From a virus, in the IMG/VR virus record IMGVR_UViG_3300036820_000646, positions 1-52,214 of that record: DNA of 52,214 nt. One strand, written 5' to 3'. Below, one piece after another: positions 1 to 52,214 of this stretch. Position 1 is the stretch's first letter. Each line of letters starts with the position of its first letter. Under the pieces are notes generated by a model. It saw only the letters and a program-made list of their open reading frames with translations, was not told the origin of the DNA and ran no database searches. The position numbers and the translations under genes were made by a program.

Positions 1-276
1 TTAGCTCGCTGCGCGCTCGGAGTCTCCTGGAGCGATAGGTACACCCGTTTCAATGAATTTCATCAAGTTTGCCTTCTTCACTCTCAGGCTCGAACCGATA
101 CGGAGGACCGGGACAGGGAAGTTGCCACGACTTTGGAGGTTCCACGCGGTGCTGCGGTGAATGCCCAGAAGGTCCGCTGCTTCGCCGAGGCTGATTGTCA
201 ATGGCTCAGCCTTTGGAGCGACATTGGACGACTCGAACTCGATTTCTGACTTGTTCTTGGTTGACTGCTTTGCCAC
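1..276 (-). CDS. Small helix-turn-helix DNA-binding protein (excisionase/MerR-like HTH)
   Basis: This is a 91-residue protein read from a GTG start (codon at 276-274) that follows a purine-rich GGCGGAG stretch. A longer in-frame reading exists upstream, but it lacks this ribosome site and has arginine-rich nonsense-like composition. After a charged N-terminus, residues about 28-75 read as a winged HTH of the HTH_17/excisionase type: SLGEAADLLGIHRSTAWNLQ followed by a basic strand (LRIGSSLRVKKANL). Such proteins act as recombination directionality factors or small repressors; which one applies here is not visible. It lies downstream of the tagged-protein operon, separated by 106 bp that hold a box C motif. 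It could regulate that operon or an integrase; that is inference. Confidence 0.7.
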   Translation of the reverse strand: MAKQSTKNKSEIEFESSNVAPKAEPLTISLGEAADLLGIHRSTAWNLQSRGNFPVPVLRIGSSLRVKKANLMKFIETGVPIAPGDSERAAS

Positions 277-363
277 GGGTGCTCCGCCTTCTACTCCGGA
301 CGCTGGGTGCGACCTCAGGCGGCGACGTACCCCGATCCGAGAAAAGATGTCCCGCCGGTCTTC

Positions 364-373
364 ACCATGCGGC
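364..373 (-). promoter_or_regulatory. Box C copy 1 (GCCGCATGGT)
   Basis: Minus-strand GCCGCATGGT, preceded by ACCGATTT. It is one of six identical 10-mers in the window, all in the same orientation. It lies in the 106-bp gap upstream of the HTH gene, 88 bp before that gene's start codon. Function is unknown. Confidence 0.45.
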
Positions 374-382
374 AAATCGGTC

Positions 383-1087
383 CTACGCCAGTCCGCGGGC
401 CCGCTGGGCGCCGACCGTGTTGGCCAGGGCCGCATCAGTGCCCATTTCGACGGCCAGCTCGATACCGACTAAGTATCTCTCTGTTTCAGCGACAGCTCCA
501 GCCAGGTCCTCGTGATCTCTCAGGGCGATCTCGTCGCGCTCGCGTTGTTCCTTGACGAACTTCGCTATCTCGTCCATCACCCGCTTGTTCGATCGACCTT
601 CGTCTGCTCCACTTGTCAGCATCATCTGACCCGAGTTGAGTCCCCACAGCGTCGATGAAGCCAAAGCCCACCCCTGGCGGCCGTCAACGTGAAACGTTCC
701 ACCGTCGTACTCGACAAGGACCGCGTTTGGCTCAAGCATGGCCACCGCGCTGCGGATGTCGACTTCCCCGCGGTCACGCCACGCGGCCGAGTCTTCGTCC
801 GAGAGAGCTGACAGGTTCGGGCGTCGCCCTTTGGCCCGCGCTCGACGTGTCAGTCGGTCATACTCGAAATTCCAGCCACCCTTGTAGAGCGGATCGGTGA
901 GCGCATACGACACCGTGTCATTTCCGTTGTCCACGATGTCGACGCGGTACACGATGCCATCGATCACTGCTCCGACCGTGCGACGTAGGTTGCCGGCGAT
1001 CTCGACTGTCGCCTCTGGATTCGACGACGGTGCGAATTGACCACCCGTGGATTGTCCCTTCGGTCGGCGGTTCGTGACGGCAGACAT
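383..1087 (-). CDS. Tagged protein 1, function unknown
   Basis: This 234-residue protein begins at ATG 1087 behind a good AAGGAG site. Residues about 6-30 carry the shared tag (NRRPKG...GGQFAPSSNPEATVE). The body is unlike the other tagged proteins. It has a beta-rich middle (VYRVDIVDNGNDTVSYALTD; VLVEYDGGTFHV) and an alpha-helical charged C-terminus (about residues 165-225). I recognise no enzyme motif. It is the last tagged gene of a five-gene operon and starts 12 bp after the gene at 1100-1570 stops, so it is very probably co-transcribed. Existence as a gene is well supported by the start site, the tag and operon packing. Function is open. Confidence 0.8.
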   Translation of the reverse strand: MSAVTNRRPKGQSTGGQFAPSSNPEATVEIAGNLRRTVGAVIDGIVYRVDIVDNGNDTVSYALTDPLYKGGWNFEYDRLTRRARAKGRRPNLSALSDEDSAAWRDRGEVDIRSAVAMLEPNAVLVEYDGGTFHVDGRQGWALASSTLWGLNSGQMMLTSGADEGRSNKRVMDEIAKFVKEQRERDEIALRDHEDLAGAVAETERYLVGIELAVEMGTDAALANTVGAQRARGLA

Positions 1088-1099
1088 TGGATCTCCTTC

Positions 1100-1570
1100 T
1101 TAAGCTGACTTGGCTTCGGGTGGCATGTGGACGATCTCGGCAACCATGCAGAACGAATCGAGGACTTCGGAATCAATGAGGCGGGGGAAACCGCGTCTGA
1201 CTTCTTCCTCTATCGCCTCAACCTTGGAGCGACCTTCCTCGCAGGCGTAATCGTTGCCACCGCCTTCACCACTGTTGGAGACGTCGATCCTGACGTCGCC
1301 CACGTTCAGGTATCCAGACCAAGCGATGCCTCGCAACGTCTCGATCTCTGATGTGATCTTCATAGACGAACGACGGAGAAGCTCAAGTCCCTCCTCGTTC
1401 GGGTCGTACCATCCGCGCTCGTCGAGGTAACTGTGGATGCGAGAGACCGCGACCTCCATTGTCAGTGGAGGCGCACGGAGTTCGCTTAGCTCGACGGTCG
1501 GTTCCGGGTTCGCGCTCGGCGCGAATTGCCCTCCTACATTCGTACCCTTGGGTTCGCGTTTGAAGGTCAT
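1100..1570 (-). CDS. Tagged protein 2, function unknown
   Basis: This is a 156-residue acidic protein. Its start ATG overlaps the stop of the upstream gene as ATGA, so translation is probably coupled. Residues 4-28 are the tag (KREPKG...GGQFAPSANPEPTVEL). The rest is mixed helix/strand with an acidic stretch (SNSGEGGGNDYACEEGRSKVEAIEEEV), and residues about 40-55 look helical. There are two cysteines and no recognisable catalytic motif. It sits fourth in the five-gene tagged operon. I do not recognise a family. Confidence 0.78.
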   Translation of the reverse strand: MTFKREPKGTNVGGQFAPSANPEPTVELSELRAPPLTMEVAVSRIHSYLDERGWYDPNEEGLELLRRSSMKITSEIETLRGIAWSGYLNVGDVRIDVSNSGEGGGNDYACEEGRSKVEAIEEEVRRGFPRLIDSEVLDSFCMVAEIVHMPPEAKSA

Positions 1571-1989
1571 AATTGCTCCCGTGCTGCGCCGAGCTGATCG
1601 GCGGCTTCTTTTAGATCACTTACCAGACCTAAGGCGATCGCTTCCCGCTCCGGGGTGTTGGCGCCAACGTGTCCGAGGTAATCGGCTTTCGTATTGAGCT
1701 CGTCTAGCCATTCGTAAAGATCGCCCGTGGCAGCCTCCTGCTCGGCGATCTCCCTTGAGTATCCGATGATCTCCCCCACTCGAGCAAAGTCGTTCCTGCT
1801 GCCTTGGCCCCCACGGATTCGCTCGACGATGGCGGCCGCGTTGCGCAGCGCCTCGCTGACGTTGTCGCGAGTGATGGCCCAAGGGGCAAAGTAGCCGACC
1901 TCGACGTCGACGGCTGCTTCTGGATTCGACGTTGTCGCGAACTGTCCACCGCCGATGGTGCCTTTGGGCTTACGGTTAGTGGTCATCAT
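1567..1989 (-). CDS. Tagged protein 3, helical, function unknown
   Basis: This is a 140-residue protein starting with ATG ATG, the first overlapping the previous stop as ATGA. The tag covers residues 5-29 (NRKPKG...GGQFATTSNPEAAVDV). The body from about residue 40 is predicted almost wholly helical (NVSEALRNAAAIVERIRGG; REIAEQEAATGDLYEWLDEL), with a hydrophobic heptad-like pattern that suggests a small helical bundle. No cysteines and no known motif are present. It is the third gene of the tagged operon, flanked by overlaps on both sides. Confidence 0.78.
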   Translation of the reverse strand: MMTTNRKPKGTIGGGQFATTSNPEAAVDVEVGYFAPWAITRDNVSEALRNAAAIVERIRGGQGSRNDFARVGEIIGYSREIAEQEAATGDLYEWLDELNTKADYLGHVGANTPEREAIALGLVSDLKEAADQLGAAREQL

Positions 1990-2909
1990 TCGCCATCAAC
2001 GATTCTGAATCGGATGTCGCCGATTTGGAACTCGCCGGCGTCTTTGTCGTACGTCAACTCCGACGCCCGTCCGAAGTCCATCCAAGAGTAAACGTCGCGA
2101 TCGGCTCCGGACTTGCGGGTACGCATCGCAAACGAACCCGTCTGCACTTTGGTGACTGGACGCTTCAGTCCGACCACTTCAGGCCAGCGAGGGTTCTGCA
2201 CAACCTCGATGACGGTGCCTACTTTGATCGTCCTCTTCAGGTCGGCCATCGTTCCCGTCTTGTGCAGCGCCGGCAGCGAAGGATCGATGACCGGCGCGTG
2301 GAACTCCTCCACCTTGGCTTGTCCGTAGTACCTCACGTCGAAGTAGTCGGTCATCACATCCGAACCGTCATGGTTGTACGTGTCGTGTATCGCCTGAATC
2401 GTTTCGCGGACTCGCGTGCCTTCTTCGCTCTCGTGCGCGGCGCCCGCACAGCGCCAGTCATGTTGACCGGGCTTGCAGCTCGAGGGGACCGTGCGTGCGC
2501 CAAAGTCCAACTCCCCCGTGCACCGACTGTCGTCGGCGGGAACTGTTGCTCCGGCCCAGTTGCTTACCTTTATGTCGATCGACGCGCCACCTGCGTACTT
2601 CTGAGTCGTCACACTGATGTCAGCGTCCTTGGGTAGGCCACCGTTCGCGACCGCCTGCTTGATGTCCTGGCGCATGAGTCCGGCGATCTCGGTGACGCCA
2701 AGATTCCTCGCGTCTTCGTATTTGGCCCCGTAGCGACGTTCGTATGGACGGCGCGGCCGCGTTTCTGGCTGACCAAGGACGAGCGGCGCGCTGTCGACGA
2801 TCACAATCGTTGGCTCGACGAAGTCCACTTGCGCTTCTGGGTTCTCAGACGGTGCGAACTGTCCTCCGACAGGCACGCCTCGGGGTTGGCGGTTTTGAGC
2901 GGTTGTCAT
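1986..2909 (-). CDS. Tagged protein 4, function unknown
   Basis: At 307 residues, this is the largest member of the left tagged operon. The ATG overlaps the preceding stop (ATGA). The tag is at residues 7-31 (NRQPRG...GGQFAPSENPEAQVDF). The middle resembles small phage/plasmid proteins that hold a beta-sheet with 'DISVTTQKYAGGASIDIKVS' (about 98-117), followed by an insert with three cysteines (CTGELDF, SSCKPGQHDWRCAGAAH) that could bind a metal. 'YNHDGSDVMTDYFDVRYYG' at about 190-210 resembles the large-polyvalent-protein class of plasmid proteins, but I cannot assign a family. The C-terminus (about 225-307) looks like a small beta-barrel (TVIEVVQNPRWPEVVGLKRPVTKVQ). Confidence 0.78.
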   Translation of the reverse strand: MTTAQNRQPRGVPVGGQFAPSENPEAQVDFVEPTIVIVDSAPLVLGQPETRPRRPYERRYGAKYEDARNLGVTEIAGLMRQDIKQAVANGGLPKDADISVTTQKYAGGASIDIKVSNWAGATVPADDSRCTGELDFGARTVPSSCKPGQHDWRCAGAAHESEEGTRVRETIQAIHDTYNHDGSDVMTDYFDVRYYGQAKVEEFHAPVIDPSLPALHKTGTMADLKRTIKVGTVIEVVQNPRWPEVVGLKRPVTKVQTGSFAMRTRKSGADRDVYSWMDFGRASELTYDKDAGEFQIGDIRFRIVDGE

Positions 2910-3568
2910 CGCGTCACCGTCGAGTCGTACTCATCGTTGAAAGGCTGCTTAGTGATGTAGTAACCGACCGCGTCTTCACGAATTCCGTTGACGAGTACTT
3001 CATCGCCAAGCTCATCGATCACCGAGGACCACACGTGGTCCGACGGCTGTGACTTGACGAACGCGAGGTCAGTGCCGGACGTCTCGAACGTGCCGCCGTA
3101 ACGCTCATCAAGTGAGTCGTCGGAACCACGGACGGGGTGAGGAATCGGCTCGTAGAGGTCCGCGAAGTCATCCCGGTTCATCTGGCGGTTGAACGACTCC
3201 TCCTCGTCGTACGGAGCGATCTCGTCAACCACCTCCATGAAGGATTCAGCCAGCGGTTCAAACATGCGGCTGTCGCGATCGGCTTCGGCGAGGAACCTGT
3301 CGGCGACCGCGCGCCACTGCTCGGGCGTGAGATCGCGATCACCGTCGTAGTAGCCACGGTTCCTGAACCAATAGAGAGCCGGCTCGTCGTCTGGCAGGTT
3401 CGCTAGCTGCGCTCGAAGCTCTCCGACCGTTGGCCCCTCATAACCCTCGTACGGATTTACCAACGCGCGGCCGAGATCGACGGTGGCTTCCGGGTTCGTC
3501 GACGCGGCGAACTGCCCACCTGCGTCGGCGCCTTTGGGCACGCGACTTTGTCCATTGAGATCTCCCAT
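2906..3568 (-). CDS. Tagged protein 5, function unknown; first gene of tagged operon
   Basis: This 220-residue protein starts at ATG 3568 with AAGGAG four bases upstream. Residues 8-32 carry the tag (SRVPKG...GGQFAASTNPEATVDL). The body is strongly acidic, with many Asp/Glu and aromatic residues (LPDDEPALYWFRNRGYYDGDRDLTPEQ). It has a helical region at about 85-130 and no recognised motif. 'TVGELRAQLANLPDDEPALYWF' resembles short motifs in phage proteins, but I would not name it. It is the promoter-proximal gene, and box A lies directly ahead of its start codon. The next four genes follow with ATGA overlaps or a 12-bp gap. Confidence 0.8.
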   Translation of the reverse strand: MGDLNGQSRVPKGADAGGQFAASTNPEATVDLGRALVNPYEGYEGPTVGELRAQLANLPDDEPALYWFRNRGYYDGDRDLTPEQWRAVADRFLAEADRDSRMFEPLAESFMEVVDEIAPYDEEESFNRQMNRDDFADLYEPIPHPVRGSDDSLDERYGGTFETSGTDLAFVKSQPSDHVWSSVIDELGDEVLVNGIREDAVGYYITKQPFNDEYDSTVTR

Positions 3569-3576
3569 GTCTCCTT

Positions 3577-3604
3577 TGATGGGAGTTCTTCTCGCAATCG
3601 GCCA
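3577..3604 (-). promoter_or_regulatory. Box A copy 1, upstream of tagged operon
   Basis: The minus strand reads TGGCCG-N11-AACTCCCATC, ending in CATCA exactly 8 bases before the ATG of the first tagged gene. Two other copies with the identical 11-base spacer and identical 8-base distance to the start codon occur at 31565-31592 and 41359-41386. Promoter or operator is the natural reading. Confidence 0.75.
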
Positions 3605-3748
3605 CGTCTTTGAGTGTCCGTTGGAGGATCGTCTATCGGGACGAAAGGTGCGGGACGGTCCTTTGTGATGGCGCCTGGGTTTCGGGAGTCCCGTTTAGGC
3701 CGTCCGAATAAGTACTGTCTAAGGTGCCTTTAACGGTACGCTTTTCCC

Positions 3749-4360
3749 ATGAACGTACTGATTGGCTACGCGAGATGTTCGACCGACCAGCAAGACCTCA
3801 CTGTTCAGCGCCAAGCTCTTGAAGCATTGGGCGTCGAGAGCGGACGCATCTACTCCGACCACGGACTGACGGGTACCAACCGTGACCGGCCCGGACTTCG
3901 CGATGCACTGGCCGCGTGCCGAGAAGGCGACACGTTGGTCGTGACGAAACTGGACCGGCTCGCGCGTTCCGTCCCCGACGCACGCGACATTGTCGACGAG
4001 CTGACCAAGCGAGGGGTCAAACTGCAACTGGCCGGTTCGGTCCACGACCCTAATGATCCGATCGGCAAGCTCCTCTTCAACGTGCTCGCGATGGTGGCCG
4101 AGTTTGAGTCCGACCTCATTCGATCCCGAACTCGAGAAGGCATGAAACTTGCCAAGCAGCGCGGACGTCTCAAGGGTAAGCAACCGAAACTAAGTGACCT
4201 TCAAGTCGCGCACCTCGGGGAACTGCACGATGCGGGCGATCACACCGTCAGCGAGTTGATGGATCTCTTCGGGGTTGGGCGAGGAACGATCTACCGTTCC
4301 CTCGAGCGGCGCGTTACGGAGCCCCGTGCTGGTCGAGCCACTGCGCCAACGCCTCGGTGA
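3749..4360 (+). CDS. Serine recombinase, resolvase/invertase family
   Basis: This is a 203-residue small serine recombinase of the usual resolvase length. The N-terminal catalytic domain (1-135) has IGYARCSTDQQDL with the nucleophile Ser11, then TGTNRDRPGL, and VVTKLDRLARS with the conserved arginines. 'LIRSRTREGMKLAKQRGRLKG' begins the DNA-binding arm, and residues about 150-190 form a Hin-like HTH (TVSELMDLFGVGRGTIYRSL). Such enzymes resolve multimers or invert DNA. It is divergent from the tagged operon across a 180-bp gap, and its 3' end overlaps the convergent RHH gene by 47 bp. Proximity to parA suggests dimer resolution for plasmid stability (inference). The start ATG lacks a strong ribosome site. 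Confidence 0.93.
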   Translation: MNVLIGYARCSTDQQDLTVQRQALEALGVESGRIYSDHGLTGTNRDRPGLRDALAACREGDTLVVTKLDRLARSVPDARDIVDELTKRGVKLQLAGSVHDPNDPIGKLLFNVLAMVAEFESDLIRSRTREGMKLAKQRGRLKGKQPKLSDLQVAHLGELHDAGDHTVSELMDLFGVGRGTIYRSLERRVTEPRAGRATAPTPR

Positions 4361-4586
4361 CGATCGTCGAGCGAGCAATGCCATTTGACTCTGAGAACGC
4401 GTGCATTCGATACAGCACATTCCGGTCGACGTAGCCCGTCCATCGCTGCATTCTCTGTTCAAATGACCCGCGGCGTTTCGCGATATTGGCGCCCTCAACG
4501 GGGGCCCGCAACGGTGCTTCGGCGCGCGTCGGTTCGGCTCGAGTTACTTCAGCCGCGGCCTTCAGTCGATCCTCAAGTCTGCTCAT
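4314..4586 (-). CDS. Ribbon-helix-helix-like partition partner of ParA
   Basis: This is a 90-residue basic protein. The ATG at 4586 has GGAAGGAG upstream and overlaps the end of parA by 14 bp. The N-terminus is helical and charged. The C-terminal half (about 50-90) fits a CopG/RHH-type dimer: YVDRNVLYRMHAFSESNGIARSTIVTEALAQWL, that is, strand-helix-turn-helix. In many small plasmids a ParA-type ATPase is followed by a short DNA-binding partner that binds a centromere and represses the operon. This pair and the palindromes upstream of parA fit that scheme. It could also be only a repressor. The 3' end overlaps the resolvase gene on the other strand. Confidence 0.72.
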   Translation of the reverse strand: MSRLEDRLKAAAEVTRAEPTRAEAPLRAPVEGANIAKRRGSFEQRMQRWTGYVDRNVLYRMHAFSESNGIARSTIVTEALAQWLDQHGAP

Positions 4587-5157
4587 CGGTCTCCTTCCAA
4601 CGGGCGACGATCTCGTCAGCTAATGGACGAAACATCACGAGAACTGGCGTCATCGCGAAGGACTGAACGACGCGTTCCGACAGTGGCAAGACGGTCGCTG
4701 AAACGGGATGACCAGCATCGGCGCAGAGCTGTTGAATTGTCTTTCCCGCGGACGTTGAGCGGCGAACTCGTGAGGGGACGACGAGGTACAACTGGCTCGC
4801 CGGCAAGAGAGCAAGCGTGTCGGGGAGCTGGTCCGCTTCGAGCGGAGAGGGTGCCATTGGAATGAGAACAAGATCGGAAACGGCCGCTGCCGCGGTGATC
4901 GCCTCGGCGTCGTTTGGTGGTGTATCGAGCACCAACCAGTCGTAAGAATCGGCGAGCGATGGAACCGCTTGAACGATGGTCGACGCCGAGCCGGCGGCAA
5001 CATCGAAGAGGTCGAGGTCCTCCATCCAGTGGAGCGCCGAACCGTTGTCGTCGAGGTCGATGAGCCCGACTCGATCCGGCAAGCACGCCGCGAGACCGAC
5101 CGCCAGAGTAGTCTTTCCGACCCCACCTTTACGGTTACAAACCGCGATCGTCCTCAT
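4573..5157 (-). CDS. parA: ParA-like partition ATPase
   Basis: This is a 194-residue P-loop ATPase of the MinD/ParA superfamily. The ATG at 5157 follows GGAGG. A longer in-frame reading would run through the operator repeats and is rejected. The deviant Walker A is at the N-terminus (CNRKGGVGKTTLAVGLA, about residues 6-22). A switch/Walker A' LIDLDDNGSA follows, and Walker B is WLVLDTPPND. The short length without an N-terminal HTH matches the small plasmid ParA (type Ib) group. It should work with the downstream RHH protein to segregate the element. The upstream region holds two clusters of ACGTGTACG-like palindromes, likely operator or centromere sites. Confidence 0.9.
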   Translation of the reverse strand: MRTIAVCNRKGGVGKTTLAVGLAACLPDRVGLIDLDDNGSALHWMEDLDLFDVAAGSASTIVQAVPSLADSYDWLVLDTPPNDAEAITAAAAVSDLVLIPMAPSPLEADQLPDTLALLPASQLYLVVPSRVRRSTSAGKTIQQLCADAGHPVSATVLPLSERVVQSFAMTPVLVMFRPLADEIVARWKETDEQT

Positions 5158-5180
5158 TGGACCTCCAATCCTATACCGAA

Positions 5181-5210
5181 ACGTGTACGTATACGTCCAC
5201 GTGTACGTGA
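5181..5210. repeat. Partition operator/centromere cluster 1
   Basis: Overlapping alternating-purine/pyrimidine palindromes: ACGTGTACG, the perfect palindrome ACGTATACGT at 5187-5196, and CACGTGTACGTG at 5199-5209. It lies 24-53 bp upstream of the parA start, where an autorepression operator is expected. Confidence 0.6.
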
Positions 5211-5278
5211 GGTGCGAAATCTGTGTCCAACTCTCCACTGTCGATTGAGACTGTTGGGTGTGGCGAGGTCATGTAGAG

Positions 5279-5309
5279 GTGTACGTACACGTAGACGACT
5301 ACGTGTGTC
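5279..5309. repeat. Partition operator/centromere cluster 2
   Basis: The perfect 12-bp palindrome GTGTACGTACAC (5279-5290) is followed by GTAGACGACTACGTGTGT, itself built of GTAC/ACGTGT elements related to cluster 1. It is probably a second binding array for the ParA partner. Confidence 0.55.
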
Positions 5310-5477
5310 AATGCTGGTCAAAGGGCATATTCGAGCAAAAAACTGGGTTGAACTTTAGCCCCATTTTTCAGAGGCCATGTGTCGTCTGGCGTCCATTGAC
5401 GGTATGTGTTTTATTGCGACGAGCCAGCGGGCCTGGGCTCAAAGACACATATTTATGGGGCTCGCAGGGTCGTCGCC

Positions 5478-5873
5478 CTACCTTCGACTCGGTTGTCTCC
5501 CGATGATCTCGACTGGCGTTCCGGGTGGGAAGTAACCGCGTCGGCGTCGCTCCAATCGACGAGTGGCAAAGACACTCGGGATCTTCGAGCCCTTCGTGAG
5601 GTTGTGCCGAGCGCAGAGTGCAACGAAGTTTGACATGCTCGTAGCGCCGCCCTTGGAGTGGGGAAAGTGATGATCTCCGTGGGTCGGTGCGTTGGTACAG
5701 CGACGTCCGAAGATGTTGAAGTGTTCGCATTGATTCCCCGCGCGGAGGAACCCGCTCGTCCTCTCAGAGAGCGAGAAGATTCTCTTGGGATCGAGATGAG
5801 CTCCCTGTCCCCGGCGTGTCGCGAGCAAGGCCACCACTACTGCGGCAACGATCAAACAGAAGTCGTGGCTCAT
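5478..5873 (-). CDS. HNH endonuclease with N-terminal membrane segment
   Basis: This is 131 residues. An N-terminal hydrophobic stretch (LIVAAVVVALLA, residues 7-18) could be a signal anchor. The HNH core follows: Cys49, Cys59, then DHHFPHSKGG (67-76), SNFVALCARHN (81-91) and KGSK. The DHH...N...H pattern with flanking cysteines is the usual His-Me finger with a structural zinc. HNH nucleases serve in restriction, recombination or competence; a membrane-tethered or exported one is uncommon. The ATG lies one base past the stop of the upstream gene, so translation is coupled to the Thr-rich membrane protein. The pair may act at the cell surface (inference). Confidence 0.78.
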   Translation of the reverse strand: MSHDFCLIVAAVVVALLATRRGQGAHLDPKRIFSLSERTSGFLRAGNQCEHFNIFGRRCTNAPTHGDHHFPHSKGGATSMSNFVALCARHNLTKGSKIPSVFATRRLERRRRGYFPPGTPVEIIGRQPSRR

Positions 5874-5874
5874 G

Positions 5875-6543
5875 CTACGAAGTGCAACTTGGCGAAGCCG
5901 AATAGTTCACAAATGCCCCGCCCTGACTGTCGTAGTCCGTGGCCACATAGGTGCCTTTAGCGGCGACGAATGAGACCGTCGCTGTCTGGCCTGACGACGA
6001 GTAGTCGGTTGGGCCGTCCACCGTCAAGGAGTTAGATGCGGTCGGTCCGGTGCCGCTGACCGTGACACTCTGTCCGCCCGAGCACGTGAACGTCACGGAA
6101 TATGACGTTTGGGGAGCTGTAGTTGTGGTTGTCGGCGGAGGTCGACGACGAATCGTCGTTGTCGTAGTGGGTGGCCTCGTCGTCGTAGTCGTGGTCTCGA
6201 CGGGATGAGTCGTTGTCGTAGTGGGTGGCAGCGGCCTTGTCGTTGTAGTCGTCGGAGGAACCGCGTGATGGTGGGGTTTCGTGGTCGTGGTAGTGGGTGG
6301 CGGCTTGGTCGTGGTGGTGGTGGCTACCACCGTGGTAGTCGTTGTCGGTACCGTGTCTCTAGCCGCCGGAGCTTTGTGGGCGCCTGGCCCTAACGCGTAC
6401 CCCGCTGCAAGGATGACGGCCACGAGCGCGATTCCTACGATCGGTCCTCGTGCCCGGAGATACCACCGGAATGTTTGGCCCGGCGTGCGTAGCAACGACA
6501 CGTTGCTCTTCGAGTTGCCCAAACCCTTGTCGTCATCGCTCAC
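5875..6543 (-). CDS. Membrane-anchored Thr-rich surface protein
   Basis: This is 222 residues from a GTG start with GGGAG upstream. A short cytoplasmic N-terminus (1-33) is followed by one transmembrane helix (about 34-51). A low-complexity spacer of TTTTT blocks separated by Pro, Arg, Lys or His follows (about 66-145). The C-terminal domain (about 148-222) is beta-rich with two cysteines (FTCSGGQSVTVSG...SPSC), like a small Ig-type fold. Topology suggests an extracellular domain held off the membrane by the spacer, a style common in Acidimicrobiia. A role in mating-pair contact is possible but unsupported. It is transcribed into the HNH gene. Confidence 0.75.
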   Translation of the reverse strand: MSDDDKGLGNSKSNVSLLRTPGQTFRWYLRARGPIVGIALVAVILAAGYALGPGAHKAPAARDTVPTTTTTVVATTTTTKPPPTTTTTKPHHHAVPPTTTTTRPLPPTTTTTHPVETTTTTTRPPTTTTTIRRRPPPTTTTTAPQTSYSVTFTCSGGQSVTVSGTGPTASNSLTVDGPTDYSSSGQTATVSFVAAKGTYVATDYDSQGGAFVNYSASPSCTS

Positions 6544-6578
6544 GGTCTGCTCCCGATGTTTGCGTTACAAGAAAAGGG

Positions 6579-6632
6579 TCTGCCGCCCGTACATCTCGCC
6601 AAGGAGGGTAGGAGAGAAATACGGGCGGCAGA
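6579..6632 (-). terminator. Probable terminator after ssb
   Basis: A 13-bp perfect stem, TCTGCCGCCCGTA (6579-6591) with its complement at 6620-6632, with a 28-base loop. In the ssb direction it is followed by CCCTTTTCTTG. The long loop lowers confidence, but position and T-rich tail fit a terminator. Confidence 0.55.
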
Positions 6633-6650
6633 GTTCATGCGTGACAGCGA

Positions 6651-7091
6651 CTAGAAGTCGTCGTCGTCGTCCGCTACCGGCTTGGCCTTGGCCTTAGAGG
6701 CGGCGGCAGGCGCGTCGTCATCGACGTCACTGGCCTTGGCCTTGGTGACCTTGGTCACACTGGCAGTCGCCCAACGCAAGTCGGGACCAACGGCTGAGGC
6801 GGTGACGCTGACCATCGTGAGCGACTTCTCTTCGCCTTCGATTGTGACGTCCTTCGAGTAGGTGTTGAAACGACCGATCACAAGGACGCGCTGTCCCTTG
6901 CTCAGCGACTTCGCGACGTTCTCGGCGAGGGTGCCAAATGCGGTGACGTTGATGAAGTGCGACTTCTCGTCGTCACCTTGACCTTCGTTGACCGCGACGG
7001 TGAACGTGGCACGGACGGTGCCCTTGTCGCTCTTGGGCTCAACGAGATTCGGGTCCTTGGTCAGGTTCCCCACGAATGAAATGTTGTTCAT
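6651..7091 (-). CDS. ssb: Single-stranded DNA-binding protein
   Basis: This 146-residue SSB starts at ATG 7091 with GAAGGAAG upstream. The OB fold occupies about residues 1-105: NNISFVGNLTKDPNL at the start, then ATFTVAVNE, FINVTAFGTLAENVAKSLSKGQRVLVIGRF and a beta hairpin. The C-terminal tail is Ala/Lys-rich and ends in the acidic peptide DDDDDF, the conserved protein-docking tip of bacterial SSBs. It coats single-stranded DNA during replication or conjugative transfer. It follows dnaE by 75 bp in the same direction, so the two probably form one replication unit. A box-B-like sequence with one mismatch lies at 7153-7176. Confidence 0.95.
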   Translation of the reverse strand: MNNISFVGNLTKDPNLVEPKSDKGTVRATFTVAVNEGQGDDEKSHFINVTAFGTLAENVAKSLSKGQRVLVIGRFNTYSKDVTIEGEEKSLTMVSVTASAVGPDLRWATASVTKVTKAKASDVDDDAPAAASKAKAKPVADDDDDF

Positions 7092-7166
7092 GCTGGTACT
7101 TCCTTCTGCTCAATCGAGCTGCGTTGAGTAGGTGATTTACCTGCTCGATCTCCTATGGATTGAGAT

Positions 7167-10100
7167 CTAAACCAGTGGCGGATTTCTTGGAATCCTGCGG
7201 AAACCACTGAATTCATGCACCTCGATGGTCGTTCGGGCCAGCGAGCGCGTTGGACGCGCCAGAGAGGTGCGCTGGGGCGTTGATGCCACGGAGGGTGCCG
7301 GCGTCGTAAGAAGAGAACGAGCCTCAAACTGAGGTTTCTCAGCGGCCGGGTAGTCGAAGCCATCGTCGTCGTATTCAGATGGGTCGATGAACTCGAGTTC
7401 GATCGCATCTACCGCGTCGTCGAGCGACGCAACGCTCTTCGCAGCGACAGCGAGACGTTCGTGGCGTGGCTTGTCGAAAAGAGTTGGCGCGTCTGGGGCC
7501 GTGTCGTCAACGACGGCGGTCTCGTCGTTGATAGGGAACGACCAGATCGAGTTGACCACGAGCTCTTTGACCGACACCTCTTCGGTGTCTGCACCTTCGT
7601 CAGTGTCGCGCTGGTATGGCGTCTTGGTCTTGACGATTCCGTCGATGCCGATGATGTCGCCGACCTTGGGCACCGTGCCACTACGCACGATCTTGTCGAG
7701 TGTGGTGTTCCATACGACGCAGTCGATGGTCGACTTTGTGCCAGAGAGCCGCATCTTGGCGAAGCTCGTCTTGCGCTTCAAAACCTCCCATGACGTGACC
7801 AGCCCGATCGTGCTCACGTTGCCCTCGTCTGGCAACCGATGTAGCGCAACGGGGACGTTGCGAGTCTGAGGCGATCGCCAAGTCTTGATCTGATCCTTGA
7901 ACACGCTGAGCGGATCGGCGGAGACGAGGATTCCGAGTCGGTCGCGCTCGCGGACGGAATACTCGAGAACGCCCCACTCCGATTTCGAGACGGTGGCGCC
8001 TGGGTTCTTGCGAAGGGTTTCGAGTGCGTCAAACATCCCCTTGCGAGTACCAAAGGCGTCGAACGCCCCCGACTCGATGAGCGCTCGTAGGACAGTGATG
8101 GAGACGCGGCGAGTCCCATTTGTGACCCTGACGCGGCTTGCGAAGTCGGCCAGAGACTTGAATGGGCCGTGAGCGGTGCGTTCCGCCACGATCTCGGCGG
8201 CGACAGTTCCCACGTCGCGAATCTTCGACAAACCGAAGAGCACGACTCCGTCGTCACCGACCGTTGGGTAGGCATCGCTCCGGTTGACGTCCGGGTGACG
8301 CAGCTCGACTCCCTCTTCTCTCAGCGAGGCGAGAAAGGCGAGGCGCTTCTCCTGGTTATCTGAGATCGACAGCCAACCGGCGGCGTACTCAGTCGGGTAG
8401 TTCGCCTTCAGCCATGCAGTGATGAACGACAGGCGCGCGTAACCAACCGAGTGTGACTTGTTGAACGAGTACTCCCCGGCCGACTTCATTGCCTCCCAGA
8501 GGTTCTCCGCGGTGCGCGCGGCGAAGGCCAACTTGGGCTCGCCTGCCATGTCGACGTTGGCTTGAGCACCTTTGATGAACAGTTCCCCCGAGCGGTTCAT
8601 CTTCTCGCGGTCCTTCTTGCCGATGGCCCTCAGGAGATTGTCACGCTCGGGCGGATTGAAGCCTGCGACCAACTCCGCGATGCGAAGCAACTGTTCTTGG
8701 TAGACCATGACGGCCAACGTCTCGTCCATGACGCTCGCGAGGATCTCCACTTCGGCGGGGATCTTCGTGAAGATGTCGTAACTGATCTTTTCGAGACCCG
8801 CTCTGCGGTTCGCGTACATGTCGTGCATACCGATGCCGAGCGGCCCTGGTCGATACAGCGCGATGAGGACGGCCAATTCGTCGACCGACGCCGGACGCAG
8901 TCGCCTAGCGAGGTCTTGTGTCCCTTGTCCTTCAATTTGGAAGATGCCCTCGGTGCGCCCCGCGCCGACCATCGTCCACGCCTTCTTCGCTTCGTCCGTG
9001 CCCGTGTCTGGAATGGTGTCGACGTCCAGATCGATGCCGTGGCGTCGCTTGATCTCGCGCACGGCCGCCTCCACGACGTCGAGGTTGGCCAGACCGAGGA
9101 TGTCCATCTTCAAGAATCCGAGATCCTCCAGCGCCTCGCCGTCAAACTCGCTCACCCACCCGCCCGTGCCACCGGACTTCTCAGTACGCCGGTCACTCCG
9201 CAGCGGGATGAGGCCAACGAGCTCTTCATCGCCGATCACCACACCGCACGGGTGAATTGACTCGGTATTGACGACGCCCTCAAAGCGCTTGGCGATCTCG
9301 ATCACTGGCTCGCTGCCAGACTCGGCGGCCAGCTCACGAAAGCCTGCACCCGGAGCCCAGCCGGGGTCACTCAGAGCTTTGATGCTTGCGGTCTTGCCGT
9401 CTCCCAGCGTCGGTACCTGGTTAGCGAGGGCTACGCCCACCTGACTGGCGCCCAATACCTTGCCGGCGACTCGTAGAGAGTTCTTCGATAGTGAGTACCC
9501 CAGTGTGCCAATGAGACCGACCGAGTCCTTACCCCAGCGCTCAATGAGATAGTTGACGACCTCTTGGCGACGACCCTGCTCGAAGTCGGTGTCGATGTCG
9601 GGCATCTTGTTGCGCGTCGGGTTCAAGAAGCGCTCGAAAAGTAGACCGTGTGCCAACGGGTCGACGGCGATGATGCCCATGCAGAAGGAGACGCACGAGC
9701 CGGCCGCTGATCCACGCCCTGGTCCCACACGGATGCCTTGGGCTTTCGCCCAGTCGATCATGTCGGCGACGATGAGAAAGTAGTCAGAGAGTCCAGCGTT
9801 GGAGATGATGTCCAGTTCGTAGCGGAGGCGTTCCTTTACGACGCCGGGCAGTGGCGACGAGTATCGACGTATAGCCCCCGCTTTGACTTTCTCATGGAGC
9901 AATTCACTGGCCGAGCGCTCGTTGGTGGGATCGAACGTCGGGATGCGCAACCCGTGCTTTGGAAACATGGAGTACCCGCTGGCTCGCTCCGCGATGAGGA
10001 GAGTGTTGTCACAGGCGTCCTCGAATCCAGGCTGGTCGTCGAAGATGGCACGCATCTCTTGAGCGCTACGAAGATGGAAGCCGCTTCCGGTGAACCGCCA

Positions 10101-10871
10101 GCGCTTCGGGTCATCGAGTGTCTTGCCCGATGCCCCACACAGCCACGCGTCGTGGGCGTGTGAGTCCTCTGCACTGGTGAAGTGAGAGTCGTTCGTCGCG
10201 ACAACGCGCAGATCGTGACGCTTCGCAATATCCAAAAGGTCGGCGTTCAAACTGTCCTCGATCGCAATCCCGTGCGACATCACTTCAATAAAGAAGTTGT
10301 CCTTCCCGAATATCTCGAGGAGATCGCGCGCGGCCGCGTTGGCACCGTCCGTGTCCCCCAGCGCCAGTCGACTCTTGATCGCACCTCCGAGACACCCCGA
10401 CAGAGCAATCAGTCCCTCGGAGTTCTCGGCGAGTAGCGACAGATCCATGCGCGGCCTCGACCAAAAGGCGTCACCTTCGTGTGAGAGCGCGGACAGTCGC
10501 ATCAAGTTCTTGAGGCCGACCTCGTTCTCCGCCAACAACGTGAGGTGGGTGTACTTCGACTCCCCCGGTTCAGAGGTATCGGAAGCATTGCTGTCGTCGA
10601 TCGACTTGCGGCCAATCTCGCGACGGAGTCGTGCGTTGGACTCCCTGTCTTCAATGGCCATGTACGCCTCAATGCCGCCGATGAGAGACACCCCTCGTTT
10701 CGCTGCGGACTGGTGCGCCACGTAGAGACCGCTCAAATTGCCGTGGTCGGTAATGGCGAGCGCGCTCTGTCCGTCCGCGACCACCGCGTCAAAGAGGTCG
10801 TCAGGACGCGCGATCGAGTCGCGCACGCTGTGGGACGAGTGCGTGTGTAAGTGGACAAAGCCCTGAGCCAT
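7167..10871 (-). CDS. dnaE: DNA polymerase III alpha subunit (DnaE)
   Basis: This is a 1234-residue C-family replicative polymerase, near full length. ATG 10871 is preferred over the TTG three bases earlier because AAGGCG precedes it. The PHP domain opens the protein (FVHLHTHSSHS, ITDHGNLSG, about 6-47). The polymerase core has VGPGRGSAAGS (about 382-392) and the catalytic PDIDTDF (about 424-430). A helix-hairpin-helix and an OB fold (about 1000-1090) follow, then a divergent C-terminal tail. It would let the element replicate with its own polymerase or serve as an inducible mutasome-type DnaE2; the PHP motifs look intact. Box B lies just upstream. A plasmid-borne dnaE with its own ssb is notable. 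Confidence 0.95.
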   Translation of the reverse strand: MAQGFVHLHTHSSHSVRDSIARPDDLFDAVVADGQSALAITDHGNLSGLYVAHQSAAKRGVSLIGGIEAYMAIEDRESNARLRREIGRKSIDDSNASDTSEPGESKYTHLTLLAENEVGLKNLMRLSALSHEGDAFWSRPRMDLSLLAENSEGLIALSGCLGGAIKSRLALGDTDGANAAARDLLEIFGKDNFFIEVMSHGIAIEDSLNADLLDIAKRHDLRVVATNDSHFTSAEDSHAHDAWLCGASGKTLDDPKRWRFTGSGFHLRSAQEMRAIFDDQPGFEDACDNTLLIAERASGYSMFPKHGLRIPTFDPTNERSASELLHEKVKAGAIRRYSSPLPGVVKERLRYELDIISNAGLSDYFLIVADMIDWAKAQGIRVGPGRGSAAGSCVSFCMGIIAVDPLAHGLLFERFLNPTRNKMPDIDTDFEQGRRQEVVNYLIERWGKDSVGLIGTLGYSLSKNSLRVAGKVLGASQVGVALANQVPTLGDGKTASIKALSDPGWAPGAGFRELAAESGSEPVIEIAKRFEGVVNTESIHPCGVVIGDEELVGLIPLRSDRRTEKSGGTGGWVSEFDGEALEDLGFLKMDILGLANLDVVEAAVREIKRRHGIDLDVDTIPDTGTDEAKKAWTMVGAGRTEGIFQIEGQGTQDLARRLRPASVDELAVLIALYRPGPLGIGMHDMYANRRAGLEKISYDIFTKIPAEVEILASVMDETLAVMVYQEQLLRIAELVAGFNPPERDNLLRAIGKKDREKMNRSGELFIKGAQANVDMAGEPKLAFAARTAENLWEAMKSAGEYSFNKSHSVGYARLSFITAWLKANYPTEYAAGWLSISDNQEKRLAFLASLREEGVELRHPDVNRSDAYPTVGDDGVVLFGLSKIRDVGTVAAEIVAERTAHGPFKSLADFASRVRVTNGTRRVSITVLRALIESGAFDAFGTRKGMFDALETLRKNPGATVSKSEWGVLEYSVRERDRLGILVSADPLSVFKDQIKTWRSPQTRNVPVALHRLPDEGNVSTIGLVTSWEVLKRKTSFAKMRLSGTKSTIDCVVWNTTLDKIVRSGTVPKVGDIIGIDGIVKTKTPYQRDTDEGADTEEVSVKELVVNSIWSFPINDETAVVDDTAPDAPTLFDKPRHERLAVAAKSVASLDDAVDAIELEFIDPSEYDDDGFDYPAAEKPQFEARSLLTTPAPSVASTPQRTSLARPTRSLARTTIEVHEFSGFRRIPRNPPLV

Positions 10872-10879
10872 CAAACGCC

Positions 10880-10903
10880 TTATGTGCCGAGGCGACGATC
10901 AGT
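10880..10903 (-). promoter_or_regulatory. Box B copy upstream of dnaE
   Basis: Minus strand ACTGA-N14-CATAA, ending 8 bases before the dnaE ATG. It shares the exact 14-base spacer with copies at 15245, 30417 and 47018. Only the last base differs (A for G). Confidence 0.65.
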
Positions 10904-11023
10904 ACTGGCCTAGCCCTCACTCCTTTGTTTATCGAGGTTTTTGAATCTGATGAGACGGCCTCTACCCGAATCAGCATCCGCACTATGGGCGGAGGATTGA
11001 GCGAGCGAAAGTAGATTCGTCCC

Positions 11024-12715
11024 ATGAGGAGGCTAAGGCTGGGAGTGTTGCTGGCTGGCCTCGTCGTCGCAGCAGTCGCGTTCATACCATCCGCCGCGGG
11101 GGCAGCGTCCGTCACTTTTGGAGTTCCCGGCCTCGAGCTTTGCGGCTCGCTCCCGCAATATCAGTGTGACCTCGGGCCAGTTCGCGAACATTTCCCGGAC
11201 TACGGCAACGTCTGCTCCGACGACGACTGTTACTTCGTCTCCGCTGCGGACTGGGAGAAGGTTGCCGCCGGCGTTACCCCAACTCTCACGACGCTGGACC
11301 TTGACTACAAGGCCGCAGGGCAAACCTTCGCGGGAGGTCTCTCCGCACCGGACCTCTGGGCTTACTGGAAGACGTCAGGCATCGACGGCTTCTACCTCTC
11401 CAGCGAGGCGACAGTAAGCAAGAACTCATCGGCCATCGAAAACGCAGTGAAGGCGCACCGCGCGCTCATCGTTCAGGACGTCGCCACCAATTCATCGTTT
11501 ATGGGGACAACCAAGGTAAGGGCCGGCACAGCGATAATGATCGTCGACGGCTACACGCCCAAGGGACCGCTTGTGGTCTACCAAGCCAAGACAATCCAAA
11601 TGACGTGGCCGCAGTGGAACGCTCAGGTTCGATCAGTGTGGGAGGTGGTCGTCTCGACGACTGCGCCGCAAGGCACTACAACAACGCCGCCAACGTCGAC
11701 GACAAACCCGACCGCCACGCTCGCGCTTAGCTCGAACAACCTCACTTCGGCGGGCGGCGCCGTGACCCTGACGTACTCATCACAAAGTGCAACGACATGC
11801 ACGCTTACCTCATCGCCGGCGATTTGGACGACGGCAACCGAGACAGTCGCTTGCAACGGGACCTACGAAGACACTGTCGCGCCAACAACCACCGCGCAGG
11901 AGTGGACCTTCACGTTTACGGCAAACAACGCAGCCGATCAGTCGGCGACGGTGACCCAAACGCTGGTTGAGTCCGCACCGGCTTCAACAACACCGCAGTT
12001 TGATAATCCTTCACCGAACTGGTCCGGTTACGTCGTTCCGTCCAGTAGCGCGTTGGTTACCGACGTCAGTGGTGATTGGACGGTGCCAATTTTGAACTGC
12101 TCGGATACGCCTACCGGAGACTCATCGGCATGGGTAGGGATAGGCGGCCAGCAATGGAACTCCACGTCATCGTCGGGGGTACTCCTTCAAACGGGCACCG
12201 AGTCCGATTGCGTCAACGGAGTGCAGGAGAACGACGGGTGGTGGGAAGAGTATCCGGCCAATCCGAATCACGAGGAGATATTCAACGAGTTTCCAGTGTC
12301 CCCCGGAAACGAGATCGAGGCGGCCGTCTACGAACGAAACGATGGCTCTTGGGAAACTGCCGTCAGTGACCTCACAACAGGGCTCTCGGGCTACATGATT
12401 ACCGGCGAAGCCTGGGGCGTATCCGAAACGGGAGCCCCCTCGTTCACAGATCAGGGAAGCACCACTGGGCTGAGTTATTCCGGCGGTTACACCGCAGAAT
12501 GGATCGTTGAGGACACCGGCGTTGCGTCCACGCCAGGTTCCTACTATCCATTCGCGAACTTCGGCTCCATTACTTTCAGCGATATGAGATCCAGCTTTTC
12601 TTCTTGGTACTTAACGCCCGATGAAGAATGGGGCATTGTGCAAAGTGGCGTGACGCTCGCGGCGCCAACGAGCACATCAACGGATGGATTCACCGACACA
12701 TATACGGGACCGTAA
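11024..12715 (+). CDS. Secreted G1 (eqolisin-like) peptidase with N-terminal and Ig-like domains
   Basis: This is 563 residues. A signal peptide spans 1-27 (basic, hydrophobic, ends AAGAAS). Residues 30-205 form a domain of papain/C39-like appearance (LWAYWKTSGIDG, VYQAKTIQMTWPQWN), but I see no clear catalytic Cys/His pair. A Thr/Pro linker is at 212-230, and an Ig-like domain with Cys259/Cys277 at 230-315. Residues 328-560 match the G1 peptidase family: NWSGYVVP, WTVPILNC, SAWVGIGGQ, LLQTGTESDC, WWEEYP and AEWIVEDT, with a candidate catalytic Glu in AEWIVE (Glu496). G1 enzymes are acid proteases, fitting an acidophilic or acid-tolerant host. It is a lone plus-strand gene between minus-strand operons. 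Confidence 0.82.
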   Translation: MRRLRLGVLLAGLVVAAVAFIPSAAGAASVTFGVPGLELCGSLPQYQCDLGPVREHFPDYGNVCSDDDCYFVSAADWEKVAAGVTPTLTTLDLDYKAAGQTFAGGLSAPDLWAYWKTSGIDGFYLSSEATVSKNSSAIENAVKAHRALIVQDVATNSSFMGTTKVRAGTAIMIVDGYTPKGPLVVYQAKTIQMTWPQWNAQVRSVWEVVVSTTAPQGTTTTPPTSTTNPTATLALSSNNLTSAGGAVTLTYSSQSATTCTLTSSPAIWTTATETVACNGTYEDTVAPTTTAQEWTFTFTANNAADQSATVTQTLVESAPASTTPQFDNPSPNWSGYVVPSSSALVTDVSGDWTVPILNCSDTPTGDSSAWVGIGGQQWNSTSSSGVLLQTGTESDCVNGVQENDGWWEEYPANPNHEEIFNEFPVSPGNEIEAAVYERNDGSWETAVSDLTTGLSGYMITGEAWGVSETGAPSFTDQGSTTGLSYSGGYTAEWIVEDTGVASTPGSYYPFANFGSITFSDMRSSFSSWYLTPDEEWGIVQSGVTLAAPTSTSTDGFTDTYTGP

Positions 12716-12726
12716 GGATCACTCGA

Positions 12727-15237
12727 CTACAGGGTCGAGGCTCGTTCGGCCTGGCGTCGGCGAATGTCTTCAGGGTTCGTCGAAGCCAAGCGCAAGAAGT
12801 GATCCGGCAGTCTGATCTCGACGGGCACCGCGCGCCCTGCCAAGTCGACATAGATGCCGACAGCACCGCGCAATACCTCTCCGCTCCTGGCGTCACGTAA
12901 CGCCCGCATCGAGTTCCAGTTCGGAGCTACGCCGTCCTCGGCGCCTGCCGTGCCGAGAGTGGCTTTGGCGGTGATCCGGCCCATCCGCTCCGACGTCGCC
13001 TCCAACTCAAATAACGCGCAGGCGGCGGCCGCCTCGTTTGGGTCCTGGATCGGCAAGATGAGACCGCGCGAGATGTATCCGGCGAGATCCGCATCGAGAG
13101 CGTCTGTAATGCGCTGGGTGAAGAGCATTGGGAGCACTTGCTGGCTTCGGGCGAGGCGACCGAGACGCTCAATCTCGCTGCGACCAGCCCCCAGCATTAC
13201 CCACGCCTCGTCGAGCATGAGGACTCCTGAGCGCATTGCGAGCGCCGAGGCGGACCCGAAGACCATCATGCGCACCAGTGCCAGCGCAATGCGCTGATTC
13301 AAGTTGACTTCCTCTTGCCCAGGAGCTGGTAGGTCGAGGTACGCGTCACCGACCTTTATATAGGTGATTCCCTGAGCCGCCCTCAGGCCCTGGCCACCGT
13401 TAGTACTTCCCACACACGCGCGGAACATCGGAGATGACGTCGCGAGGTCCATCACCGCCTCAACCATCGGCTTAGGAGCGATGCCGTCCTTAAGAGCGAT
13501 CTGTAGAGCCACGCCAATGCAGTCAGCGCCACGCTCGACGCCATACGCGATCGCCCGCTGCACCGGCATCTCGTAGTTCATCGCGCTGAGCCCCCACGGG
13601 TTAATGGTCATCAGCATTGACGCTGCCAACTCCGCTCCGGAGTTTTGAGACTTCGAGAAGCGCAATGGATCGAAGATCCCGTCAGCCGTAAGCAGATCGT
13701 CCAGACTCGATACGCGCCCTCCCGCCGCCTCAACGACTGCGGAGTGATCCGATCCCAGCTTCGGGTCGATGATGATGATCGGCGTCCGTTCGCCATAGAC
13801 CGACGTGATGCGCGACAACTGGTCGGCCAGGTACAACATGGTCGCCGTCTTTCCCGATCCGGACTGACCAGCGCACACGAAGAAGGGCAGGGAGTCTTCG
13901 TCGGCCGCAGCCGTCGGCGAGACATACGCGGGTTGTCGGTCATTCTCGGTGAAGCCCAGCATCGCTCCGTCACGGTCCCCCACCGCCGAGAGACCGGAGA
14001 GCCCAGAGGCTCCGATCGCGACCGTGGGCAGGTCGTTTAGATACGGATTGGCGCGTATCGGCGACGCGAGCCAAGTTTCGGCCAATGCCTGATTCTGACG
14101 AGAGACCATCGTCGAGAGCGACAATGCCGATCCCGGCGCGAACTCACTCAGGTCGTAGCCATTCAGTCCGACTTGACCCGAGACAGCGATCAGGGTTGAG
14201 CAATCCATCAGCGTTGCGGGCCCGCCAGTCGCGTAGAAGCGCTCCAGATCGTCGATTTCTGCCAGGAGTTCCTCCTGCTCGGCGCGAGCCATCTTGTTCT
14301 GCTGGTATCGCTCGTTGATGTCGTCGGTGAACTTCTTCTTGCCCCGACGTAGTTCGCTGCGCGTCACCGTCGACGGCTCGAGGCGCGCCCTCATCGAGAT
14401 GCACACTGCACCTGAGTTCACGAGGTTGGCCGCCCATTGAGCGGTCACCGACGTGGCGTCGGGGTACCCAAAGTCGAACGAGCGAACGGTTGCGAAAGTG
14501 ATCGTGTGATGGTTCGCCAGATTCCACGATGCGCACGCGTCGTCGCCGTCGCGCCCCACGAGGCGCGCAGCCGACTGCATTGACGACGTCGAGGAGAAGA
14601 TGTGAACGTGGTCGTCGTGCACCAACATCGGCGTGTCGGGCCCGCGCCCTTGGTTCCACCACGCGTTGGCCAAGGCGAAGTCCTGGTCGGTCATGGACAA
14701 GAGACCGGACCTCGCCATCACCGCACTCATCGCTGCGAAGTCCTGGTCGAAGTCCTCCAAAGGGACTGTGCCCGTCGTTAGGGTCTCCACGACCGAGTCG
14801 AAGGCGCTCCGTATCCCGCCCTCGCCAACTTGGTCCTTCAGTCGGACACCAACGAGCAATACGCGCCGCAGCACTTGGGTGTTCGAGAAACCGCTGGCCA
14901 AGTAGCTCGCGAGCTGAGAATCGGGCGGAGGCAAAAAACTCGCCGGCACGTTCACGAGGAGCAGATGGACCTCACGGTATGAGCCCTTTGACATCTTGCG
15001 ACGGTTGACGCGAACGTGAGTCGTCGCAGCGATCTCTTCCAGAACGAGACGCAGGGGCTCGCCGGCCGCCAGCGCCTGCTCGGGTGAACGAGCGTCCGTC
15101 ACCGGTGAGAGTGGCACTTTGGCAAAGAGCCACACCGAGTTGTCAGTACCGAGTACTCGCCCACCGGATTTCCGACCGAGCACGGCTGTTGGCCACCACG
15201 GATCGGTGTCGTCGCGTTTCTTGTCGAATAGTCCCAT
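12727..15237 (-). CDS. VirB4/TraC-like conjugation ATPase
   Basis: This is 836 residues. The N-terminal part (1-420) is the divergent VirB4 membrane-proximal domain with a coiled coil at about 310-335. The ATPase domain has Walker A GQSGSGKT (457-464), IIIIDPK after it, and Walker B LMLDEA (673-678). A RecA-type C-terminus with 'LFTQRITDALDADLAGYISRGLILPIQDPNEAAAACALF' is typical of VirB4/TraC, where it drives pilin extraction and substrate transport at the type IV secretion channel. Length fits the family (about 800). It ends an operon MoxR - unknown - zinc protein - VirB8-like - VirB4, but has its own box B 7 bases upstream of the ATG. It converges on the G1 peptidase gene with an 11-bp gap. 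Confidence 0.9.
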   Translation of the reverse strand: MGLFDKKRDDTDPWWPTAVLGRKSGGRVLGTDNSVWLFAKVPLSPVTDARSPEQALAAGEPLRLVLEEIAATTHVRVNRRKMSKGSYREVHLLLVNVPASFLPPPDSQLASYLASGFSNTQVLRRVLLVGVRLKDQVGEGGIRSAFDSVVETLTTGTVPLEDFDQDFAAMSAVMARSGLLSMTDQDFALANAWWNQGRGPDTPMLVHDDHVHIFSSTSSMQSAARLVGRDGDDACASWNLANHHTITFATVRSFDFGYPDATSVTAQWAANLVNSGAVCISMRARLEPSTVTRSELRRGKKKFTDDINERYQQNKMARAEQEELLAEIDDLERFYATGGPATLMDCSTLIAVSGQVGLNGYDLSEFAPGSALSLSTMVSRQNQALAETWLASPIRANPYLNDLPTVAIGASGLSGLSAVGDRDGAMLGFTENDRQPAYVSPTAAADEDSLPFFVCAGQSGSGKTATMLYLADQLSRITSVYGERTPIIIIDPKLGSDHSAVVEAAGGRVSSLDDLLTADGIFDPLRFSKSQNSGAELAASMLMTINPWGLSAMNYEMPVQRAIAYGVERGADCIGVALQIALKDGIAPKPMVEAVMDLATSSPMFRACVGSTNGGQGLRAAQGITYIKVGDAYLDLPAPGQEEVNLNQRIALALVRMMVFGSASALAMRSGVLMLDEAWVMLGAGRSEIERLGRLARSQQVLPMLFTQRITDALDADLAGYISRGLILPIQDPNEAAAACALFELEATSERMGRITAKATLGTAGAEDGVAPNWNSMRALRDARSGEVLRGAVGIYVDLAGRAVPVEIRLPDHFLRLASTNPEDIRRRQAERASTL

Positions 15238-15244
15238 CGTTCCT

Positions 15245-15268
15245 CTATGTCTCTGAGCGGGCTTCAGT
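15245..15268 (-). promoter_or_regulatory. Box B copy upstream of the VirB4-like gene
   Basis: Minus strand ACTGA-N14-CATAG, ending 7 bases before the ATG at 15237, inside the 36-bp gap between the VirB8-like and VirB4-like genes. This would give the ATPase its own promoter within the operon. Confidence 0.65.
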
Positions 15269-15273
15269 GGCGA

Positions 15274-16314
15274 TTAGTGGTGCGCGTTCTGGTAGGGAAC
15301 GAGGCTTGGCCCGGTGCCAGGAGGCCCCCAGGCGACCACTACAGGGGCAACAGTGTTGGCACGCTCGACCAGCAGGTCCATCGTCGTCGAGGGTCCATCG
15401 TTAAATCCCTGCGTCGCGGGATCGACCTTTTCGTGGTTCCACACGATGTCGAGATTCACTTCCACAATCTCCGCACTCGGGCTCACCGACTTCTTCTGGA
15501 CCGGCGCGTTAGGTGCGACACGCGTGGCCGCCGCCACAACGGTGTCCTTGGCCGAGGAGACGCCCGTCAGCGGAAGGTAGGAGCCATCACTGTGGACGTC
15601 CCCCACCGCCAAGCGCAGGCGCGACGAACTTCCCGACACATACGCCGACAGCCAACCATTGATCGCGCCCTGTACCGGTCCTGAGACGGTGTCACTAGAT
15701 GAGAGGCCCGACCACGGGCCCCCGCCATCCCATCCGCTCACTGTCCCCGTTGGTGGGACCACGATGAGGCTCGGTCCTCCAAGCGCAACGGCACCGCCAC
15801 CGGCCTTTAGTGCGACCTCAACCGTGGCGTCGTAGATCGTCTGAGAATTAGCGCTCGGAACGGTCAACGTGAATGAATCCAGTTCGGCGGTCCATGTTGG
15901 ATCTCCGTTCGCCGATCCAGTCGATGGAGCTACATCATTCGCACCGTCCCACGAGAGAACCGTCGCATGAGGCAATGGCGAAGGTGTTTCCGCCAGCCAC
16001 TGCTGTATCTCGAGTGTTGCAACCGTGCGACCGGGACTGCTCGAGGCCGATCCTGAGTCGTTGGTTATGGGAGGCGCGGAGTGAAAGCTCACCAAGATGA
16101 CGAAGAAAGCCAACACCAGCACGAACGGCAACGCGACCGCGGAGAATCGAACGTAACGGCGAATGCGATGCTGCCTCTTAGCGATGAGGTCGGCAGCAGG
16201 AGTACCGACGCGCGGTACTAACTCGTCGCGGTAGTCCCAGACCAACGAGGACGCGGAAGTGTTCGTTGCTGGACGACGATTCGTCGTTGGCTTGCGCTTC
16301 GTTTTACCATTCAT
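15274..16314 (-). CDS. VirB8/TcpC-like conjugation protein
   Basis: This is 346 residues. A basic cytoplasmic N-terminus (1-52) is followed by one transmembrane helix (about 56-77) and a large outer domain. The outer part holds two similar halves: EIQQWLAE...SFTLTVPSA...YDATVEVALKAGG, and INGWLSAYVSGSSSRLRLAVGD...IVEVNLDIVWNH. This double NTF2-like arrangement is characteristic of TcpC, the Gram-positive VirB8 counterpart that scaffolds the conjugation channel. The gene precedes the VirB4-like ATPase by 36 bp and overlaps the end of the gene before it by 11 bp. The assignment rests on topology, repeat layout and context rather than on invariant residues. Confidence 0.78.
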   Translation of the reverse strand: MNGKTKRKPTTNRRPATNTSASSLVWDYRDELVPRVGTPAADLIAKRQHRIRRYVRFSAVALPFVLVLAFFVILVSFHSAPPITNDSGSASSSPGRTVATLEIQQWLAETPSPLPHATVLSWDGANDVAPSTGSANGDPTWTAELDSFTLTVPSANSQTIYDATVEVALKAGGGAVALGGPSLIVVPPTGTVSGWDGGGPWSGLSSSDTVSGPVQGAINGWLSAYVSGSSSRLRLAVGDVHSDGSYLPLTGVSSAKDTVVAAATRVAPNAPVQKKSVSPSAEIVEVNLDIVWNHEKVDPATQGFNDGPSTTMDLLVERANTVAPVVVAWGPPGTGPSLVPYQNAHH

Positions 16315-16720
16315 CGTCGTCTCCGTGATCGATCACGAGGGGCTCAAAAGAGTCGTCGTCACTGGCGACAACGGGAAGTGTGCGATGTGCCGGACGCGTT
16401 TGTGCGTGAGCGACCGCTGGATTCGAGGCGGGCACATCACGTCGCTCACGATGACGACGAGCTGCAAAGTGAACCGAACTCTCACCGTCTTCCATCAGAG
16501 TTTCGATTACCTCGTTATCAGCGGACTCTTCGTTCGCGAGCGCGAGGCGGACCCACGCTTCGGGGGCATTGATGAGTTCCTGCACACACGACGCGCAACG
16601 CACGTCGCCTTCGCGCGCGACTCGTTCGCGACACGGTTGCCAGCAACGATGGCACTCGCCAGGGCTGTGAAGTCGATCATGCGGGTGCTTGCCACGTCGC
16701 CACGATTGGCAGCGCTTCAT
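16304..16720 (-). CDS. Cys-cluster protein with one LRV/HEAT-like repeat
   Basis: This is 138 residues; its ATG directly follows the previous gene's TAA. Six cysteines sit in the first 45 residues (Cys4, 23, 26, 30, 42, 45) in CHRCWQPC and VRCASC arrangements, enough for a zinc or Fe-S site. Residues about 48-90 read LINAPEAWVRLALANEESAD, then a second half 'NEVIETLMEDGESSVHFAAR', like the leucine-rich-repeat-variant (LRV) fold in which paired helices follow an N-terminal cysteine cluster. The C-terminus is acidic (DDDSFEPLVIDHGDDDEW). It sits between a small helical gene and the VirB8-like gene, so a link to the transfer apparatus is plausible but unproven. Confidence 0.68.
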   Translation of the reverse strand: MKRCQSWRRGKHPHDRLHSPGECHRCWQPCRERVAREGDVRCASCVQELINAPEAWVRLALANEESADNEVIETLMEDGESSVHFAARRHRERRDVPASNPAVAHAQTRPAHRTLPVVASDDDSFEPLVIDHGDDDEW

Positions 16721-17242
16721 TTACTTGCTCAATTCTCGAAGCAACGAGCGAAGGAGTCCAGTCTTGGTCGCATCGTCGATCGCTTGAGCGGCCTTCGCGT
16801 AGGCGAGACCGGCTTGCGCTGGGGACGCGGGTGGCGAGGACGGCAGTTCCCCGCCGAGTTCGATGAGAACGCGCCATGCGACACGGAACGTTGTCTTGTC
16901 GTTGGTAGCAAGGACCGTCGCGAGGATTCCCGCTTCCATCGGATCGGCGTCGGCGACTTCGAGCAGCGACGAGAGAACTCCGCGGACCTCAGACTCGCCC
17001 TTCAATGTGTCGACAACGAGATTGGCGATGTCCTCAGGTGATGACGACGCTGCGACCGCGAGCAGTTCGCGCTTCGCTACAGTCATTGACGCCACGCTCA
17101 ACGTCAGGCTCACCTGGTGTCGCAGTGCCACATCGCCGGGACGCTTAACGCGAGGCTGAGACTTCGGTTTCCCAGTTGGGGTAGCCGCCTCGGCATTCTC
17201 GGCGTTGGCGGGAGCAGGAGATTCGGGTGAGGTGATCGTCAT
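16721..17242 (-). CDS. Helical protein of unknown function in transfer operon
   Basis: About 173 residues are read from ATG 17242. ATG 17254 and GTG 17305 are in-frame alternatives; I prefer 17242 because a GAAGGG sequence precedes it and box C then sits 8 bases upstream. A Pro/Ala/Lys-rich start (about 1-35) leads into an all-helical body: LTLSVASMTVAKRELLAVAASSS, SEVRGVLSSLLEVADA, TTFRVAWRVLIELG. It contains no cysteine and no known motif. It follows the MoxR ATPase and its stop abuts the next start (TAAATG). A partner of the ATPase is one possibility; I do not recognise a family. Confidence 0.65.
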   Translation of the reverse strand: MTITSPESPAPANAENAEAATPTGKPKSQPRVKRPGDVALRHQVSLTLSVASMTVAKRELLAVAASSSPEDIANLVVDTLKGESEVRGVLSSLLEVADADPMEAGILATVLATNDKTTFRVAWRVLIELGGELPSSPPASPAQAGLAYAKAAQAIDDATKTGLLRSLLRELSK

Positions 17243-17249
17243 GCCCTTC

Positions 17250-17259
17250 ACCATGCGGC
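17250..17259 (-). promoter_or_regulatory. Box C copy 2 (GCCGCATGGT)
   Basis: Identical 10-mer; its CATGG ends 8 bases before ATG 17242. It overlaps an alternative ATG at 17254, so its conservation could partly be coding. Confidence 0.4.
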
Positions 17260-17283
17260 CACTTTTCCGCTGAGTCGGCTCGC

Positions 17284-18420
17284 TCAGGCCGCTGGTGCCT
17301 TCCACTTGCCCGTCTTGGTAAAGAGGTTGCGGTACGCGGCGATCGCGCTGACAGGAGCCTCAGCGCCCTCTGGCGGATTCTGCAACAACGCACGCGCACC
17401 GGGGTAGCCCAAGTCAGCGCGGTTGGCCTCAGCGCACGACACGATGACCTCAAACACCGACTCCCACGTTTTCTTGTCGGCCCTCATCTTGGCGATTGCG
17501 ACCACGGCTGACATGAGCGCAAAGATGCGGTCAGGACGCTCGGTCCAGTCAACGATGCTCGGGTCTTTGATGACATCTTCGGGGTCGTAGAGGTCAGACG
17601 ACGCGAGCCAGGCCGCGTACTCAAGGGCCGCACCTTCGCCAACGAGTCCCTTCATTACGAGAAGCATCGCCTCGTCATCGTCAGGCTGTAACTGCGAGAG
17701 AACGTTCGCGGCGTTGGTCCACGAGCGCGGGCTTGGCCAACCACGACCAGCCTGCGTCGGGTCAGTCGGCACGAGCAAGCGAAACTGCGGCGCTTGCTTC
17801 AAGAATCCGAGAACTGAGGACTTCGCGCGAATCGCAAACGACGCATCGCCGTTGTTCAACATTGACTCAATGGAGGGAACCTCCATGTACTCAAAGTCGG
17901 TCACGAAACCATCCACCCATGCGTCACCGTCGAATACCCAGTCCAAGTGCAACATGCGGTTGGCAACCGGCGCGGCCAAGTCCCATCCATCGACCGCGAT
18001 TTCGGGAGGGTTCGCGTCCGCGATGATGGCCACGGTGTCAGGCAAGAGCGTTTCGCCGACGACGCGCTCTTGAAGCACGCGCAACATGACGCGCTGAACG
18101 CTCGGCGCTGACGTGGTGAGTTCACCAAGAAACAGGAGCGCCTTGTCGGCTTCGCGCAGGCGACGTGCCCACGACAGTTCGGCGTAGGTTGTCTCACCGT
18201 TCACTTCGACGGGCAGGCCCATGAAGTCGCTCGGCTCACGGTTGGAACCAACGACGCTCTCGACGTGGTAACCCCACGCTTTGCCCCAGGCGTTAATCGT
18301 GGCGGTCTTGCCGACGCCAGGAGCGCCCCACATAAGGAGAGGCACATTGGCCCGAAGCGCCGCAGCGGTGGCTCGGTTGAACGGAGTGGATGTGAAGTTG
18401 CTCATGGACAGGTCGTGCAC
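17284..18420 (-). CDS. MoxR-like AAA ATPase with altered Walker B
   Basis: This is 378 residues from GTG 18420 (ATG 18405 is an alternative). It is a MoxR-type AAA+ ATPase: Walker A MWGAPGVGKTATINAW (about 29-44), then EPSDFMGLPVEVNGE, and the Walker B position ALLFLGELTTSAPSVQ. The normally invariant Asp of the hhhhDE motif is Gly here while Glu is kept. Sensor 1 is VAIIADANPPE, and 'LAAPVANRMLHLDW' carries the arginine finger region. MoxR proteins remodel partners, often with a VWA protein; none is seen nearby. It leads the operon to the VirB8/VirB4 genes. The loss of the Mg-coordinating Asp should weaken hydrolysis. Confidence 0.85.
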   Translation of the reverse strand: MHDLSMSNFTSTPFNRATAAALRANVPLLMWGAPGVGKTATINAWGKAWGYHVESVVGSNREPSDFMGLPVEVNGETTYAELSWARRLREADKALLFLGELTTSAPSVQRVMLRVLQERVVGETLLPDTVAIIADANPPEIAVDGWDLAAPVANRMLHLDWVFDGDAWVDGFVTDFEYMEVPSIESMLNNGDASFAIRAKSSVLGFLKQAPQFRLLVPTDPTQAGRGWPSPRSWTNAANVLSQLQPDDDEAMLLVMKGLVGEGAALEYAAWLASSDLYDPEDVIKDPSIVDWTERPDRIFALMSAVVAIAKMRADKKTWESVFEVIVSCAEANRADLGYPGARALLQNPPEGAEAPVSAIAAYRNLFTKTGKWKAPAA

Positions 18421-18465
18421 CGAGCCAACGAATTCTGTCCCGCCTAACTAATGAAGGCGCATCTC

Positions 18466-19683
18466 TTAGAGGCTCTCTGGGGATGCGAAAATTGATTCCA
18501 CATCGGGGAGCCCGAGCTGCTGATGTGCCCACGAGAGCCAGGTCGATTCGTTTTTGTACCAGTTCGCCCAGTAGCCCGACTGTTGATCGAACGACACGTT
18601 CGGCCCACGCGCCATTAGCGACTCTCGATACTGATGCTGATATTGAAGATTCACGAAACTCCGGGCTTCTCCCTCGATCGTCTCGATTTCAATTGGTGCG
18701 GAGTTGGTTGAGAACAGGGGCGGCGCTGAAAGTACAGCCCCCGCAACGTGAGGGAAGCCCCTCAGTTCATCCACGATCCTTCGGGCGATGATCTCGTGAA
18801 CTTTCTCCGGCTCAACGCCAAACGTGGCGAGACCCCAAAACCGGCTCGACTCATTAAATCGCAGCCAGAGGGGTTCGACACCGCGACCCTGCTCGGCCTT
18901 CTCTTGAATCTGAGCGGAGATTCGGCTCAGTTCGTCCGCGTGTTGAATCTCGTATGAGTGCAGCAGGCCGTTTTCGGGTTTGGAAGTCATAATGAGTTCG
19001 CCGTGCGGGCCAAGGTCTACGAGAACATCAGAACGACTTGCAACCGCTACGGCGGCGGCGAGACGGAGTCGGGCGCTCAGGTCGGACAAATTCACTTTGG
19101 TTACATCACCGACGAGACGACCCTTCGTCCACGTCCCGAACTCATACGCAATCTGGAACAGCATGTCTTCGAGCTGACGTCCGGCGCTCAAAAAACGACT
19201 AGTTGTGGCGTCGAGGCGGAAACCCTTCACCTCCACAAACATCTTTTCATCGCCTCGTTTCAACGAGACGTCCGTTGACCTTTGACCATGAGTATCCGGC
19301 TCCAGACTGACTACCCAGCCATCTCTTAACGCGAGACCGGCAACTTCAAGTTGGACCATCGCGTGATCAAAATGACCCAGATCGTTCCTCAGATCGCGCT
19401 GAAATTTTGACCATCCCTTGACCTTTTGAAGCAAAGCGATCTGGGCACTGAAGGTAAGGATTCGACAGGCGACATCGGCCGTCTTATTGAAAACCCACTC
19501 CATCGAAAGAAGTTCGTGTGGAGGAGACTGCTGGCACCGCTGAAGGTAGTCCGGCCCGAGCAGGCTGGCGATGCGCGCAATGGACGCATCGACCTGAGAT
19601 TTGCCAAGTGGAGTTACGCAGGTAGCGGACTTCCAACCCTCAGTCCAATAGTCCCAGTTAATCACCCGGGATTCCAAAGTCAT
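18466..19683 (-). CDS. Predicted PD-(D/E)XK nuclease-like protein
   Basis: This is 405 residues from ATG 19683; a GTG 30 bases upstream is possible, and neither has a clear ribosome site. An N-terminal helical region (1-120) is followed by AMVQLEVAGLALRDGW and then STDVSLKRGDEKMFVEVKGF at about 160-180. That gives Asp-x(n)-Glu-x-Lys in the order of a PD-(D/E)XK nuclease core. The C-terminal half is mixed alpha/beta with many aromatics (YQHQYRESLM, SGYWANWYKN). I do not recognise a named family. It follows small genes and precedes the MoxR operon with a 45-bp gap. Anti-phage or DNA-processing roles are both possible. Confidence 0.65.
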   Translation of the reverse strand: MTLESRVINWDYWTEGWKSATCVTPLGKSQVDASIARIASLLGPDYLQRCQQSPPHELLSMEWVFNKTADVACRILTFSAQIALLQKVKGWSKFQRDLRNDLGHFDHAMVQLEVAGLALRDGWVVSLEPDTHGQRSTDVSLKRGDEKMFVEVKGFRLDATTSRFLSAGRQLEDMLFQIAYEFGTWTKGRLVGDVTKVNLSDLSARLRLAAAVAVASRSDVLVDLGPHGELIMTSKPENGLLHSYEIQHADELSRISAQIQEKAEQGRGVEPLWLRFNESSRFWGLATFGVEPEKVHEIIARRIVDELRGFPHVAGAVLSAPPLFSTNSAPIEIETIEGEARSFVNLQYQHQYRESLMARGPNVSFDQQSGYWANWYKNESTWLSWAHQQLGLPDVESIFASPESL

Positions 19684-19690
19684 TGCCCGA

Positions 19691-19891
19691 TTATCGCAGG
19701 CGAGAGGAGACACTCGGAGGCGTAATCGAGAGCCCTAGGGCGATCGCGGCGGCAGTACGAGCATCACAAGGCAGATTGGGCAACTCATCGGAGTCGGCGC
19801 GGACACAGCCCGAAAGACAGACACCGTAGCCTCCATCCGCGTGTTGGGAGTAGATGCGCCGCAACGTCGTCCTGTCGAGGCGTTCAATCAT
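19691..19891 (-). CDS. Possible small protein (66 aa), unknown
   Basis: This short frame overlaps no annotated gene on the same strand and fills the space between the genes at 19928 and 19683. Its end overlaps no start. An ATG at 19891 or TTG at 19906 can begin it. The sequence (IERLDRTTLRRIYSQHADGG, GVCLSGCVRADSDELPNLPC) is balanced, with three cysteines, and looks like real protein. No ribosome site stands out. I am unsure that it is expressed. Confidence 0.4.
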   Translation of the reverse strand: MIERLDRTTLRRIYSQHADGGYGVCLSGCVRADSDELPNLPCDARTAAAIALGLSITPPSVSSRLR

Positions 19892-19927
19892 CTCGTCAGC
19901 ATCCAAATGTGGATCAGTGGATGAGCG

Positions 19928-20323
19928 CTAGACATCGAGTTCCGATGGCTTGGGTGCGTTTAGAGCCGGGCGTTCGACCTCGCTGGTGTCGATGTCGATC
20001 ACGTCACCCCGTAGAAGATCGGGGTTGGCGTCGAACATCGCTTGGATCTCTCGGCCCGCCTGCTTCAGCGCTTTGTGCGCCAACGAATTGAAATACCTGT
20101 CGTAGCGCGGCGCGAGGGCCGGATCGGCCTTGCACTCCTTGACCAGTGCCGAGCGGTACTGGCTTATCAGTTCGCTAATTTTGTCGAGGTTGGCGAGCGT
20201 ATCCACGACGTCCAAACCTGCCCCGTCCAACTCTGCACAGGCGTCGAGATTCTTCGTCATCGTGCGCAGCTTGCGGTGCACCGCCAACTTCCTCGTCTTG
20301 CTGAGTTTGGTTGCCTTGGCCAT
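19928..20323 (-). CDS. Helical unknown protein (131 aa)
   Basis: The ATG at 20323 overlaps the stop of the upstream gene (TAATG), so translation is coupled. The first 25 residues are very basic (AKATKLSKTRKLAVHRKLR). Then follow long helices (DVVDTLANLDKISELISQYRSALVKE; DRYFNSLAHKALKQAGREIQAMF) and an acidic tail. A basic start followed by a helical body may bind nucleic acid. No family is recognised. Confidence 0.68.
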   Translation of the reverse strand: MAKATKLSKTRKLAVHRKLRTMTKNLDACAELDGAGLDVVDTLANLDKISELISQYRSALVKECKADPALAPRYDRYFNSLAHKALKQAGREIQAMFDANPDLLRGDVIDIDTSEVERPALNAPKPSELDV

Positions 20324-20577
20324 TAGTCCAGATCCAGCCAGCAGACGACTTTGGCACCGTTAAGAAAGCGCGCGCCGTACTCACGAGCAACTGAGACGGC
20401 TTCTCGTTTCGTGTCGACGCCGAAAGCGACGAGCTCTCCATTGAGGCGTCTCTCGCCTCCCATGAAGACGGCGGTGAAGGTCTTCTGACCCTCATCGAAA
20501 CGACGACGGTGGAAGTCGCTATGAACCAAACGGATTAGTTCCGCATCGCTAATAAGTGCTTTAACGCTCATGCGCAC
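20323..20577 (-). CDS. Small unknown protein (84 aa)
   Basis: It is read from GTG 20577 or ATG 20571; the latter would be two residues shorter. It is a compact alpha/beta protein: SDAELIRLVHSDFHRRRFDEG, then KTFTAVFMGGERRLNGELVAFGVDTKREAVSVAREYG and VVCWLDLD. The pattern of two beta strands and a helix with 'DTKREAVSVAREYGARFL' resembles small plasmid proteins but is not assignable. It is the first gene of the set running toward 18466. Confidence 0.65.
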   Translation of the reverse strand: MRMSVKALISDAELIRLVHSDFHRRRFDEGQKTFTAVFMGGERRLNGELVAFGVDTKREAVSVAREYGARFLNGAKVVCWLDLD

Positions 20578-20777
20578 GACGTGCCCCGAACGTCGAATTC
20601 CGGTCTCAGCAAGGGTTTCCGCGCAAGGTCAATTCACACATTCGTGAAAACTTTTGAGCCCCGTAACGGTCCTGATGAGAGCACCAGGAAATTGGCTGGT
20701 TGCGTGATTTCTAGTGGCTGCTCCACACCGTATCTAAGGAAGGAAGTGCGATATCGGGAGAGTCTCGAAGCACTCGC

Positions 20778-20793
20778 CTCCTTTGTAAAGGAG
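20778..20793 (+). promoter_or_regulatory. Hairpin that masks the ribosome site of the Cys-rich gene
   Basis: CTCCTTTGTAAAGGAG is a perfect inverted repeat whose 3' arm is the AAAGGAG ribosome site, 7 bases before ATG 20801. Folded, it would hide the site (6-7 bp stem with a short loop). This suggests control of translation by temperature, by a trans factor or by upstream translation. The 200 bp further upstream (20578-20777) show no gene. Confidence 0.5.
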
Positions 20794-20800
20794 TACAGCA

Positions 20801-20962
20801 ATGAATGACAGCGAACACCGCAACAGCCTCGGGGAGGACTGCAATGGTTATTGCCCGGAGTTCAATGACAAGGCGAACACTCGCCGTCACTTGGAGTCCC
20901 GCCACGCGGGCTGCGGGTCGTGCGGAGGCACTCTCAAGTGCCTTTGTGAGGACCAGGACTAA
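20801..20962 (+). CDS. 53-residue Cys/His-rich small protein
   Basis: ATG 20801 has AAAGGAG at ideal spacing; stop at 20960-20962. The product has Cys14 and Cys18 (CNGYC), then LESRHAGCGSCGG with His30/His36 and Cys38/Cys41, and finally LKCLC (Cys47, Cys49). Six cysteines and two or three histidines in 53 residues imply one or two zinc sites, or a small redox protein. It stands alone on the plus strand between two minus-strand groups, with a hairpin over its ribosome site and a strong hairpin after its stop. No named family is recognised. Confidence 0.7.
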   Translation: MNDSEHRNSLGEDCNGYCPEFNDKANTRRHLESRHAGCGSCGGTLKCLCEDQD

Positions 20963-20981
20963 CCAGTCCATCACGCCGGTG

Positions 20982-21004
20982 CCGGGGTGCGTGCTGCACC
21001 CCGG
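20982..21004. terminator. Hairpin between convergent genes
   Basis: CCGGGGTGC-GTGCT-GCACCCCGG is a 9-bp GC-rich stem with a 5-base loop, lying between the small Cys-rich gene and the convergent surface-protein gene. There is no T-run on either side. It is probably a bidirectional terminator. Confidence 0.6.
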
Positions 21005-21022
21005 CCGCTCGGCTGAAAAGTC

Positions 21023-24000
21023 TTACGACTTAACGGTTGCCACCGTGATGATGTACTCAGACCAGTGCTTCGTCGCCGCGTTGTAAGTCCCACCAACCGT
21101 CACGATCACGATCCGATGGGCGCCGCATTTCGCGAAGAGTGAGGCTGGCAGTGCCTTGTCAGTCGACATCTTCGACACCTTCGTGACCATGAGCTTTACG
21201 GCAGCTCCACTCTTCGTCTTCGCGGTGAGGACTCCTCCTTCACGCGCGTTGCGCACTATGCCGAGAACGCTCGCTGCGGAGCCAGAGTTTTTCTCCAAGG
21301 TCATCTCGGTCCCGCACACTAAAACTCGAGCATCCTTCGTGTCGATACTCAACTCTTCGCTACGCGACGGCGTCCCTGAGACATTCACCTGCACCGGCCC
21401 GACGACCACTGGTGGAACTGGAGGACTGACGGGCGGCACCGGCGGAGTCGGAGAAGTCGGAGGCGTGGGAGGAGGTGTAGATCCACCACCACCGCCGCCA
21501 CCACCGCCACTACTCGGTGCGGCAGTGAAGGTCACCGTCGTTGCCGCGCTGGTCGCCTCGAGGTAGTTGCTGTCGGCGGCTATTGCTGCCGTCACCACAC
21601 AGGTCCCACTGCCGCTGGCGCTGAGAGCACCTGACGCGATGACGCAATCCGTCGCCGTGCCGTCGGTGACGGTGAAGGTCACTGCACCGGTACCTGTGTA
21701 CTCGCCTGCCGTGAGTGTGAGGGATTGACCGGCTGTGCCAGAAGTCGACGTGACGTTGATTGACTGGCTCGCGAGCCCAAAGGTCACTGTTACAGGGGAA
21801 CTCGTGGCCGAGGTGTACGTCGCGTCCGCAGCGATCGACGCCGTTACAACGCACGTGCCAGCGCTCGATGACGTCAACGTGCCGGCACTTGCCGTGCAGC
21901 CTGTCGCTGTGCCGTCGACAGCGTTGTACGTAATTACTCCGCTACCCGTGTAGCCATCGGACGCGAGCACTAACGGCGTATTGAATGTGCCGGATGTCGT
22001 GGTTACCGTGATGGTCTGGGCCGCGAGCCCAAGAGCGACAAGCGTTGCCGAGCTTTGCGCGGCACTGTAATTCGCGTCCCCCGCGATGTGGGCGGTCACA
22101 TCACACGTACCCGCGCCTCCAGCAGTGAGCACCCCCGTGGTGATCGAACACCCGGTCGCCGTACCGTTCGTGACGGTGAAGGTGATTGCTCCAGCCCCGG
22201 CATAACCACCGGCCGTGAGAGTGAGACCAGTCTCGAACGACGTCCCGGAGGTCGATGTCACCGTGATTGACTGTGACGCCAGCGAGAGCGTGACCGTCGT
22301 CGCTGCACTCTGCGCGGCGTTGTAATTCGCGTCCGCCGCGATTTGAGCAGTGACGAGACACGTACCAGCGCTGCTGGCCGTGAGAACGCCTGAGGTGATC
22401 GAACACCCGGTCGCGGTTCCATTGGCCACCGCGTAGGTGATGGCCCCAGTGCCCGAGTAACCCGATGAAGTGAGGTGCAAACCAACGACCCACGAGGCGC
22501 CCGAGGTGGACGTGACGGTGACGATCTGTGCCGCTCGAGAAAGCGTGACCGTCGTCGCTGAGCTGCTAGCCGCGCTGTAATCCGCGTCAGCCGCGATGTG
22601 AGCAGTGACGACACAGGTACCCGCGCCGCTTGTCGTGAGAACCCCGGACGAAATTGAACATCCTGTGGCGGTCCCATTGGTCACCGTGTACGTGATGGCC
22701 CCAGCGCCTGAGTACCCCGATGAAGTGAGGGTGAGCGGCGTGTTGAATGTGCCCGAAGTCGAAGCGACATAGATCGATTGGCTCGCGAGCCCGAATGCCA
22801 CAGCGGTTGGCGCACTCGTCGCCGATGCATAATCCGAATCCGCCCCTATGGAAGCGACCACGTCGCACGTACCAGTGCTCGTAGCGCTCAGGACTCCCGA
22901 TGTGACTGAACAGCCGGTCGCGGTCCCGTAATCATCTGCGATCGCAAAGGTGATAGCACCCGAGCCGCTGTAGCCGCCCGCTGTCAGCGTCAATGGATGG
23001 TTGACCGTGCCCGACGTTGATGTCACCGTGATCAACTGTGAAGCCAGCGCGAGCGTCACGGTCGTCGCCGCACTCTGCGCGGCGCTGTAGTTCGCCGAGG
23101 CCGCGATGTGAGCAGTGACGAGACACGTGCCCGCGTCCGTTGAAGAGAGAATGCCGGAGGCGATCGAACACCCGGTCGCAGTTCCGCTGGTCACCGTGTA
23201 AGTGATGGACCCGGAGCCCGAGTAACCCGATGAAGCGAGAGTTAGCGGCGTGTTGAATGTTCCCGAAGTAGAAGCGACAGTGATCGATTGGCTCGCCGGT
23301 CCGAGGGTCACAGTCGTTGGTGAACTCGAAGCGGCTGCGTATTCGGAGTCAGCCGCAATCTGAGCAGTGACGAGACACGTACCCGCGTCCGTTGAAGTGA
23401 GAGTGCCGGAGGCGATCGAACACCCGGTCGCGGTCCCGCTGGTCACCGTGTAGGTAATGGCTCCGCTTCCTGAGTAACCCGATGAAGTGAGAGTGAGCGG
23501 TGTGTTGAATGTGCCCGATGTGGACGAGACATTGATCGATTGGCTCGCGAGTCCTATGGTCACTGCGGTTGGCGAACTCGTGGCGGCTGCGTATTGGGTG
23601 TCCGCTGCTATGGACGCGGTCACGTCGCACGTCCCGGTGCTCGTAGCAGTCAAGACTCCCGATGTGACTGAACAGCCGGTCGCGGTCCCGTAATCATCTG
23701 CGATCGCAAAGGTGATAGCACCCGATCCGCTGTAGCCGCCCGCTGTCAATGACAGTGGCTGGTTTACCGTGCCCGTAGTGGACGTGACGTTGATCGATTG
23801 TGTGGCGAGAGCCTCCGTAAAGATCTCGGCCTGCGTTCCGCCGTACGGGACGACGACAACCGTGCTGCCGTTCGTGGCCACTCCATTGCCCAGGTTGAAG
23901 CTGCCCGTGCCGTACGATCCTTCGGTCCAGTTGGTGCCATTCGTAGACGTGTAGTAATCGCCCTCGTCGTCGAACGAGATGAATCCACCGTCAGCAGCGA

Positions 24001-24811
24001 CCACTCCACCGCCGTCGTAAGAACCGGGAAACGTACTCGCGACCCACGTCGTGCCATTTGACGAATAGTCGTAGGTTGAGTCATTCCAGTTCACCGTAAC
24101 GAATTCGCCGTTTGCGTAGGCGACTTGGTTCCAGGCGTCGTTACTCTCCAAGGTCGTTGGGGTCCAGGTGATGCCGTTGGTTGAGACGACGCCAGAGGCA
24201 GTGTTCTGCGCTACTCCTACGAACTCACCGTCGGCGTATGTAACTGAGGCCACACCGGCAACTGGAATAGTTGTTTGAGTCCAATTGATGCCATTTGTCG
24301 AGTACCAGGCAACACCTGTCCCACCGTCGTTCCCCAGCGCGACGAAAACGCCATCGCCATACGCGATGGTAGTGAAGGAGCTCGCACCCACTCCAAGGTT
24401 GGTTGACGACCAGGTGATGCCGTTGGTTGAGTAGTCGAAGATACTGCCGGACTGCGAGAGCGCAACAAATTCACCGTCCCCATAAGTGACCGAGTTCCAA
24501 ACGGTGTCCGTGGTCATGGTGCTTGAAGACCACGTCGCGCCACCGTTCGTAGAATAAGCGGCGACAGTGGACCCATCTGGGCTAGACGACACTCCCAAGT
24601 TGACCGCGACGTACGTGCCGCTTCCGTAGGCGACGTCAGTCCAGATATCGTTACCCGGCAGCGCTGATGAAGTGCTCCACGTGCCATTCGGCGTGACTGC
24701 CGATGCGGGCGCAGCGGCAAGAGCCGTGAAGGCTCCGAGGAGCAACGCAACTCCAAGGACCGATTTCGTGATTGAACTCAAAATGCGTCGTGAATCCGTG
24801 CGGTTTGTCAT
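21023..24811 (-). CDS. Giant repeat-built secreted surface protein
   Basis: This is 1262 residues. A signal peptide covers about 1-38 (TKSVLGVALLLGAFTALAAAPASA). Residues 40-335 hold six or seven copies of a 'W..VAYGDGEFVAV....Y STNG..W' repeat, like a beta-propeller of the sialidase/BNR type. Residues about 336-1095 are nine Ig-like repeats of 83-86 residues, each with the pattern SQSI.V.STSG...PL.L...GYSG.G and two cysteines (TGC and GTC). A Gly-run then a Pro-rich spacer (about 1100-1150) leads to a C-terminal beta domain with two cysteines. No LPXTG or TM anchor is seen. It is likely an adhesin or cell-surface structure. Internal DNA repeats are near identical in places. Confidence 0.85.
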   Translation of the reverse strand: MTNRTDSRRILSSITKSVLGVALLLGAFTALAAAPASAVTPNGTWSTSSALPGNDIWTDVAYGSGTYVAVNLGVSSSPDGSTVAAYSTNGGATWSSSTMTTDTVWNSVTYGDGEFVALSQSGSIFDYSTNGITWSSTNLGVGASSFTTIAYGDGVFVALGNDGGTGVAWYSTNGINWTQTTIPVAGVASVTYADGEFVGVAQNTASGVVSTNGITWTPTTLESNDAWNQVAYANGEFVTVNWNDSTYDYSSNGTTWVASTFPGSYDGGGVVAADGGFISFDDEGDYYTSTNGTNWTEGSYGTGSFNLGNGVATNGSTVVVVPYGGTQAEIFTEALATQSINVTSTTGTVNQPLSLTAGGYSGSGAITFAIADDYGTATGCSVTSGVLTATSTGTCDVTASIAADTQYAAATSSPTAVTIGLASQSINVSSTSGTFNTPLTLTSSGYSGSGAITYTVTSGTATGCSIASGTLTSTDAGTCLVTAQIAADSEYAAASSSPTTVTLGPASQSITVASTSGTFNTPLTLASSGYSGSGSITYTVTSGTATGCSIASGILSSTDAGTCLVTAHIAASANYSAAQSAATTVTLALASQLITVTSTSGTVNHPLTLTAGGYSGSGAITFAIADDYGTATGCSVTSGVLSATSTGTCDVVASIGADSDYASATSAPTAVAFGLASQSIYVASTSGTFNTPLTLTSSGYSGAGAITYTVTNGTATGCSISSGVLTTSGAGTCVVTAHIAADADYSAASSSATTVTLSRAAQIVTVTSTSGASWVVGLHLTSSGYSGTGAITYAVANGTATGCSITSGVLTASSAGTCLVTAQIAADANYNAAQSAATTVTLSLASQSITVTSTSGTSFETGLTLTAGGYAGAGAITFTVTNGTATGCSITTGVLTAGGAGTCDVTAHIAGDANYSAAQSSATLVALGLAAQTITVTTTSGTFNTPLVLASDGYTGSGVITYNAVDGTATGCTASAGTLTSSSAGTCVVTASIAADATYTSATSSPVTVTFGLASQSINVTSTSGTAGQSLTLTAGEYTGTGAVTFTVTDGTATDCVIASGALSASGSGTCVVTAAIAADSNYLEATSAATTVTFTAAPSSGGGGGGGGGSTPPPTPPTSPTPPVPPVSPPVPPVVVGPVQVNVSGTPSRSEELSIDTKDARVLVCGTEMTLEKNSGSAASVLGIVRNAREGGVLTAKTKSGAAVKLMVTKVSKMSTDKALPASLFAKCGAHRIVIVTVGGTYNAATKHWSEYIITVATVKS
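21524..23806 (-). repeat. Nine in-frame Ig-like repeats (about 250 bp each)
   Basis: Coding tandem repeats within the surface protein. Units 1 and 4 share a longer loop (ADDYGTATGC) and contain 94 of 95 identical bases (23654-23748 against 22892-22986), which points to recent duplication or gene conversion. Confidence 0.85.
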
Positions 24812-24867
24812 ACCAGTCCTTCGATTAGTGAATACGGCGCGGCCGATATAGAGCAGCGCTGCAATGA

Positions 24868-24877
24868 ACCATGCGGC
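24868..24877 (-). promoter_or_regulatory. Box C copy 3 (GCCGCATGGT)
   Basis: GCCGCATGGT preceded by GCCGATTC, in the 99-bp gap upstream of the surface-protein gene, 57 bp before its ATG. It shares the longer form CC[GC]ATT[TC]GCCGCATGGT with copies 1 and 6. Confidence 0.45.
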
Positions 24878-24910
24878 GAATCGGCGAATCTGCGGAAAAC
24901 CTTCTATCTC

Positions 24911-25468
24911 TTAGAGAAGTCGGCCAGCACCTGCATCAATTTCGTCGCCGACGAAAACCACCTGAAAGCCATCAGAGCCTTCTTGGCGTTGGAAGCACAC
25001 AGTGTGTGTCTCGCTCGGGACTTGCCCGGTGAAGCCGAACTGTAGAGGGCCAATCTCTCCGAATCGCATCCAGTCGGTCCCATCTTCGGTCGACTCGATG
25101 GCGATGAGATGGAACGGCAGAGGCAAGCCGATGTCGTTCCACGGTTCGTAGTCAGATGCGACTCGGTACATTGGATCGAAGTCTTCGATCAACGTGTCGT
25201 CGCCGTCGATGTACGGCGAGATGTTGCTCCGTGAGTCAGAGATCGCCTTAGCGATGTAGAAATCGAAGACGGCATCCGCACAATCGCCTAGCGCCCTTCC
25301 TAGCCTTCTCACCTTGTGCGGAATCGACGTATTGCGTGCGACGCGCTCATCATCCCAGGCCGTGAGGTACAGATACTTGGCGGCCGTGAATGCGTCGTCG
25401 AGAAGCGCAATGTCGCGCTCGCTGGGGAACGCGACGAATGGATCACTGGCGTCACTGAAACTGGTCAT
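24911..25468 (-). CDS. Unknown protein (185 aa)
   Basis: ATG 25468 with TAGGAACC upstream. An N-terminal helical half (RDIALLDDAFTAAKYLYLTAWDDER, HKVRRLGRALGDCADAVFDFYIAK) is joined to a beta-rich C-terminal half (LPFHLIAIESTEDGTDWMRFG, SDGFQVVFVGDE). It is acidic and soluble, with two cysteines. It follows the MazG-like gene by 63 bp on the same strand. No family is recognised. Confidence 0.65.
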   Translation of the reverse strand: MTSFSDASDPFVAFPSERDIALLDDAFTAAKYLYLTAWDDERVARNTSIPHKVRRLGRALGDCADAVFDFYIAKAISDSRSNISPYIDGDDTLIEDFDPMYRVASDYEPWNDIGLPLPFHLIAIESTEDGTDWMRFGEIGPLQFGFTGQVPSETHTVCFQRQEGSDGFQVVFVGDEIDAGAGRLL

Positions 25469-25531
25469 GGTTCCTACGGAGTACCCCGAGTGGAGAAAAC
25501 CTGTCTCACGAAGTTGCGTCCCTTTCGGAAC

Positions 25532-26104
25532 TCAGTCGCTGCGTTTTCCATTCGATCGTTTGGAGATGGTGTTCTCCCAGCGGTCGCGAACTGCGACGTC
25601 GAGGTCAATCCCAAGACAGGACGAAAGGGCGTAGAGCGCAATCAAAGCGTCATCGAGCTTGTCCGAGACTGCGTCCCATTCGCTGGGATGCGAGAAACTC
25701 ATGGTCAGCGCGTACCCAATCTCCCCGAGCGCACGACTGGCTTGTAGGACCTGTGTCGCCACATCGATGCGACCGGTGACTGAGTGACGAACGTCGCGTA
25801 TAGGTCTCATCTGGACGTAGTTATGCGTATCGATACGGAATCCAACGCGCGACGCGAAGATGTGGAGGGTGATATAGAGATCCCCCAGTTCCTTCGGGAT
25901 CTCGGCATTCCAATCAGTGTCAGGTCGAACGCCCGACTGAGCCTTCGCGATCGCACGCGCGACCTCTCCGAGCTCCTCGACGCAATACGTCGACTGCTCG
26001 AAGACTTGGAGTCGCCACTCGGGCGTTCCGCACTCGGCGGTCGGTCCAATGCAGTCAACTGTCCAGGCGGCAATCTGATCCTGGAGCGTCTGAGTCGTTT
26101 CCAT
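25532..26104 (-). CDS. Tandem MazG-like nucleotide pyrophosphohydrolase
   Basis: This is 190 residues. The first half is a MazG-like all-alpha NTP pyrophosphatase domain: QSTYCVEELGEVARAIAK with the EExxE metal site, and EIPKELGDLYITLHIFASRVG with ExxD. The second half (about 110-185) repeats the architecture in weaker form (QASRALGEIGYALT, DAVSDKLDDALIALYALSSCLG), so it looks like an internal duplication with one degenerate site. Such enzymes hydrolyse NTPs or dNTPs, and mobile elements use them to manage nucleotide pools or block abortive responses. A CATAG sequence lies 6 bases before the ATG, a partial match to box B. Confidence 0.75.
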   Translation of the reverse strand: METTQTLQDQIAAWTVDCIGPTAECGTPEWRLQVFEQSTYCVEELGEVARAIAKAQSGVRPDTDWNAEIPKELGDLYITLHIFASRVGFRIDTHNYVQMRPIRDVRHSVTGRIDVATQVLQASRALGEIGYALTMSFSHPSEWDAVSDKLDDALIALYALSSCLGIDLDVAVRDRWENTISKRSNGKRSD

Positions 26105-26167
26105 ACCCCTCTATGTGACGAGGTCGGAAATAGCGAACGCTGCCCTGATTCAAACGTCTAACGGGCA

Positions 26168-26626
26168 TTAAACCCGTCGATTGAGCACCATCGCGTAGTA
26201 GCCGCGTCCCCCATTAACGAATCGCCCGGCAGCTACGAAGCCGCTCGAGTGGTGCAGCGCGAACGCAGCACTGTTCTCCATCTCACACGCGAGGACTGGC
26301 ACTCCTCCTTCTGCACGAATCGCGCTGATCGCTGCGCCAACCAGTGCTCCGCCGACGCCACGGCGTCGATAGTCGCTTGCGACGAAGATTCTCCCAAGAG
26401 AGACCGCGTCACTCAGATCGCTAAGCGCGTCCTTGATCGGTGACCACAACTTCCCCCAGCCGACGTGCCCAACGGCCAGGTGTTGATTGTCGATCGCCAA
26501 GAGACGCTGCTCGTAGGCTCGCTCCTCTTTCAATATCGACTCGATCTCCGGGTGCAATGTCATTCGACCGATACAGTCACTGGCGTCGACGATGTCGTGC
26601 GTCCAATACTTCACGGCCGTGGTCAT
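26168..26626 (-). CDS. GNAT family N-acetyltransferase
   Basis: This is 152 residues; its ATG overlaps the stop of the HerA-like gene (ATGA). The GNAT core is clear: LGRIFVASDYRRRGVGGALVGAAI with the acetyl-CoA pyrophosphate loop RRRGVGGAL (about 88-96), then a helix, then LACEMENSAAFALHHSSGFVAAGRF for motif B. The substrate is unknown. Coupling to the ATPase gene suggests the acceptor may be a protein of the element, or the gene may simply be cargo. Confidence 0.82.
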   Translation of the reverse strand: MTTAVKYWTHDIVDASDCIGRMTLHPEIESILKEERAYEQRLLAIDNQHLAVGHVGWGKLWSPIKDALSDLSDAVSLGRIFVASDYRRRGVGGALVGAAISAIRAEGGVPVLACEMENSAAFALHHSSGFVAAGRFVNGGRGYYAMVLNRRV

Positions 26627-29406
26627 CTCCCGGCCTCTCGGGCCAGCGTGTCCTCGGCCAAGATCTCGCCCCGACCACTGATGAGTTCGAGCGTGCGCAA
26701 CTTAGACAGTGCGTTGCCAAATGAGCTGCTCGTTTCGGAGTACCCACTCAACTTCGCGACTTCCTCGCGTGACAGCGACGCGGGCCACGCTTCGATCGCT
26801 ACGCCAAGAATGATGCGCTCGGCCTTGCCCAGCTTGGAATTCCAATGATCGAGCAATGCTCGCCCCGTCGGGAGTGGCTCGTATTGACCAGCGATAGCGT
26901 CAATCCCTTCGTTCGTCGCGCGAATCGGCTCGCCGCTCTTGTTGATGTATCCGAGCGTGCGAAGCCTCGAGAGCGCATTACCGAATGATGAGGACTTCGC
27001 TGAGTAGCCACTGAGGGTCGCCACCTGAGAACGGGTTCGGCCATCGGCGAACTGAGCGAGTACCGAGAGAATCGATCGCTCGGCTTTGCCCATCTGCGTG
27101 GGGAGATCGTTGTTCGACTTCCCCGCCCGCTCAGTCGTCGCAATCGACGGCGTCGGGGCCGAGATCACGGCGCGCTTAGGAGCCTTCGAGGACTTCGATT
27201 CGCCGTCAAGACGAGCATCCAGCACGTGTGAACCTACGACGCGCTTCACGTGACCGCTCAACAGCACGCTTGCCCCTTCGAGACCCTTCTGCACTTCGGC
27301 GAGTAGATCGTCGAGAAGACCCTCGGGAATGAAAGGAACCGGTACTTCGATTCGTTCAGTCACGATCTGTGGCTCTGACAGCACCGCAGGCTTGGCGGCC
27401 AGTTGCTTCTCGAGCTCAACGATGCGCCTCTGCAACGCCTTGGGGTCATTCGCCTCGGCTCGTTGGATGGCTTCTGCCATCTGGTCCTTGACGGCGCTGA
27501 GGTCCACTGCCGCGAACTTGCTTGGTTCGACCCTCTTCTGTCCAGGCTTCGGCGTTGCCGATGAGTTGAACGTGTGTCGCTCGCGGATCTGCACTCGATC
27601 AAAGAGTGGCGGCTCTCCACCGGGCTCCCAAATCCACGCTTCCCCGAGCCCAAGACTAGAGAGCGAGCCCATCATCGCCCTGCGCTGCTCGTCATCCGCG
27701 TCGGACTTCAAGTAATCCTCTATCGCACGCCGGTCATTAGGGCCGACCACTCGAAGCGCGATGAGGACGTCTATCTGTTCGAGCACGTTCTTGTTGACGA
27801 CGGCGGCACGCTGTGAGATGAGGGTCGTTCCGAGTCCACGGATGCCGCCGCGACGAACGATGGCCTCGAATGCTCCGAGCAGGCGTTGATCCGTCTCACG
27901 GGCCTCGCCCCGACCTCCGCCCACTCGTTGCGGACAGTTACCCGTGACGAAGACGCGACCGTTACGTCTTGCCACGAACGCGCCAGAGGGAAGCGTAATG
28001 TCCCAAACGAGACCTTTGTAGGTAGCCCGATATGGACGACGTACCCAATGCGCCGACGAAGTGCGACGACACACGTTCACCGTCCACTGTCCGTTCGACT
28101 TCTCAAAGCGCTTCGTGGTACTGATGCCGAGTCTGGTAGCGAGTTCCTGAAACTCATCTGCAAGTTGTTCGTTCTTACCTGGGTAAAAGCGAACCCACAC
28201 GCCCCTGTCAGAAGTTCCGTCGCCTTCCATGAGTCCCTGGTAAAGCGAGGAGAGTTGCTCCGGCGATCCCTCTTCGAGAATTCGTCTCGGTATTCGATGA
28301 AGATCCTCGCCGAGCCAGTCACCGATCGCGTCTGATAATTCGTGGCCGAAGTACCACGAATATGACTCCGCTCCCGTGATGGTCCCTTCGCCGCCGCCGG
28401 GCTTCGGACCGACCCGAGATGGTCGGAGATAGCGTCGAGAATCAGTAAATTGATCGAGTGCAGTCGACATCTCTTCGGTCATCGAAACTCCGCGCTTGAC
28501 CGTCGCAGTGGACTGCTGGAGCGCCAACACTTTCGACTTACGTCGGTCGTGCCAATGGCCGTCTGTGATGACCCAACCCATGATGCGCAAAACCTCATTA
28601 GAGAGGTCGGGAACCCCAATTCCGGGAGGTGCGCCACCCGCCGGGACCTCGATGGACGTCGGAACTTCTCCCGCGGGACAGAAAGACCAGTCGTATTTCT
28701 TGTAACGGCCGGCCGCCCTCTGCTGGCGGCGCAACACCACTCGGTGATCTGGTGTAACTAGGCAGTCGAGACTCTTCGTTTTGAGACCAATCATCTCGCC
28801 ATCGTGGTAACGGTGTAGGACGGCCCGGACGGGCTCATATCTATATTCCTCTGTCGCCATATCGAACCCAACAGCCACCGTTCCCTCGTGGACTTGGTCC
28901 CATGTCGCCCACCCATGATCGGTGAGGATTTCTGTGTCGGCGGTCATGCAGAACCGGTCGGCCTCGTCGACGAAGAGGTGCATCGGGAAATCCATGTTGG
29001 GTTGGGCCTTACGGCGAAACAATCGCTCGGCGAAGTCGGTAGCGAATTGGCGCTCGCCTGCTCCCGACTCGAAGAGCGAGAAGTCAATGACGTACCAACC
29101 CGGATAATCGAGAACAAGGTCAGCAATGAACTTGCCAGCTCCACGCTCTAACGGTAGGTCACCGTGTTGTCCGCCCAGAATGACGACGGGCAGTCCAGGT
29201 TTTTTGCCGTCGGCACTCGACCGCAGGCCCCACCAAGAACCTGTCGGGTCGAGAGCAACGAACGGGATCTTTGCCGCGACCATCTCCTCAGCGATGACCG
29301 AAGCTGAATATGTCTTCCCCTTTCTGCGTTGGGCGAGGATCGCCGCGGTCTTCGTGACGTAGTCATCCGTTAACGAAAGAGACTTGGAGATTTTTAGGTT
29401 CGTCAT
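26623..29406 (-). CDS. HerA-like ATPase interrupted by an intein
   Basis: This is 927 residues as encoded, about 589 after splicing. The HerA/DUF87-type core has a P-loop AAILAQRRKGKTYSASV (about 21-37), Walker B LFVDEADRF (144-152) split by the intein, and after it CPQRVGGGRGEARETDQRLLGAFEAIVRRGGIRGLGTTLISQRA with the sensor. A coiled coil (about 655-690) and two copies of a winged helix follow (GKAERSILSVLAQ...SGYSAKSSSFGNALSRLRTLGYI and GKAERIILGVAIE...SGYSETSSSFGNALSKLRTLELI), probably DNA binding. HerA-like ATPases pump or resect DNA. Here it could serve DNA transfer or packaging. Operon with 29441 upstream and the GNAT gene downstream. Confidence 0.88.
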   Translation of the reverse strand: MTNLKISKSLSLTDDYVTKTAAILAQRRKGKTYSASVIAEEMVAAKIPFVALDPTGSWWGLRSSADGKKPGLPVVILGGQHGDLPLERGAGKFIADLVLDYPGWYVIDFSLFESGAGERQFATDFAERLFRRKAQPNMDFPMHLFVDEADRFCMTADTEILTDHGWATWDQVHEGTVAVGFDMATEEYRYEPVRAVLHRYHDGEMIGLKTKSLDCLVTPDHRVVLRRQQRAAGRYKKYDWSFCPAGEVPTSIEVPAGGAPPGIGVPDLSNEVLRIMGWVITDGHWHDRRKSKVLALQQSTATVKRGVSMTEEMSTALDQFTDSRRYLRPSRVGPKPGGGEGTITGAESYSWYFGHELSDAIGDWLGEDLHRIPRRILEEGSPEQLSSLYQGLMEGDGTSDRGVWVRFYPGKNEQLADEFQELATRLGISTTKRFEKSNGQWTVNVCRRTSSAHWVRRPYRATYKGLVWDITLPSGAFVARRNGRVFVTGNCPQRVGGGRGEARETDQRLLGAFEAIVRRGGIRGLGTTLISQRAAVVNKNVLEQIDVLIALRVVGPNDRRAIEDYLKSDADDEQRRAMMGSLSSLGLGEAWIWEPGGEPPLFDRVQIRERHTFNSSATPKPGQKRVEPSKFAAVDLSAVKDQMAEAIQRAEANDPKALQRRIVELEKQLAAKPAVLSEPQIVTERIEVPVPFIPEGLLDDLLAEVQKGLEGASVLLSGHVKRVVGSHVLDARLDGESKSSKAPKRAVISAPTPSIATTERAGKSNNDLPTQMGKAERSILSVLAQFADGRTRSQVATLSGYSAKSSSFGNALSRLRTLGYINKSGEPIRATNEGIDAIAGQYEPLPTGRALLDHWNSKLGKAERIILGVAIEAWPASLSREEVAKLSGYSETSSSFGNALSKLRTLELISGRGEILAEDTLAREAGR
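27937..28950 (-). other. Intein 1 (canonical, 338 aa, LAGLIDADG type)
   Basis: Residues 153-490 of the HerA-like protein. It starts with Cys (CMTADTEILTDHGW, block A), has TPDH in block B, two dodecapeptide-type endonuclease motifs (MGWVITDGHW, LYQGLMEGDGT), block F YKGLVWDITLPSGAFVARR and block G VFVTGN followed by Cys+1. All splicing residues of a class 1 intein are present. The insertion point is directly after the Walker B motif DEADRF. Confidence 0.92.
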
Positions 29407-29440
29407 CCGTTGCCGGCGCCTTCGTGGAGTTCGCTCATCA

Positions 29441-29971
29441 CTACGCCGCTACCTCCGAGTCCCCTATGAGACGCACGCGGAGTCTGGCGGTGCCATCTTC
29501 TTGGGGATTCGCGCTGGCGACGAGGTCCGGGAATCGCTTCAGCAACGTGCTCTTGGTCGAGTCCACTGAGGTCGTCTTAATGACGGTGACGTATTGGTCG
29601 ATGTCTCCACTCAACAGCGCATCGTGGATGGCGTTCCAATTTGTGTAGGACCGCTTACCTGAGTGGGCAGGTGCCTCGGTCGTATCCTTCCCCTTCGGGG
29701 TCTTCGCCCCACGAGGCCCTTTGACCGGGCTGTCCACCTTGTTGGTTCGCTTCTGGCGGATAGGTGTGGCGCGTGGCGCCGCGGTGACTTCTGCCACCGT
29801 CGACAACGCGAGCGGACTCGCCGTCACCTCGATGAAAGGCAAGACGCTTTCTCGCATCTCTTGTACCTTTTCGAGTTCGCGTTGCAATCTCTCTTCGCGT
29901 TTGGCGAGTGAGTCGGCCAGCAACGTTGCCAGCTCGCTGGTGCTCAATTCGTCAAGATTGATATCCGTCAT
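29441..29971 (-). CDS. Coiled-coil protein upstream of the HerA-like gene
   Basis: This is 176 residues from ATG 29971 behind AAGGAAGGG; an in-frame start further up overlaps the preceding gene and is rejected. Residues about 12-45 form a coiled coil (LATLLADSLAKREERLQREL). A basic low-complexity hinge follows (about 65-105, KTPKGKDTTE), then a small C-terminal domain (NWNAIHDALLSGDIDQYVTV...STKSTLLKRFPDLVASA). The layout suits an adaptor or DNA-binding partner of the ATPase encoded 34 bp downstream. No family is recognised. Confidence 0.7.
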   Translation of the reverse strand: MTDINLDELSTSELATLLADSLAKREERLQRELEKVQEMRESVLPFIEVTASPLALSTVAEVTAAPRATPIRQKRTNKVDSPVKGPRGAKTPKGKDTTEAPAHSGKRSYTNWNAIHDALLSGDIDQYVTVIKTTSVDSTKSTLLKRFPDLVASANPQEDGTARLRVRLIGDSEVAA

Positions 29972-29985
29972 TTCGTCACCCTTCC

Positions 29986-30408
29986 TTAGTGAACTGAGAT
30001 CAGGACGTCTGCCGTCTGAGGAGACCACACGAAGTCATCGTCTTTCAAGTTGCAGCACTCCCACTTGTACGCCCAGCACCGCTTACGGCCCTTCAGAAGC
30101 CACGCGGGATAGTCAATCTCATCGACCGCGTACCATCCGGGGTCCCCACAGAAGTCCGCATTGAGATACTCGGACGCGAAGGCCGCGAGTGACTCTGTGA
30201 CGAGCAGCACTTCCTGCGGTTCGACCTCGGGTGCGGTTTCGACGTTGACGATGCGGGTCAGGTCGATACCCACTTCGAGGTTTTCGACCAAGGCTTCTTC
30301 CATCTCAACCTGGGCGAGTTGCTGTGCGCGGTCGCTCGGCAATTCGCCACGTTCGAGCAGCACGCCCCACGGTCGACCGCATTCCATACAGCAGATGAGA
30401 GTTGCCAT
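29986..30408 (-). CDS. Cys-rich unknown protein under box B
   Basis: This is 140 residues from ATG 30408 (GGAGAAGCG upstream). It starts with CCMECGRPWG (Cys6, 7, 10) and ends with CWAYKWECCNLKDDD, which together could bind zinc, with further Cys in DFCGDPGW. The middle is acidic and helical (DRAQQLAQVEMEEALVENLEVG). It begins the operon that contains the coiled-coil protein, HerA-like ATPase and GNAT enzyme, and box B sits right before its start codon. Function is unknown. Confidence 0.7.
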   Translation of the reverse strand: MATLICCMECGRPWGVLLERGELPSDRAQQLAQVEMEEALVENLEVGIDLTRIVNVETAPEVEPQEVLLVTESLAAFASEYLNADFCGDPGWYAVDEIDYPAWLLKGRKRCWAYKWECCNLKDDDFVWSPQTADVLISVH

Positions 30409-30416
30409 CGCTTCTC

Positions 30417-30440
30417 CTATGAGTCGAAGTGAGAATCAGT
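30417..30440 (-). promoter_or_regulatory. Box B copy upstream of the HerA operon
   Basis: Minus strand ACTGA-N14-CATAG, ending 8 bases before ATG 30408. Confidence 0.65.
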
Positions 30441-30488
30441 TCAGATTCGTAGTACCCCGACCACTCGAAACGCGTCCCCTAAAGGGCT

Positions 30489-31556
30489 TCAGAGAAGGCC
30501 GAGACGAGTGCTGCGTCCGCGTAAGTAGTCACGGGCCCGCGCGACACTGGGCATGAATTCACGACGCGCGCTCACCTTGGCGGGGCATCGGTGCGATTCG
30601 GTCGCGTAAGCGCGCAGACACTTGCCGCACTCCTTTACCTCCACGCGTTCAGACTGCCCTCGAATCATCTGATTGAAGATTCGGCCCGGAGCCTCCGACT
30701 GCGCAACGCGCATGAATGCGGCGATGGGGACCTTAAACCCGTAGAGCCGCGATCCACCTTTGTTGGACTCCGTAGCCATGACCATCGTCCCCGTGACCTT
30801 TTCGTATGCCACCCCGGAGATCCACGAAGAGCTCACTGACTTGACCGGTACGCCGAGCTGGGCGGCGCGCTGACGCCGGCGCTCGAGGATGTCTCCGACC
30901 TCGGCTAACGCGCGACTGGGCCGACGCGACTCGAGGACGCACTGAACCGACTCGGCAACGTAGGCCGACTGATCGGGCGTGAAGCCGAGGCCCTGCGTGG
31001 CCCATGATCCATCTTCACCGCGCGCGACACGGACCCAGCCATCGAACTGCCCACCGGGAAACTGCGCCGAGACCGGCACGTCGAATGTGTCACCACTGTC
31101 TTTGCCGGGAACGTTCGCCAGGGAGAAGTCCTTGATCGCCGCCGCCGAGGGCATCCGAATGGCCACCTGGTCATTCGCGTAGGCCATGCGGTGTGTGCGC
31201 CGATGTCCAGCGATGGAGTTGCCACCCGTGTGCTGGGGTGTCCAGTCATCGGGCATCTGGGCGTAGCCCCCCTCGGGGTGGTTGTACTCACCGGCAGCCA
31301 TGTGTCGGTCCCACCACTCACGCCGATGCGCGGTTGAGTTGGGATCGACGAGGAGCGGTGCGGTCGCGGCGGGCACGTAACCCATCAGGCTCAGAGCCTC
31401 GACGCGCTCGCGGAGGAACTCTCGAGGGTCGACGGGGATAAGCGTCGGTGTGGGCTGGTCGTTGAAGAGGTCGACTTGCGCTTCTGGATTCACAGAGGCC
31501 GCGAACTGTCCCCCAGTCGTTTGACCCTTGGGTTGACGTGATCGATCCTTGTCCAT
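30489..31556 (-). CDS. Tagged protein 6 with KTSC-like domain and zinc motif
   Basis: This is 355 residues from ATG 31556; a longer in-frame start would read through box A and is rejected. The tag covers residues 5-30 (SRQPKG...GGQFAASVNPEAQVDL). Residues about 240-301 match the KTSC pattern: SSSWISGVAYEKVTGTMVMA, then SRLYGFKVPIAAFMRVAQS and GRIFNQMIRG. KTSC is a small domain named for lysyl-tRNA synthetase C-termini and common in phage and plasmid proteins. A CxxC...HxC motif (Cys310, 313, His322, Cys324) follows. The N-terminal half has 'EWWDRHMAAGEYNHPEGG'. This is the only tagged protein here with a recognisable body domain besides the sigma-like one. Confidence 0.8.
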   Translation of the reverse strand: MDKDRSRQPKGQTTGGQFAASVNPEAQVDLFNDQPTPTLIPVDPREFLRERVEALSLMGYVPAATAPLLVDPNSTAHRREWWDRHMAAGEYNHPEGGYAQMPDDWTPQHTGGNSIAGHRRTHRMAYANDQVAIRMPSAAAIKDFSLANVPGKDSGDTFDVPVSAQFPGGQFDGWVRVARGEDGSWATQGLGFTPDQSAYVAESVQCVLESRRPSRALAEVGDILERRRQRAAQLGVPVKSVSSSWISGVAYEKVTGTMVMATESNKGGSRLYGFKVPIAAFMRVAQSEAPGRIFNQMIRGQSERVEVKECGKCLRAYATESHRCPAKVSARREFMPSVARARDYLRGRSTRLGLL

Positions 31557-31564
31557 ACCCCCAT

Positions 31565-31592
31565 AGATGGGAGTTAAATCACGCAACGGCCA
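31565..31592 (-). promoter_or_regulatory. Box A copy 2
   Basis: TGGCCG-N11-AACTCCCATC followed by T. CATCT ends exactly 8 bases before ATG 31556. The sequence is conserved with copies 1 and 3 although the flanking and spacer bases differ. Confidence 0.75.
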
Positions 31593-31758
31593 AATGCGGC
31601 TCAAGAATTATCAGCGTCGACAATCAGTTGCGTTTCGGGGTCAGAAGATCGCGTGCTGGATTTGGCTTTCGAGGAGGCATTCCCTCCGATGTGCCGGGGA
31701 TGCGATCAGTAAGAGGAATTCGCTCGGGCGAATGAAACCCACCAGATAGTTTTGGAAA

Positions 31759-32463
31759 ATGCTGCTGGCGTATTTGGACGAGTCATATGACGAGAAGCGT
31801 TATTGGATTGTCGCCGTGGTTTGTCCAGACTCCGAGGTGCGCCCACTCACGGAGGAGCTTGACGAAGTTGTGCGGAGGTCGGCTCGAACTTTTCCTGGTC
31901 TCAATGCGTTCGGTGAACTCCACGGCCATGCATTGTTCCACGGCAAGGACGATTGGGCTGCTGTGGCGACCATGCCTCGCGCGCGAATCGGGATATACGG
32001 CCAGGCGCTCTCGGCGATCGCTCAACACGATGTGCGCATCATTATTCGCGGCGTAGATTGCATTGGCTTATCGGATCGGTACTCCTCACCTGAGCCTCCT
32101 CACGCACTCGTGTTGATGCACCTGCTCGAACGGATCAATGACCACGCCATCGATCCCGAAAACAACGTCATCGTCATCGCGGATGAGGTGCCGGAGGCAA
32201 ACGCACACCGGAGGAGTCTGTGGAACTTCCAACGCAATGCGACGTGGGGGTATCGCAGTCAACAACTGACGAGGATCATCGACACCATTCACTTCGCGCC
32301 GTCGACGTCGAGCAGACTCCTTCAGGCGGCGGACATCGTTGCTTTTTTGTGGTATCGAATGGACGCAGGCACTGACAAAGACGCCAGGGCCATAAAAGCG
32401 AACAACGATCTCTGGAATCTGGTGTCTGGAAAGGTCATCCACAACTGGATTTGGACCCCGTAA
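31759..32463 (+). CDS. DUF3800 protein
   Basis: This is 234 residues. It opens with LLAYLDESYDEKRYWIVAVV, the signature start of DUF3800, a family with an RNase H-like fold. It continues with 'NVIVIADEVPEANAHRRSLWNFQRN', 'IIDTIHFAPSTSSRLLQAADIVAFLWYR' and a C-terminal helix, the other conserved parts of the family. DUF3800 genes are frequent in mobile elements and defence islands; the reaction is unknown. It is a lone plus-strand gene with a perfect hairpin just after its stop. Weak ribosome site (TTGGAAA). Confidence 0.85.
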   Translation: MLLAYLDESYDEKRYWIVAVVCPDSEVRPLTEELDEVVRRSARTFPGLNAFGELHGHALFHGKDDWAAVATMPRARIGIYGQALSAIAQHDVRIIIRGVDCIGLSDRYSSPEPPHALVLMHLLERINDHAIDPENNVIVIADEVPEANAHRRSLWNFQRNATWGYRSQQLTRIIDTIHFAPSTSSRLLQAADIVAFLWYRMDAGTDKDARAIKANNDLWNLVSGKVIHNWIWTP

Positions 32464-32470
32464 CGCACGA

Positions 32471-32493
32471 GAACCCCGCCATTGGCGGGGTTC
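32471..32493 (+). terminator. Hairpin after the DUF3800 gene
   Basis: GAACCCCGCC-ATT-GGCGGGGTTC is a perfect 10-bp stem with a 3-base loop, 8 bases after the stop codon. No T-run follows. Position and strength still suggest a terminator. Confidence 0.65.
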
Positions 32494-32790
32494 AAGGCTT
32501 ACCGTATTCCGGTCTTTCGACTGGCCTACTGACATCTACTTTAGCCATTCTGCACGGCATCTGTCACGTCATCTGCCACATGACCTGCGATCTAAGGCCT
32601 CTCGAAAGGCCAACGATCAGGCCTGTCAGTCGAAATCAGTCCTGGTCAGAGTGGTGTGCCCAAATCGGCCCCACGAGACCAGGTGTGCCGGAGAGAACTG
32701 AAACAAAGCGGGTGGGTCTCCTGACGGAACAGAGGTCGACGATCGGTTTAGGGCATGATGTAGACCTTCACTATCCGGGGAGGTTTGCCG
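32494..32790. other. Intergenic stretch, no gene seen
   Basis: About 300 bp hold no convincing frame. A short hairpin with GGCCT/AGGCC arms (about 32597-32612) and a nearby second AGGCCT (about 32631) are present. It carries the promoter of the zinc-ribbon gene and GGGGAGG at 32777-32783. A small RNA is possible but unsupported. Confidence 0.3.
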
Positions 32791-33663
32791 ATGGCTTTTT
32801 GTTCCGATTGCGGAAATAGCGTTGTCGAGGGGGCCAAGTTCTGCAGTGGCTGCGGCTCCAGCCTCAATGGAGAGCAGGGCGCCGCTGCCACAAGTTCAAC
32901 TCCCGTCGCCGCGGTCAGCCCATCGCCAGCCATTGCGCAAGATCCTTTGATTCTGCCGCTAGTAAGTGAATTGATATTCCAAATAACCAACTATGACGGT
33001 GGGCTTGTTTCTCACGCCAAGCACGAAAACGGAAACTTTCTGGCCTTGAAGCCGGACGGCAGATGGGAACTGAGATTTCCCGTTACCCGTGACCCCAAAA
33101 CCGCCGACAAACTAACTGCGGGCGTTGCACACTTTCCATTGGAGGTGACTGAAACGGGAGCCTCCTCTTGCCACGTGACCGTCACTGCTGTACAAGATCA
33201 ATCGGTTCGCGCCGGATTCGACGTACCTAAGAATGCCGCGAGTGAACTTATGGCTGCAATTGAATCACTCAAGCGGTCTGCCCTCACAGGTAACGCTGCG
33301 CAGACAAGAGCTCCTTTGGGGCCACCAGCGTGGCGATACTCGGGCTCGGGTATTGGGGCCGACTGGCGCTGCATCGCACATTCAAAGAGGGTCTGTTCGA
33401 GATGTGGACCGTACCCAAAAATTAAGGGCACGATGCAGGGCCAGGTCTGGCCCAACCCAAAGCGTGTCAACTGTCCGCACTGCCAAGGTGTGGGCACAGT
33501 CACAGCCAAAGGAGTCAAGAAAAAGAAGGGCTTCAGTACCGGAAAGGCGACGGCCGCCCTTCTCACGGGAGGCATTTCTCTTGTCGGCACGGGTCTGGCC
33601 CAAAAGGGAGAGGTCACACAACTGACGTGCTCCGCATGCGGCATCTCTTGGGAAGTCGCGTAG
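32791..33663 (+). CDS. Zinc-ribbon protein, unknown function
   Basis: This is 290 residues from ATG 32791 with GGGGAGG at ideal spacing; a TTG six bases earlier is less likely. The N-terminal zinc ribbon has Cys4-x2-Cys7 and Cys18-x2-Cys21 (FCSDCGNSVVEGAKFCSGCG). A Ser/Pro/Ala linker follows, then a beta-rich middle domain (about 50-165: LIFQITNYDGGLVSHAKH, GRWELRFPVTRDPKT). The C-terminus has further Cys pairs (VCSRCGPYP, NCPHCQGVG, TCSACGISW) that form two more zinc knuckles around a Lys-rich hydrophobic segment (KKKKGFSTGKATAALLTGGISLVG). Possibly a membrane-associated zinc protein; the function is not known to me. Confidence 0.75.
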   Translation: MAFCSDCGNSVVEGAKFCSGCGSSLNGEQGAAATSSTPVAAVSPSPAIAQDPLILPLVSELIFQITNYDGGLVSHAKHENGNFLALKPDGRWELRFPVTRDPKTADKLTAGVAHFPLEVTETGASSCHVTVTAVQDQSVRAGFDVPKNAASELMAAIESLKRSALTGNAAQTRAPLGPPAWRYSGSGIGADWRCIAHSKRVCSRCGPYPKIKGTMQGQVWPNPKRVNCPHCQGVGTVTAKGVKKKKGFSTGKATAALLTGGISLVGTGLAQKGEVTQLTCSACGISWEVA

Positions 33664-33719
33664 CAGCACGAAGCACGACTACCGCCCACCGGTTACCCCT
33701 CACCTAGCCGCACAAAACC

Positions 33720-33754
33720 GCGCGCTTCATTCTGTATTACACGGCCAAGCGCGC
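33720..33754. terminator. Possible terminator between convergent genes
   Basis: GCGCGCTT (33720-33727) and AAGCGCGC (33747-33754) form an 8-bp stem with a 19-base loop. The right arm touches the stop codon of the convergent gene. Weak evidence. Confidence 0.35.
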
Positions 33755-34236
33755 TAGTCAAAGGCTTCGGCGTCGTAGTCGGCCGACCCATAGAGCAGCA
33801 TCTCGAGCGCCTGCTCGCCAGTGATCTCCGGTCCGCCATAGTTGGCGCTGGCCACTTGCCGGGGTCTGGTGCTGTACTCCTCGGGGTAGCGGTGAACAAG
33901 AAACCATTGAGCGGTCTTACAGGCAAGGCTCAGCTCAGCAGTCGTGGCAGTCTCGAGGTCAATGTCGATGGCGCGGACAATGACTTGCTGCGCCTGTATC
34001 CCTACCTCGGCGCTGGCCCTATCTAGAGACGTGCAAAACCGGGCGAAACGTCGCTCTTCGGGCGTTCTTTGTCTGGCGGATATCGCCTCGGCGGCCTCGC
34101 CCTTGCGACGCCACCGGCGCGGTGTCGCGGCATCAACGCCGGCAAGGCTGGCAGCGTCGACCATTGTGGCCCCTTGGCGTATGGCTTCGAGAATCGCCCT
34201 CTCGGTTTGCGGCCTTAGGACAGTCGGTCGAGCCAT
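33754..34236 (-). CDS. Terminase-small-subunit-like HTH protein
   Basis: This is 160 residues from ATG 34236, chosen because homologous proteins typically begin M[AG]RPT. ATG 34311 is an in-frame alternative with a GAGAGA sequence upstream. The start 'ARPTVLRPQTERAILEAIRQGATMVDAASLAGVDAATPRRWRRKGE' is the HTH of small terminase subunits and related DNA-binding proteins, followed by a helical hairpin (RFARFCTSLDRASAEVGIQAQQ) and the WFLVHRYPEEYSTR segment (compare WFLERRFPERWG in the family). No large terminase is present here, so it may be a stand-alone regulator or a phage remnant. Confidence 0.65.
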   Translation of the reverse strand: MARPTVLRPQTERAILEAIRQGATMVDAASLAGVDAATPRRWRRKGEAAEAISARQRTPEERRFARFCTSLDRASAEVGIQAQQVIVRAIDIDLETATTAELSLACKTAQWFLVHRYPEEYSTRPRQVASANYGGPEITGEQALEMLLYGSADYDAEAFD

Positions 34237-34574
34237 GAGTCGAGCGTACCGAGGAGCAGTCAGTTTGAGAGAGATTCTTGTGTGACATTCGAGCAACACG
34301 ACGTCATACATCGAAATCTCTCTCTTAGATTCCTATCAAGCGAGGGAGTCATCAACAATGGCCCATTCTCGGTTTTTAGAGCGAAATTAGCCTCCATTTA
34401 GTGCCGGTTCTAGCCAGCGACGAAGTAGGTCCATCTACTCGAGCCACCGAGTAAGGCGGTTCCAACTATCAATACCTGGGGGTGCTCACACGACCGTATG
34501 AACGCGGTTGAAGAAACGATTGGGATCTCCCAGATTCGATGCTTTCGAAAGGCGTCTGGCGCCGGGTAAACGAG
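34237..34574. other. Intergenic stretch, no gene seen
   Basis: About 340 bp upstream of the HTH gene and downstream of the tagged operon. If the HTH gene starts at 34311 the gap shrinks to about 260 bp. I see no repeat or RNA structure worth naming; it includes CTATC-N14-TCAAC (34331-34354), a weak box-B look-alike. Confidence 0.3.
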
Positions 34575-35432
34575 TTACTCCTCGCTGCGGAATTTCTCTC
34601 GATTGAACCACGCAGAGCTGATCTCACTCAGCCGGTATTTCTTTTCGACATCCAGTATCGTCGTGACCTCGCCTGACGTCATCACGAATTCGCGCAAGGC
34701 AACCTCGGTTTGGACTTGGCTCGACATCTTGAATGTCTGGAGCCAGATCGCGTGTAGTCGCGTGACGTCGCGCAGATTCTCCAACTCAATCAAACCAATG
34801 CCGTAACGAATGCGATCGATGTATTGCTTGCGCGTCTTCCACTCTGCTTTCACCGCTGCGGATTCTTCGGGGTGCTTACGAATGAATCTCGACGTCAGCG
34901 TGGGCTGACTCCTTTCCCACTTCTCAAACTCGTCTTCGTAAATGGTCAGGTCGCGCCCGTACCTATCGGCGTTCTGGACGTTCGCCAACGCGGAGTCGTG
35001 CAGAACACAGCGGGCCCAGTGGTCCACGATCTGCTCCACATCGGAGTAAGAGGGTGGATACTGCCAGCTACCGCCAGCCATCTCGAGTCGACCTCCGAGT
35101 TGAATGGCCGGCTTCTGCTCGGGCGCAAAACGAGACGCGTCGGACTCAAAGAAATGGTCGTCGCTCAAGCTGGCACGAAACGACGCTTCCATACCTTCAA
35201 GAATCGCTGCCTCGTCGCTGGGCTTGTCTCTCTTAGCGGCCGCTGCAATGGCTTCCTCGCGTTTGCGGGCCAACTCCTCAGCGGCTTTGCTCCCATCTAA
35301 CTCAGCCAATTCTGCTCCCAGATCCACATTCGGTTCCGAGATTACTTCTTTCCTTTGAGCGAAACGACCTCCCGCCCTGGTGCCTCGCGGCTGACGCGGC
35401 ACGTTCGGTTTTTCAATAAATCTCTCTACCAT
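34575..35432 (-). CDS. Tagged protein 7 (divergent tag), function unknown
   Basis: This is 285 residues. ATG 35432 lies 7 bp inside the previous gene. The tag at about 11-39 is recognisable but altered: PRQPRGTRAGGRFAQRKE, then SEPNVDL, with GGQFA changed to GGRFA and NPEA lost. A charged helical segment (GAELAELDGSKAAEELARKREEA) and a mostly helical body follow, with no cysteine motif. It has no box A of its own because it sits at the end of the type IV secretion operon. The divergence suggests it is either older or under weaker constraint. Confidence 0.75.
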   Translation of the reverse strand: MVERFIEKPNVPRQPRGTRAGGRFAQRKEVISEPNVDLGAELAELDGSKAAEELARKREEAIAAAAKRDKPSDEAAILEGMEASFRASLSDDHFFESDASRFAPEQKPAIQLGGRLEMAGGSWQYPPSYSDVEQIVDHWARCVLHDSALANVQNADRYGRDLTIYEDEFEKWERSQPTLTSRFIRKHPEESAAVKAEWKTRKQYIDRIRYGIGLIELENLRDVTRLHAIWLQTFKMSSQVQTEVALREFVMTSGEVTTILDVEKKYRLSEISSAWFNREKFRSEE

Positions 35433-35971
35433 TCGCTCGTCCCCTGTGTCGGTGCTGGCGCTTCGTCCTCTTCACTGTCTTCACTCATCAGGTCTGTAAC
35501 GAGCGCCCAATTCCAGAGACTGACGAACCGACCTTCGTCCACATCGGTAATGACTCCAGCCTCGGCCAAGAATCGGAAAAAGATCGCCGTCCCAATGAGA
35601 TCGTCTCCGACGAGATCGCGCGTCTCAAACTCAACCACCCCCCGAGGGTCATATTGACCCCAGACGGCATCCACGAGTTCGTCGCGGCTCCTGCCGAGGT
35701 ATTCACTCCAGAGATCTCTCGACGACTGTGCGGTCTGGTCTCGGACCCACCCTCGAAACGCCTCCAACACGCGTCGAGCAGATTGATTTCCCGGATCATC
35801 CATGTAGTTGGCGATTCGTTGGTCGTCCGATCCGATGGCGATCAGCAGTGCGATCGTCGGAAGAGCAAGGACGTTGTCCACGAGGACAAGATCGATAGGA
35901 AAGCCCGCCGGCGAAATGAGACCGGTGAGGTCCTCAAATTCATCGTTGAGATCTTTGGTTTCTGTGCTCAC
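35426..35971 (-). CDS. Acidic unknown protein (181 aa)
   Basis: GTG 35971 overlaps the stop of the VirB6-like gene (TAGTG). Strongly acidic, with a hydrophobic segment (FPIDLVLVDNVLALPTIALLIAIGSDD, about 24-50) and a helical region (SARRVLEAFRGWVRDQT). The C-terminus is Asp/Glu/Pro-rich. A cytoplasmic accessory of the transfer channel is plausible from context only. No family is recognised. Confidence 0.68.
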   Translation of the reverse strand: MSTETKDLNDEFEDLTGLISPAGFPIDLVLVDNVLALPTIALLIAIGSDDQRIANYMDDPGNQSARRVLEAFRGWVRDQTAQSSRDLWSEYLGRSRDELVDAVWGQYDPRGVVEFETRDLVGDDLIGTAIFFRFLAEAGVITDVDEGRFVSLWNWALVTDLMSEDSEEDEAPAPTQGTSEW

Positions 35972-38892
35972 TATTTGTCTCCAATCGGCAATGGCTCACC
36001 GCGCTTGAACGCTTCAATGCGACGCTGTTGAATGTCGAGGCGGCGGGCAGCTTCATCGTGTGCGTCTCGCTCGGCTTGGCTCAACTCGAAACGATGCCGT
36101 GCAGCGCGCTCAGCGTCTTCTTGTTTTGCCGCGGCCTCATTTGCTCGCATCGACTCCGCGTCGGCTGTGGCCTTCTTATTTCGCGCCTCTTCGTCTGCTT
36201 TGAAGGCACGGTAGTCCTGAAGATTCTTTTGGGCTCGCAGCGGCGCGTCTTTCAGGTAGTTACGCAGTTTGTGGGCTCCGTAGACCAGTCCAGCTCCCGC
36301 CGCGACCGGAGCACCAAATCCCAAGAGCCCGGCGGCCCCGAGGCCGGCCGTACCGTACTTGAGCACTTTCGGAGCCTTCTTGACGGTCGCTTTGGCTCCC
36401 GCACCCGCTGCGGCTGCCGTAAGGACACTCCCCTTCAAGCGGTGAGTTTGACCTTCTCCATCTCTCTGGTTGAACCGCTTCCTCGAGCGCGCCAAGCTCT
36501 CCTTGATGCGAGCCCTACGAGTCACTTCAGGCTCGCCCCGTTCGGCCTTCGCCGTGCGAGGGTGCAGCACGCTGTTACTCATCTGCTCGATCCGCTTCGT
36601 GCGCTCAGCGATCCGTTCGGCTCGAGCATGCTGATTGGCCTGGTGCTGTTCGTCATCGCGGAGTTTCGGTCGACGCGCCTTGGCGAACATAGAGCCGGCC
36701 CCGGTTGCTGCTCCCTCAACAACGGGACGAGCCCCATCGGTACTGCCGGGCGACTTCGGGTCAACCGGTGTTGCCGTCGCTGCGCCCGTCTGCGCGGGTG
36801 CAGCGCCAGTCTTCGTCTGACTCGCACCCATCGAACCATTGGTTTGTGACGGACCAGACTTCGTCTTCTGTCCGCTGATCCGTCCGCGAGCGGCGCCGAC
36901 AGCCTGACCGCCGCGACGCTTCATGTGATCGAGCACATCGACCCCTACGGCAGCGGAGCCGAAGCCTCCCATCGCACCAGCGAACGCTGCCGCCCCCTTC
37001 ATCGAGAACGGGCTGGGGGCCTTAAGAACCTTGGTGATGAATAGACGAACAAGATAGAGCGCGGCGACAGGAGAGATCGTGATGAAGATCTGCGAGAAGA
37101 GTGATCCTGCCCCGGTCGCTTGTGTCCCCATCGCGGCGAGGACTGCCGTGATGATGGCTACAAAACTCAGAATCAGTCCCGCACACGTCGAAAACAAGAT
37201 GAGCCCGAAAAGGTGCTTCACGTACGCACTGAAGCGACCTTCCATCGTCGGCATCAATGCGAATATGAGCATCAACGGGAGCAAGATCATCAAGATGATG
37301 AGTGACAGTTTCGCGATGATAAGGGCGAGGGCAAGAACACCAAAGACAACCAGGATCACCGTTGAGCTCAAGAGGAAGAAGAACGCACTGGCCTCCGCTC
37401 CAGAGTTCTGAGTGCCGTGCAGGTTGCCGATGAAGTTCGCTATGCCGGTTCCGGCAGCGGATGAGTTCGTCGAAGTGGCGATCGCTGACGCAGAGTCGCC
37501 CCAGTTGAAGACTCCCAAGTCTGGGTTGAGGATCTGTCCGGGCCACGGTGCAGCGCTGGGGCTCGCGAAAGGACCGCTCGCATCGCCGTACTGGCCGCCG
37601 CTCGCAGGAGCGTTGGCTGACCAAAACGTCTGACAGTCGGCCCCATTGACCGTCGATGTCCCGGACGTCGTTGGTGAGGGCACTGTCGTGAATGCAGCGG
37701 TGGTCAATTTTCCCGTGGAGATGTCCCATTCCGAAGGTGTAAATCCGCTGCCACCAGATCCATTCGCTGGGCTTTGGCACGCGGCCCAGGCGACCATAGA
37801 TTCGTCTTCTTGGTCGTTGGTGAGTGCACCGTTCCAAGCGAGCGCGGACGCTTGAGTGACGCCGAAGGAGCTCAAATTTGAATCACCTGACAGCGAGCCC
37901 GACGCCTTGGCGACGGCCAACTGAGAAGCGGGCTGGATGCCGGCATTGTCCTCGAGTAGGTGGCAGTACATCAAGGGCGCGTAGTTGTTCGATGCGCCGA
38001 ACTGCTCGTCTTCATAGGTAGGAATCGCCGCTTGCTCCCAGAGGGAGTTCAAGGAAGTCGGCACTACGTATCCGTAACTACCGGTGGCTGTGTACGCCTT
38101 CTGGTACTCGTCAACCAACTCTTGGCTGTACCAGTAGCAACTGAGCGGATCGCTCTTCGCAATGGTCTCCTGGGTTGAGCCACCGATCGTGGCATTGGCG
38201 ACATTGGAAATCGCATTCGCCGGGCCGCTCGCAACATCGGAGATCGCGTTGTATCCGGTTTGAATGATCCACGCAGGGCTTAACGGAACGTCGTCGGTCG
38301 CGGTGGATGCCATTGCCGCGCCAACGATCGTGAACAGGATCGCCACCACCACCATGAACTTGATGATCTGACGGAAGAAGTTCCCACGGCCGCGGAGGGC
38401 ACGCCACGCCAGCGTGACAAGGGCCAAGACTGCCAAGACACCAAGCAGTGGGGACGTCGTAATTCCGGTCCCGAGCTTTCCCGCGAACGTGTTTGCCATC
38501 TCGCCCACGGTGTTGGCGAAACAGAACTGACTGGCTCCTTCGGTCGCGGAGGCGGCGAGCTGCCATTCCGATGCACCAATCGAGGTCATGCCGCCCACGA
38601 AGACTGACCTGTCGATGGAACTTGGCGCATTCGAGATCCCGCTCAGAAATCCGCCGGGCAAGCGTTCGTGCTCATCGCCGAGCGAACCCGACCAGCGGTT
38701 GATGGGCAGGTCGTTGTCCGCCGCCGTGGCGCTCGACGCTGTCGTGCCACAGATGAGTCCGGTCTGAGTCCCTGTGGTGTTGGTTGGCGTTGTGCTCGCA
38801 GCCCCTGCCGGTCCAGATGACAGAAGTAGCGCGAAGAGTGGAACAACTATGACGCCGAGTGCGGCAATGCGACGGTGTCGAACGTTTCTCAT
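35971..38892 (-). CDS. VirB6/TrbL-like polytopic conjugation protein
   Basis: This is 973 residues. ATG 38892 has AGGG upstream. A signal sequence (about 10-32) is followed by an extracellular stretch with cysteines, then transmembrane helices at about 148-166 and 176-196, a large outer loop, and a second cluster of four or five helices at about 500-640 (FFFLLSSTVILVVFGVLALALIIAK, SLIILMILLPLMLIFALMP). A charged cytoplasmic tail of about 330 residues follows, rich in Arg/Glu/Ala. This layout fits the large VirB6-like subunits of Gram-positive type IV secretion. It lies in the operon with the pilin-like and PrgI-like genes. Confidence 0.82.
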   Translation of the reverse strand: MRNVRHRRIAALGVIVVPLFALLLSSGPAGAASTTPTNTTGTQTGLICGTTASSATAADNDLPINRWSGSLGDEHERLPGGFLSGISNAPSSIDRSVFVGGMTSIGASEWQLAASATEGASQFCFANTVGEMANTFAGKLGTGITTSPLLGVLAVLALVTLAWRALRGRGNFFRQIIKFMVVVAILFTIVGAAMASTATDDVPLSPAWIIQTGYNAISDVASGPANAISNVANATIGGSTQETIAKSDPLSCYWYSQELVDEYQKAYTATGSYGYVVPTSLNSLWEQAAIPTYEDEQFGASNNYAPLMYCHLLEDNAGIQPASQLAVAKASGSLSGDSNLSSFGVTQASALAWNGALTNDQEDESMVAWAACQSPANGSGGSGFTPSEWDISTGKLTTAAFTTVPSPTTSGTSTVNGADCQTFWSANAPASGGQYGDASGPFASPSAAPWPGQILNPDLGVFNWGDSASAIATSTNSSAAGTGIANFIGNLHGTQNSGAEASAFFFLLSSTVILVVFGVLALALIIAKLSLIILMILLPLMLIFALMPTMEGRFSAYVKHLFGLILFSTCAGLILSFVAIITAVLAAMGTQATGAGSLFSQIFITISPVAALYLVRLFITKVLKAPSPFSMKGAAAFAGAMGGFGSAAVGVDVLDHMKRRGGQAVGAARGRISGQKTKSGPSQTNGSMGASQTKTGAAPAQTGAATATPVDPKSPGSTDGARPVVEGAATGAGSMFAKARRPKLRDDEQHQANQHARAERIAERTKRIEQMSNSVLHPRTAKAERGEPEVTRRARIKESLARSRKRFNQRDGEGQTHRLKGSVLTAAAAGAGAKATVKKAPKVLKYGTAGLGAAGLLGFGAPVAAGAGLVYGAHKLRNYLKDAPLRAQKNLQDYRAFKADEEARNKKATADAESMRANEAAAKQEDAERAARHRFELSQAERDAHDEAARRLDIQQRRIEAFKRGEPLPIGDK

Positions 38893-38900
38893 TGCCCTAA

Positions 38901-38910
38901 ACCATGCGGC
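38901..38910 (-). promoter_or_regulatory. Box C copy 4 (GCCGCATGGT)
   Basis: In the 33-bp gap ahead of the VirB6-like gene. CATGG ends 9 bases before ATG 38892. Confidence 0.5.
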
Positions 38911-38925
38911 GATTCCGGCGTTTGC

Positions 38926-39102
38926 CTAAATCATCACGTGAAAGATCGAAAGCACCCCGCCAACGACGAGAGCCGCTACGACAACGATGAGTACCAAGGC
39001 TCCGCGATCGGCGACCCATTCTTCGATTTCGGCTCGCTCTGATTGGTATCCGTCGCGCCGGCGACCGACGAATCGGTCAAGCCGGGAGTTCTCGTCGGTC
39101 AT
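38926..39102 (-). CDS. 58-residue single-span membrane protein
   Basis: ATG 39102 overlaps the previous stop (TAATG). The product has a basic/charged N-terminal 35 residues (TDENSRLDRFVGRRRDGYQS) and one transmembrane helix (GALVLIVVVAALVVGGVLSIF). It lies between the pilin-like and VirB6-like genes, where small type IV secretion accessories often occur. The packing leaves little doubt it is a gene. Confidence 0.72.
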   Translation of the reverse strand: MTDENSRLDRFVGRRRDGYQSERAEIEEWVADRGALVLIVVVAALVVGGVLSIFHVMI

Positions 39103-39455
39103 TAGTGAACGTAGACAAGAACGTGCAATGCGCCGATCGCCGTCGAGCTACCGCTCGTGCTGTGCAGCAGGCTCCAGAACGCGTTCGCCGCGAAGTCGAA
39201 CAAGGTGAGGATCGACGGCAAAACGATGTCGGGACCCGCGAGGATGCACCCAACGAGGGCCGTCCAGATCAGCTTCGTGTGACTACCGCCACCGCGACGA
39301 CGCTCCCAGAAGTACATGACGAGCGCGCCGATGACGAGCATCGTACCGATCACGCCCAAGAACGTCACGAAACTGCCGAGCGGGCCAGAAAGGCTCGACC
39401 AGGCCGTGCTCCACGATCCTGCAAGGTTGATGCTGGTTGCGTCTGCGAACATCAT
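39102..39455 (-). CDS. Pilin-like / VirB2-like small membrane protein
   Basis: This is 117 residues from ATG ATG at 39455 with GGAAG upstream. Two transmembrane helices: about 25-49 (GSFVTFLGVIGTMLVIGALVMYFW) and about 62-92 (IWTALVGCILAGPDIVLPSILTLFDFAANAFW), separated by a short positively charged loop ERRRGGGS. This is the topology of VirB2/TrbC-type pilins, although no signal peptidase site is obvious. It sits immediately after the PrgI-like gene, as expected for VirB2/VirB3 order. Confidence 0.65.
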   Translation of the reverse strand: MMFADATSINLAGSWSTAWSSLSGPLGSFVTFLGVIGTMLVIGALVMYFWERRRGGGSHTKLIWTALVGCILAGPDIVLPSILTLFDFAANAFWSLLHSTSGSSTAIGALHVLVYVH

Positions 39456-39913
39456 CGACTTCCTTTCTTTGCTGCGTTGCTTTTCACCATGCGGCGAGTT
39501 CTTGTGTCAGTCGACAAGATGGCCAAATCCCGGACACGACCGGCCCCACTAGGCACGGAACTAGCGACGACGTAACCAAACTGGTGTCGGAGGGGCTCAA
39601 TGGGACGTGAGCAGAGGAGAAAGGTCCCTGAGACCGAGCGCCGCACGTCAACGAAGCGTTGGTAGCGACGAAGTTGCAGCCCTGAACGACTGCGTGACTC
39701 GATGAACCAAAAGGCCAGCGCCTGAATGACGAGAATGCTCATCAATGCGTACGTGCCAAGGAACGTCCACAGAACTACGGTTGCGACGATGCCGGGGATC
39801 AGCGCGAAGCCGGCAATGGTGAGGCCCCGGACCGGTAGGTCGAAGCCTTGAATGACGACGCGGCGATGTTGATTGACCGACCTCGTGAGCGGAGTCAGCG
39901 TGTAAACGTTCAT
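39452..39913 (-). CDS. PrgI/VirB3-like conjugation protein
   Basis: This is 153 residues. The ATG overlaps the previous stop (ATGA). Two adjacent transmembrane helices at about 28-70 (LTIAGFALIPGIVATVVLWTFLG, YALMSILVIQALAFWFI) are preceded by a short N-terminus and followed by a basic cytoplasmic tail ending with RMVKSNAAKKGSR. That is the usual architecture of PrgI/VirB3-like proteins, which bind VirB4. The next gene overlaps by 4 bp. Confidence 0.7.
   Translation of the reverse strand: MNVYTLTPLTRSVNQHRRVVIQGFDLPVRGLTIAGFALIPGIVATVVLWTFLGTYALMSILVIQALAFWFIESRSRSGLQLRRYQRFVDVRRSVSGTFLLCSRPIEPLRHQFGYVVASSVPSGAGRVRDLAILSTDTRTRRMVKSNAAKKGSR
39486..39495 (-). promoter_or_regulatory. Box C copy 5 (GCCGCATGGT)
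   Basis: Inside the last codons of the PrgI-like gene, 31 bp upstream of the pilin-like ATG. The coding constraint makes this copy less certain as a control site. Confidence 0.35.
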
Positions 39914-40341
39914 TCACTCTCCGCCATTGAAAAGCCACCAACCATGACCAGCGAGTGCCGACGGAGTCGGTACATGGTGTCGGGCTTTACGCCCGTCTCC
40001 TCGTTCACGTCGGCGCTCACTACGTAGCGGATTCCGTTCTCATCCTCGCCCGCGATCACCAACGTGCCGCCAACGCCGGTGCGCGCGACGCCTTCAACGC
40101 CGACGATGGAGATCCCGCCGTCACCAGTGATAGCGATTCCTCGATCGCCCGCGACGGCATGACCTCGGTTTCCCGCGCGGGCGTAGCCGAGTTCGTCGGA
40201 GATGGAGGTGCCTTCATCGCCAGAGATGGACCGTCCGCGCACGCCCGTCACCGAGTGGCGGCCGTCGCTCGACACGGCGAGATGTGTTTGGGGGTGAATA
40301 TTTGAAATCAAGTCGTTGTTCTCTTCCGGATTAGACGGCAC
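39910..40341 (-). CDS. Octapeptide-repeat (beta-solenoid-like) protein
   Basis: About 143 residues from GTG 40341 (TTG 40311 is the alternative); the earlier in-frame ATG lies inside the previous gene and is rejected. Residues about 33-97 are eight tandem octapeptides of the form G-x-x-G-x-[AS]-x-[ATS]: GVRGRSIS, GDEGTSIS, (DELGYARA), GNRGHAVA, GDRGIAIT, GDGGISIV, GVEGVART, GVGGTLVI. Regular 8-residue Gly repeats like these form narrow beta-helices in other proteins. A small domain follows (IRYVVSADVNEETGVKPDTMYRL). It is the second gene of the secretion operon; a rod-like or surface role is inferred from shape alone. Confidence 0.72.
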   Translation of the reverse strand: MPSNPEENNDLISNIHPQTHLAVSSDGRHSVTGVRGRSISGDEGTSISDELGYARAGNRGHAVAGDRGIAITGDGGISIVGVEGVARTGVGGTLVIAGEDENGIRYVVSADVNEETGVKPDTMYRLRRHSLVMVGGFSMAESE

Positions 40342-41350
40342 GGCCCTCCACGCGACTAATTGCGACCTTCCACAGATCGGCGGCGTAATCGGGAAAACGA
40401 ATAAGGGTCTCGCAGGTAACGCGACGTTGCGCGTCGTCAAGATCACCGAACGGCGCGAAGAGAGATGAGGTTGTCTCGCCGGTCTTCATGTATTGCTCGG
40501 CGCAGGCCAACGCTCCCCCAGCGTCCATGACGTCAGCTCGAGCTCGAATGGCGGCCCGCTTGCCGATAGGCACATCGAGAGTAAGAGGAGCACCAGAGTG
40601 CTCGGCAATTGCATCCCACGCCAGTGCGCGGGCCTTGACCTGCTGACCGTCAGACTTCAGTTGAGAAGCGCGGTCGCCGAATGATCCTTCCTCAAAGTCG
40701 CTTATGTCAATTTCCGCTGAGCTAGTAGCGGCTTGGAAGGATGCAACCTCAACGTGGTCGATAGGGCGACTACCACCCTCCTTCGCCCTCGTGACGCTCC
40801 AGTCCAACCCGTGCGTCGTAGGTGCTGGGATGTGGAAGTTCTCACTGGGGCGTGAATGGGCAGGGATGGACAAGCGGATCTCGCTGGAGAGGTCCTCGAG
40901 TTCTTTCGCAGACAACGCGCGGGCCAGGCGGGCTTCACGTGAAGCCTTCTCCTGGTCGAACAATCGCATGGCGGCGAAGCGTTTGTGGTCTTTGCCTTCG
41001 AGCGCACGGATGATAGAGCGCTTAGCAATGAGCGAGGTAGGAATGGGGCCGGCCTCGGGCGGACGCGTCGCGTCGGCAACAGCGGCGTTCGCGGCGACAA
41101 GATATGCCAGCACCGCGTCTTGAACTAAGTCGTCTCCGTCCATGTAGCCGTTCAATTGCTTGTTCCCAAGTCCAAAGCGACGGACATAACTGCCGGCGAT
41201 ACGTCGTGTCTCCTCGGCGCCTTCGACGAGGTCGACGGTCGCTTCGGGGTTCTGAGACGGAGCAAACTGCCCACCAACTGGCACTCCGCGCGGCTGACGT
41301 GCTCGCGATCCGGGAGTTGTGGACGTGTGCTGGCGGCTGGAGGACTCCAT
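40331..41350 (-). CDS. Tagged protein 8 with sigma-70 region 2-like segment
   Basis: This is 339 residues from ATG 41350. The tag is at about 17-42 (ARQPRG...GGQFAPSQNPEATVDL). Immediately after it comes RRIAGSYVRRFGLGNKQLNGYMDGDDLVQDAVLAYLVAAN. 'DGDDLVQDAVLAYL' (71-84) strongly resembles the core-binding motif of sigma-70 region 2 (DDLVQEA.LAL). Downstream 'IPTSLIAKRSIIRALEG' sits where the -10 recognition helix would be, and 'ARALSAKELEDLSSEIR' resembles the start of region 3. A clear region 4 is not seen. It is the first gene of the type IV secretion operon and box A precedes it. A divergent sigma or anti-sigma-like regulator is my best reading. Confidence 0.68.
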   Translation of the reverse strand: MESSSRQHTSTTPGSRARQPRGVPVGGQFAPSQNPEATVDLVEGAEETRRIAGSYVRRFGLGNKQLNGYMDGDDLVQDAVLAYLVAANAAVADATRPPEAGPIPTSLIAKRSIIRALEGKDHKRFAAMRLFDQEKASREARLARALSAKELEDLSSEIRLSIPAHSRPSENFHIPAPTTHGLDWSVTRAKEGGSRPIDHVEVASFQAATSSAEIDISDFEEGSFGDRASQLKSDGQQVKARALAWDAIAEHSGAPLTLDVPIGKRAAIRARADVMDAGGALACAEQYMKTGETTSSLFAPFGDLDDAQRRVTCETLIRFPDYAADLWKVAISRVEGRAV

Positions 41351-41358
41351 GCACGCTT

Positions 41359-41386
41359 AGATGGGAGTTCACAGAGTGAACGGCCA
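41359..41386 (-). promoter_or_regulatory. Box A copy 3, upstream of the sigma-like gene
   Basis: TGGCCG-N11-AACTCCCATC followed by T. CATCT ends exactly 8 bases before ATG 41350. It falls in the 47-bp gap after the SNF2 helicase gene, so the secretion operon has its own control region. Confidence 0.75.
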
Positions 41387-41397
41387 ATCTTTCGGAA

Positions 41398-43254
41398 TTA
41401 TCTCGAAACGGCAGTCCTTGAAAGGATCTTGATCCGCTCAACCACTAGTTCAGCGAGGATTTTTGACGACAGAACCCGCTCGTTGTATCGCTTGTTGACC
41501 TGTTGGACGATCTCCCAGTCCCCGCCCATGAGAATCTCAAGGACCGAGGACTTCCCAAAAAGGACGTCGGTCATCCGCTCGTCGATCGTGCCCTTCGCGA
41601 TCATCAATTTGCAAAAGACCCATTCCGCCATTTGGCCGATGCGGTCCTGTCGGTCCCCCGCTTGGATCATGTTGGCCGGAGTCCAGTCGATCTCAACGAA
41701 GAGCGACTTGTACGAACGGGTGAGCGTGATGCCGACGCCGGCGGCAATGATCGATCCAATAAGCAACGGCACACGACCGGCTTGGAACTCGTCCTCGATT
41801 AGGGTGCGCTTCTTCGTCGAGACTGTGCCGTCGATGATCTTCGGCTCGAAGCCTTGTGTCTTCGCGGCTTCATTCATGGCTTCAATGACCGAGTGGTGGT
41901 GGGCCCAGACAATCAGTGGCTCGGGCCATGTGCCATCTTCGTTCTGAGGGTGCTGCGCAAAGTGTCGGGCGATGATGCGCGCCGCGGCAGGAACCTTGGC
42001 CAGTCCCGCCGCCTGACGAAGTCGAGACGTGATGTCCCCGCGGCCAAACGACCAATCGCCCACCTCATCGCCATCCGGCGACTCCTTATCGTTCGATGGG
42101 AATCGACCATTCTCCTCTTGAAACTCGATGAGCCATTCGTCTATTGAGGTGTACACCTCGCTGAGACTCTCTTCGTACGCTTCGGTGTTGATGTCGACTG
42201 TCTGAGGCTTCCACTTCTTCTTACTGACCTTGGTTCGACGGACCCATACTTGCTCGTCGAGGATCTCGCGTAACTCATGGAGACGGCTCTTGTTCGGCTT
42301 CCAGCCGTACATCGTCTTGCGCATGAAGCGAGCTCGGTAGTCGGTGAATGATCCAAAGAGGGGTTCGAGTTTGCCCGAGATATCGAGTTGTGCTGCGAGC
42401 TCAAGCGGTGTCGCCATAGCGGCCGTACCGCTCGCCGGTACGGCCTTCGTGCAGTAGCGGCTGAGCCGGCGCAGCACGCGGGCCTGCTTGGACGAGAAGG
42501 TCCTTGAGTTGTGCGACTCGTCGTAGATGAGCAAGGTTGGCTGCCATGACTCAAGCAACAGTTCGAGGTCGTATCGATTCGCCACGAGTGACGAGCTCGT
42601 GATGACGACTCCTGTCTCGGGAAGATCGGGAACCTTGCCCGTGGGCTTAATGATTGCAACCGAACCTCCGACCGCGGCCGGGAGCCCGGATTTCACCGCC
42701 GAGCGGGCCCAGTGCTCCATTACCCCAGGAGGGCACGTCACGAGCGTGCGCCGGGACTGGAGGAGTGCCGCGGTGCACAGCGACGTAGTTGTCTTGCCGA
42801 GACCAGGATCGTCGGCGAGGAAGTTCTTGCCGAGCGCAAGATCCCGCGCGCCTTCGCTCTGCATCTTGTAGGGCTCGGTCGTCACGTTGTAGCCAAACCA
42901 GTCAGGAACTTCGTCGAGCGGGTCGGGCAGCGGCTCGAGCACTGGTGCGGGTTTGGCGAAGTCACTTGGCCGAGCGGGAGTGCCGTCAATGTTCGCCACC
43001 TTGAATCCCGCCTGTCGTAACCATCCGCGCGGAATGTCTGCGACGTCGGGGACGATCCACCTCTTTATCTCTCCGTCCCAGTGACAGCCGGGGAGTTCTT
43101 TCACCCAATCGATCATCGGAACGCCAGTCCTCGGGTGTTTTGATCCGATGGCGAACTTGAGAGCCACACTCACGAAGTCGTCGTCGCCAACGAGCAGAGT
43201 CCCGGTACCGACTTGCGGCACCTCGTCGACAAAGAGGGTGGATTGCTTATCCAT
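41398..43254 (-). CDS. SNF2-family helicase
   Basis: This is 618 residues. An N-terminal domain with FAIGSKHPRTGVPMIDWVKEL and HWDGEIKRWIVP (about 34-68) recalls the HARP-like domain of SMARCAL1-type annealing helicases. Motor motifs: Walker A LADDPGLGKTTTS (about 146-158), Ia TLVTCPPGVMEHWA, Walker B YDESHNS (244-250), motif III ASGTAA, and motif VI QAGDRQDRIGQ in the C-terminal RecA lobe. SMARCAL1/ZRANB3-like enzymes rewind or reverse stalled forks. It fits the replication set. It starts 42 bp after the DinG-like gene stops. Confidence 0.9.
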   Translation of the reverse strand: MDKQSTLFVDEVPQVGTGTLLVGDDDFVSVALKFAIGSKHPRTGVPMIDWVKELPGCHWDGEIKRWIVPDVADIPRGWLRQAGFKVANIDGTPARPSDFAKPAPVLEPLPDPLDEVPDWFGYNVTTEPYKMQSEGARDLALGKNFLADDPGLGKTTTSLCTAALLQSRRTLVTCPPGVMEHWARSAVKSGLPAAVGGSVAIIKPTGKVPDLPETGVVITSSSLVANRYDLELLLESWQPTLLIYDESHNSRTFSSKQARVLRRLSRYCTKAVPASGTAAMATPLELAAQLDISGKLEPLFGSFTDYRARFMRKTMYGWKPNKSRLHELREILDEQVWVRRTKVSKKKWKPQTVDINTEAYEESLSEVYTSIDEWLIEFQEENGRFPSNDKESPDGDEVGDWSFGRGDITSRLRQAAGLAKVPAAARIIARHFAQHPQNEDGTWPEPLIVWAHHHSVIEAMNEAAKTQGFEPKIIDGTVSTKKRTLIEDEFQAGRVPLLIGSIIAAGVGITLTRSYKSLFVEIDWTPANMIQAGDRQDRIGQMAEWVFCKLMIAKGTIDERMTDVLFGKSSVLEILMGGDWEIVQQVNKRYNERVLSSKILAELVVERIKILSRTAVSR

Positions 43255-43296
43255 CGCTAGGTTCGTACCCCGATCCCGAAATTCCGGTCCCGGTTG

Positions 43297-46200
43297 CTAC
43301 GACTCGGCGGGAACATTGACGAGAAACTTGGTGAAATCAATGCCCTTCGCGCGCTCCTCGTGTGGTTCTGATTCCGCGGCACGCTCGTGCGCCCAACGGT
43401 TGTCGAGCCACGTCGTGGCCTCTGTGGGATCAGAGATCTTCCGAGCAAAGCGGCGCAGCGATTCCATCAATGTCTCTCGCGTCGGTGCGGGATAGGCGAT
43501 CTTCGAGGACTTGATGAGCCGTGGATCGAGCACTGCACACATACCCGAGTCATTCACCGAACGAATGAGGCGACCCGCGGCCTGTTCGAGCAAGAGGCTT
43601 GCGTCCGCGACATAAACCAACCGGTCCGCAGCCCAACGGTCGAGCTCGAGGCGCTCCTGGACCCAAGTCACCCGCGCATCATCAACGGGATTCCCTGCCG
43701 ACCTCGGGATTCGGTCAATGACCACAAGTGAGCAGGTGGCTCCCGGAGCATCCACACCCGTCATCAGACTTCGCGTGCCGACGAGTACTGAACCCACGTC
43801 GGCGCGCCACATGGTGACTATCTGCTTGGTCGTGCCCGCGTCCCACTGCGAATGGACGGTGATCTCCGGATGTGCGAGACGTAATGCATCCGCGTAGCGC
43901 TTACCAGCCGCTGTTGTTGCCGAGAGCACCAGTGCGGACCCGCCATTGGCGGACACTAGGTCTACGATCATCGTCGTCGCCCAGTCCACATGACGAGACG
44001 TATCAAAGCGACGCCGTCCTTTATCGGTGACGCACACTTTGTCGAGATCATCCCCCACCAACTTCGGGATGAATAGCGCGGAGTTCGCGAATGCCACCTC
44101 GAACGGGCTGGCGTACTTCTTCAGCCGGGCACTAACACCGAGTTCGATCACCATTGGCTGAGGGAGAGTCGCGGAAACGACAACAACTGAGAGCGGCATC
44201 ACCTCACCGGCCTCATCCTTCATGGCGCCATACAGGTTGGCTCGCAACAGCGGGGCCACATCGACGGGAGAAAGCCGTAACGCTGCGCCCGTGATTCCTT
44301 CGAGTCCGGTGATCGGGCGAAACGAACGACCCTCGAGTTCGATCCAGCGGGCGACATTGTGAGCGTCTCTGGCCATCGAGGAGATCGCTTCGCGAAGGAC
44401 CACAGCCTTTGACTGAGCCCGACGACGAGAACGAATCTCTCCGATGACGACCGACGCTTCCGGTTTAGGAATGAGACTCCGCGCTCCTTCGAGCCACACC
44501 AAGAGGTCTTCAGAGAGCTGACTTTCCAGAGCCTCGTCTTCTGGCTTAAGCGTCAACTCCTCTTTGCCGTTCAATCTCCTTGAGAGGTATGTATCGAGGC
44601 GTCGCATAACGTCGAGGCCGCTGGTGCGTAAGAACCGGGTCTTGCCAGGATTTCCTGAGTGAAGGTGTTCGATCGAACGCAGGAGATCAAAGAGGCGACT
44701 CGCATTGACCGATGTGCTGCCTTGTGAGCGCACCGTGTTCGCCAGGCCGTGTGATTCGTCGATTACTAGGTTGGCGAAAGTACCGAGTCTCTTGTTGCCG
44801 ATGACCACGGCGGCGCCCATCGCCGTCTGAATTGCGAGCAATGCATGGTTGGTTACAACGATGTCAGAGGTCGCCGCGGTCTCGCGTGCGATCGAGGGAA
44901 GACACACTGCGCCAAAGGGACAGTGGTCTGCTCCCGGACATTCATCGGTAGTGATCGAGATCTTGTTCCATTGCTCGTCAGTTGTGCCGATTGGGAAGTC
45001 AGATCGGTCTCCCGACTCGCCAAAGAGGTGAGTGTTGATGGCGGCAACCACTACGTCTCCCCCGGTCAAGTACGCGTCCTTCTGGATCAGTGTCTTGACT
45101 TCGTCGAGCGCTTCAAGTGGGTCGCCGCTTGGCACCTGCTGTGGCCGAATGAGTAGCTCGTTCGCTTGGTGATACGTCTCGGCGGCGCAGACGTAGTTGG
45201 ACCAGCCTTTGAGCAGTGAGAACGTTGGCCGAACTCCCTTGACGCGTTCGATGGCTTCGACCACGACCGGAAGGTCCTTCTCTACGAGTTGACTTTGCAG
45301 GTTGAGTGACTCAGTCGCGATGACCGTCCGAGCCTTGCGGTCGGCCGCCATGAGGGCCGCGGGTATCGCATAGGCGAGCGAGTTGTGTGTCGGGATCATC
45401 GCTTTCCCCGCGAGATAGAGATGATTCGGCGACGAGACTTGGATGCAACGAACGGGACGGGTCTCTACTGGTCGGATATCGGTGACGTACCGGAAACTGG
45501 TGTTTGCTCCTGACGAAGGCTTTCCCTTCATTTGCATTGCCAGTTTCCGTTCGAAGCGGAACATTGGTTCGTTGGTGGAAAACGACATCCTCCAGCGAGT
45601 TCCGACCACGCGCATATTGCGGACGCCTTCCACCATTTCTGTTATTGTCGCTGGGCCTGTCCGGATGGTTGCTCGGATACCGAGCGATGAAATCAGCTCA
45701 TAAACGTCTTTCGCCAGCTTCTCGTTGCAAAGGTCGATGGCACACTTGCGACCGTTGGCGGTGCCGTCAGTGTCCATGATTCCTTGCAACAGCGCACGTC
45801 GCTGCTCGATGGAGGCTCGCAGGTAAAGGTTCGGAATGTACTTGTCGCCGAGAACACCCAATCGCCGCAGATGGAGAGCGAGCGGCTCGTTCCATCGGTT
45901 CACTCTGGAGCGGTCTTCCTTGGAGGGCCTCGTCTTCACGCACGTAACGCACGTTCGGTTTGCGCGCTCTCCCATGTTGGGAACGAAGTCATCGTGGCCG
46001 TAGGGGCAGAGATCTGGCCGCGGTTGGCGAAATGAAAGCATCCGCGAATCGTTCTTACGGACCGCAACGTCGATGTGATAACCAGTTCCACTTACGTTGT
46101 TCATCAACTCAGCGAAGTCCTCGGCACCCGACGTGACACTGCCGGCGCCAGATGAGCCATCACCGAGCCAGACGCCGAAGAGATACGGATCGATAGGGAG

Positions 46201-47010
46201 ATCCGCGATCTTGGTGTCGAGAGGTCCAGCGACGCGAATCGCGTGATTAAGAGCGTCTTTAACCGTGAGCGACGAACGCATTTGCGCAGTCGTCATCACC
46301 TCAAAGCCGGCTGGAGGCTTTTGCAGTAGAGAGCATCGACTTTCCGTCGCCGTGATGACCTCGTCTAAAGCGAGACGGACATCGAACAGCTCCCCATTTC
46401 CGAGTACACGGGGGTCGAGAGCCCTTCGCGCACGCAGTAGTGCATCTTGGACCTCGGGGTAGCGGTCTATGACCTCTTGGCGAGAAAACAGATAGCCGGA
46501 GTCCTCAATGCTCTTGCGAATCCTTTTCAGTTCGTTGACCTGATCTAGCCGACCGATTGAGTTGTATCGGTCACCTGCCTCAACCCTTCGGCGTTCAGCT
46601 TGCTTGAAACGAAGCGCACGCGTTGCAGTCGCCCACTGGTGGTCAGCATCCGCGACGATCGTGTTGCCGTCCGAGAAGGCGACTTCATAGCAAACTCGGT
46701 CGGTCATCACGTTGCTGATCCACGTCACCGTTGTCTCTGCGCCCGTCTCGTCGAAAACGACATCTCCAACCTTGATTTCGCCCATCGTCGTCCACCCTGA
46801 CGGCGTGGCGATCGGAGTGCTGAGGTCTAATGCCTTACCAACTCCTGTTGGAGCTTCGCCGGCTGCTTGGCCGCCAGACATGAACGCCTCGAGAACGTCG
46901 TGAGCCAGTTTCACCTGACCTGGACGTGGTTCGGCTTCGTCGACACCGGTCGTCAGGACCACGGCGCGCGCCAGAGCATTCTCAAGAGATTCGTGAAGCA
47001 GTTCTTCCAC
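43297..47010 (-). CDS. DinG/XPD-type helicase interrupted by a class 3 intein
   Basis: This is 1237 residues as encoded, about 753 after splicing, from GTG 47010 with AGGAAAAG upstream. The helicase has a Q motif (RPGQVKLAHDVLEAF), Walker A GEAPTGVGK/SLAYAIP split by the intein, a Cys set typical of the Fe-S domain (NYVCAAE, then TDECPGADHCPFGAVCLP), Walker B LVIDESHGLAN and motif VI EQAAGRLIRS. DinG/XPD enzymes are 5'-3' helicases that remove R-loops or unwind damaged DNA. Box B lies just upstream. It is operonic with the SNF2 helicase below; both probably serve replication or transfer of the element. Confidence 0.92.
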   Translation of the reverse strand: MEELLHESLENALARAVVLTTGVDEAEPRPGQVKLAHDVLEAFMSGGQAAGEAPTGVGKALDLSTPIATPSGWTTMGEIKVGDVVFDETGAETTVTWISNVMTDRVCYEVAFSDGNTIVADADHQWATATRALRFKQAERRRVEAGDRYNSIGRLDQVNELKRIRKSIEDSGYLFSRQEVIDRYPEVQDALLRARRALDPRVLGNGELFDVRLALDEVITATESRCSLLQKPPAGFEVMTTAQMRSSLTVKDALNHAIRVAGPLDTKIADLPIDPYLFGVWLGDGSSGAGSVTSGAEDFAELMNNVSGTGYHIDVAVRKNDSRMLSFRQPRPDLCPYGHDDFVPNMGERANRTCVTCVKTRPSKEDRSRVNRWNEPLALHLRRLGVLGDKYIPNLYLRASIEQRRALLQGIMDTDGTANGRKCAIDLCNEKLAKDVYELISSLGIRATIRTGPATITEMVEGVRNMRVVGTRWRMSFSTNEPMFRFERKLAMQMKGKPSSGANTSFRYVTDIRPVETRPVRCIQVSSPNHLYLAGKAMIPTHNSLAYAIPAALMAADRKARTVIATESLNLQSQLVEKDLPVVVEAIERVKGVRPTFSLLKGWSNYVCAAETYHQANELLIRPQQVPSGDPLEALDEVKTLIQKDAYLTGGDVVVAAINTHLFGESGDRSDFPIGTTDEQWNKISITTDECPGADHCPFGAVCLPSIARETAATSDIVVTNHALLAIQTAMGAAVVIGNKRLGTFANLVIDESHGLANTVRSQGSTSVNASRLFDLLRSIEHLHSGNPGKTRFLRTSGLDVMRRLDTYLSRRLNGKEELTLKPEDEALESQLSEDLLVWLEGARSLIPKPEASVVIGEIRSRRRAQSKAVVLREAISSMARDAHNVARWIELEGRSFRPITGLEGITGAALRLSPVDVAPLLRANLYGAMKDEAGEVMPLSVVVVSATLPQPMVIELGVSARLKKYASPFEVAFANSALFIPKLVGDDLDKVCVTDKGRRRFDTSRHVDWATTMIVDLVSANGGSALVLSATTAAGKRYADALRLAHPEITVHSQWDAGTTKQIVTMWRADVGSVLVGTRSLMTGVDAPGATCSLVVIDRIPRSAGNPVDDARVTWVQERLELDRWAADRLVYVADASLLLEQAAGRLIRSVNDSGMCAVLDPRLIKSSKIAYPAPTRETLMESLRRFARKISDPTEATTWLDNRWAHERAAESEPHEERAKGIDFTKFLVNVPAES
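45382..46833 (-). other. Intein 2 (class 3, 484 aa, with zinc-finger-containing endonuclease)
   Basis: Residues 60-543 of the DinG-like protein. The first residue is Ala (ALDLSTPIATPSGWTT), so the usual C1/S1 nucleophile is absent. The class 3 'WCT' set is present: Trp126 in block B (ADADHQWAT), Cys522 in block F (VRCIQVSSPNHLYLAG) and Thr541 in block G (MIPTHN), with Asn543 and Ser+1. LAGLIDADG-like motifs are LFGVWLGDGSS and LLQGIMDTDGT. Between them lies a CPYGH...CVTC zinc-finger-like insert (335-357). It is inserted in the P-loop, between GK and S. Confidence 0.9.
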
Positions 47011-47017
47011 GCTTTTC

Positions 47018-47041
47018 CTATGGTTCGGACTGGCAATCAGT
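47018..47041 (-). promoter_or_regulatory. Box B copy upstream of the DinG-like helicase
   Basis: Minus strand ACTGA-N14-CATAG, ending 7 bases before GTG 47010. It fills most of the 36-bp gap after the YdjM-like gene. Confidence 0.65.
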
Positions 47042-47046
47042 CCCGA

Positions 47047-47874
47047 CTATCGGAGGCTCGTGACCTTTTGGGTTGGCAGTCGAAGGTGGGTCGGATTGTG
47101 GATATGGAGCCAGGAGAAGAGGTTGATGTGCTTCAGATTTGCCGACATGACGGGAGCTATGTGGTGACTTCCCGGCACCACGATCAACTTGAGGGCCATC
47201 CAGATCAACAAGATTCCCATCACTCCCCCGATAAGTGACTCTCGCGCCGAGCCTGTGTGGCCAACGATCGGAACTGCAATGCGGACTCGCTGCAACGGTT
47301 GAATTCCCGGCAGCCACAACCAAGGGACTCCCTCGACCGTCAGTGAGTCGCCGATCATGTGCCAGATGCACCCCCCGGCAGTCGCGAGCATCAGCCACCC
47401 GAGTGACGGTGTGCCCGCACCAATGACGTGAGTGTCGAGATGGCGAGCCCATTCGCCAGAACCGAACGCGAGCGCCAGCGTCGCGAGACCAACAAGTGGA
47501 GCGAATCTCAGCATCATCGGCAGAAGCATCCGAAAGACCAGAAGAAAACTTGCGGCGACCAGAATTGCCACGGCCAGTGGATTGAGAAATACGAGTCGAG
47601 TGAGGAGCAACATAACAGCTACAAAGAACAGACTGTGCGTCGCCTGACGGTGACCGCCCGCGAGCGATCTCGTCATCTCGGAGAAACTACGACTGATGGG
47701 CCCGAGCTTGCGAGAGACCGTGCTGCCAGGTTCGTCGATGTCGGGAAGTAATGCGAAAGCCGCGCTCGTGACGGTTCCGACGCCGAGCACCTGCCACGTT
47801 GGATCGTGCAGCACAATTGGCGCGACGATCAGAAACCCGAGTCCTCCCATGAGTGCGTGATCGCGGCCGAGCAT
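47047..47874 (-). CDS. YdjM-like membrane-bound hydrolase
   Basis: This is 275 residues from ATG 47874 (LGRDHALMGGLG); ATG 47886 is a four-codon-longer alternative. The sequence carries the YdjM/DUF457 hallmarks: N-terminal D-H (RDHALMG), LLPDIDEPGSTVSR (residues about 44-57), GGHRQATHSL (about 76-85) and 'GGCIWHMIGDSLTVEGVPWLWP' near 165. These Asp/His sets suggest a membrane metal-dependent hydrolase; five to seven transmembrane helices surround them. In other bacteria such genes are often SOS-controlled. It heads the transcription direction toward the DinG and SNF2 helicase genes. Confidence 0.85.
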   Translation of the reverse strand: MLGRDHALMGGLGFLIVAPIVLHDPTWQVLGVGTVTSAAFALLPDIDEPGSTVSRKLGPISRSFSEMTRSLAGGHRQATHSLFFVAVMLLLTRLVFLNPLAVAILVAASFLLVFRMLLPMMLRFAPLVGLATLALAFGSGEWARHLDTHVIGAGTPSLGWLMLATAGGCIWHMIGDSLTVEGVPWLWLPGIQPLQRVRIAVPIVGHTGSARESLIGGVMGILLIWMALKLIVVPGSHHIAPVMSANLKHINLFSWLHIHNPTHLRLPTQKVTSLR

Positions 47875-47881
47875 GACAGAG

Positions 47882-47891
47882 ACCATGCGGC
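47882..47891 (-). promoter_or_regulatory. Box C copy 6 (GCCGCATGGT)
   Basis: Preceded by ACCCATTC. CATGG ends 8 bases before ATG 47874. It overlaps the alternative ATG 47886. Confidence 0.45.
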
Positions 47892-48028
47892 GAATGGGTG
47901 CGGTCGACTCAGTGTGGGTTCATGTCGGCGACCCGTCGGCTCACGTTGAAGACCCGACCTCCAGAATTCTCGACTAGCGCGTTCGACCCTGTCTTTGTGC
48001 GGGAGTTCAAACAGTAGGATGGGCCTGG

Positions 48029-48807
48029 ATGCGAGAACCTGAAACGGCGCTCTTTGCAATTGCCTTCCTGAGCGAGTTAACGGCGGCAACGCTCGTTATG
48101 TTCGAGATTCGTGAAAACCGTAAACTCCGGTTCAAAATGCTCAGCCAGCCAGCTCCCCTGTCCGCTGTGCTGGACCAGATTGCGGGGGTCCAATCACACA
48201 GAACGACACACTAAAAGCAACCGCGAAGGTCTATAAGGACGGAGTACGCGCGCGAAGTGGTGAAATCTTCGTTTCGACAACGGGCCCCACCAAGAGGTTC
48301 CTCTGTGAGATCGACACATTTCCATACTCGCGCGACACCTGCCAGACACAGCTCCCGAAAGCTGGGTTGTGGCACATTGTCGCCCGTCTCACTTCAACGA
48401 TCTTCCCTCCGTGGCATTATGTGGCGACCGGTTCAATTTCGTTGAATGTCTTCTCTGATGTCTCGACCACAACACCGCCGACCAGTGATGCCCAGCCCAC
48501 CGCCCTGTCTCTCGTGTATGCCGACCTCGACATCGGTGAGGAGTACTACCCGACTGCTAGCGCCACCATTTCGGTGCCCGGTACCGACGCGCTCTCACCC
48601 GACGCCGGTTACGTAAACTTCTATGACGGCACCGGGGAACTTATCTGCACTGTCCCTGTCGGCTCCGACCCAACGGTCGATTGTTACGGTCCAGGCTTCG
48701 CATCGCCGCCGCCTTTGCCCTTCAGCGCGGAATATACCGGGACGACAAACGGTTTTGACGATGGCTTCGGTTCGAGCTACGCACCTTCTTCGGCGACATA
48801 CAACTAA
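48029..48807 (+). pseudogene. Frameshifted small membrane/Ig-like surface protein
   Basis: Two overlapping frames. The first (48029-48214) begins with MREPETALFAIAFLSELTAATL, a plausible membrane segment. The second (open from 48124, stop at 48807) has no usable start and reads ITQNDTLKATAKVYKDGVRA, then an Ig-like domain with cysteines (FLCEIDTFPYSRDTC, LICTVPVGSDPTVDC). Adding one base to the GGGGG run at 48184-48188 joins them into one frame (AVLDQIAGGPITQN). So this is a gene with a one-base deletion, or a sequencing error in a homopolymer. Upstream, 47892-48028 shows no gene. Confidence 0.55.
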
Positions 48808-48913
48808 TCGAAGACCTAGGAATACGCTCTTCAGGCATTCGCTGTTGCTGGCACGAGCGATGACCTCTCTCGGTTTCAAAGGCGTTATGGGGACCCGTGA
48901 CAAACTGTCTCGA

Positions 48914-49605
48914 TTGTGCGGTCGCGTCGCCCTCTACAGTCCCCCGGCTCGGCTAGCAGCGTTCCTCAACGCGACGGCAGGACGGAGCCTCGACGATGAA
49001 GATCGGTCCTTTTGGACAGAAGGCCGTCCGAGTTGGAACGTGGGGCCACAACGTCAGCTCTACGGAGTTCACGAGTTTGACGGGACTCGCTTCCTCGAGC
49101 TCTATCGATGGGGTCTCGTCCCGAGCTGGGCAAAAGATCCCAAGATCGGCGGACGACTCTTCAATGCTCGAGGTGAGACCGTAGCCGAAATGCCTTCGCT
49201 CGGAACCCGTGCGTCATTCCCGTCGACGGTTTCTTTGAGTGGGGCCATCGGGTCGGGACCGTAAAGCAGCTGAACCACTTCACGCACGTCGACGGCAATC
49301 CTCTCCTCCTCGCCGGACTCTACGAGCGCTGGCACAACCCGGAGAACCGTGATGGCGTGGCGCTCACAACATGCACCATCATCACGACCACATTGAACGC
49401 AGATATGGACGAGATCCACGACCGGATGCCAGTCGTTCTCGAATTAGACGACGTCGAGACGAGGATCGAAACCAAAGAGCAACTCCTGCTGCGCCCGGCG
49501 CCAGATGGCACATTGGCCCGCCACACCGTGAATGCCGCGGTTGGTTCAGTACGAAACGATGTGCCAGAACTCATCGAACCCGCCGAGCCGCGATCGTTTA
49601 ACTAA
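48914..49605 (+). pseudogene. Frameshifted SRAP (YedK/HMCES-like) gene
   Basis: TTG 48914 is followed directly by TGC, giving the catalytic Cys2 of the SRAP family (CGRVALYSPPARL). The first frame continues with PSWNVGPQRQLYGV, YRWGLVPSWAKDPKIGGRLFNARGETVAEMPS and is then lost at about 49195. The family continues in the next frame: RNPCVIPVDGFFEWGHR, LLAGLYERWHN, ALTTCTIITTTLNADMDEIHDRMPVVLE. The join lacks the few residues usually found there (about FRxAxx), so a deletion of about 10 bases or a similar indel broke the gene. SRAP proteins crosslink abasic sites in single-stranded DNA. As it stands it is probably inactive. Confidence 0.75.
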
Positions 49606-49614
49606 CGATCGAAT

Positions 49615-49697
49615 TGGCTGAGGTGAACGGAATCGAACCGCCGCTTCCGGAATCCACCCCGTAACCCGACACGAGGGTAGAGGGCTTGTTAACCTCA
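49615..49697 (-). other. tRNA-3'-end-like sequence, possible attachment site
   Basis: Minus strand reads GGCGG-TTCGATT-CCGTT (a T arm with loop; G-U pairs allowed), then CACCTCA-G-CCA, exactly like a tRNA 3' end with encoded CCA. TGAGGTT at 49691-49697 can pair with 6 of 7 acceptor bases, giving a 79-80-nt unit. I cannot fold D and anticodon arms (A at position 8, no GG in the D loop), so this is probably a degraded tRNA or a tRNA-derived attachment site rather than a working tRNA gene. Confidence 0.4.
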
Positions 49698-49701
49698 ACG
49701 C

Positions 49702-50391
49702 GTGGACCTGACAACCTCATACCTTGAGTGCTTTCCGACCAGGACCAAGGAGCGCTACGAGTTCTACGAGACGCGCAATGCTGCTGGCATTCTTGTTGCC
49801 ACTAATCGCGCTCGATTCGATGAGTTGATTGACGTCCTCGATGCCTTTTCATTGTTGACTGCCGACCTCGTTGAAAGCGGCGGTAACGAGTCGAAGCTGG
49901 CGGCTCGTTTGAATACTGCTTTTCGCGAGAAGGGCTGGCGCGAGGCGCGTGTTGATCAAATCATCAAACTCAGCCTTCTAAAGCAACCGTACCGGCCCGC
50001 GGGCGAGGTTAAGTCAGTAGTGATTGAAACCGAAACCACGAGCGAGGGCTACAAGGTCGACAATTTTGTTGACCGCGTAGCCCTCGACGTCGAATGGAAT
50101 GCGAAGGACGGGAATCTTGATCGCGACCTTGGCGCTTACCGGTCCCTTTATGACGCCGGTCTAATCGACGGCGGGATCATGATTACGCGCACGGTCGACG
50201 ACCTACGCCGGCTCGGCGCACGACTCGGAGAGCTCGCCGGAATGCCCCCGAAGGAAGCTTCGCGAATACTGGCGACGAGCACAACGACCAACACCGTCAA
50301 GCTCGTTCCGAGACTTACTCGCGGCGACAGTGGCGGTTGCCCCATTCTCGTGGTGGCCATTTGCGAACGAACCTGGGACCCAAACTCATGA
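49702..50391 (+). CDS. BglII-like restriction endonuclease
   Basis: This is 229 residues from GTG 49702 (no strong ribosome site). The central region 'SEGYKVDNFVDRVALDVEWNAKDGNLDRDLGAYRSLYDAGLIDGGIMITRT' (about 114-165) is the conserved core of BglII/BamHI-superfamily restriction enzymes in actinobacterial annotations. Asp and Glu in DxxxLDVEWN form the metal site. An N-terminal helical half precedes it. The next gene is an adenine methyltransferase, so this is a type II restriction-modification pair. Recognition of AGATCT-like sites is an inference from the family name, not shown here. Confidence 0.82.
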   Translation: MDLTTSYLECFPTRTKERYEFYETRNAAGILVATNRARFDELIDVLDAFSLLTADLVESGGNESKLAARLNTAFREKGWREARVDQIIKLSLLKQPYRPAGEVKSVVIETETTSEGYKVDNFVDRVALDVEWNAKDGNLDRDLGAYRSLYDAGLIDGGIMITRTVDDLRRLGARLGELAGMPPKEASRILATSTTTNTVKLVPRLTRGDSGGCPILVVAICERTWDPNS

Positions 50392-50424
50392 CCGCCATCA
50401 CCGAGGTGTCACACCGCCCTTATT

Positions 50425-50451
50425 AAGATCTTGAATTATCGAGAAGATCTT
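50425..50451. promoter_or_regulatory. Paired AAGATCTT palindromes upstream of methyltransferase
   Basis: AAGATCTT occurs twice (50425-50432 and 50444-50451) within an AT-rich stretch 22-48 bp before the methyltransferase ATG. Each contains AGATCT. The pair could be a promoter or operator region, possibly controlled by methylation. Confidence 0.5.
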
Positions 50452-50472
50452 TATTAGCGAGGACGTGCACTA

Positions 50473-51372
50473 ATGGTGATGGTTCAAAAAGAAACGCAGC
50501 ACACCGCTCCCCCATTGCGGCTGGTTGGCGAATCCCCGCCATTGCCGACGGTCGACGGCGGGTTCAGTACGATCCTGGCAGATCCGCCGTGGCGATTCAC
50601 CAATAGGACCGGCAAGGTCGCGCCAGAGCACCGACGTCTCGACCGCTATTCAACACTCGACTTGGACGCCATTTGCAATATCGACGCTGGCAGTGTCGCC
50701 TCGAAAAACGCGCACCTGTATCTCTGGGTTCCGAACGCCATGTTGCCTGATGGACTTCGCGTAATGGAGGCTTGGGGATTTCGCTACATCTCGAACATCA
50801 TCTGGGCCAAGCGCCGAATCGATGGTGGCCCCGATGGCAGGGGTGTTGGTTTCTATTTTAGAAACGTAACTGAGATAATCCTGTTTGGAGTGCGAGGCAG
50901 CATGAGAACACTGCCGCCCGCTCGAAGCCAGGTGAACATGATCGAGTCCCGAAAGCGTGAGCACAGTCGCAAGCCCGATGAGCAATACGAACTCATTGAA
51001 GCCTGCTCTCCAGGCCCGTTCCTCGAACTCTTCGCTCGCCATCCTCGTCCTGGATGGACCGTTTGGGGTGACGAAGCAGGCGCAGACGTCGAGCCGCGGG
51101 GTCGCGCTCATAAGGGTTACGAAGGCGGTCCAATCGCGGTCCCACACATCGACTCAAATGTACGCCTCCCGACAAGCGTGTCCGAGCACATCGGGACGAA
51201 ACTCAAACGCCGGTACGAGGGCGGCGCAAGCATCAGGGAGCTCTCTCAAGAGACGGGTTATTCGATCACGAGAGTGCGGCATCTGCTTGAGGTCGCCGAA
51301 ACGCACATTCGCCCTCGTGGTCGCGCCGGCGACAGGCCAGAAGTTGAGCCGAGTCGCGCGAAGATGCGGTAA
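50473..51372 (+). CDS. MT-A70-family DNA adenine methyltransferase with C-terminal HTH
   Basis: This is 299 residues from ATG 50473. The catalytic motif is ILADPPWRF (DPPW at 37-40). LYLWVPNAMLPDGLRVMEAWGFRY and IIWAKRRI follow, then 'RNVTEIILFGVRGSMRTLP', 'HSRKPDEQYELIEACSPGPFLELFARHPRPGWTVWGDE', all standard for MT-A70 m6A enzymes. Residues about 215-265 form an extra HTH (TKLKRRYEGGASIRELSQETGYSITRVRHLLEVA), a type common in actinobacteria. The partner restriction enzyme lies 81 bp upstream. The fused HTH could let the methyltransferase bind its own promoter (inference). Confidence 0.9.
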   Translation: MVMVQKETQHTAPPLRLVGESPPLPTVDGGFSTILADPPWRFTNRTGKVAPEHRRLDRYSTLDLDAICNIDAGSVASKNAHLYLWVPNAMLPDGLRVMEAWGFRYISNIIWAKRRIDGGPDGRGVGFYFRNVTEIILFGVRGSMRTLPPARSQVNMIESRKREHSRKPDEQYELIEACSPGPFLELFARHPRPGWTVWGDEAGADVEPRGRAHKGYEGGPIAVPHIDSNVRLPTSVSEHIGTKLKRRYEGGASIRELSQETGYSITRVRHLLEVAETHIRPRGRAGDRPEVEPSRAKMR

Positions 51373-51476
51373 GCCGCATTTGGTGCGTGCGCCTCGTTCG
51401 GTCACACACAACTCCAATCAATGAACGTGTCAACTTTCCGCCTTCGCGCAGTCGGCGCCATTACGATCTGGTTTCC

Positions 51477-52214
51477 ATGACGAACACAGCAACGGATCGT
51501 GCCCGTGTAAGTGCGTGGCAGTCGTGGGAGACGTGGTGTCGTCTCAACGGATTCGAGCCCTTCGGTGTCCGCACCGGACTCGCCGAATACTTGCTCTGGC
51601 TTGTCGATCCTTACGGAGGTGCGCTCAGTGCCGCGAGCGCCTACCAGGCGTATTGGGCCATCCGTTCGTCGTTCCTGAAGTCTGGCTGGCGAGACCCAGC
51701 CCGAGATCCGGCGGTGCTCGCCGCTCTTGCTGAGATTCGCCGCAACGAGGATCTAAAGAAGCCGCGGCAACTGCAACGGCACTTCACTCGAGAAGAGATC
51801 CAGCACCTCACCGCGTCGATTGACGACTCGTCCGTGCGGGGCGCAAGAGACAAGGCACTTATCTGGCTCGGCCACGACGGTGCTCTGCGCCCGAGTCGAC
51901 TGACCATCCTTCGCTGGAGACACGTCGAGTTTGGTGAGTTCGATGCCACCATCAAGATCCTCTCCCGTCCTCCTAAAGCGAGCAGATCCATCACCCTGTA
52001 CGAAGAGGAAGAGCCGCTCGCCGCGATTCGCGCCTGGCGCGATCTCCGTCGGCGCCGGCCTGAAGAACCTGTGTTCACGTCCATCCCTTGGTCAGACAAG
52101 CGAGTATCAAGCACCGCCCTGTCGACAGGAGACATCGGACGCATCGTCGCTAAACGATCGCTCGAGGCTGGGCTCGGACAAGCGAATGCGATGACGTTAG
52201 TCAGAGCTAGGTGA
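51477..52214 (+). CDS. Tyrosine recombinase, C-terminally incomplete
   Basis: This is 245 residues from ATG 51477 (MTNTATDRARV); an earlier in-frame start has no support. The N-terminal core-binding domain (1-115) is present (SWETWCRLNGFEPFGVRTGLAEYLLWL). The catalytic domain opens with the first Arg in DGALRPSRLTILRWRHVEF and the beta-hairpin Lys region LSRPPKASRSITL. It then stops with NAMTLVRAR just where the HxxR segment (HSLRRG-type) should come; the second Arg, His and the nucleophile Tyr are absent. The stop coincides with the window end. So it is a truncated or frameshifted integrase. Confidence 0.75.
   Translation: MTNTATDRARVSAWQSWETWCRLNGFEPFGVRTGLAEYLLWLVDPYGGALSAASAYQAYWAIRSSFLKSGWRDPARDPAVLAALAEIRRNEDLKKPRQLQRHFTREEIQHLTASIDDSSVRGARDKALIWLGHDGALRPSRLTILRWRHVEFGEFDATIKILSRPPKASRSITLYEEEEPLAAIRAWRDLRRRRPEEPVFTSIPWSDKRVSSTALSTGDIGRIVAKRSLEAGLGQANAMTLVRAR

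Follow-up and report, generated by a model that had tools for sequence, protein, structure and literature searches.

Eight genes of the window share an N-terminal tag

The window analysed here is the whole 52,214-nucleotide stretch of IMG/VR record IMGVR_UViG_3300036820_000646. It holds eight genes, all real and all on the minus strand (ATG at 1087, 1570, 1989, 2909, 3568, 31556, 35432 and 41350), which the first-pass annotation had credited with one common N-terminal tag. These genes are listed first, followed by context genes of the same window.

383..1087, minus strand: tagged protein, 234 aa, tag NRRPKGQSTGGQFAPSSNPEATVEI
1100..1570, minus strand: tagged protein, 156 aa, tag KREPKGTNVGGQFAPSANPEPTVEL
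1567..1989, minus strand: tagged protein, 140 aa, tag NRKPKGTIGGGQFATTSNPEAAVDV
1986..2909, minus strand: tagged protein, 307 aa; tagged orthologues (28-31% identity) on all five Micrococcaceae megaplasmids
2906..3568, minus strand: tagged protein of 220 aa, with a ACTCCCATC element lying 9 nt upstream of its ATG
30489..31556, minus strand: tagged protein, 355 aa, weakly KTSC-like; tagged orthologues (39-41% identity) on all five Micrococcaceae megaplasmids
34575..35432, minus strand: 285 aa, tag degenerate; weakly matches (24% identity) a tagged family whose gene adjoins the VirB6/TrbL-like gene
40331..41350, minus strand: tagged protein, 339 aa, weakly sigma-like; tagged orthologues (25-29% identity) on all five Micrococcaceae megaplasmids
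7167..10874, minus strand: DNA polymerase III alpha, untagged; 36-39% identity to megaplasmid DnaE
12727..15237, minus strand: VirB4-like ATPase (AAA_10), untagged; 51-53% identity to megaplasmid VirB4
26623..29406, minus strand: P-loop ATPase with a LAGLIDADG/intein-like insert
35971..38892, minus strand: TrbL/VirB6-like protein, untagged; Pfam match just under cut-off, 27-30% identity to megaplasmid homologues

Seven of the eight proteins match the pattern R.P[KR]G...GGQFA, with the arginine at residue ~5-19, and the gene at 1570 carries NPEP in its tag rather than the NPEA initially ascribed to it. The eighth copy, at 35432, is degenerate (VPRQPRGTRAGGRFAQ...EPNVDL), as had been noted, yet its protein is still recovered by the tag profile (E=2.4e-4) and also by one made from phage sequences only (E=1.7e-6). 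A DNA pattern for the tag occurs seven times in the window against 0.00 expected, and 100 shuffled windows gave 0 matches. The bodies behind the tags are unrelated, as first described; in a Pfam search none of the window's tagged bodies gave a match above cut-off. The labels "KTSC" and "sigma" given to two of them are weak: KTSC was matched in a tagged orthologue on pACHL01 (E=0.23) and Sigma70_r2 in another (E=0.004), both under curated cut-offs.

The SSB, ParA and DnaE of the window are untagged. The P-loop ATPase, whose gene is next to the tagged gene at 31556, is possibly a coupling-type ATPase. A phage origin of the window was rejected: no structural phage genes were found, and matches to "terminase" PHROGs are confined to the intein-like parts of two other proteins, a helicase and the P-loop ATPase. 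Relatives of the window VirB4 and of the 30489 protein were not found in IMG/VR.

Tagged proteins are soluble and cluster beside coupling-protein genes

The window belongs to a family of conjugative-type megaplasmids of soil bacteria, 375-608 kb in size, as the identity between its DNA polymerase III alpha and their DnaE indicates. The hosts are Pseudarthrobacter, Paenarthrobacter and Arthrobacter, with Curtobacterium more distant, and the type IV secretion system (T4SS) genes of the element comprise the VirB4-like gene (51-53% identity across five Micrococcaceae megaplasmids), a TrbL-like gene and an annotated conjugative DNA transfer (coupling) protein, which on pACHL01 is encoded at 237792-240257. 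A profile search of the window and five megaplasmids returned 196 tagged proteins. Around 1 in 10 proteins of the family is tagged (on pACHL01 of Pseudarthrobacter chlorophenolicus A6, ~49 of roughly 540 genes). The 196 proteins fall into 64 unrelated body clusters, and as sequence the tag is thus portable between unrelated bodies. Most carriers are small and single-bodied (median 270 aa). Their bodies include DNA ligase, Fic, a CCA-adding/HD enzyme, DUF2958, DUF7007, LPD29, a ParB-like nuclease (ParBc_2) and sigma-like proteins, together with many unknowns; three megaplasmids encode a tagged NAD-dependent LigA, and on two more the LigA tag is divergent.

While 403 of 1,985 other genes (20%) encode a membrane-span-like stretch, none of the 196 tagged proteins does (p=2e-10 on the subset compared); a membrane or secretion signal was rejected on this ground. 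In 5/5 megaplasmids the densest tag cluster lies directly downstream of T4SS coupling-protein/FtsK genes, and not at DnaE. Of 189 tagged genes, 86 are found in the 60 kb downstream of this coupling-protein gene, where ~27 would be expected, and 4 in the 60 kb upstream of it; the orientation is the same in all five plasmids. This arrangement may mark a leading region instead of a common partner.

The tag is confined to these elements. A phylum-wide sample was nearly empty of it, and the low-copy, seemingly chromosomal loci read in Micrococcaceae (a few) all lie in megaplasmid-like DNA. High tag counts go together with window-type VirB4: among 398 sampled Micrococcaceae, only 5 genomes have this VirB4, yet it is present in 3 of the 4 that carry 16 or more tags (P=4e-6). 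Two genomes (G037 and G150) carry VirB4 with no tags detected, in the small stretches read of each.

Selection acts on the peptide

The tag spans ~25 residues. Among those of the 196 proteins that have an assigned start, it begins 1-16 residues after the start codon, with a single exception. Positions G6, G10 and G11 are invariant, R2 (95%), F13 (95%), Q12 (91%) and A14 (90%) are nearly so, and a conserved H.EP.V.L stretch follows the GGQF core. In orthologous pairs whose bodies are below 35% identity, the tag is 53% identical, compared with 29% for the next 30 residues and 28% for the body. Tags on unrelated bodies are likewise 53% identical, and this equal likeness points to one common constraint. 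Moreover, the conserved columns use all synonymous codons at roughly body frequencies, so selection is on the peptide and not on the DNA.

Pfam names no domain over the tag, a search of its profile against the PDB gave nothing meaningful, and the motif strings were not found in the full-text papers searched. Two single-sequence AlphaFold models (pLDDT about 40) were too poor for use.

Phages carry a related motif on head and effector proteins

The first-pass annotation had mentioned similar starts in other actinobacterial plasmid and phage proteins, and a related motif, (W/F)(D/N)ExxHPRxPxGxxxGGQFA, is indeed present in phage contigs. A pattern scan of IMG/VR gave at least 118 viral matches, while a control pattern shifted by one base gave 5, none convincing. 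By contrast, tblastn with the tag alone (three versions) against named phage genomes returned nothing even at E=10; given the many matches of the pattern scans, this probably reflects too short a query. The carriers include portal, prohead protease, MuF/minor head proteins, ART-PolyVal, ADP-ribosyltransferase, Zeta toxin, the anti-CBASS protein Acb1 and NUDIX; among 68 phage carriers there are 5 with matches to endolysin/peptidoglycan-binding families, not an obvious kind of cargo for injection. The motif often stands at domain joints of phage proteins, as in L231 (portal, motif, Zeta, MuF, motif and further), and is followed by glycine-rich stretches. Plasmid orthologues alternate between the plasmid and phage forms. 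The likeness of the two forms could be convergent, or could mark something broader than export.

Comparison with known delivery systems

The capsid targeting sequence (CTS) of phage T4, an N-terminal peptide of ~10 residues, packages almost any protein (PMC7697877). It resembles the tag as a short N-terminal peptide on unrelated bodies, and T4 internal proteins reach the next cell (PMC7697877). It differs in length (~10 versus 25 residues) and in that it works in the prohead and is removed there. The CTS also depends on an element that builds its own capsid, complete with scaffold and prohead protease; in the pACHL01 annotation for 1-400 kb of 427 kb, capsid, portal and terminase are absent.

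For polyvalent proteins, Iyer et al. 2017 (PMC5512222) predicted that phages and conjugative elements inject them along with their DNA. Polyvalent proteins share both settings with the tag carriers, and their body domains overlap (LPD29, DUF2958 and ParB-like nuclease; ART-PolyVal and MuF in phages). However, they are defined by large architectures of 2-15 disparate domains, a description that fits phage carriers such as L231, whereas the tagged plasmid proteins are mostly single-bodied. Term searches of PMC5512222 brought up no short N-terminal tag common to them.

One F-type T4SS transports no fewer than 16 plasmid proteins (PMC11288057, PMC8406263). Like the tag, the signals of F pED208 and of relaxases (TSA/TSB; PMC8406263, PMC11288057) lie on plasmid-encoded proteins, which reach recipients through a conjugation channel; for the tagged proteins such transfer is a proposal. 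These signals are C-terminal or internal and quite variable, as for most known conjugative substrates (PMC11288057), while the tag is one conserved N-terminal sequence on dozens of proteins. An N-terminal T4SS signal, which had been put forward as a novelty, is not new in itself since such signals have been reported (PMC11288057); what would be new here is a single conserved tag across dozens of unrelated proteins. Finally, MuF polymorphic toxins (PMC5576092) resemble some of the phage carriers in combining MuF domains with variable toxin modules, but MuF is not among the plasmid body families listed.

Discussion

We tentatively propose, with a probability of roughly 0.45, that the tag serves as a portable label for docking, borne by proteins that go into a recipient cell together with the DNA of the element. 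It would be a probably unstructured N-terminal docking peptide on soluble megaplasmid proteins that recruits its carriers to the DNA-export route, most likely at the coupling-protein end of the T4SS. Together with the plasmid DNA, tagged enzymes and effectors of unrelated kinds would pass into the recipient and aid its establishment there. The occurrence of the related motif on phage head and effector proteins suggests that it may label proteins travelling with DNA to the next cell; the phage form would play an equivalent role, directing cargo into the head. Phages lack a T4SS, so one receptor cannot account for both settings. Moreover, SSB and ParA, which would be expected to transfer, are untagged in the window, which argues against a delivery label. 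Of the original suggestion of an address-like label, its occurrence on unrelated bodies and its restriction to a mobile, T4SS-encoding element have held, while delivery by the T4SS is a proposal. Two outcomes that would have spoken against the suggestion did not occur: the bodies have no fold in common, and the tag is not frequent in chromosomal genes outside a mobile context.

Rather improbable, but the strongest competitor, is docking within the same cell, where the tag would bind a plasmid-encoded scaffold or partner in the donor (a replication or partition focus, a chaperone or a protease adaptor) and no transfer would take place. Short and carried by soluble proteins, the tag does behave as a docking peptide would, and the tagging of LigA fits a replication focus. 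However, such obvious members of a focus as SSB and DnaE are untagged in the window, the tags are densest at the coupling protein rather than at DnaE, and the phage relative is found on head and effector proteins.

It is unlikely that the tag is a processing or unfolding site, that is, a protease recognition sequence or flexible unfolding start that splits domains or trims the N-terminus. The position of the phage motif at domain joints before glycine-rich stretches is compatible with this, as are the removal of the T4 CTS after packaging (PMC7697877) and the metallopeptidases considered to process polyvalent proteins (PMC5512222). On the plasmids, though, cleavage within the first residues would take off little, and the conservation of H.EP.V.L past the core exceeds what a cut site needs.

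Very improbable is an expression or recombination cassette in which promoter, leader and first codons are swapped between genes and the peptide has no role. While many tagged genes do start with a common GCCGCACACA-N8-ATG element, about three-quarters of these elements are not upstream of tagged genes and many tagged genes have none; together with codons that vary while the peptide stays fixed, this led us to reject a DNA-level cassette. The remaining alternatives, a single conserved domain that opens with the tag and extends into every body or a low-complexity match by chance, have a negligible probability, given 64 body clusters with homology not extending past the tag, and 0 matches in shuffled windows and reversed proteins.

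Even as a docking tag only, a label on about one-tenth of a replicon's proteins, retained while the bodies fall below 35% identity, is unusual. If the delivery label is correct, the tagged genes would amount to a list of the ~50 proteins that may move from a giant plasmid's host to a new cell; the majority have no known function, and some probably target host defences. In addition, phage and plasmid effector delivery would be linked by one motif, and the tag could be fused to reporters. It is conceivable, though less likely than not, that phages and conjugative megaplasmids use one common, widespread short motif, (W/F)(D/N)ExxHPRxPxGxxxGGQFA with its variants, to mark the proteins that accompany DNA into the next cell. 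If so, this would be an undescribed delivery code, by which whole injected repertoires would be identifiable by sequence alone.

Unrelated window proteins share an N-terminal tag

The first-pass annotation had described eight unrelated window proteins with one N-terminal tag, perhaps a type IV transfer label. All eight genes lie on the minus strand at the positions described (starts at 1087, 1570, 1989, 2909, 3568, 31556, 35432 and 41350). Seven of the eight proteins open with RxP[KR]Gx3GGQFA, then NPEA or NPEP, then xV[DE]; the copy at 35432 is degenerate, as had been recognised, and shuffled windows gave zero matches to the pattern. The description of the remainders (bodies) as unrelated also held, with a Pfam search of the eight proteins returning no family above cut-off. 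At the left end (window 1567-3568) the tagged genes are probably co-translated, because each has a 4-base stop/start overlap with its neighbour.

The window belongs with a family of megaplasmids

Homologues of the window DnaE, SSB, VirB4-like ATPase, TrbL-like protein, helicases, ParA and AAA ATPase, and likewise of four tagged bodies, are found on five circular plasmids (375-440 kb) from Pseudarthrobacter chlorophenolicus A6 (pACHL01), Paenarthrobacter YJN-5, Pseudarthrobacter BIM B-2242 and two Arthrobacter. Judged by its sequence, the window is a member of this megaplasmid family, though catalogued in IMG/VR, where its entry is possibly just a fragment. LAGLIDADG/homing-endonuclease matches lie within the window helicase (43297-47010) and P-loop ATPase (26623-29406). 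PHROG terminase-family matches fall in intein-like segments of these two genes and may be the reason for the record's viral classification. A Peptidase A4 family protein (11024-12715, plus strand) has a signal-peptide-like start and neighbours on the opposite strand.

pACHL01 (loci L008, L304-L310) is an unusually self-sufficient replicon, encoding its own SecY, SecE, SecG, LigA, DnaE, dUTPase and ribonucleotide reductase, together with T4 pili, Tad pili and a coupling protein; the part read contains no annotated capsid genes.

Tags were counted in six-frame ORFs with short profiles. The starts of most plasmid genes were taken as the nearest ATG, which matches annotated pACHL01 starts where checked.

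Tag domains found by iterated profile
pACHL01: 51
BIM B-2242: 47
YJN-5: 39
zg-Y1110: 34
A. caoxuetaonis: 27, counted outside one 50-kb stretch of that plasmid
Window: 7

A stricter count gave 196 tagged proteins (window and megaplasmids) in 64 body clusters. The tag begins 1-16 residues past the start, with one exception among those with an assigned start, and its consensus is [AN]RQPxGIPxGGQFAATxHxEPxVxL; NPEA in the window tags is the counterpart of HAEP. Identified plasmid bodies include NAD-dependent DNA ligase, Fic, PolyA_pol/HD, DUF2958, DUF7007, LPD29, ParB-like nuclease, a helicase-associated domain and, as a weak match, sigma region 2; the majority have no recognised family. None of the 196 has a membrane-span-like stretch, compared to 20% of other genes.

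With at most 21 candidates per genome scored with the larger tag profile, 30 of 398 Micrococcaceae genomes had any match and four had at least 16 tags, while a phylum-wide sample (n=397) had nearly none. Low-copy chromosomal tags sit in megaplasmid-like DNA at the loci read. Window-type VirB4 occurs in only five genomes, and in three of the four tag-rich ones.

The densest tag cluster in each of the five megaplasmids follows immediately downstream of two genes, the one for the coupling protein and a large FtsK-like one. Within 60 kb downstream of the coupling protein lie 86 of 189 tagged genes (~27 expected), versus four within 60 kb upstream. In three megaplasmids (L011, L013, L307) ~1.4-1.6 kb without annotated genes adjoins the coupling-protein gene, a candidate oriT.

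Start elements near tagged genes

The element G[CT]CG[CT]ACACA has 105-128 copies per Micrococcaceae megaplasmid (L014-L035 for pACHL01), compared to 0-7 for its reversed control, and is present in the more distantly related Curtobacterium D40 too. An ATG follows 17-18 nt after its first base in ~60% of copies, and about three quarters stand away from tagged-gene starts. It resembles a promoter or start signal in use across the plasmid, and may serve leaderless transcripts. pACHL01 has its own sigma-70 protein (990 aa, 377249-380221). In the window, three tagged genes without translational coupling carry ACTCCCATC 9 nt ahead of the ATG:

3578-3586, minus strand, ACTCCCATC
31566-31574, minus strand, ACTCCCATC
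41360-41368, minus strand, ACTCCCATC

The sequence occurs nowhere else in the window in exact form, and it is possibly the window's own counterpart of the megaplasmid element.

Conservation of the peptide and a second form

All synonymous codons are in use at conserved tag columns, at near the background usage of the bodies; at the level of sequence, conservation is on the peptide. In orthologous pairs with body identity below 35%, tags are 53% identical, compared to 29% over the next 30 residues. Tags on unrelated bodies are also 53% identical, and this agreement argues that one constraint common to all carriers governs tag evolution.

Orthologues overlooked by the profile carry a second form at the same position (e.g. 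MTTFNEAAHPRNQAGVAGAGQFTSTAHAESGVTI, MTNFSENEHPRSGNGQFENKIHSESGVSL). A 607-kb Curtobacterium megaplasmid, in which both VirB4 and the coupling protein are related, bears 14 tags, chiefly of this form. A Micrococcaceae contig (L329, 5805-10907) has four consecutive second-form tags (FSEADHPR..GG.F), whose bodies have no match on the megaplasmids examined.

Related motifs in phage proteins

A degenerate DNA pattern of the tag found at least 118 stretches in viral contigs, compared to five for a one-base-off control. The flank (W/F/Y)(D/N/S/K)..(H/Q)P, which lay outside the search pattern and is the beginning of the second plasmid form, precedes 40 of 90 distinct phage instances (shuffles: mean 0.1, maximum 2). 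A phage-only profile gave 80 matches among plasmid ORFs at E<=0.01, 77 of them within the tag set, and none among reversed proteins; its core was chosen by the pattern, so likeness to plasmids is partly built in, while the flanking part is independent of it. Phage carriers include portal, prohead protease, MuF and other head proteins, as well as ART-PolyVal, ADP-ribosyltransferase, Zeta toxin, Acb1, NUDIX, kinases and some endolysins. One 1,880-residue protein has four motif copies between modules, after the portal domain and around Zeta toxin and MuF.

A possible label for proteins that travel with DNA

The tag pattern fits a docking label on soluble proteins. Docking within the same cell would be one such use, which we consider rather unlikely; that the tag is a processing site appears less likely still. 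Common to conjugative plasmids and phage heads are proteins that enter a new cell with DNA, in agreement with the polyvalent-protein idea (PMC5512222). Precedents are the T4 capsid targeting sequence (PMC7697877) and the protein repertoire of the F plasmid (PMC8406263, PMC11288057). We infer recruitment and transfer, and tentatively favour a model (probability about 0.45) in which the tag would be a label for delivery with DNA.

Follow-up and report, generated by a model that had tools for sequence, protein, structure and literature searches.

The minus-strand gene at 40331-41350 of the window (the whole stretch of DNA analysed here, all 52,214 bases of one IMG/VR record) encodes a 339 aa protein, P0001, which sequence comparisons, with good support, identify as a divergent sigma-family protein of actinobacterial plasmid-like elements. 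On balance, we think it likely that this element-encoded factor, a member of the sigma-70 family without region 4, reads element-specific and probably leaderless promoters, driving its own gene and the genes of proteins that share its N-terminal tag. The data point to large actinobacterial elements with a private transcription programme, involving a previously unrecognised sigma clade, several dozen fixed-distance promoter-like boxes per plasmid, and dozens of proteins sharing an N-terminal tag, the sequence of which changes together with that of the box. The prediction is testable in a cultured strain, Pseudarthrobacter chlorophenolicus A6, which carries the plasmid pACHL01 with the family member ACHL_RS22220. 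Judged from titles and abstracts, searches of the open-access literature turned up no paper describing such a box, tag and sigma system.

The sigma-like protein

Translation from the ATG at 41350 and membership of the protein family described below define the gene, the parts of which are as follows, all on the minus strand:

40331-41350, minus strand: sigma-like tagged protein P0001, 339 aa
41228-41299, minus strand: N-terminal tag RQPRGVPVGGQFAPSQNPEATVDL, aa 18-41, common to seven other ORFs of the window
40976-41218, minus strand: sigma region 2-like part, aa 45-125, including DGDDLVQDAVLAYL (aa 71-84 in the translation)
40751-40981, minus strand: sigma region 3-like part, aa 124-200, corresponding to the family motifs GRxLTxxE and SLDxPxG
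40334-40705, minus strand: family-specific helical C-terminal domain, aa 216-339, with the conserved LFAPFGDL, and with no detectable region 4

Queried by itself in Pfam, NCBIfam, PHROGs and PDB, P0001 had no matches and showed no significant similarity to a sigma factor; its individual region 2 signal is weak and its copies of the region 3 motifs are degenerate, and the sigma assignment of this protein therefore rests on the family to which it belongs. Membership of that family is secure, as an HMM built without P0001 scored it at 136.8 bits (E=5.8e-41). AlphaFold2 models, made from three sequences only, were of low confidence (pLDDT 46 and 41), and Foldseek returned no matches for them at E<=0.001; the sigma reading draws on neither, whether in favour or against.

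The family has at least 18 members, and its profile was built from 18. When the profile was compared with all PDB sequences using hmmsearch, 11 of the 13 matches, including all of the top seven, were sigma factors, the best being the SigR-type structure 1h3l (E=1.5e-4). Ten of the 18 members matched Pfam Sigma70_r2 (best E=2.2e-4), as many matched the NCBIfam sigma70-ECF model, and one matched Sigma70_r3 (0.094). Profile-profile alignment with hhalign gave a score of 52.9 for region 2 against ECF sigma factors, compared to a mean of 11.0 and a maximum of 16.0 in 200 column shuffles, and 15.3 for the reversed profile. Region 3 by itself scored 25.7 against group 1-3 sigma factors (P 1.8e-4), a level reached by none of 200 shuffles (mean 9.3, maximum 18.9) nor by the reversed profile (8.2), and the alignment paired GRxLTxxE and SLDxPxG with their group 1-3 counterparts. 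These results were little changed when P0001 was omitted. For region 4, the family scored 10.8, matched by 45 of 200 shuffles, and against ECF sigma factors it scored 16.3, with the reversed profile at 16.1.

At the level of the family, regions 2 and 3 of sigma-70 are both recognisable and region 4 is not detected. A sequence-only reading of this DNA had proposed that P0001 resembles sigma region 2 and that no region 4 is apparent. Profile methods bear out the former for the family and the shuffles agree with the latter, while the HHpred-type comparison with regions 2 and 3 which it had recommended, performed here with hhalign, placed both regions above all shuffles and so adds a region 3 to the original claim.

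Distribution of the family

Using tblastn, relatives 26-29% identical to P0001, with 85-97% coverage, were found on plasmids 370-440 kb in size from Arthrobacter, Pseudarthrobacter and Paenarthrobacter, and 550-610 kb Curtobacterium plasmids matched it over part of its length. In those of the examined plasmid records that carry annotation, the gene product is labelled 'hypothetical protein', and PLSDB types the plasmid relatives as non-mobilizable. Further, more distant members from genome searches come mostly from the same order as the central Arthrobacter genome (Micrococcales); in a phylum-wide sample (n=397), only that central genome matched at E<=1e-15. Where the ORF was readable, the loci behind non-tag matches in ordinary genomes were SigR/SigH-type sigma factors. 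No relatives were found in IMG/VR, which was searched by protein, alignment and DNA pattern, or among phages. The copy in Arthrobacter sp. ISL-65 (L017, 1454-2491) has an apparent C-terminal frameshift, possibly an assembly error.

Gene content of the window

Downstream of the sigma-like gene lies a run of genes on the same strand:

39102-40446, minus strand: three small ORFs (39910-40446, 39452-39913 and 39102-39455), arranged as in the relatives
35971-38892, minus strand: TrbL/VirB6-like protein (Pfam TrbL, NCBIfam CD3337/EF1877)
34575-35432, minus strand: tagged protein closing the TrbL run; Arthrobacter-group relatives likewise have a tagged ORF after the TrbL-sized gene

Both ORFs 39452-39913 and 39102-39455 have hydrophobic stretches. 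The TrbL/VirB6-like protein matched Pfam TrbL at E=2.3e-5 (24.7 bits, just under the cut-off of 25.9) and NCBIfam CD3337/EF1877 at 1.9e-10, below the cut-off of that family; the VirB4-like and TrbL-like matches of the window are both weak and under curated cut-offs, and are read alongside synteny with the relatives. On the Arthrobacter-group plasmids the sigma-like gene is likewise followed by a small protein, a pair of small ORFs, a TrbL-sized ORF and a tagged ORF, in this order; on the Curtobacterium plasmids, the genes downstream of the family member differ. As to the earlier suggestion that the sigma-like gene leads a secretion operon, the gene does head a run that includes this weakly matched TrbL/VirB6-like protein.

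The window also encodes DnaE, an SSB-like ORF, a ParA-like protein and, with intein-like matches, two ATPases; it has the look of a section of a plasmid-like element. The dnaE gene (7167-10874) encodes the element's own DNA polymerase III alpha subunit, also present in the Arthrobacter-group relatives. A helicase ORF at 43297-47010 contains an intein-like homing-endonuclease/LAGLIDADG insertion, a HerA-like ATPase at 26623-29406 has a match to an intein N-terminal splicing domain, and the ORF at 33754-34311 matches a phage small-terminase family (phrog_4102, 7e-13), although among the proteins scanned there was no recognisable capsid or portal gene.

An RpoD-like sigma factor with the canonical regions 2, 3 and 4 is encoded by each of four plasmids of the Arthrobacter group (W01-W04, of which W04 is pACHL01), and in pACHL01 it is fused to helicase and HA domains. 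This ORF of about 1000 aa (L155 1-2763, approximately 377-380 kb in pACHL01; also L154 and L032) joins an SF2/XPB-like helicase, the complete RpoD-like sigma and a helicase-associated domain; in L156, only the HA domain is joined to the sigma (Pfam was run on L155 and L156).

Promoter-like boxes in the window

Two types of box were found 8-9 nt upstream of start codons in the window:

41360-41386, minus strand: box A upstream of the sigma-like gene (TGGCCG-N11-AACTCCCATC; gap to the ATG, 9 nt)
31566-31592, minus strand: box A before the tagged gene 30489-31556
3578-3604, minus strand: box A upstream of a run of five tagged genes, 3568-383
38902-38910, minus strand: box B, GCCGCATGG, with a gap of 9 nt to the start codon of the TrbL-like gene; a second promoter-like class

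The full pattern TGGCCG-N11-AACTCCCATC-N9-ATG occurs three times without a mismatch (minus strand, 41348-41386, 31554-31592 and 3566-3604), its final ATG being in each case the start codon of a tagged gene, and was absent from 100 dinucleotide shuffles even when three mismatches were allowed. That box A precedes the sigma-like gene, as had been noted from the sequence, is therefore borne out by an exact bipartite copy ending at its start codon. A k-mer scan of the window alone did not raise the boxes above control triplets, hence box A of the window rests on this exact bipartite form and on the relatives. An IMG/VR match to box A inside an apparently ordinary phage gene was taken as chance. 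Further copies of box B, at 47883-47891 and 17251-17259, lie 8 nt before an ATG.

Boxes in pACHL01 and other genomes

The sequence GCCG[CT]ACAC occurs 122 times in pACHL01, against 15 expected from base composition. An ATG follows at exactly 9 nt in 61 cases and at any other distance in six or fewer, with the exception of distance 0, where the overlap is made by the box's own CACATG. These boxes fall into two classes. Counted from the ATG, class U has a -35-like element, CGGKGAS, at -38 to -32, followed by YCCGYACACAT at -18 to -8; this arrangement, CGGKGAS-N13-YCCGYACACAT-N7-ATG, is found mostly at untagged genes, with about 75 untagged starts in pACHL01. Class T, GCCGYACACA, precedes tagged genes, including the sigma-like gene, and largely lacks the CGGKGA element; it goes with tagged genes in this plasmid (29:22 against 1:54, Fisher p=5e-11). 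Given that the -35-like element lies at the usual -35 position if the start codon is +1, leaderless messages are suggested, with transcription from box promoters probably beginning on the ATG or right next to it.

Among 398 sampled Micrococcaceae genomes, the box followed by ATG was abundant only in three, G001 (57), G322 (46) and G327 (51), which are the three with a close family member; all others had nine or fewer, and a control pattern occurred six times or fewer, although this co-occurrence of box and close relative is equally a co-occurrence with the whole plasmid. A fourth genome, G143, has a distant family member and its own box variant. In most of the homologues examined, a box precedes the sigma-like gene, and the protein bears the type of tag that is seen on other proteins of its element.

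Tagged proteins

In addition to P0001 and the tagged ORF of the TrbL run, six tagged proteins are encoded by the window:

383-1087, minus strand: tagged protein
1100-1570, minus strand: tagged protein
1567-1989, minus strand: tagged protein
1986-2909, minus strand: tagged protein
2906-3568, minus strand: tagged protein, from the gene that opens the five-gene run after box A
30489-31556, minus strand: tagged protein behind box A

On plasmids W01-W04 (L114-L153), there are 33-49 profile matches per 400-440 kb plasmid, nearly all to the N-terminal tag and mostly on proteins of unknown function; one is on an NAD-dependent DNA ligase and one on a Fic protein. Some 48 tagged ORFs are found on pACHL01. 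A domain scan of 54 tagged proteins (47 from pACHL01 and seven from the window) recognised known domains in few of them, these being NAD-dependent DNA ligase, Fic, DUF2958, DUF7007, LPD29 and ParB-like nuclease. Five contigs of another genome (G037; C4, C95, C102, C118 and C135) encode many tagged proteins and have eight boxes; a full-length family member was not found in G037, reflecting either a fragmented assembly or a divergent factor.

Iyer et al. 2017 (PMC5512222) proposed that conjugative elements deliver proteins with such domains along with their DNA. It is a speculation, and an unlikely one in our estimation, that the tag is a delivery signal with which the tagged proteins, including the sigma-like factor, pass through the secretion system with the DNA, and that the factor would then switch on leaderless element-specific promoters at once. 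If it were true, the element would reach its recipient with its own transcription factor.

Co-variation of box, tag and element

Across the relatives the sequence of the box varies, and its distance to the start codon is constant at 8-10 nt. The sigma-like gene's own box is CCGGACACT in G143, CCGCACATCT in G654, CCGTCAAC in G651, CCCTTAT in G579 (three starts), CACATAG in G522 (four) and AACTCCCATC in the window (three). At the same gap, the 7-mer of the gene's own promoter is found before 17 of 411 starts in G143, 9 of 1724 in G651, 10 of 949 in G654, 77 of 4722 in pACHL01 and 3 of 415 in the window; these element-specific variants are rare on other elements. The tag changes as well. All ten genes behind CCGTCAAC in G651, the sigma-like gene among them, carry a different tag, around HPRxxDGKFATKPVxEAxGGLSAL (a regular expression counts nine of the ten), and the tag of G143 is NRTNDGKYTTKSHSEADVDL. 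A second class of box, like box B of the window, lies before untagged genes (none of 15 tagged in G651, and none of seven in G579). A general rule that the box is found only before tagged genes was rejected, as untagged genes of both pACHL01 and G143 have one too. This co-variation across elements lends strong support to the proposed link of the sigma-like gene with the tag and with box A.

Which factor reads the boxes

In the model we favour, the sigma-like factor would direct host RNA polymerase to element-specific promoters, each an extended -10-like box fixed 8-10 nt before the start codon, from which transcription would begin at or very near the ATG to give leaderless messages. It would drive its own gene, at the head of the T4SS-type run, and the element's other tagged-protein genes, with region 4 either absent or replaced by the family-specific helical domain. 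Binding of P0001 to core RNA polymerase and recognition of the box by the sigma-like protein are presumed steps of this model, and if the family recognises its own box, the sigma-like gene would be autoregulated. The class T promoters, in pACHL01 little more than a strong -10-like box, fit a factor that lacks region 4; unlike these, box A of the window has the conserved upstream TGGCCG. The earlier idea of an element-encoded sigma-like factor with its own regulon thus stands as regards the homology, the shared boxes and their co-variation, while promoter reading by P0001 is a step that we infer.

The boxes might instead be read by another element-encoded factor, the RpoD-like sigma on the Arthrobacter plasmids and some activator as yet unknown elsewhere, with the sigma-like protein a tagged target or modulator. 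We consider this rather doubtful. Plasmids W01-W04 do encode a canonical region 2-3-4 sigma that could read the boxes, many of their boxes also precede untagged genes, and the clear CGGKGAS of the class U promoters in pACHL01 would suit a sigma bearing region 4. However, the class T promoters, including that of the sigma-like gene itself, largely lack CGGKGA, and no RpoD-like sigma was found in the sequence examined of G651, G143, G422, G579, G522 and the window (some of them fragments), most of which have box sets and all of which have a family member.

The sigma fold could also be a mimic, in which regions 2 and 3 bind core polymerase or an anti-sigma factor without promoter recognition, as an anti-sigma-type regulator or subunit partner would. 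Non-detection of region 4 and the degenerate region 3 motifs of P0001 would be in keeping with this, but the co-divergence of box and element, and the presence of a box before the gene itself, are more simply explained by a reader of promoters, and we regard a mimic as improbable. That tag and box adjoin and co-vary might, with no dedicated regulation, be the by-product of a shuffled 5' cassette of promoter plus tag; this seems very improbable, given that many untagged genes in G143 and pACHL01 have a box, and that genes internal to the runs have kept the tag without one. From these internal genes, the tag appears to be kept at the protein level.

Comparison with known systems

Sigma-2-type factors without the usual region 4 include phage T4 gp55, which reads -10-dominated promoters, and the split sigma RsoA/SigO; the likeness of the present family to these is one of description only.

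The ECF (group 4) sigma factors of the SigR/SigH type have the region 2 closest to that of the family. They consist of regions 2 and 4 only, being without region 3, whereas the family has a region 3-like part and no detectable region 4. In the group 1-3 sigma-70 factors (SigA, SigB/F), region 2, GRxxTxxE and SLDxPxG follow one another as in the family, which differs from them in having no detected region 4, a C-terminal helical LFAPFG domain and an N-terminal tag.

A word search of the main text of PMC5512222, on polyvalent proteins, found neither 'sigma factor' nor 'Arthrobacter'. Some tagged proteins of pACHL01 have a Fic, LPD29 or ParB-like nuclease domain and so are of the type of cargo for which PMC5512222 proposes delivery along with DNA; however, the domains there are combined in one large multidomain protein, whereas here they are found on single tagged proteins.
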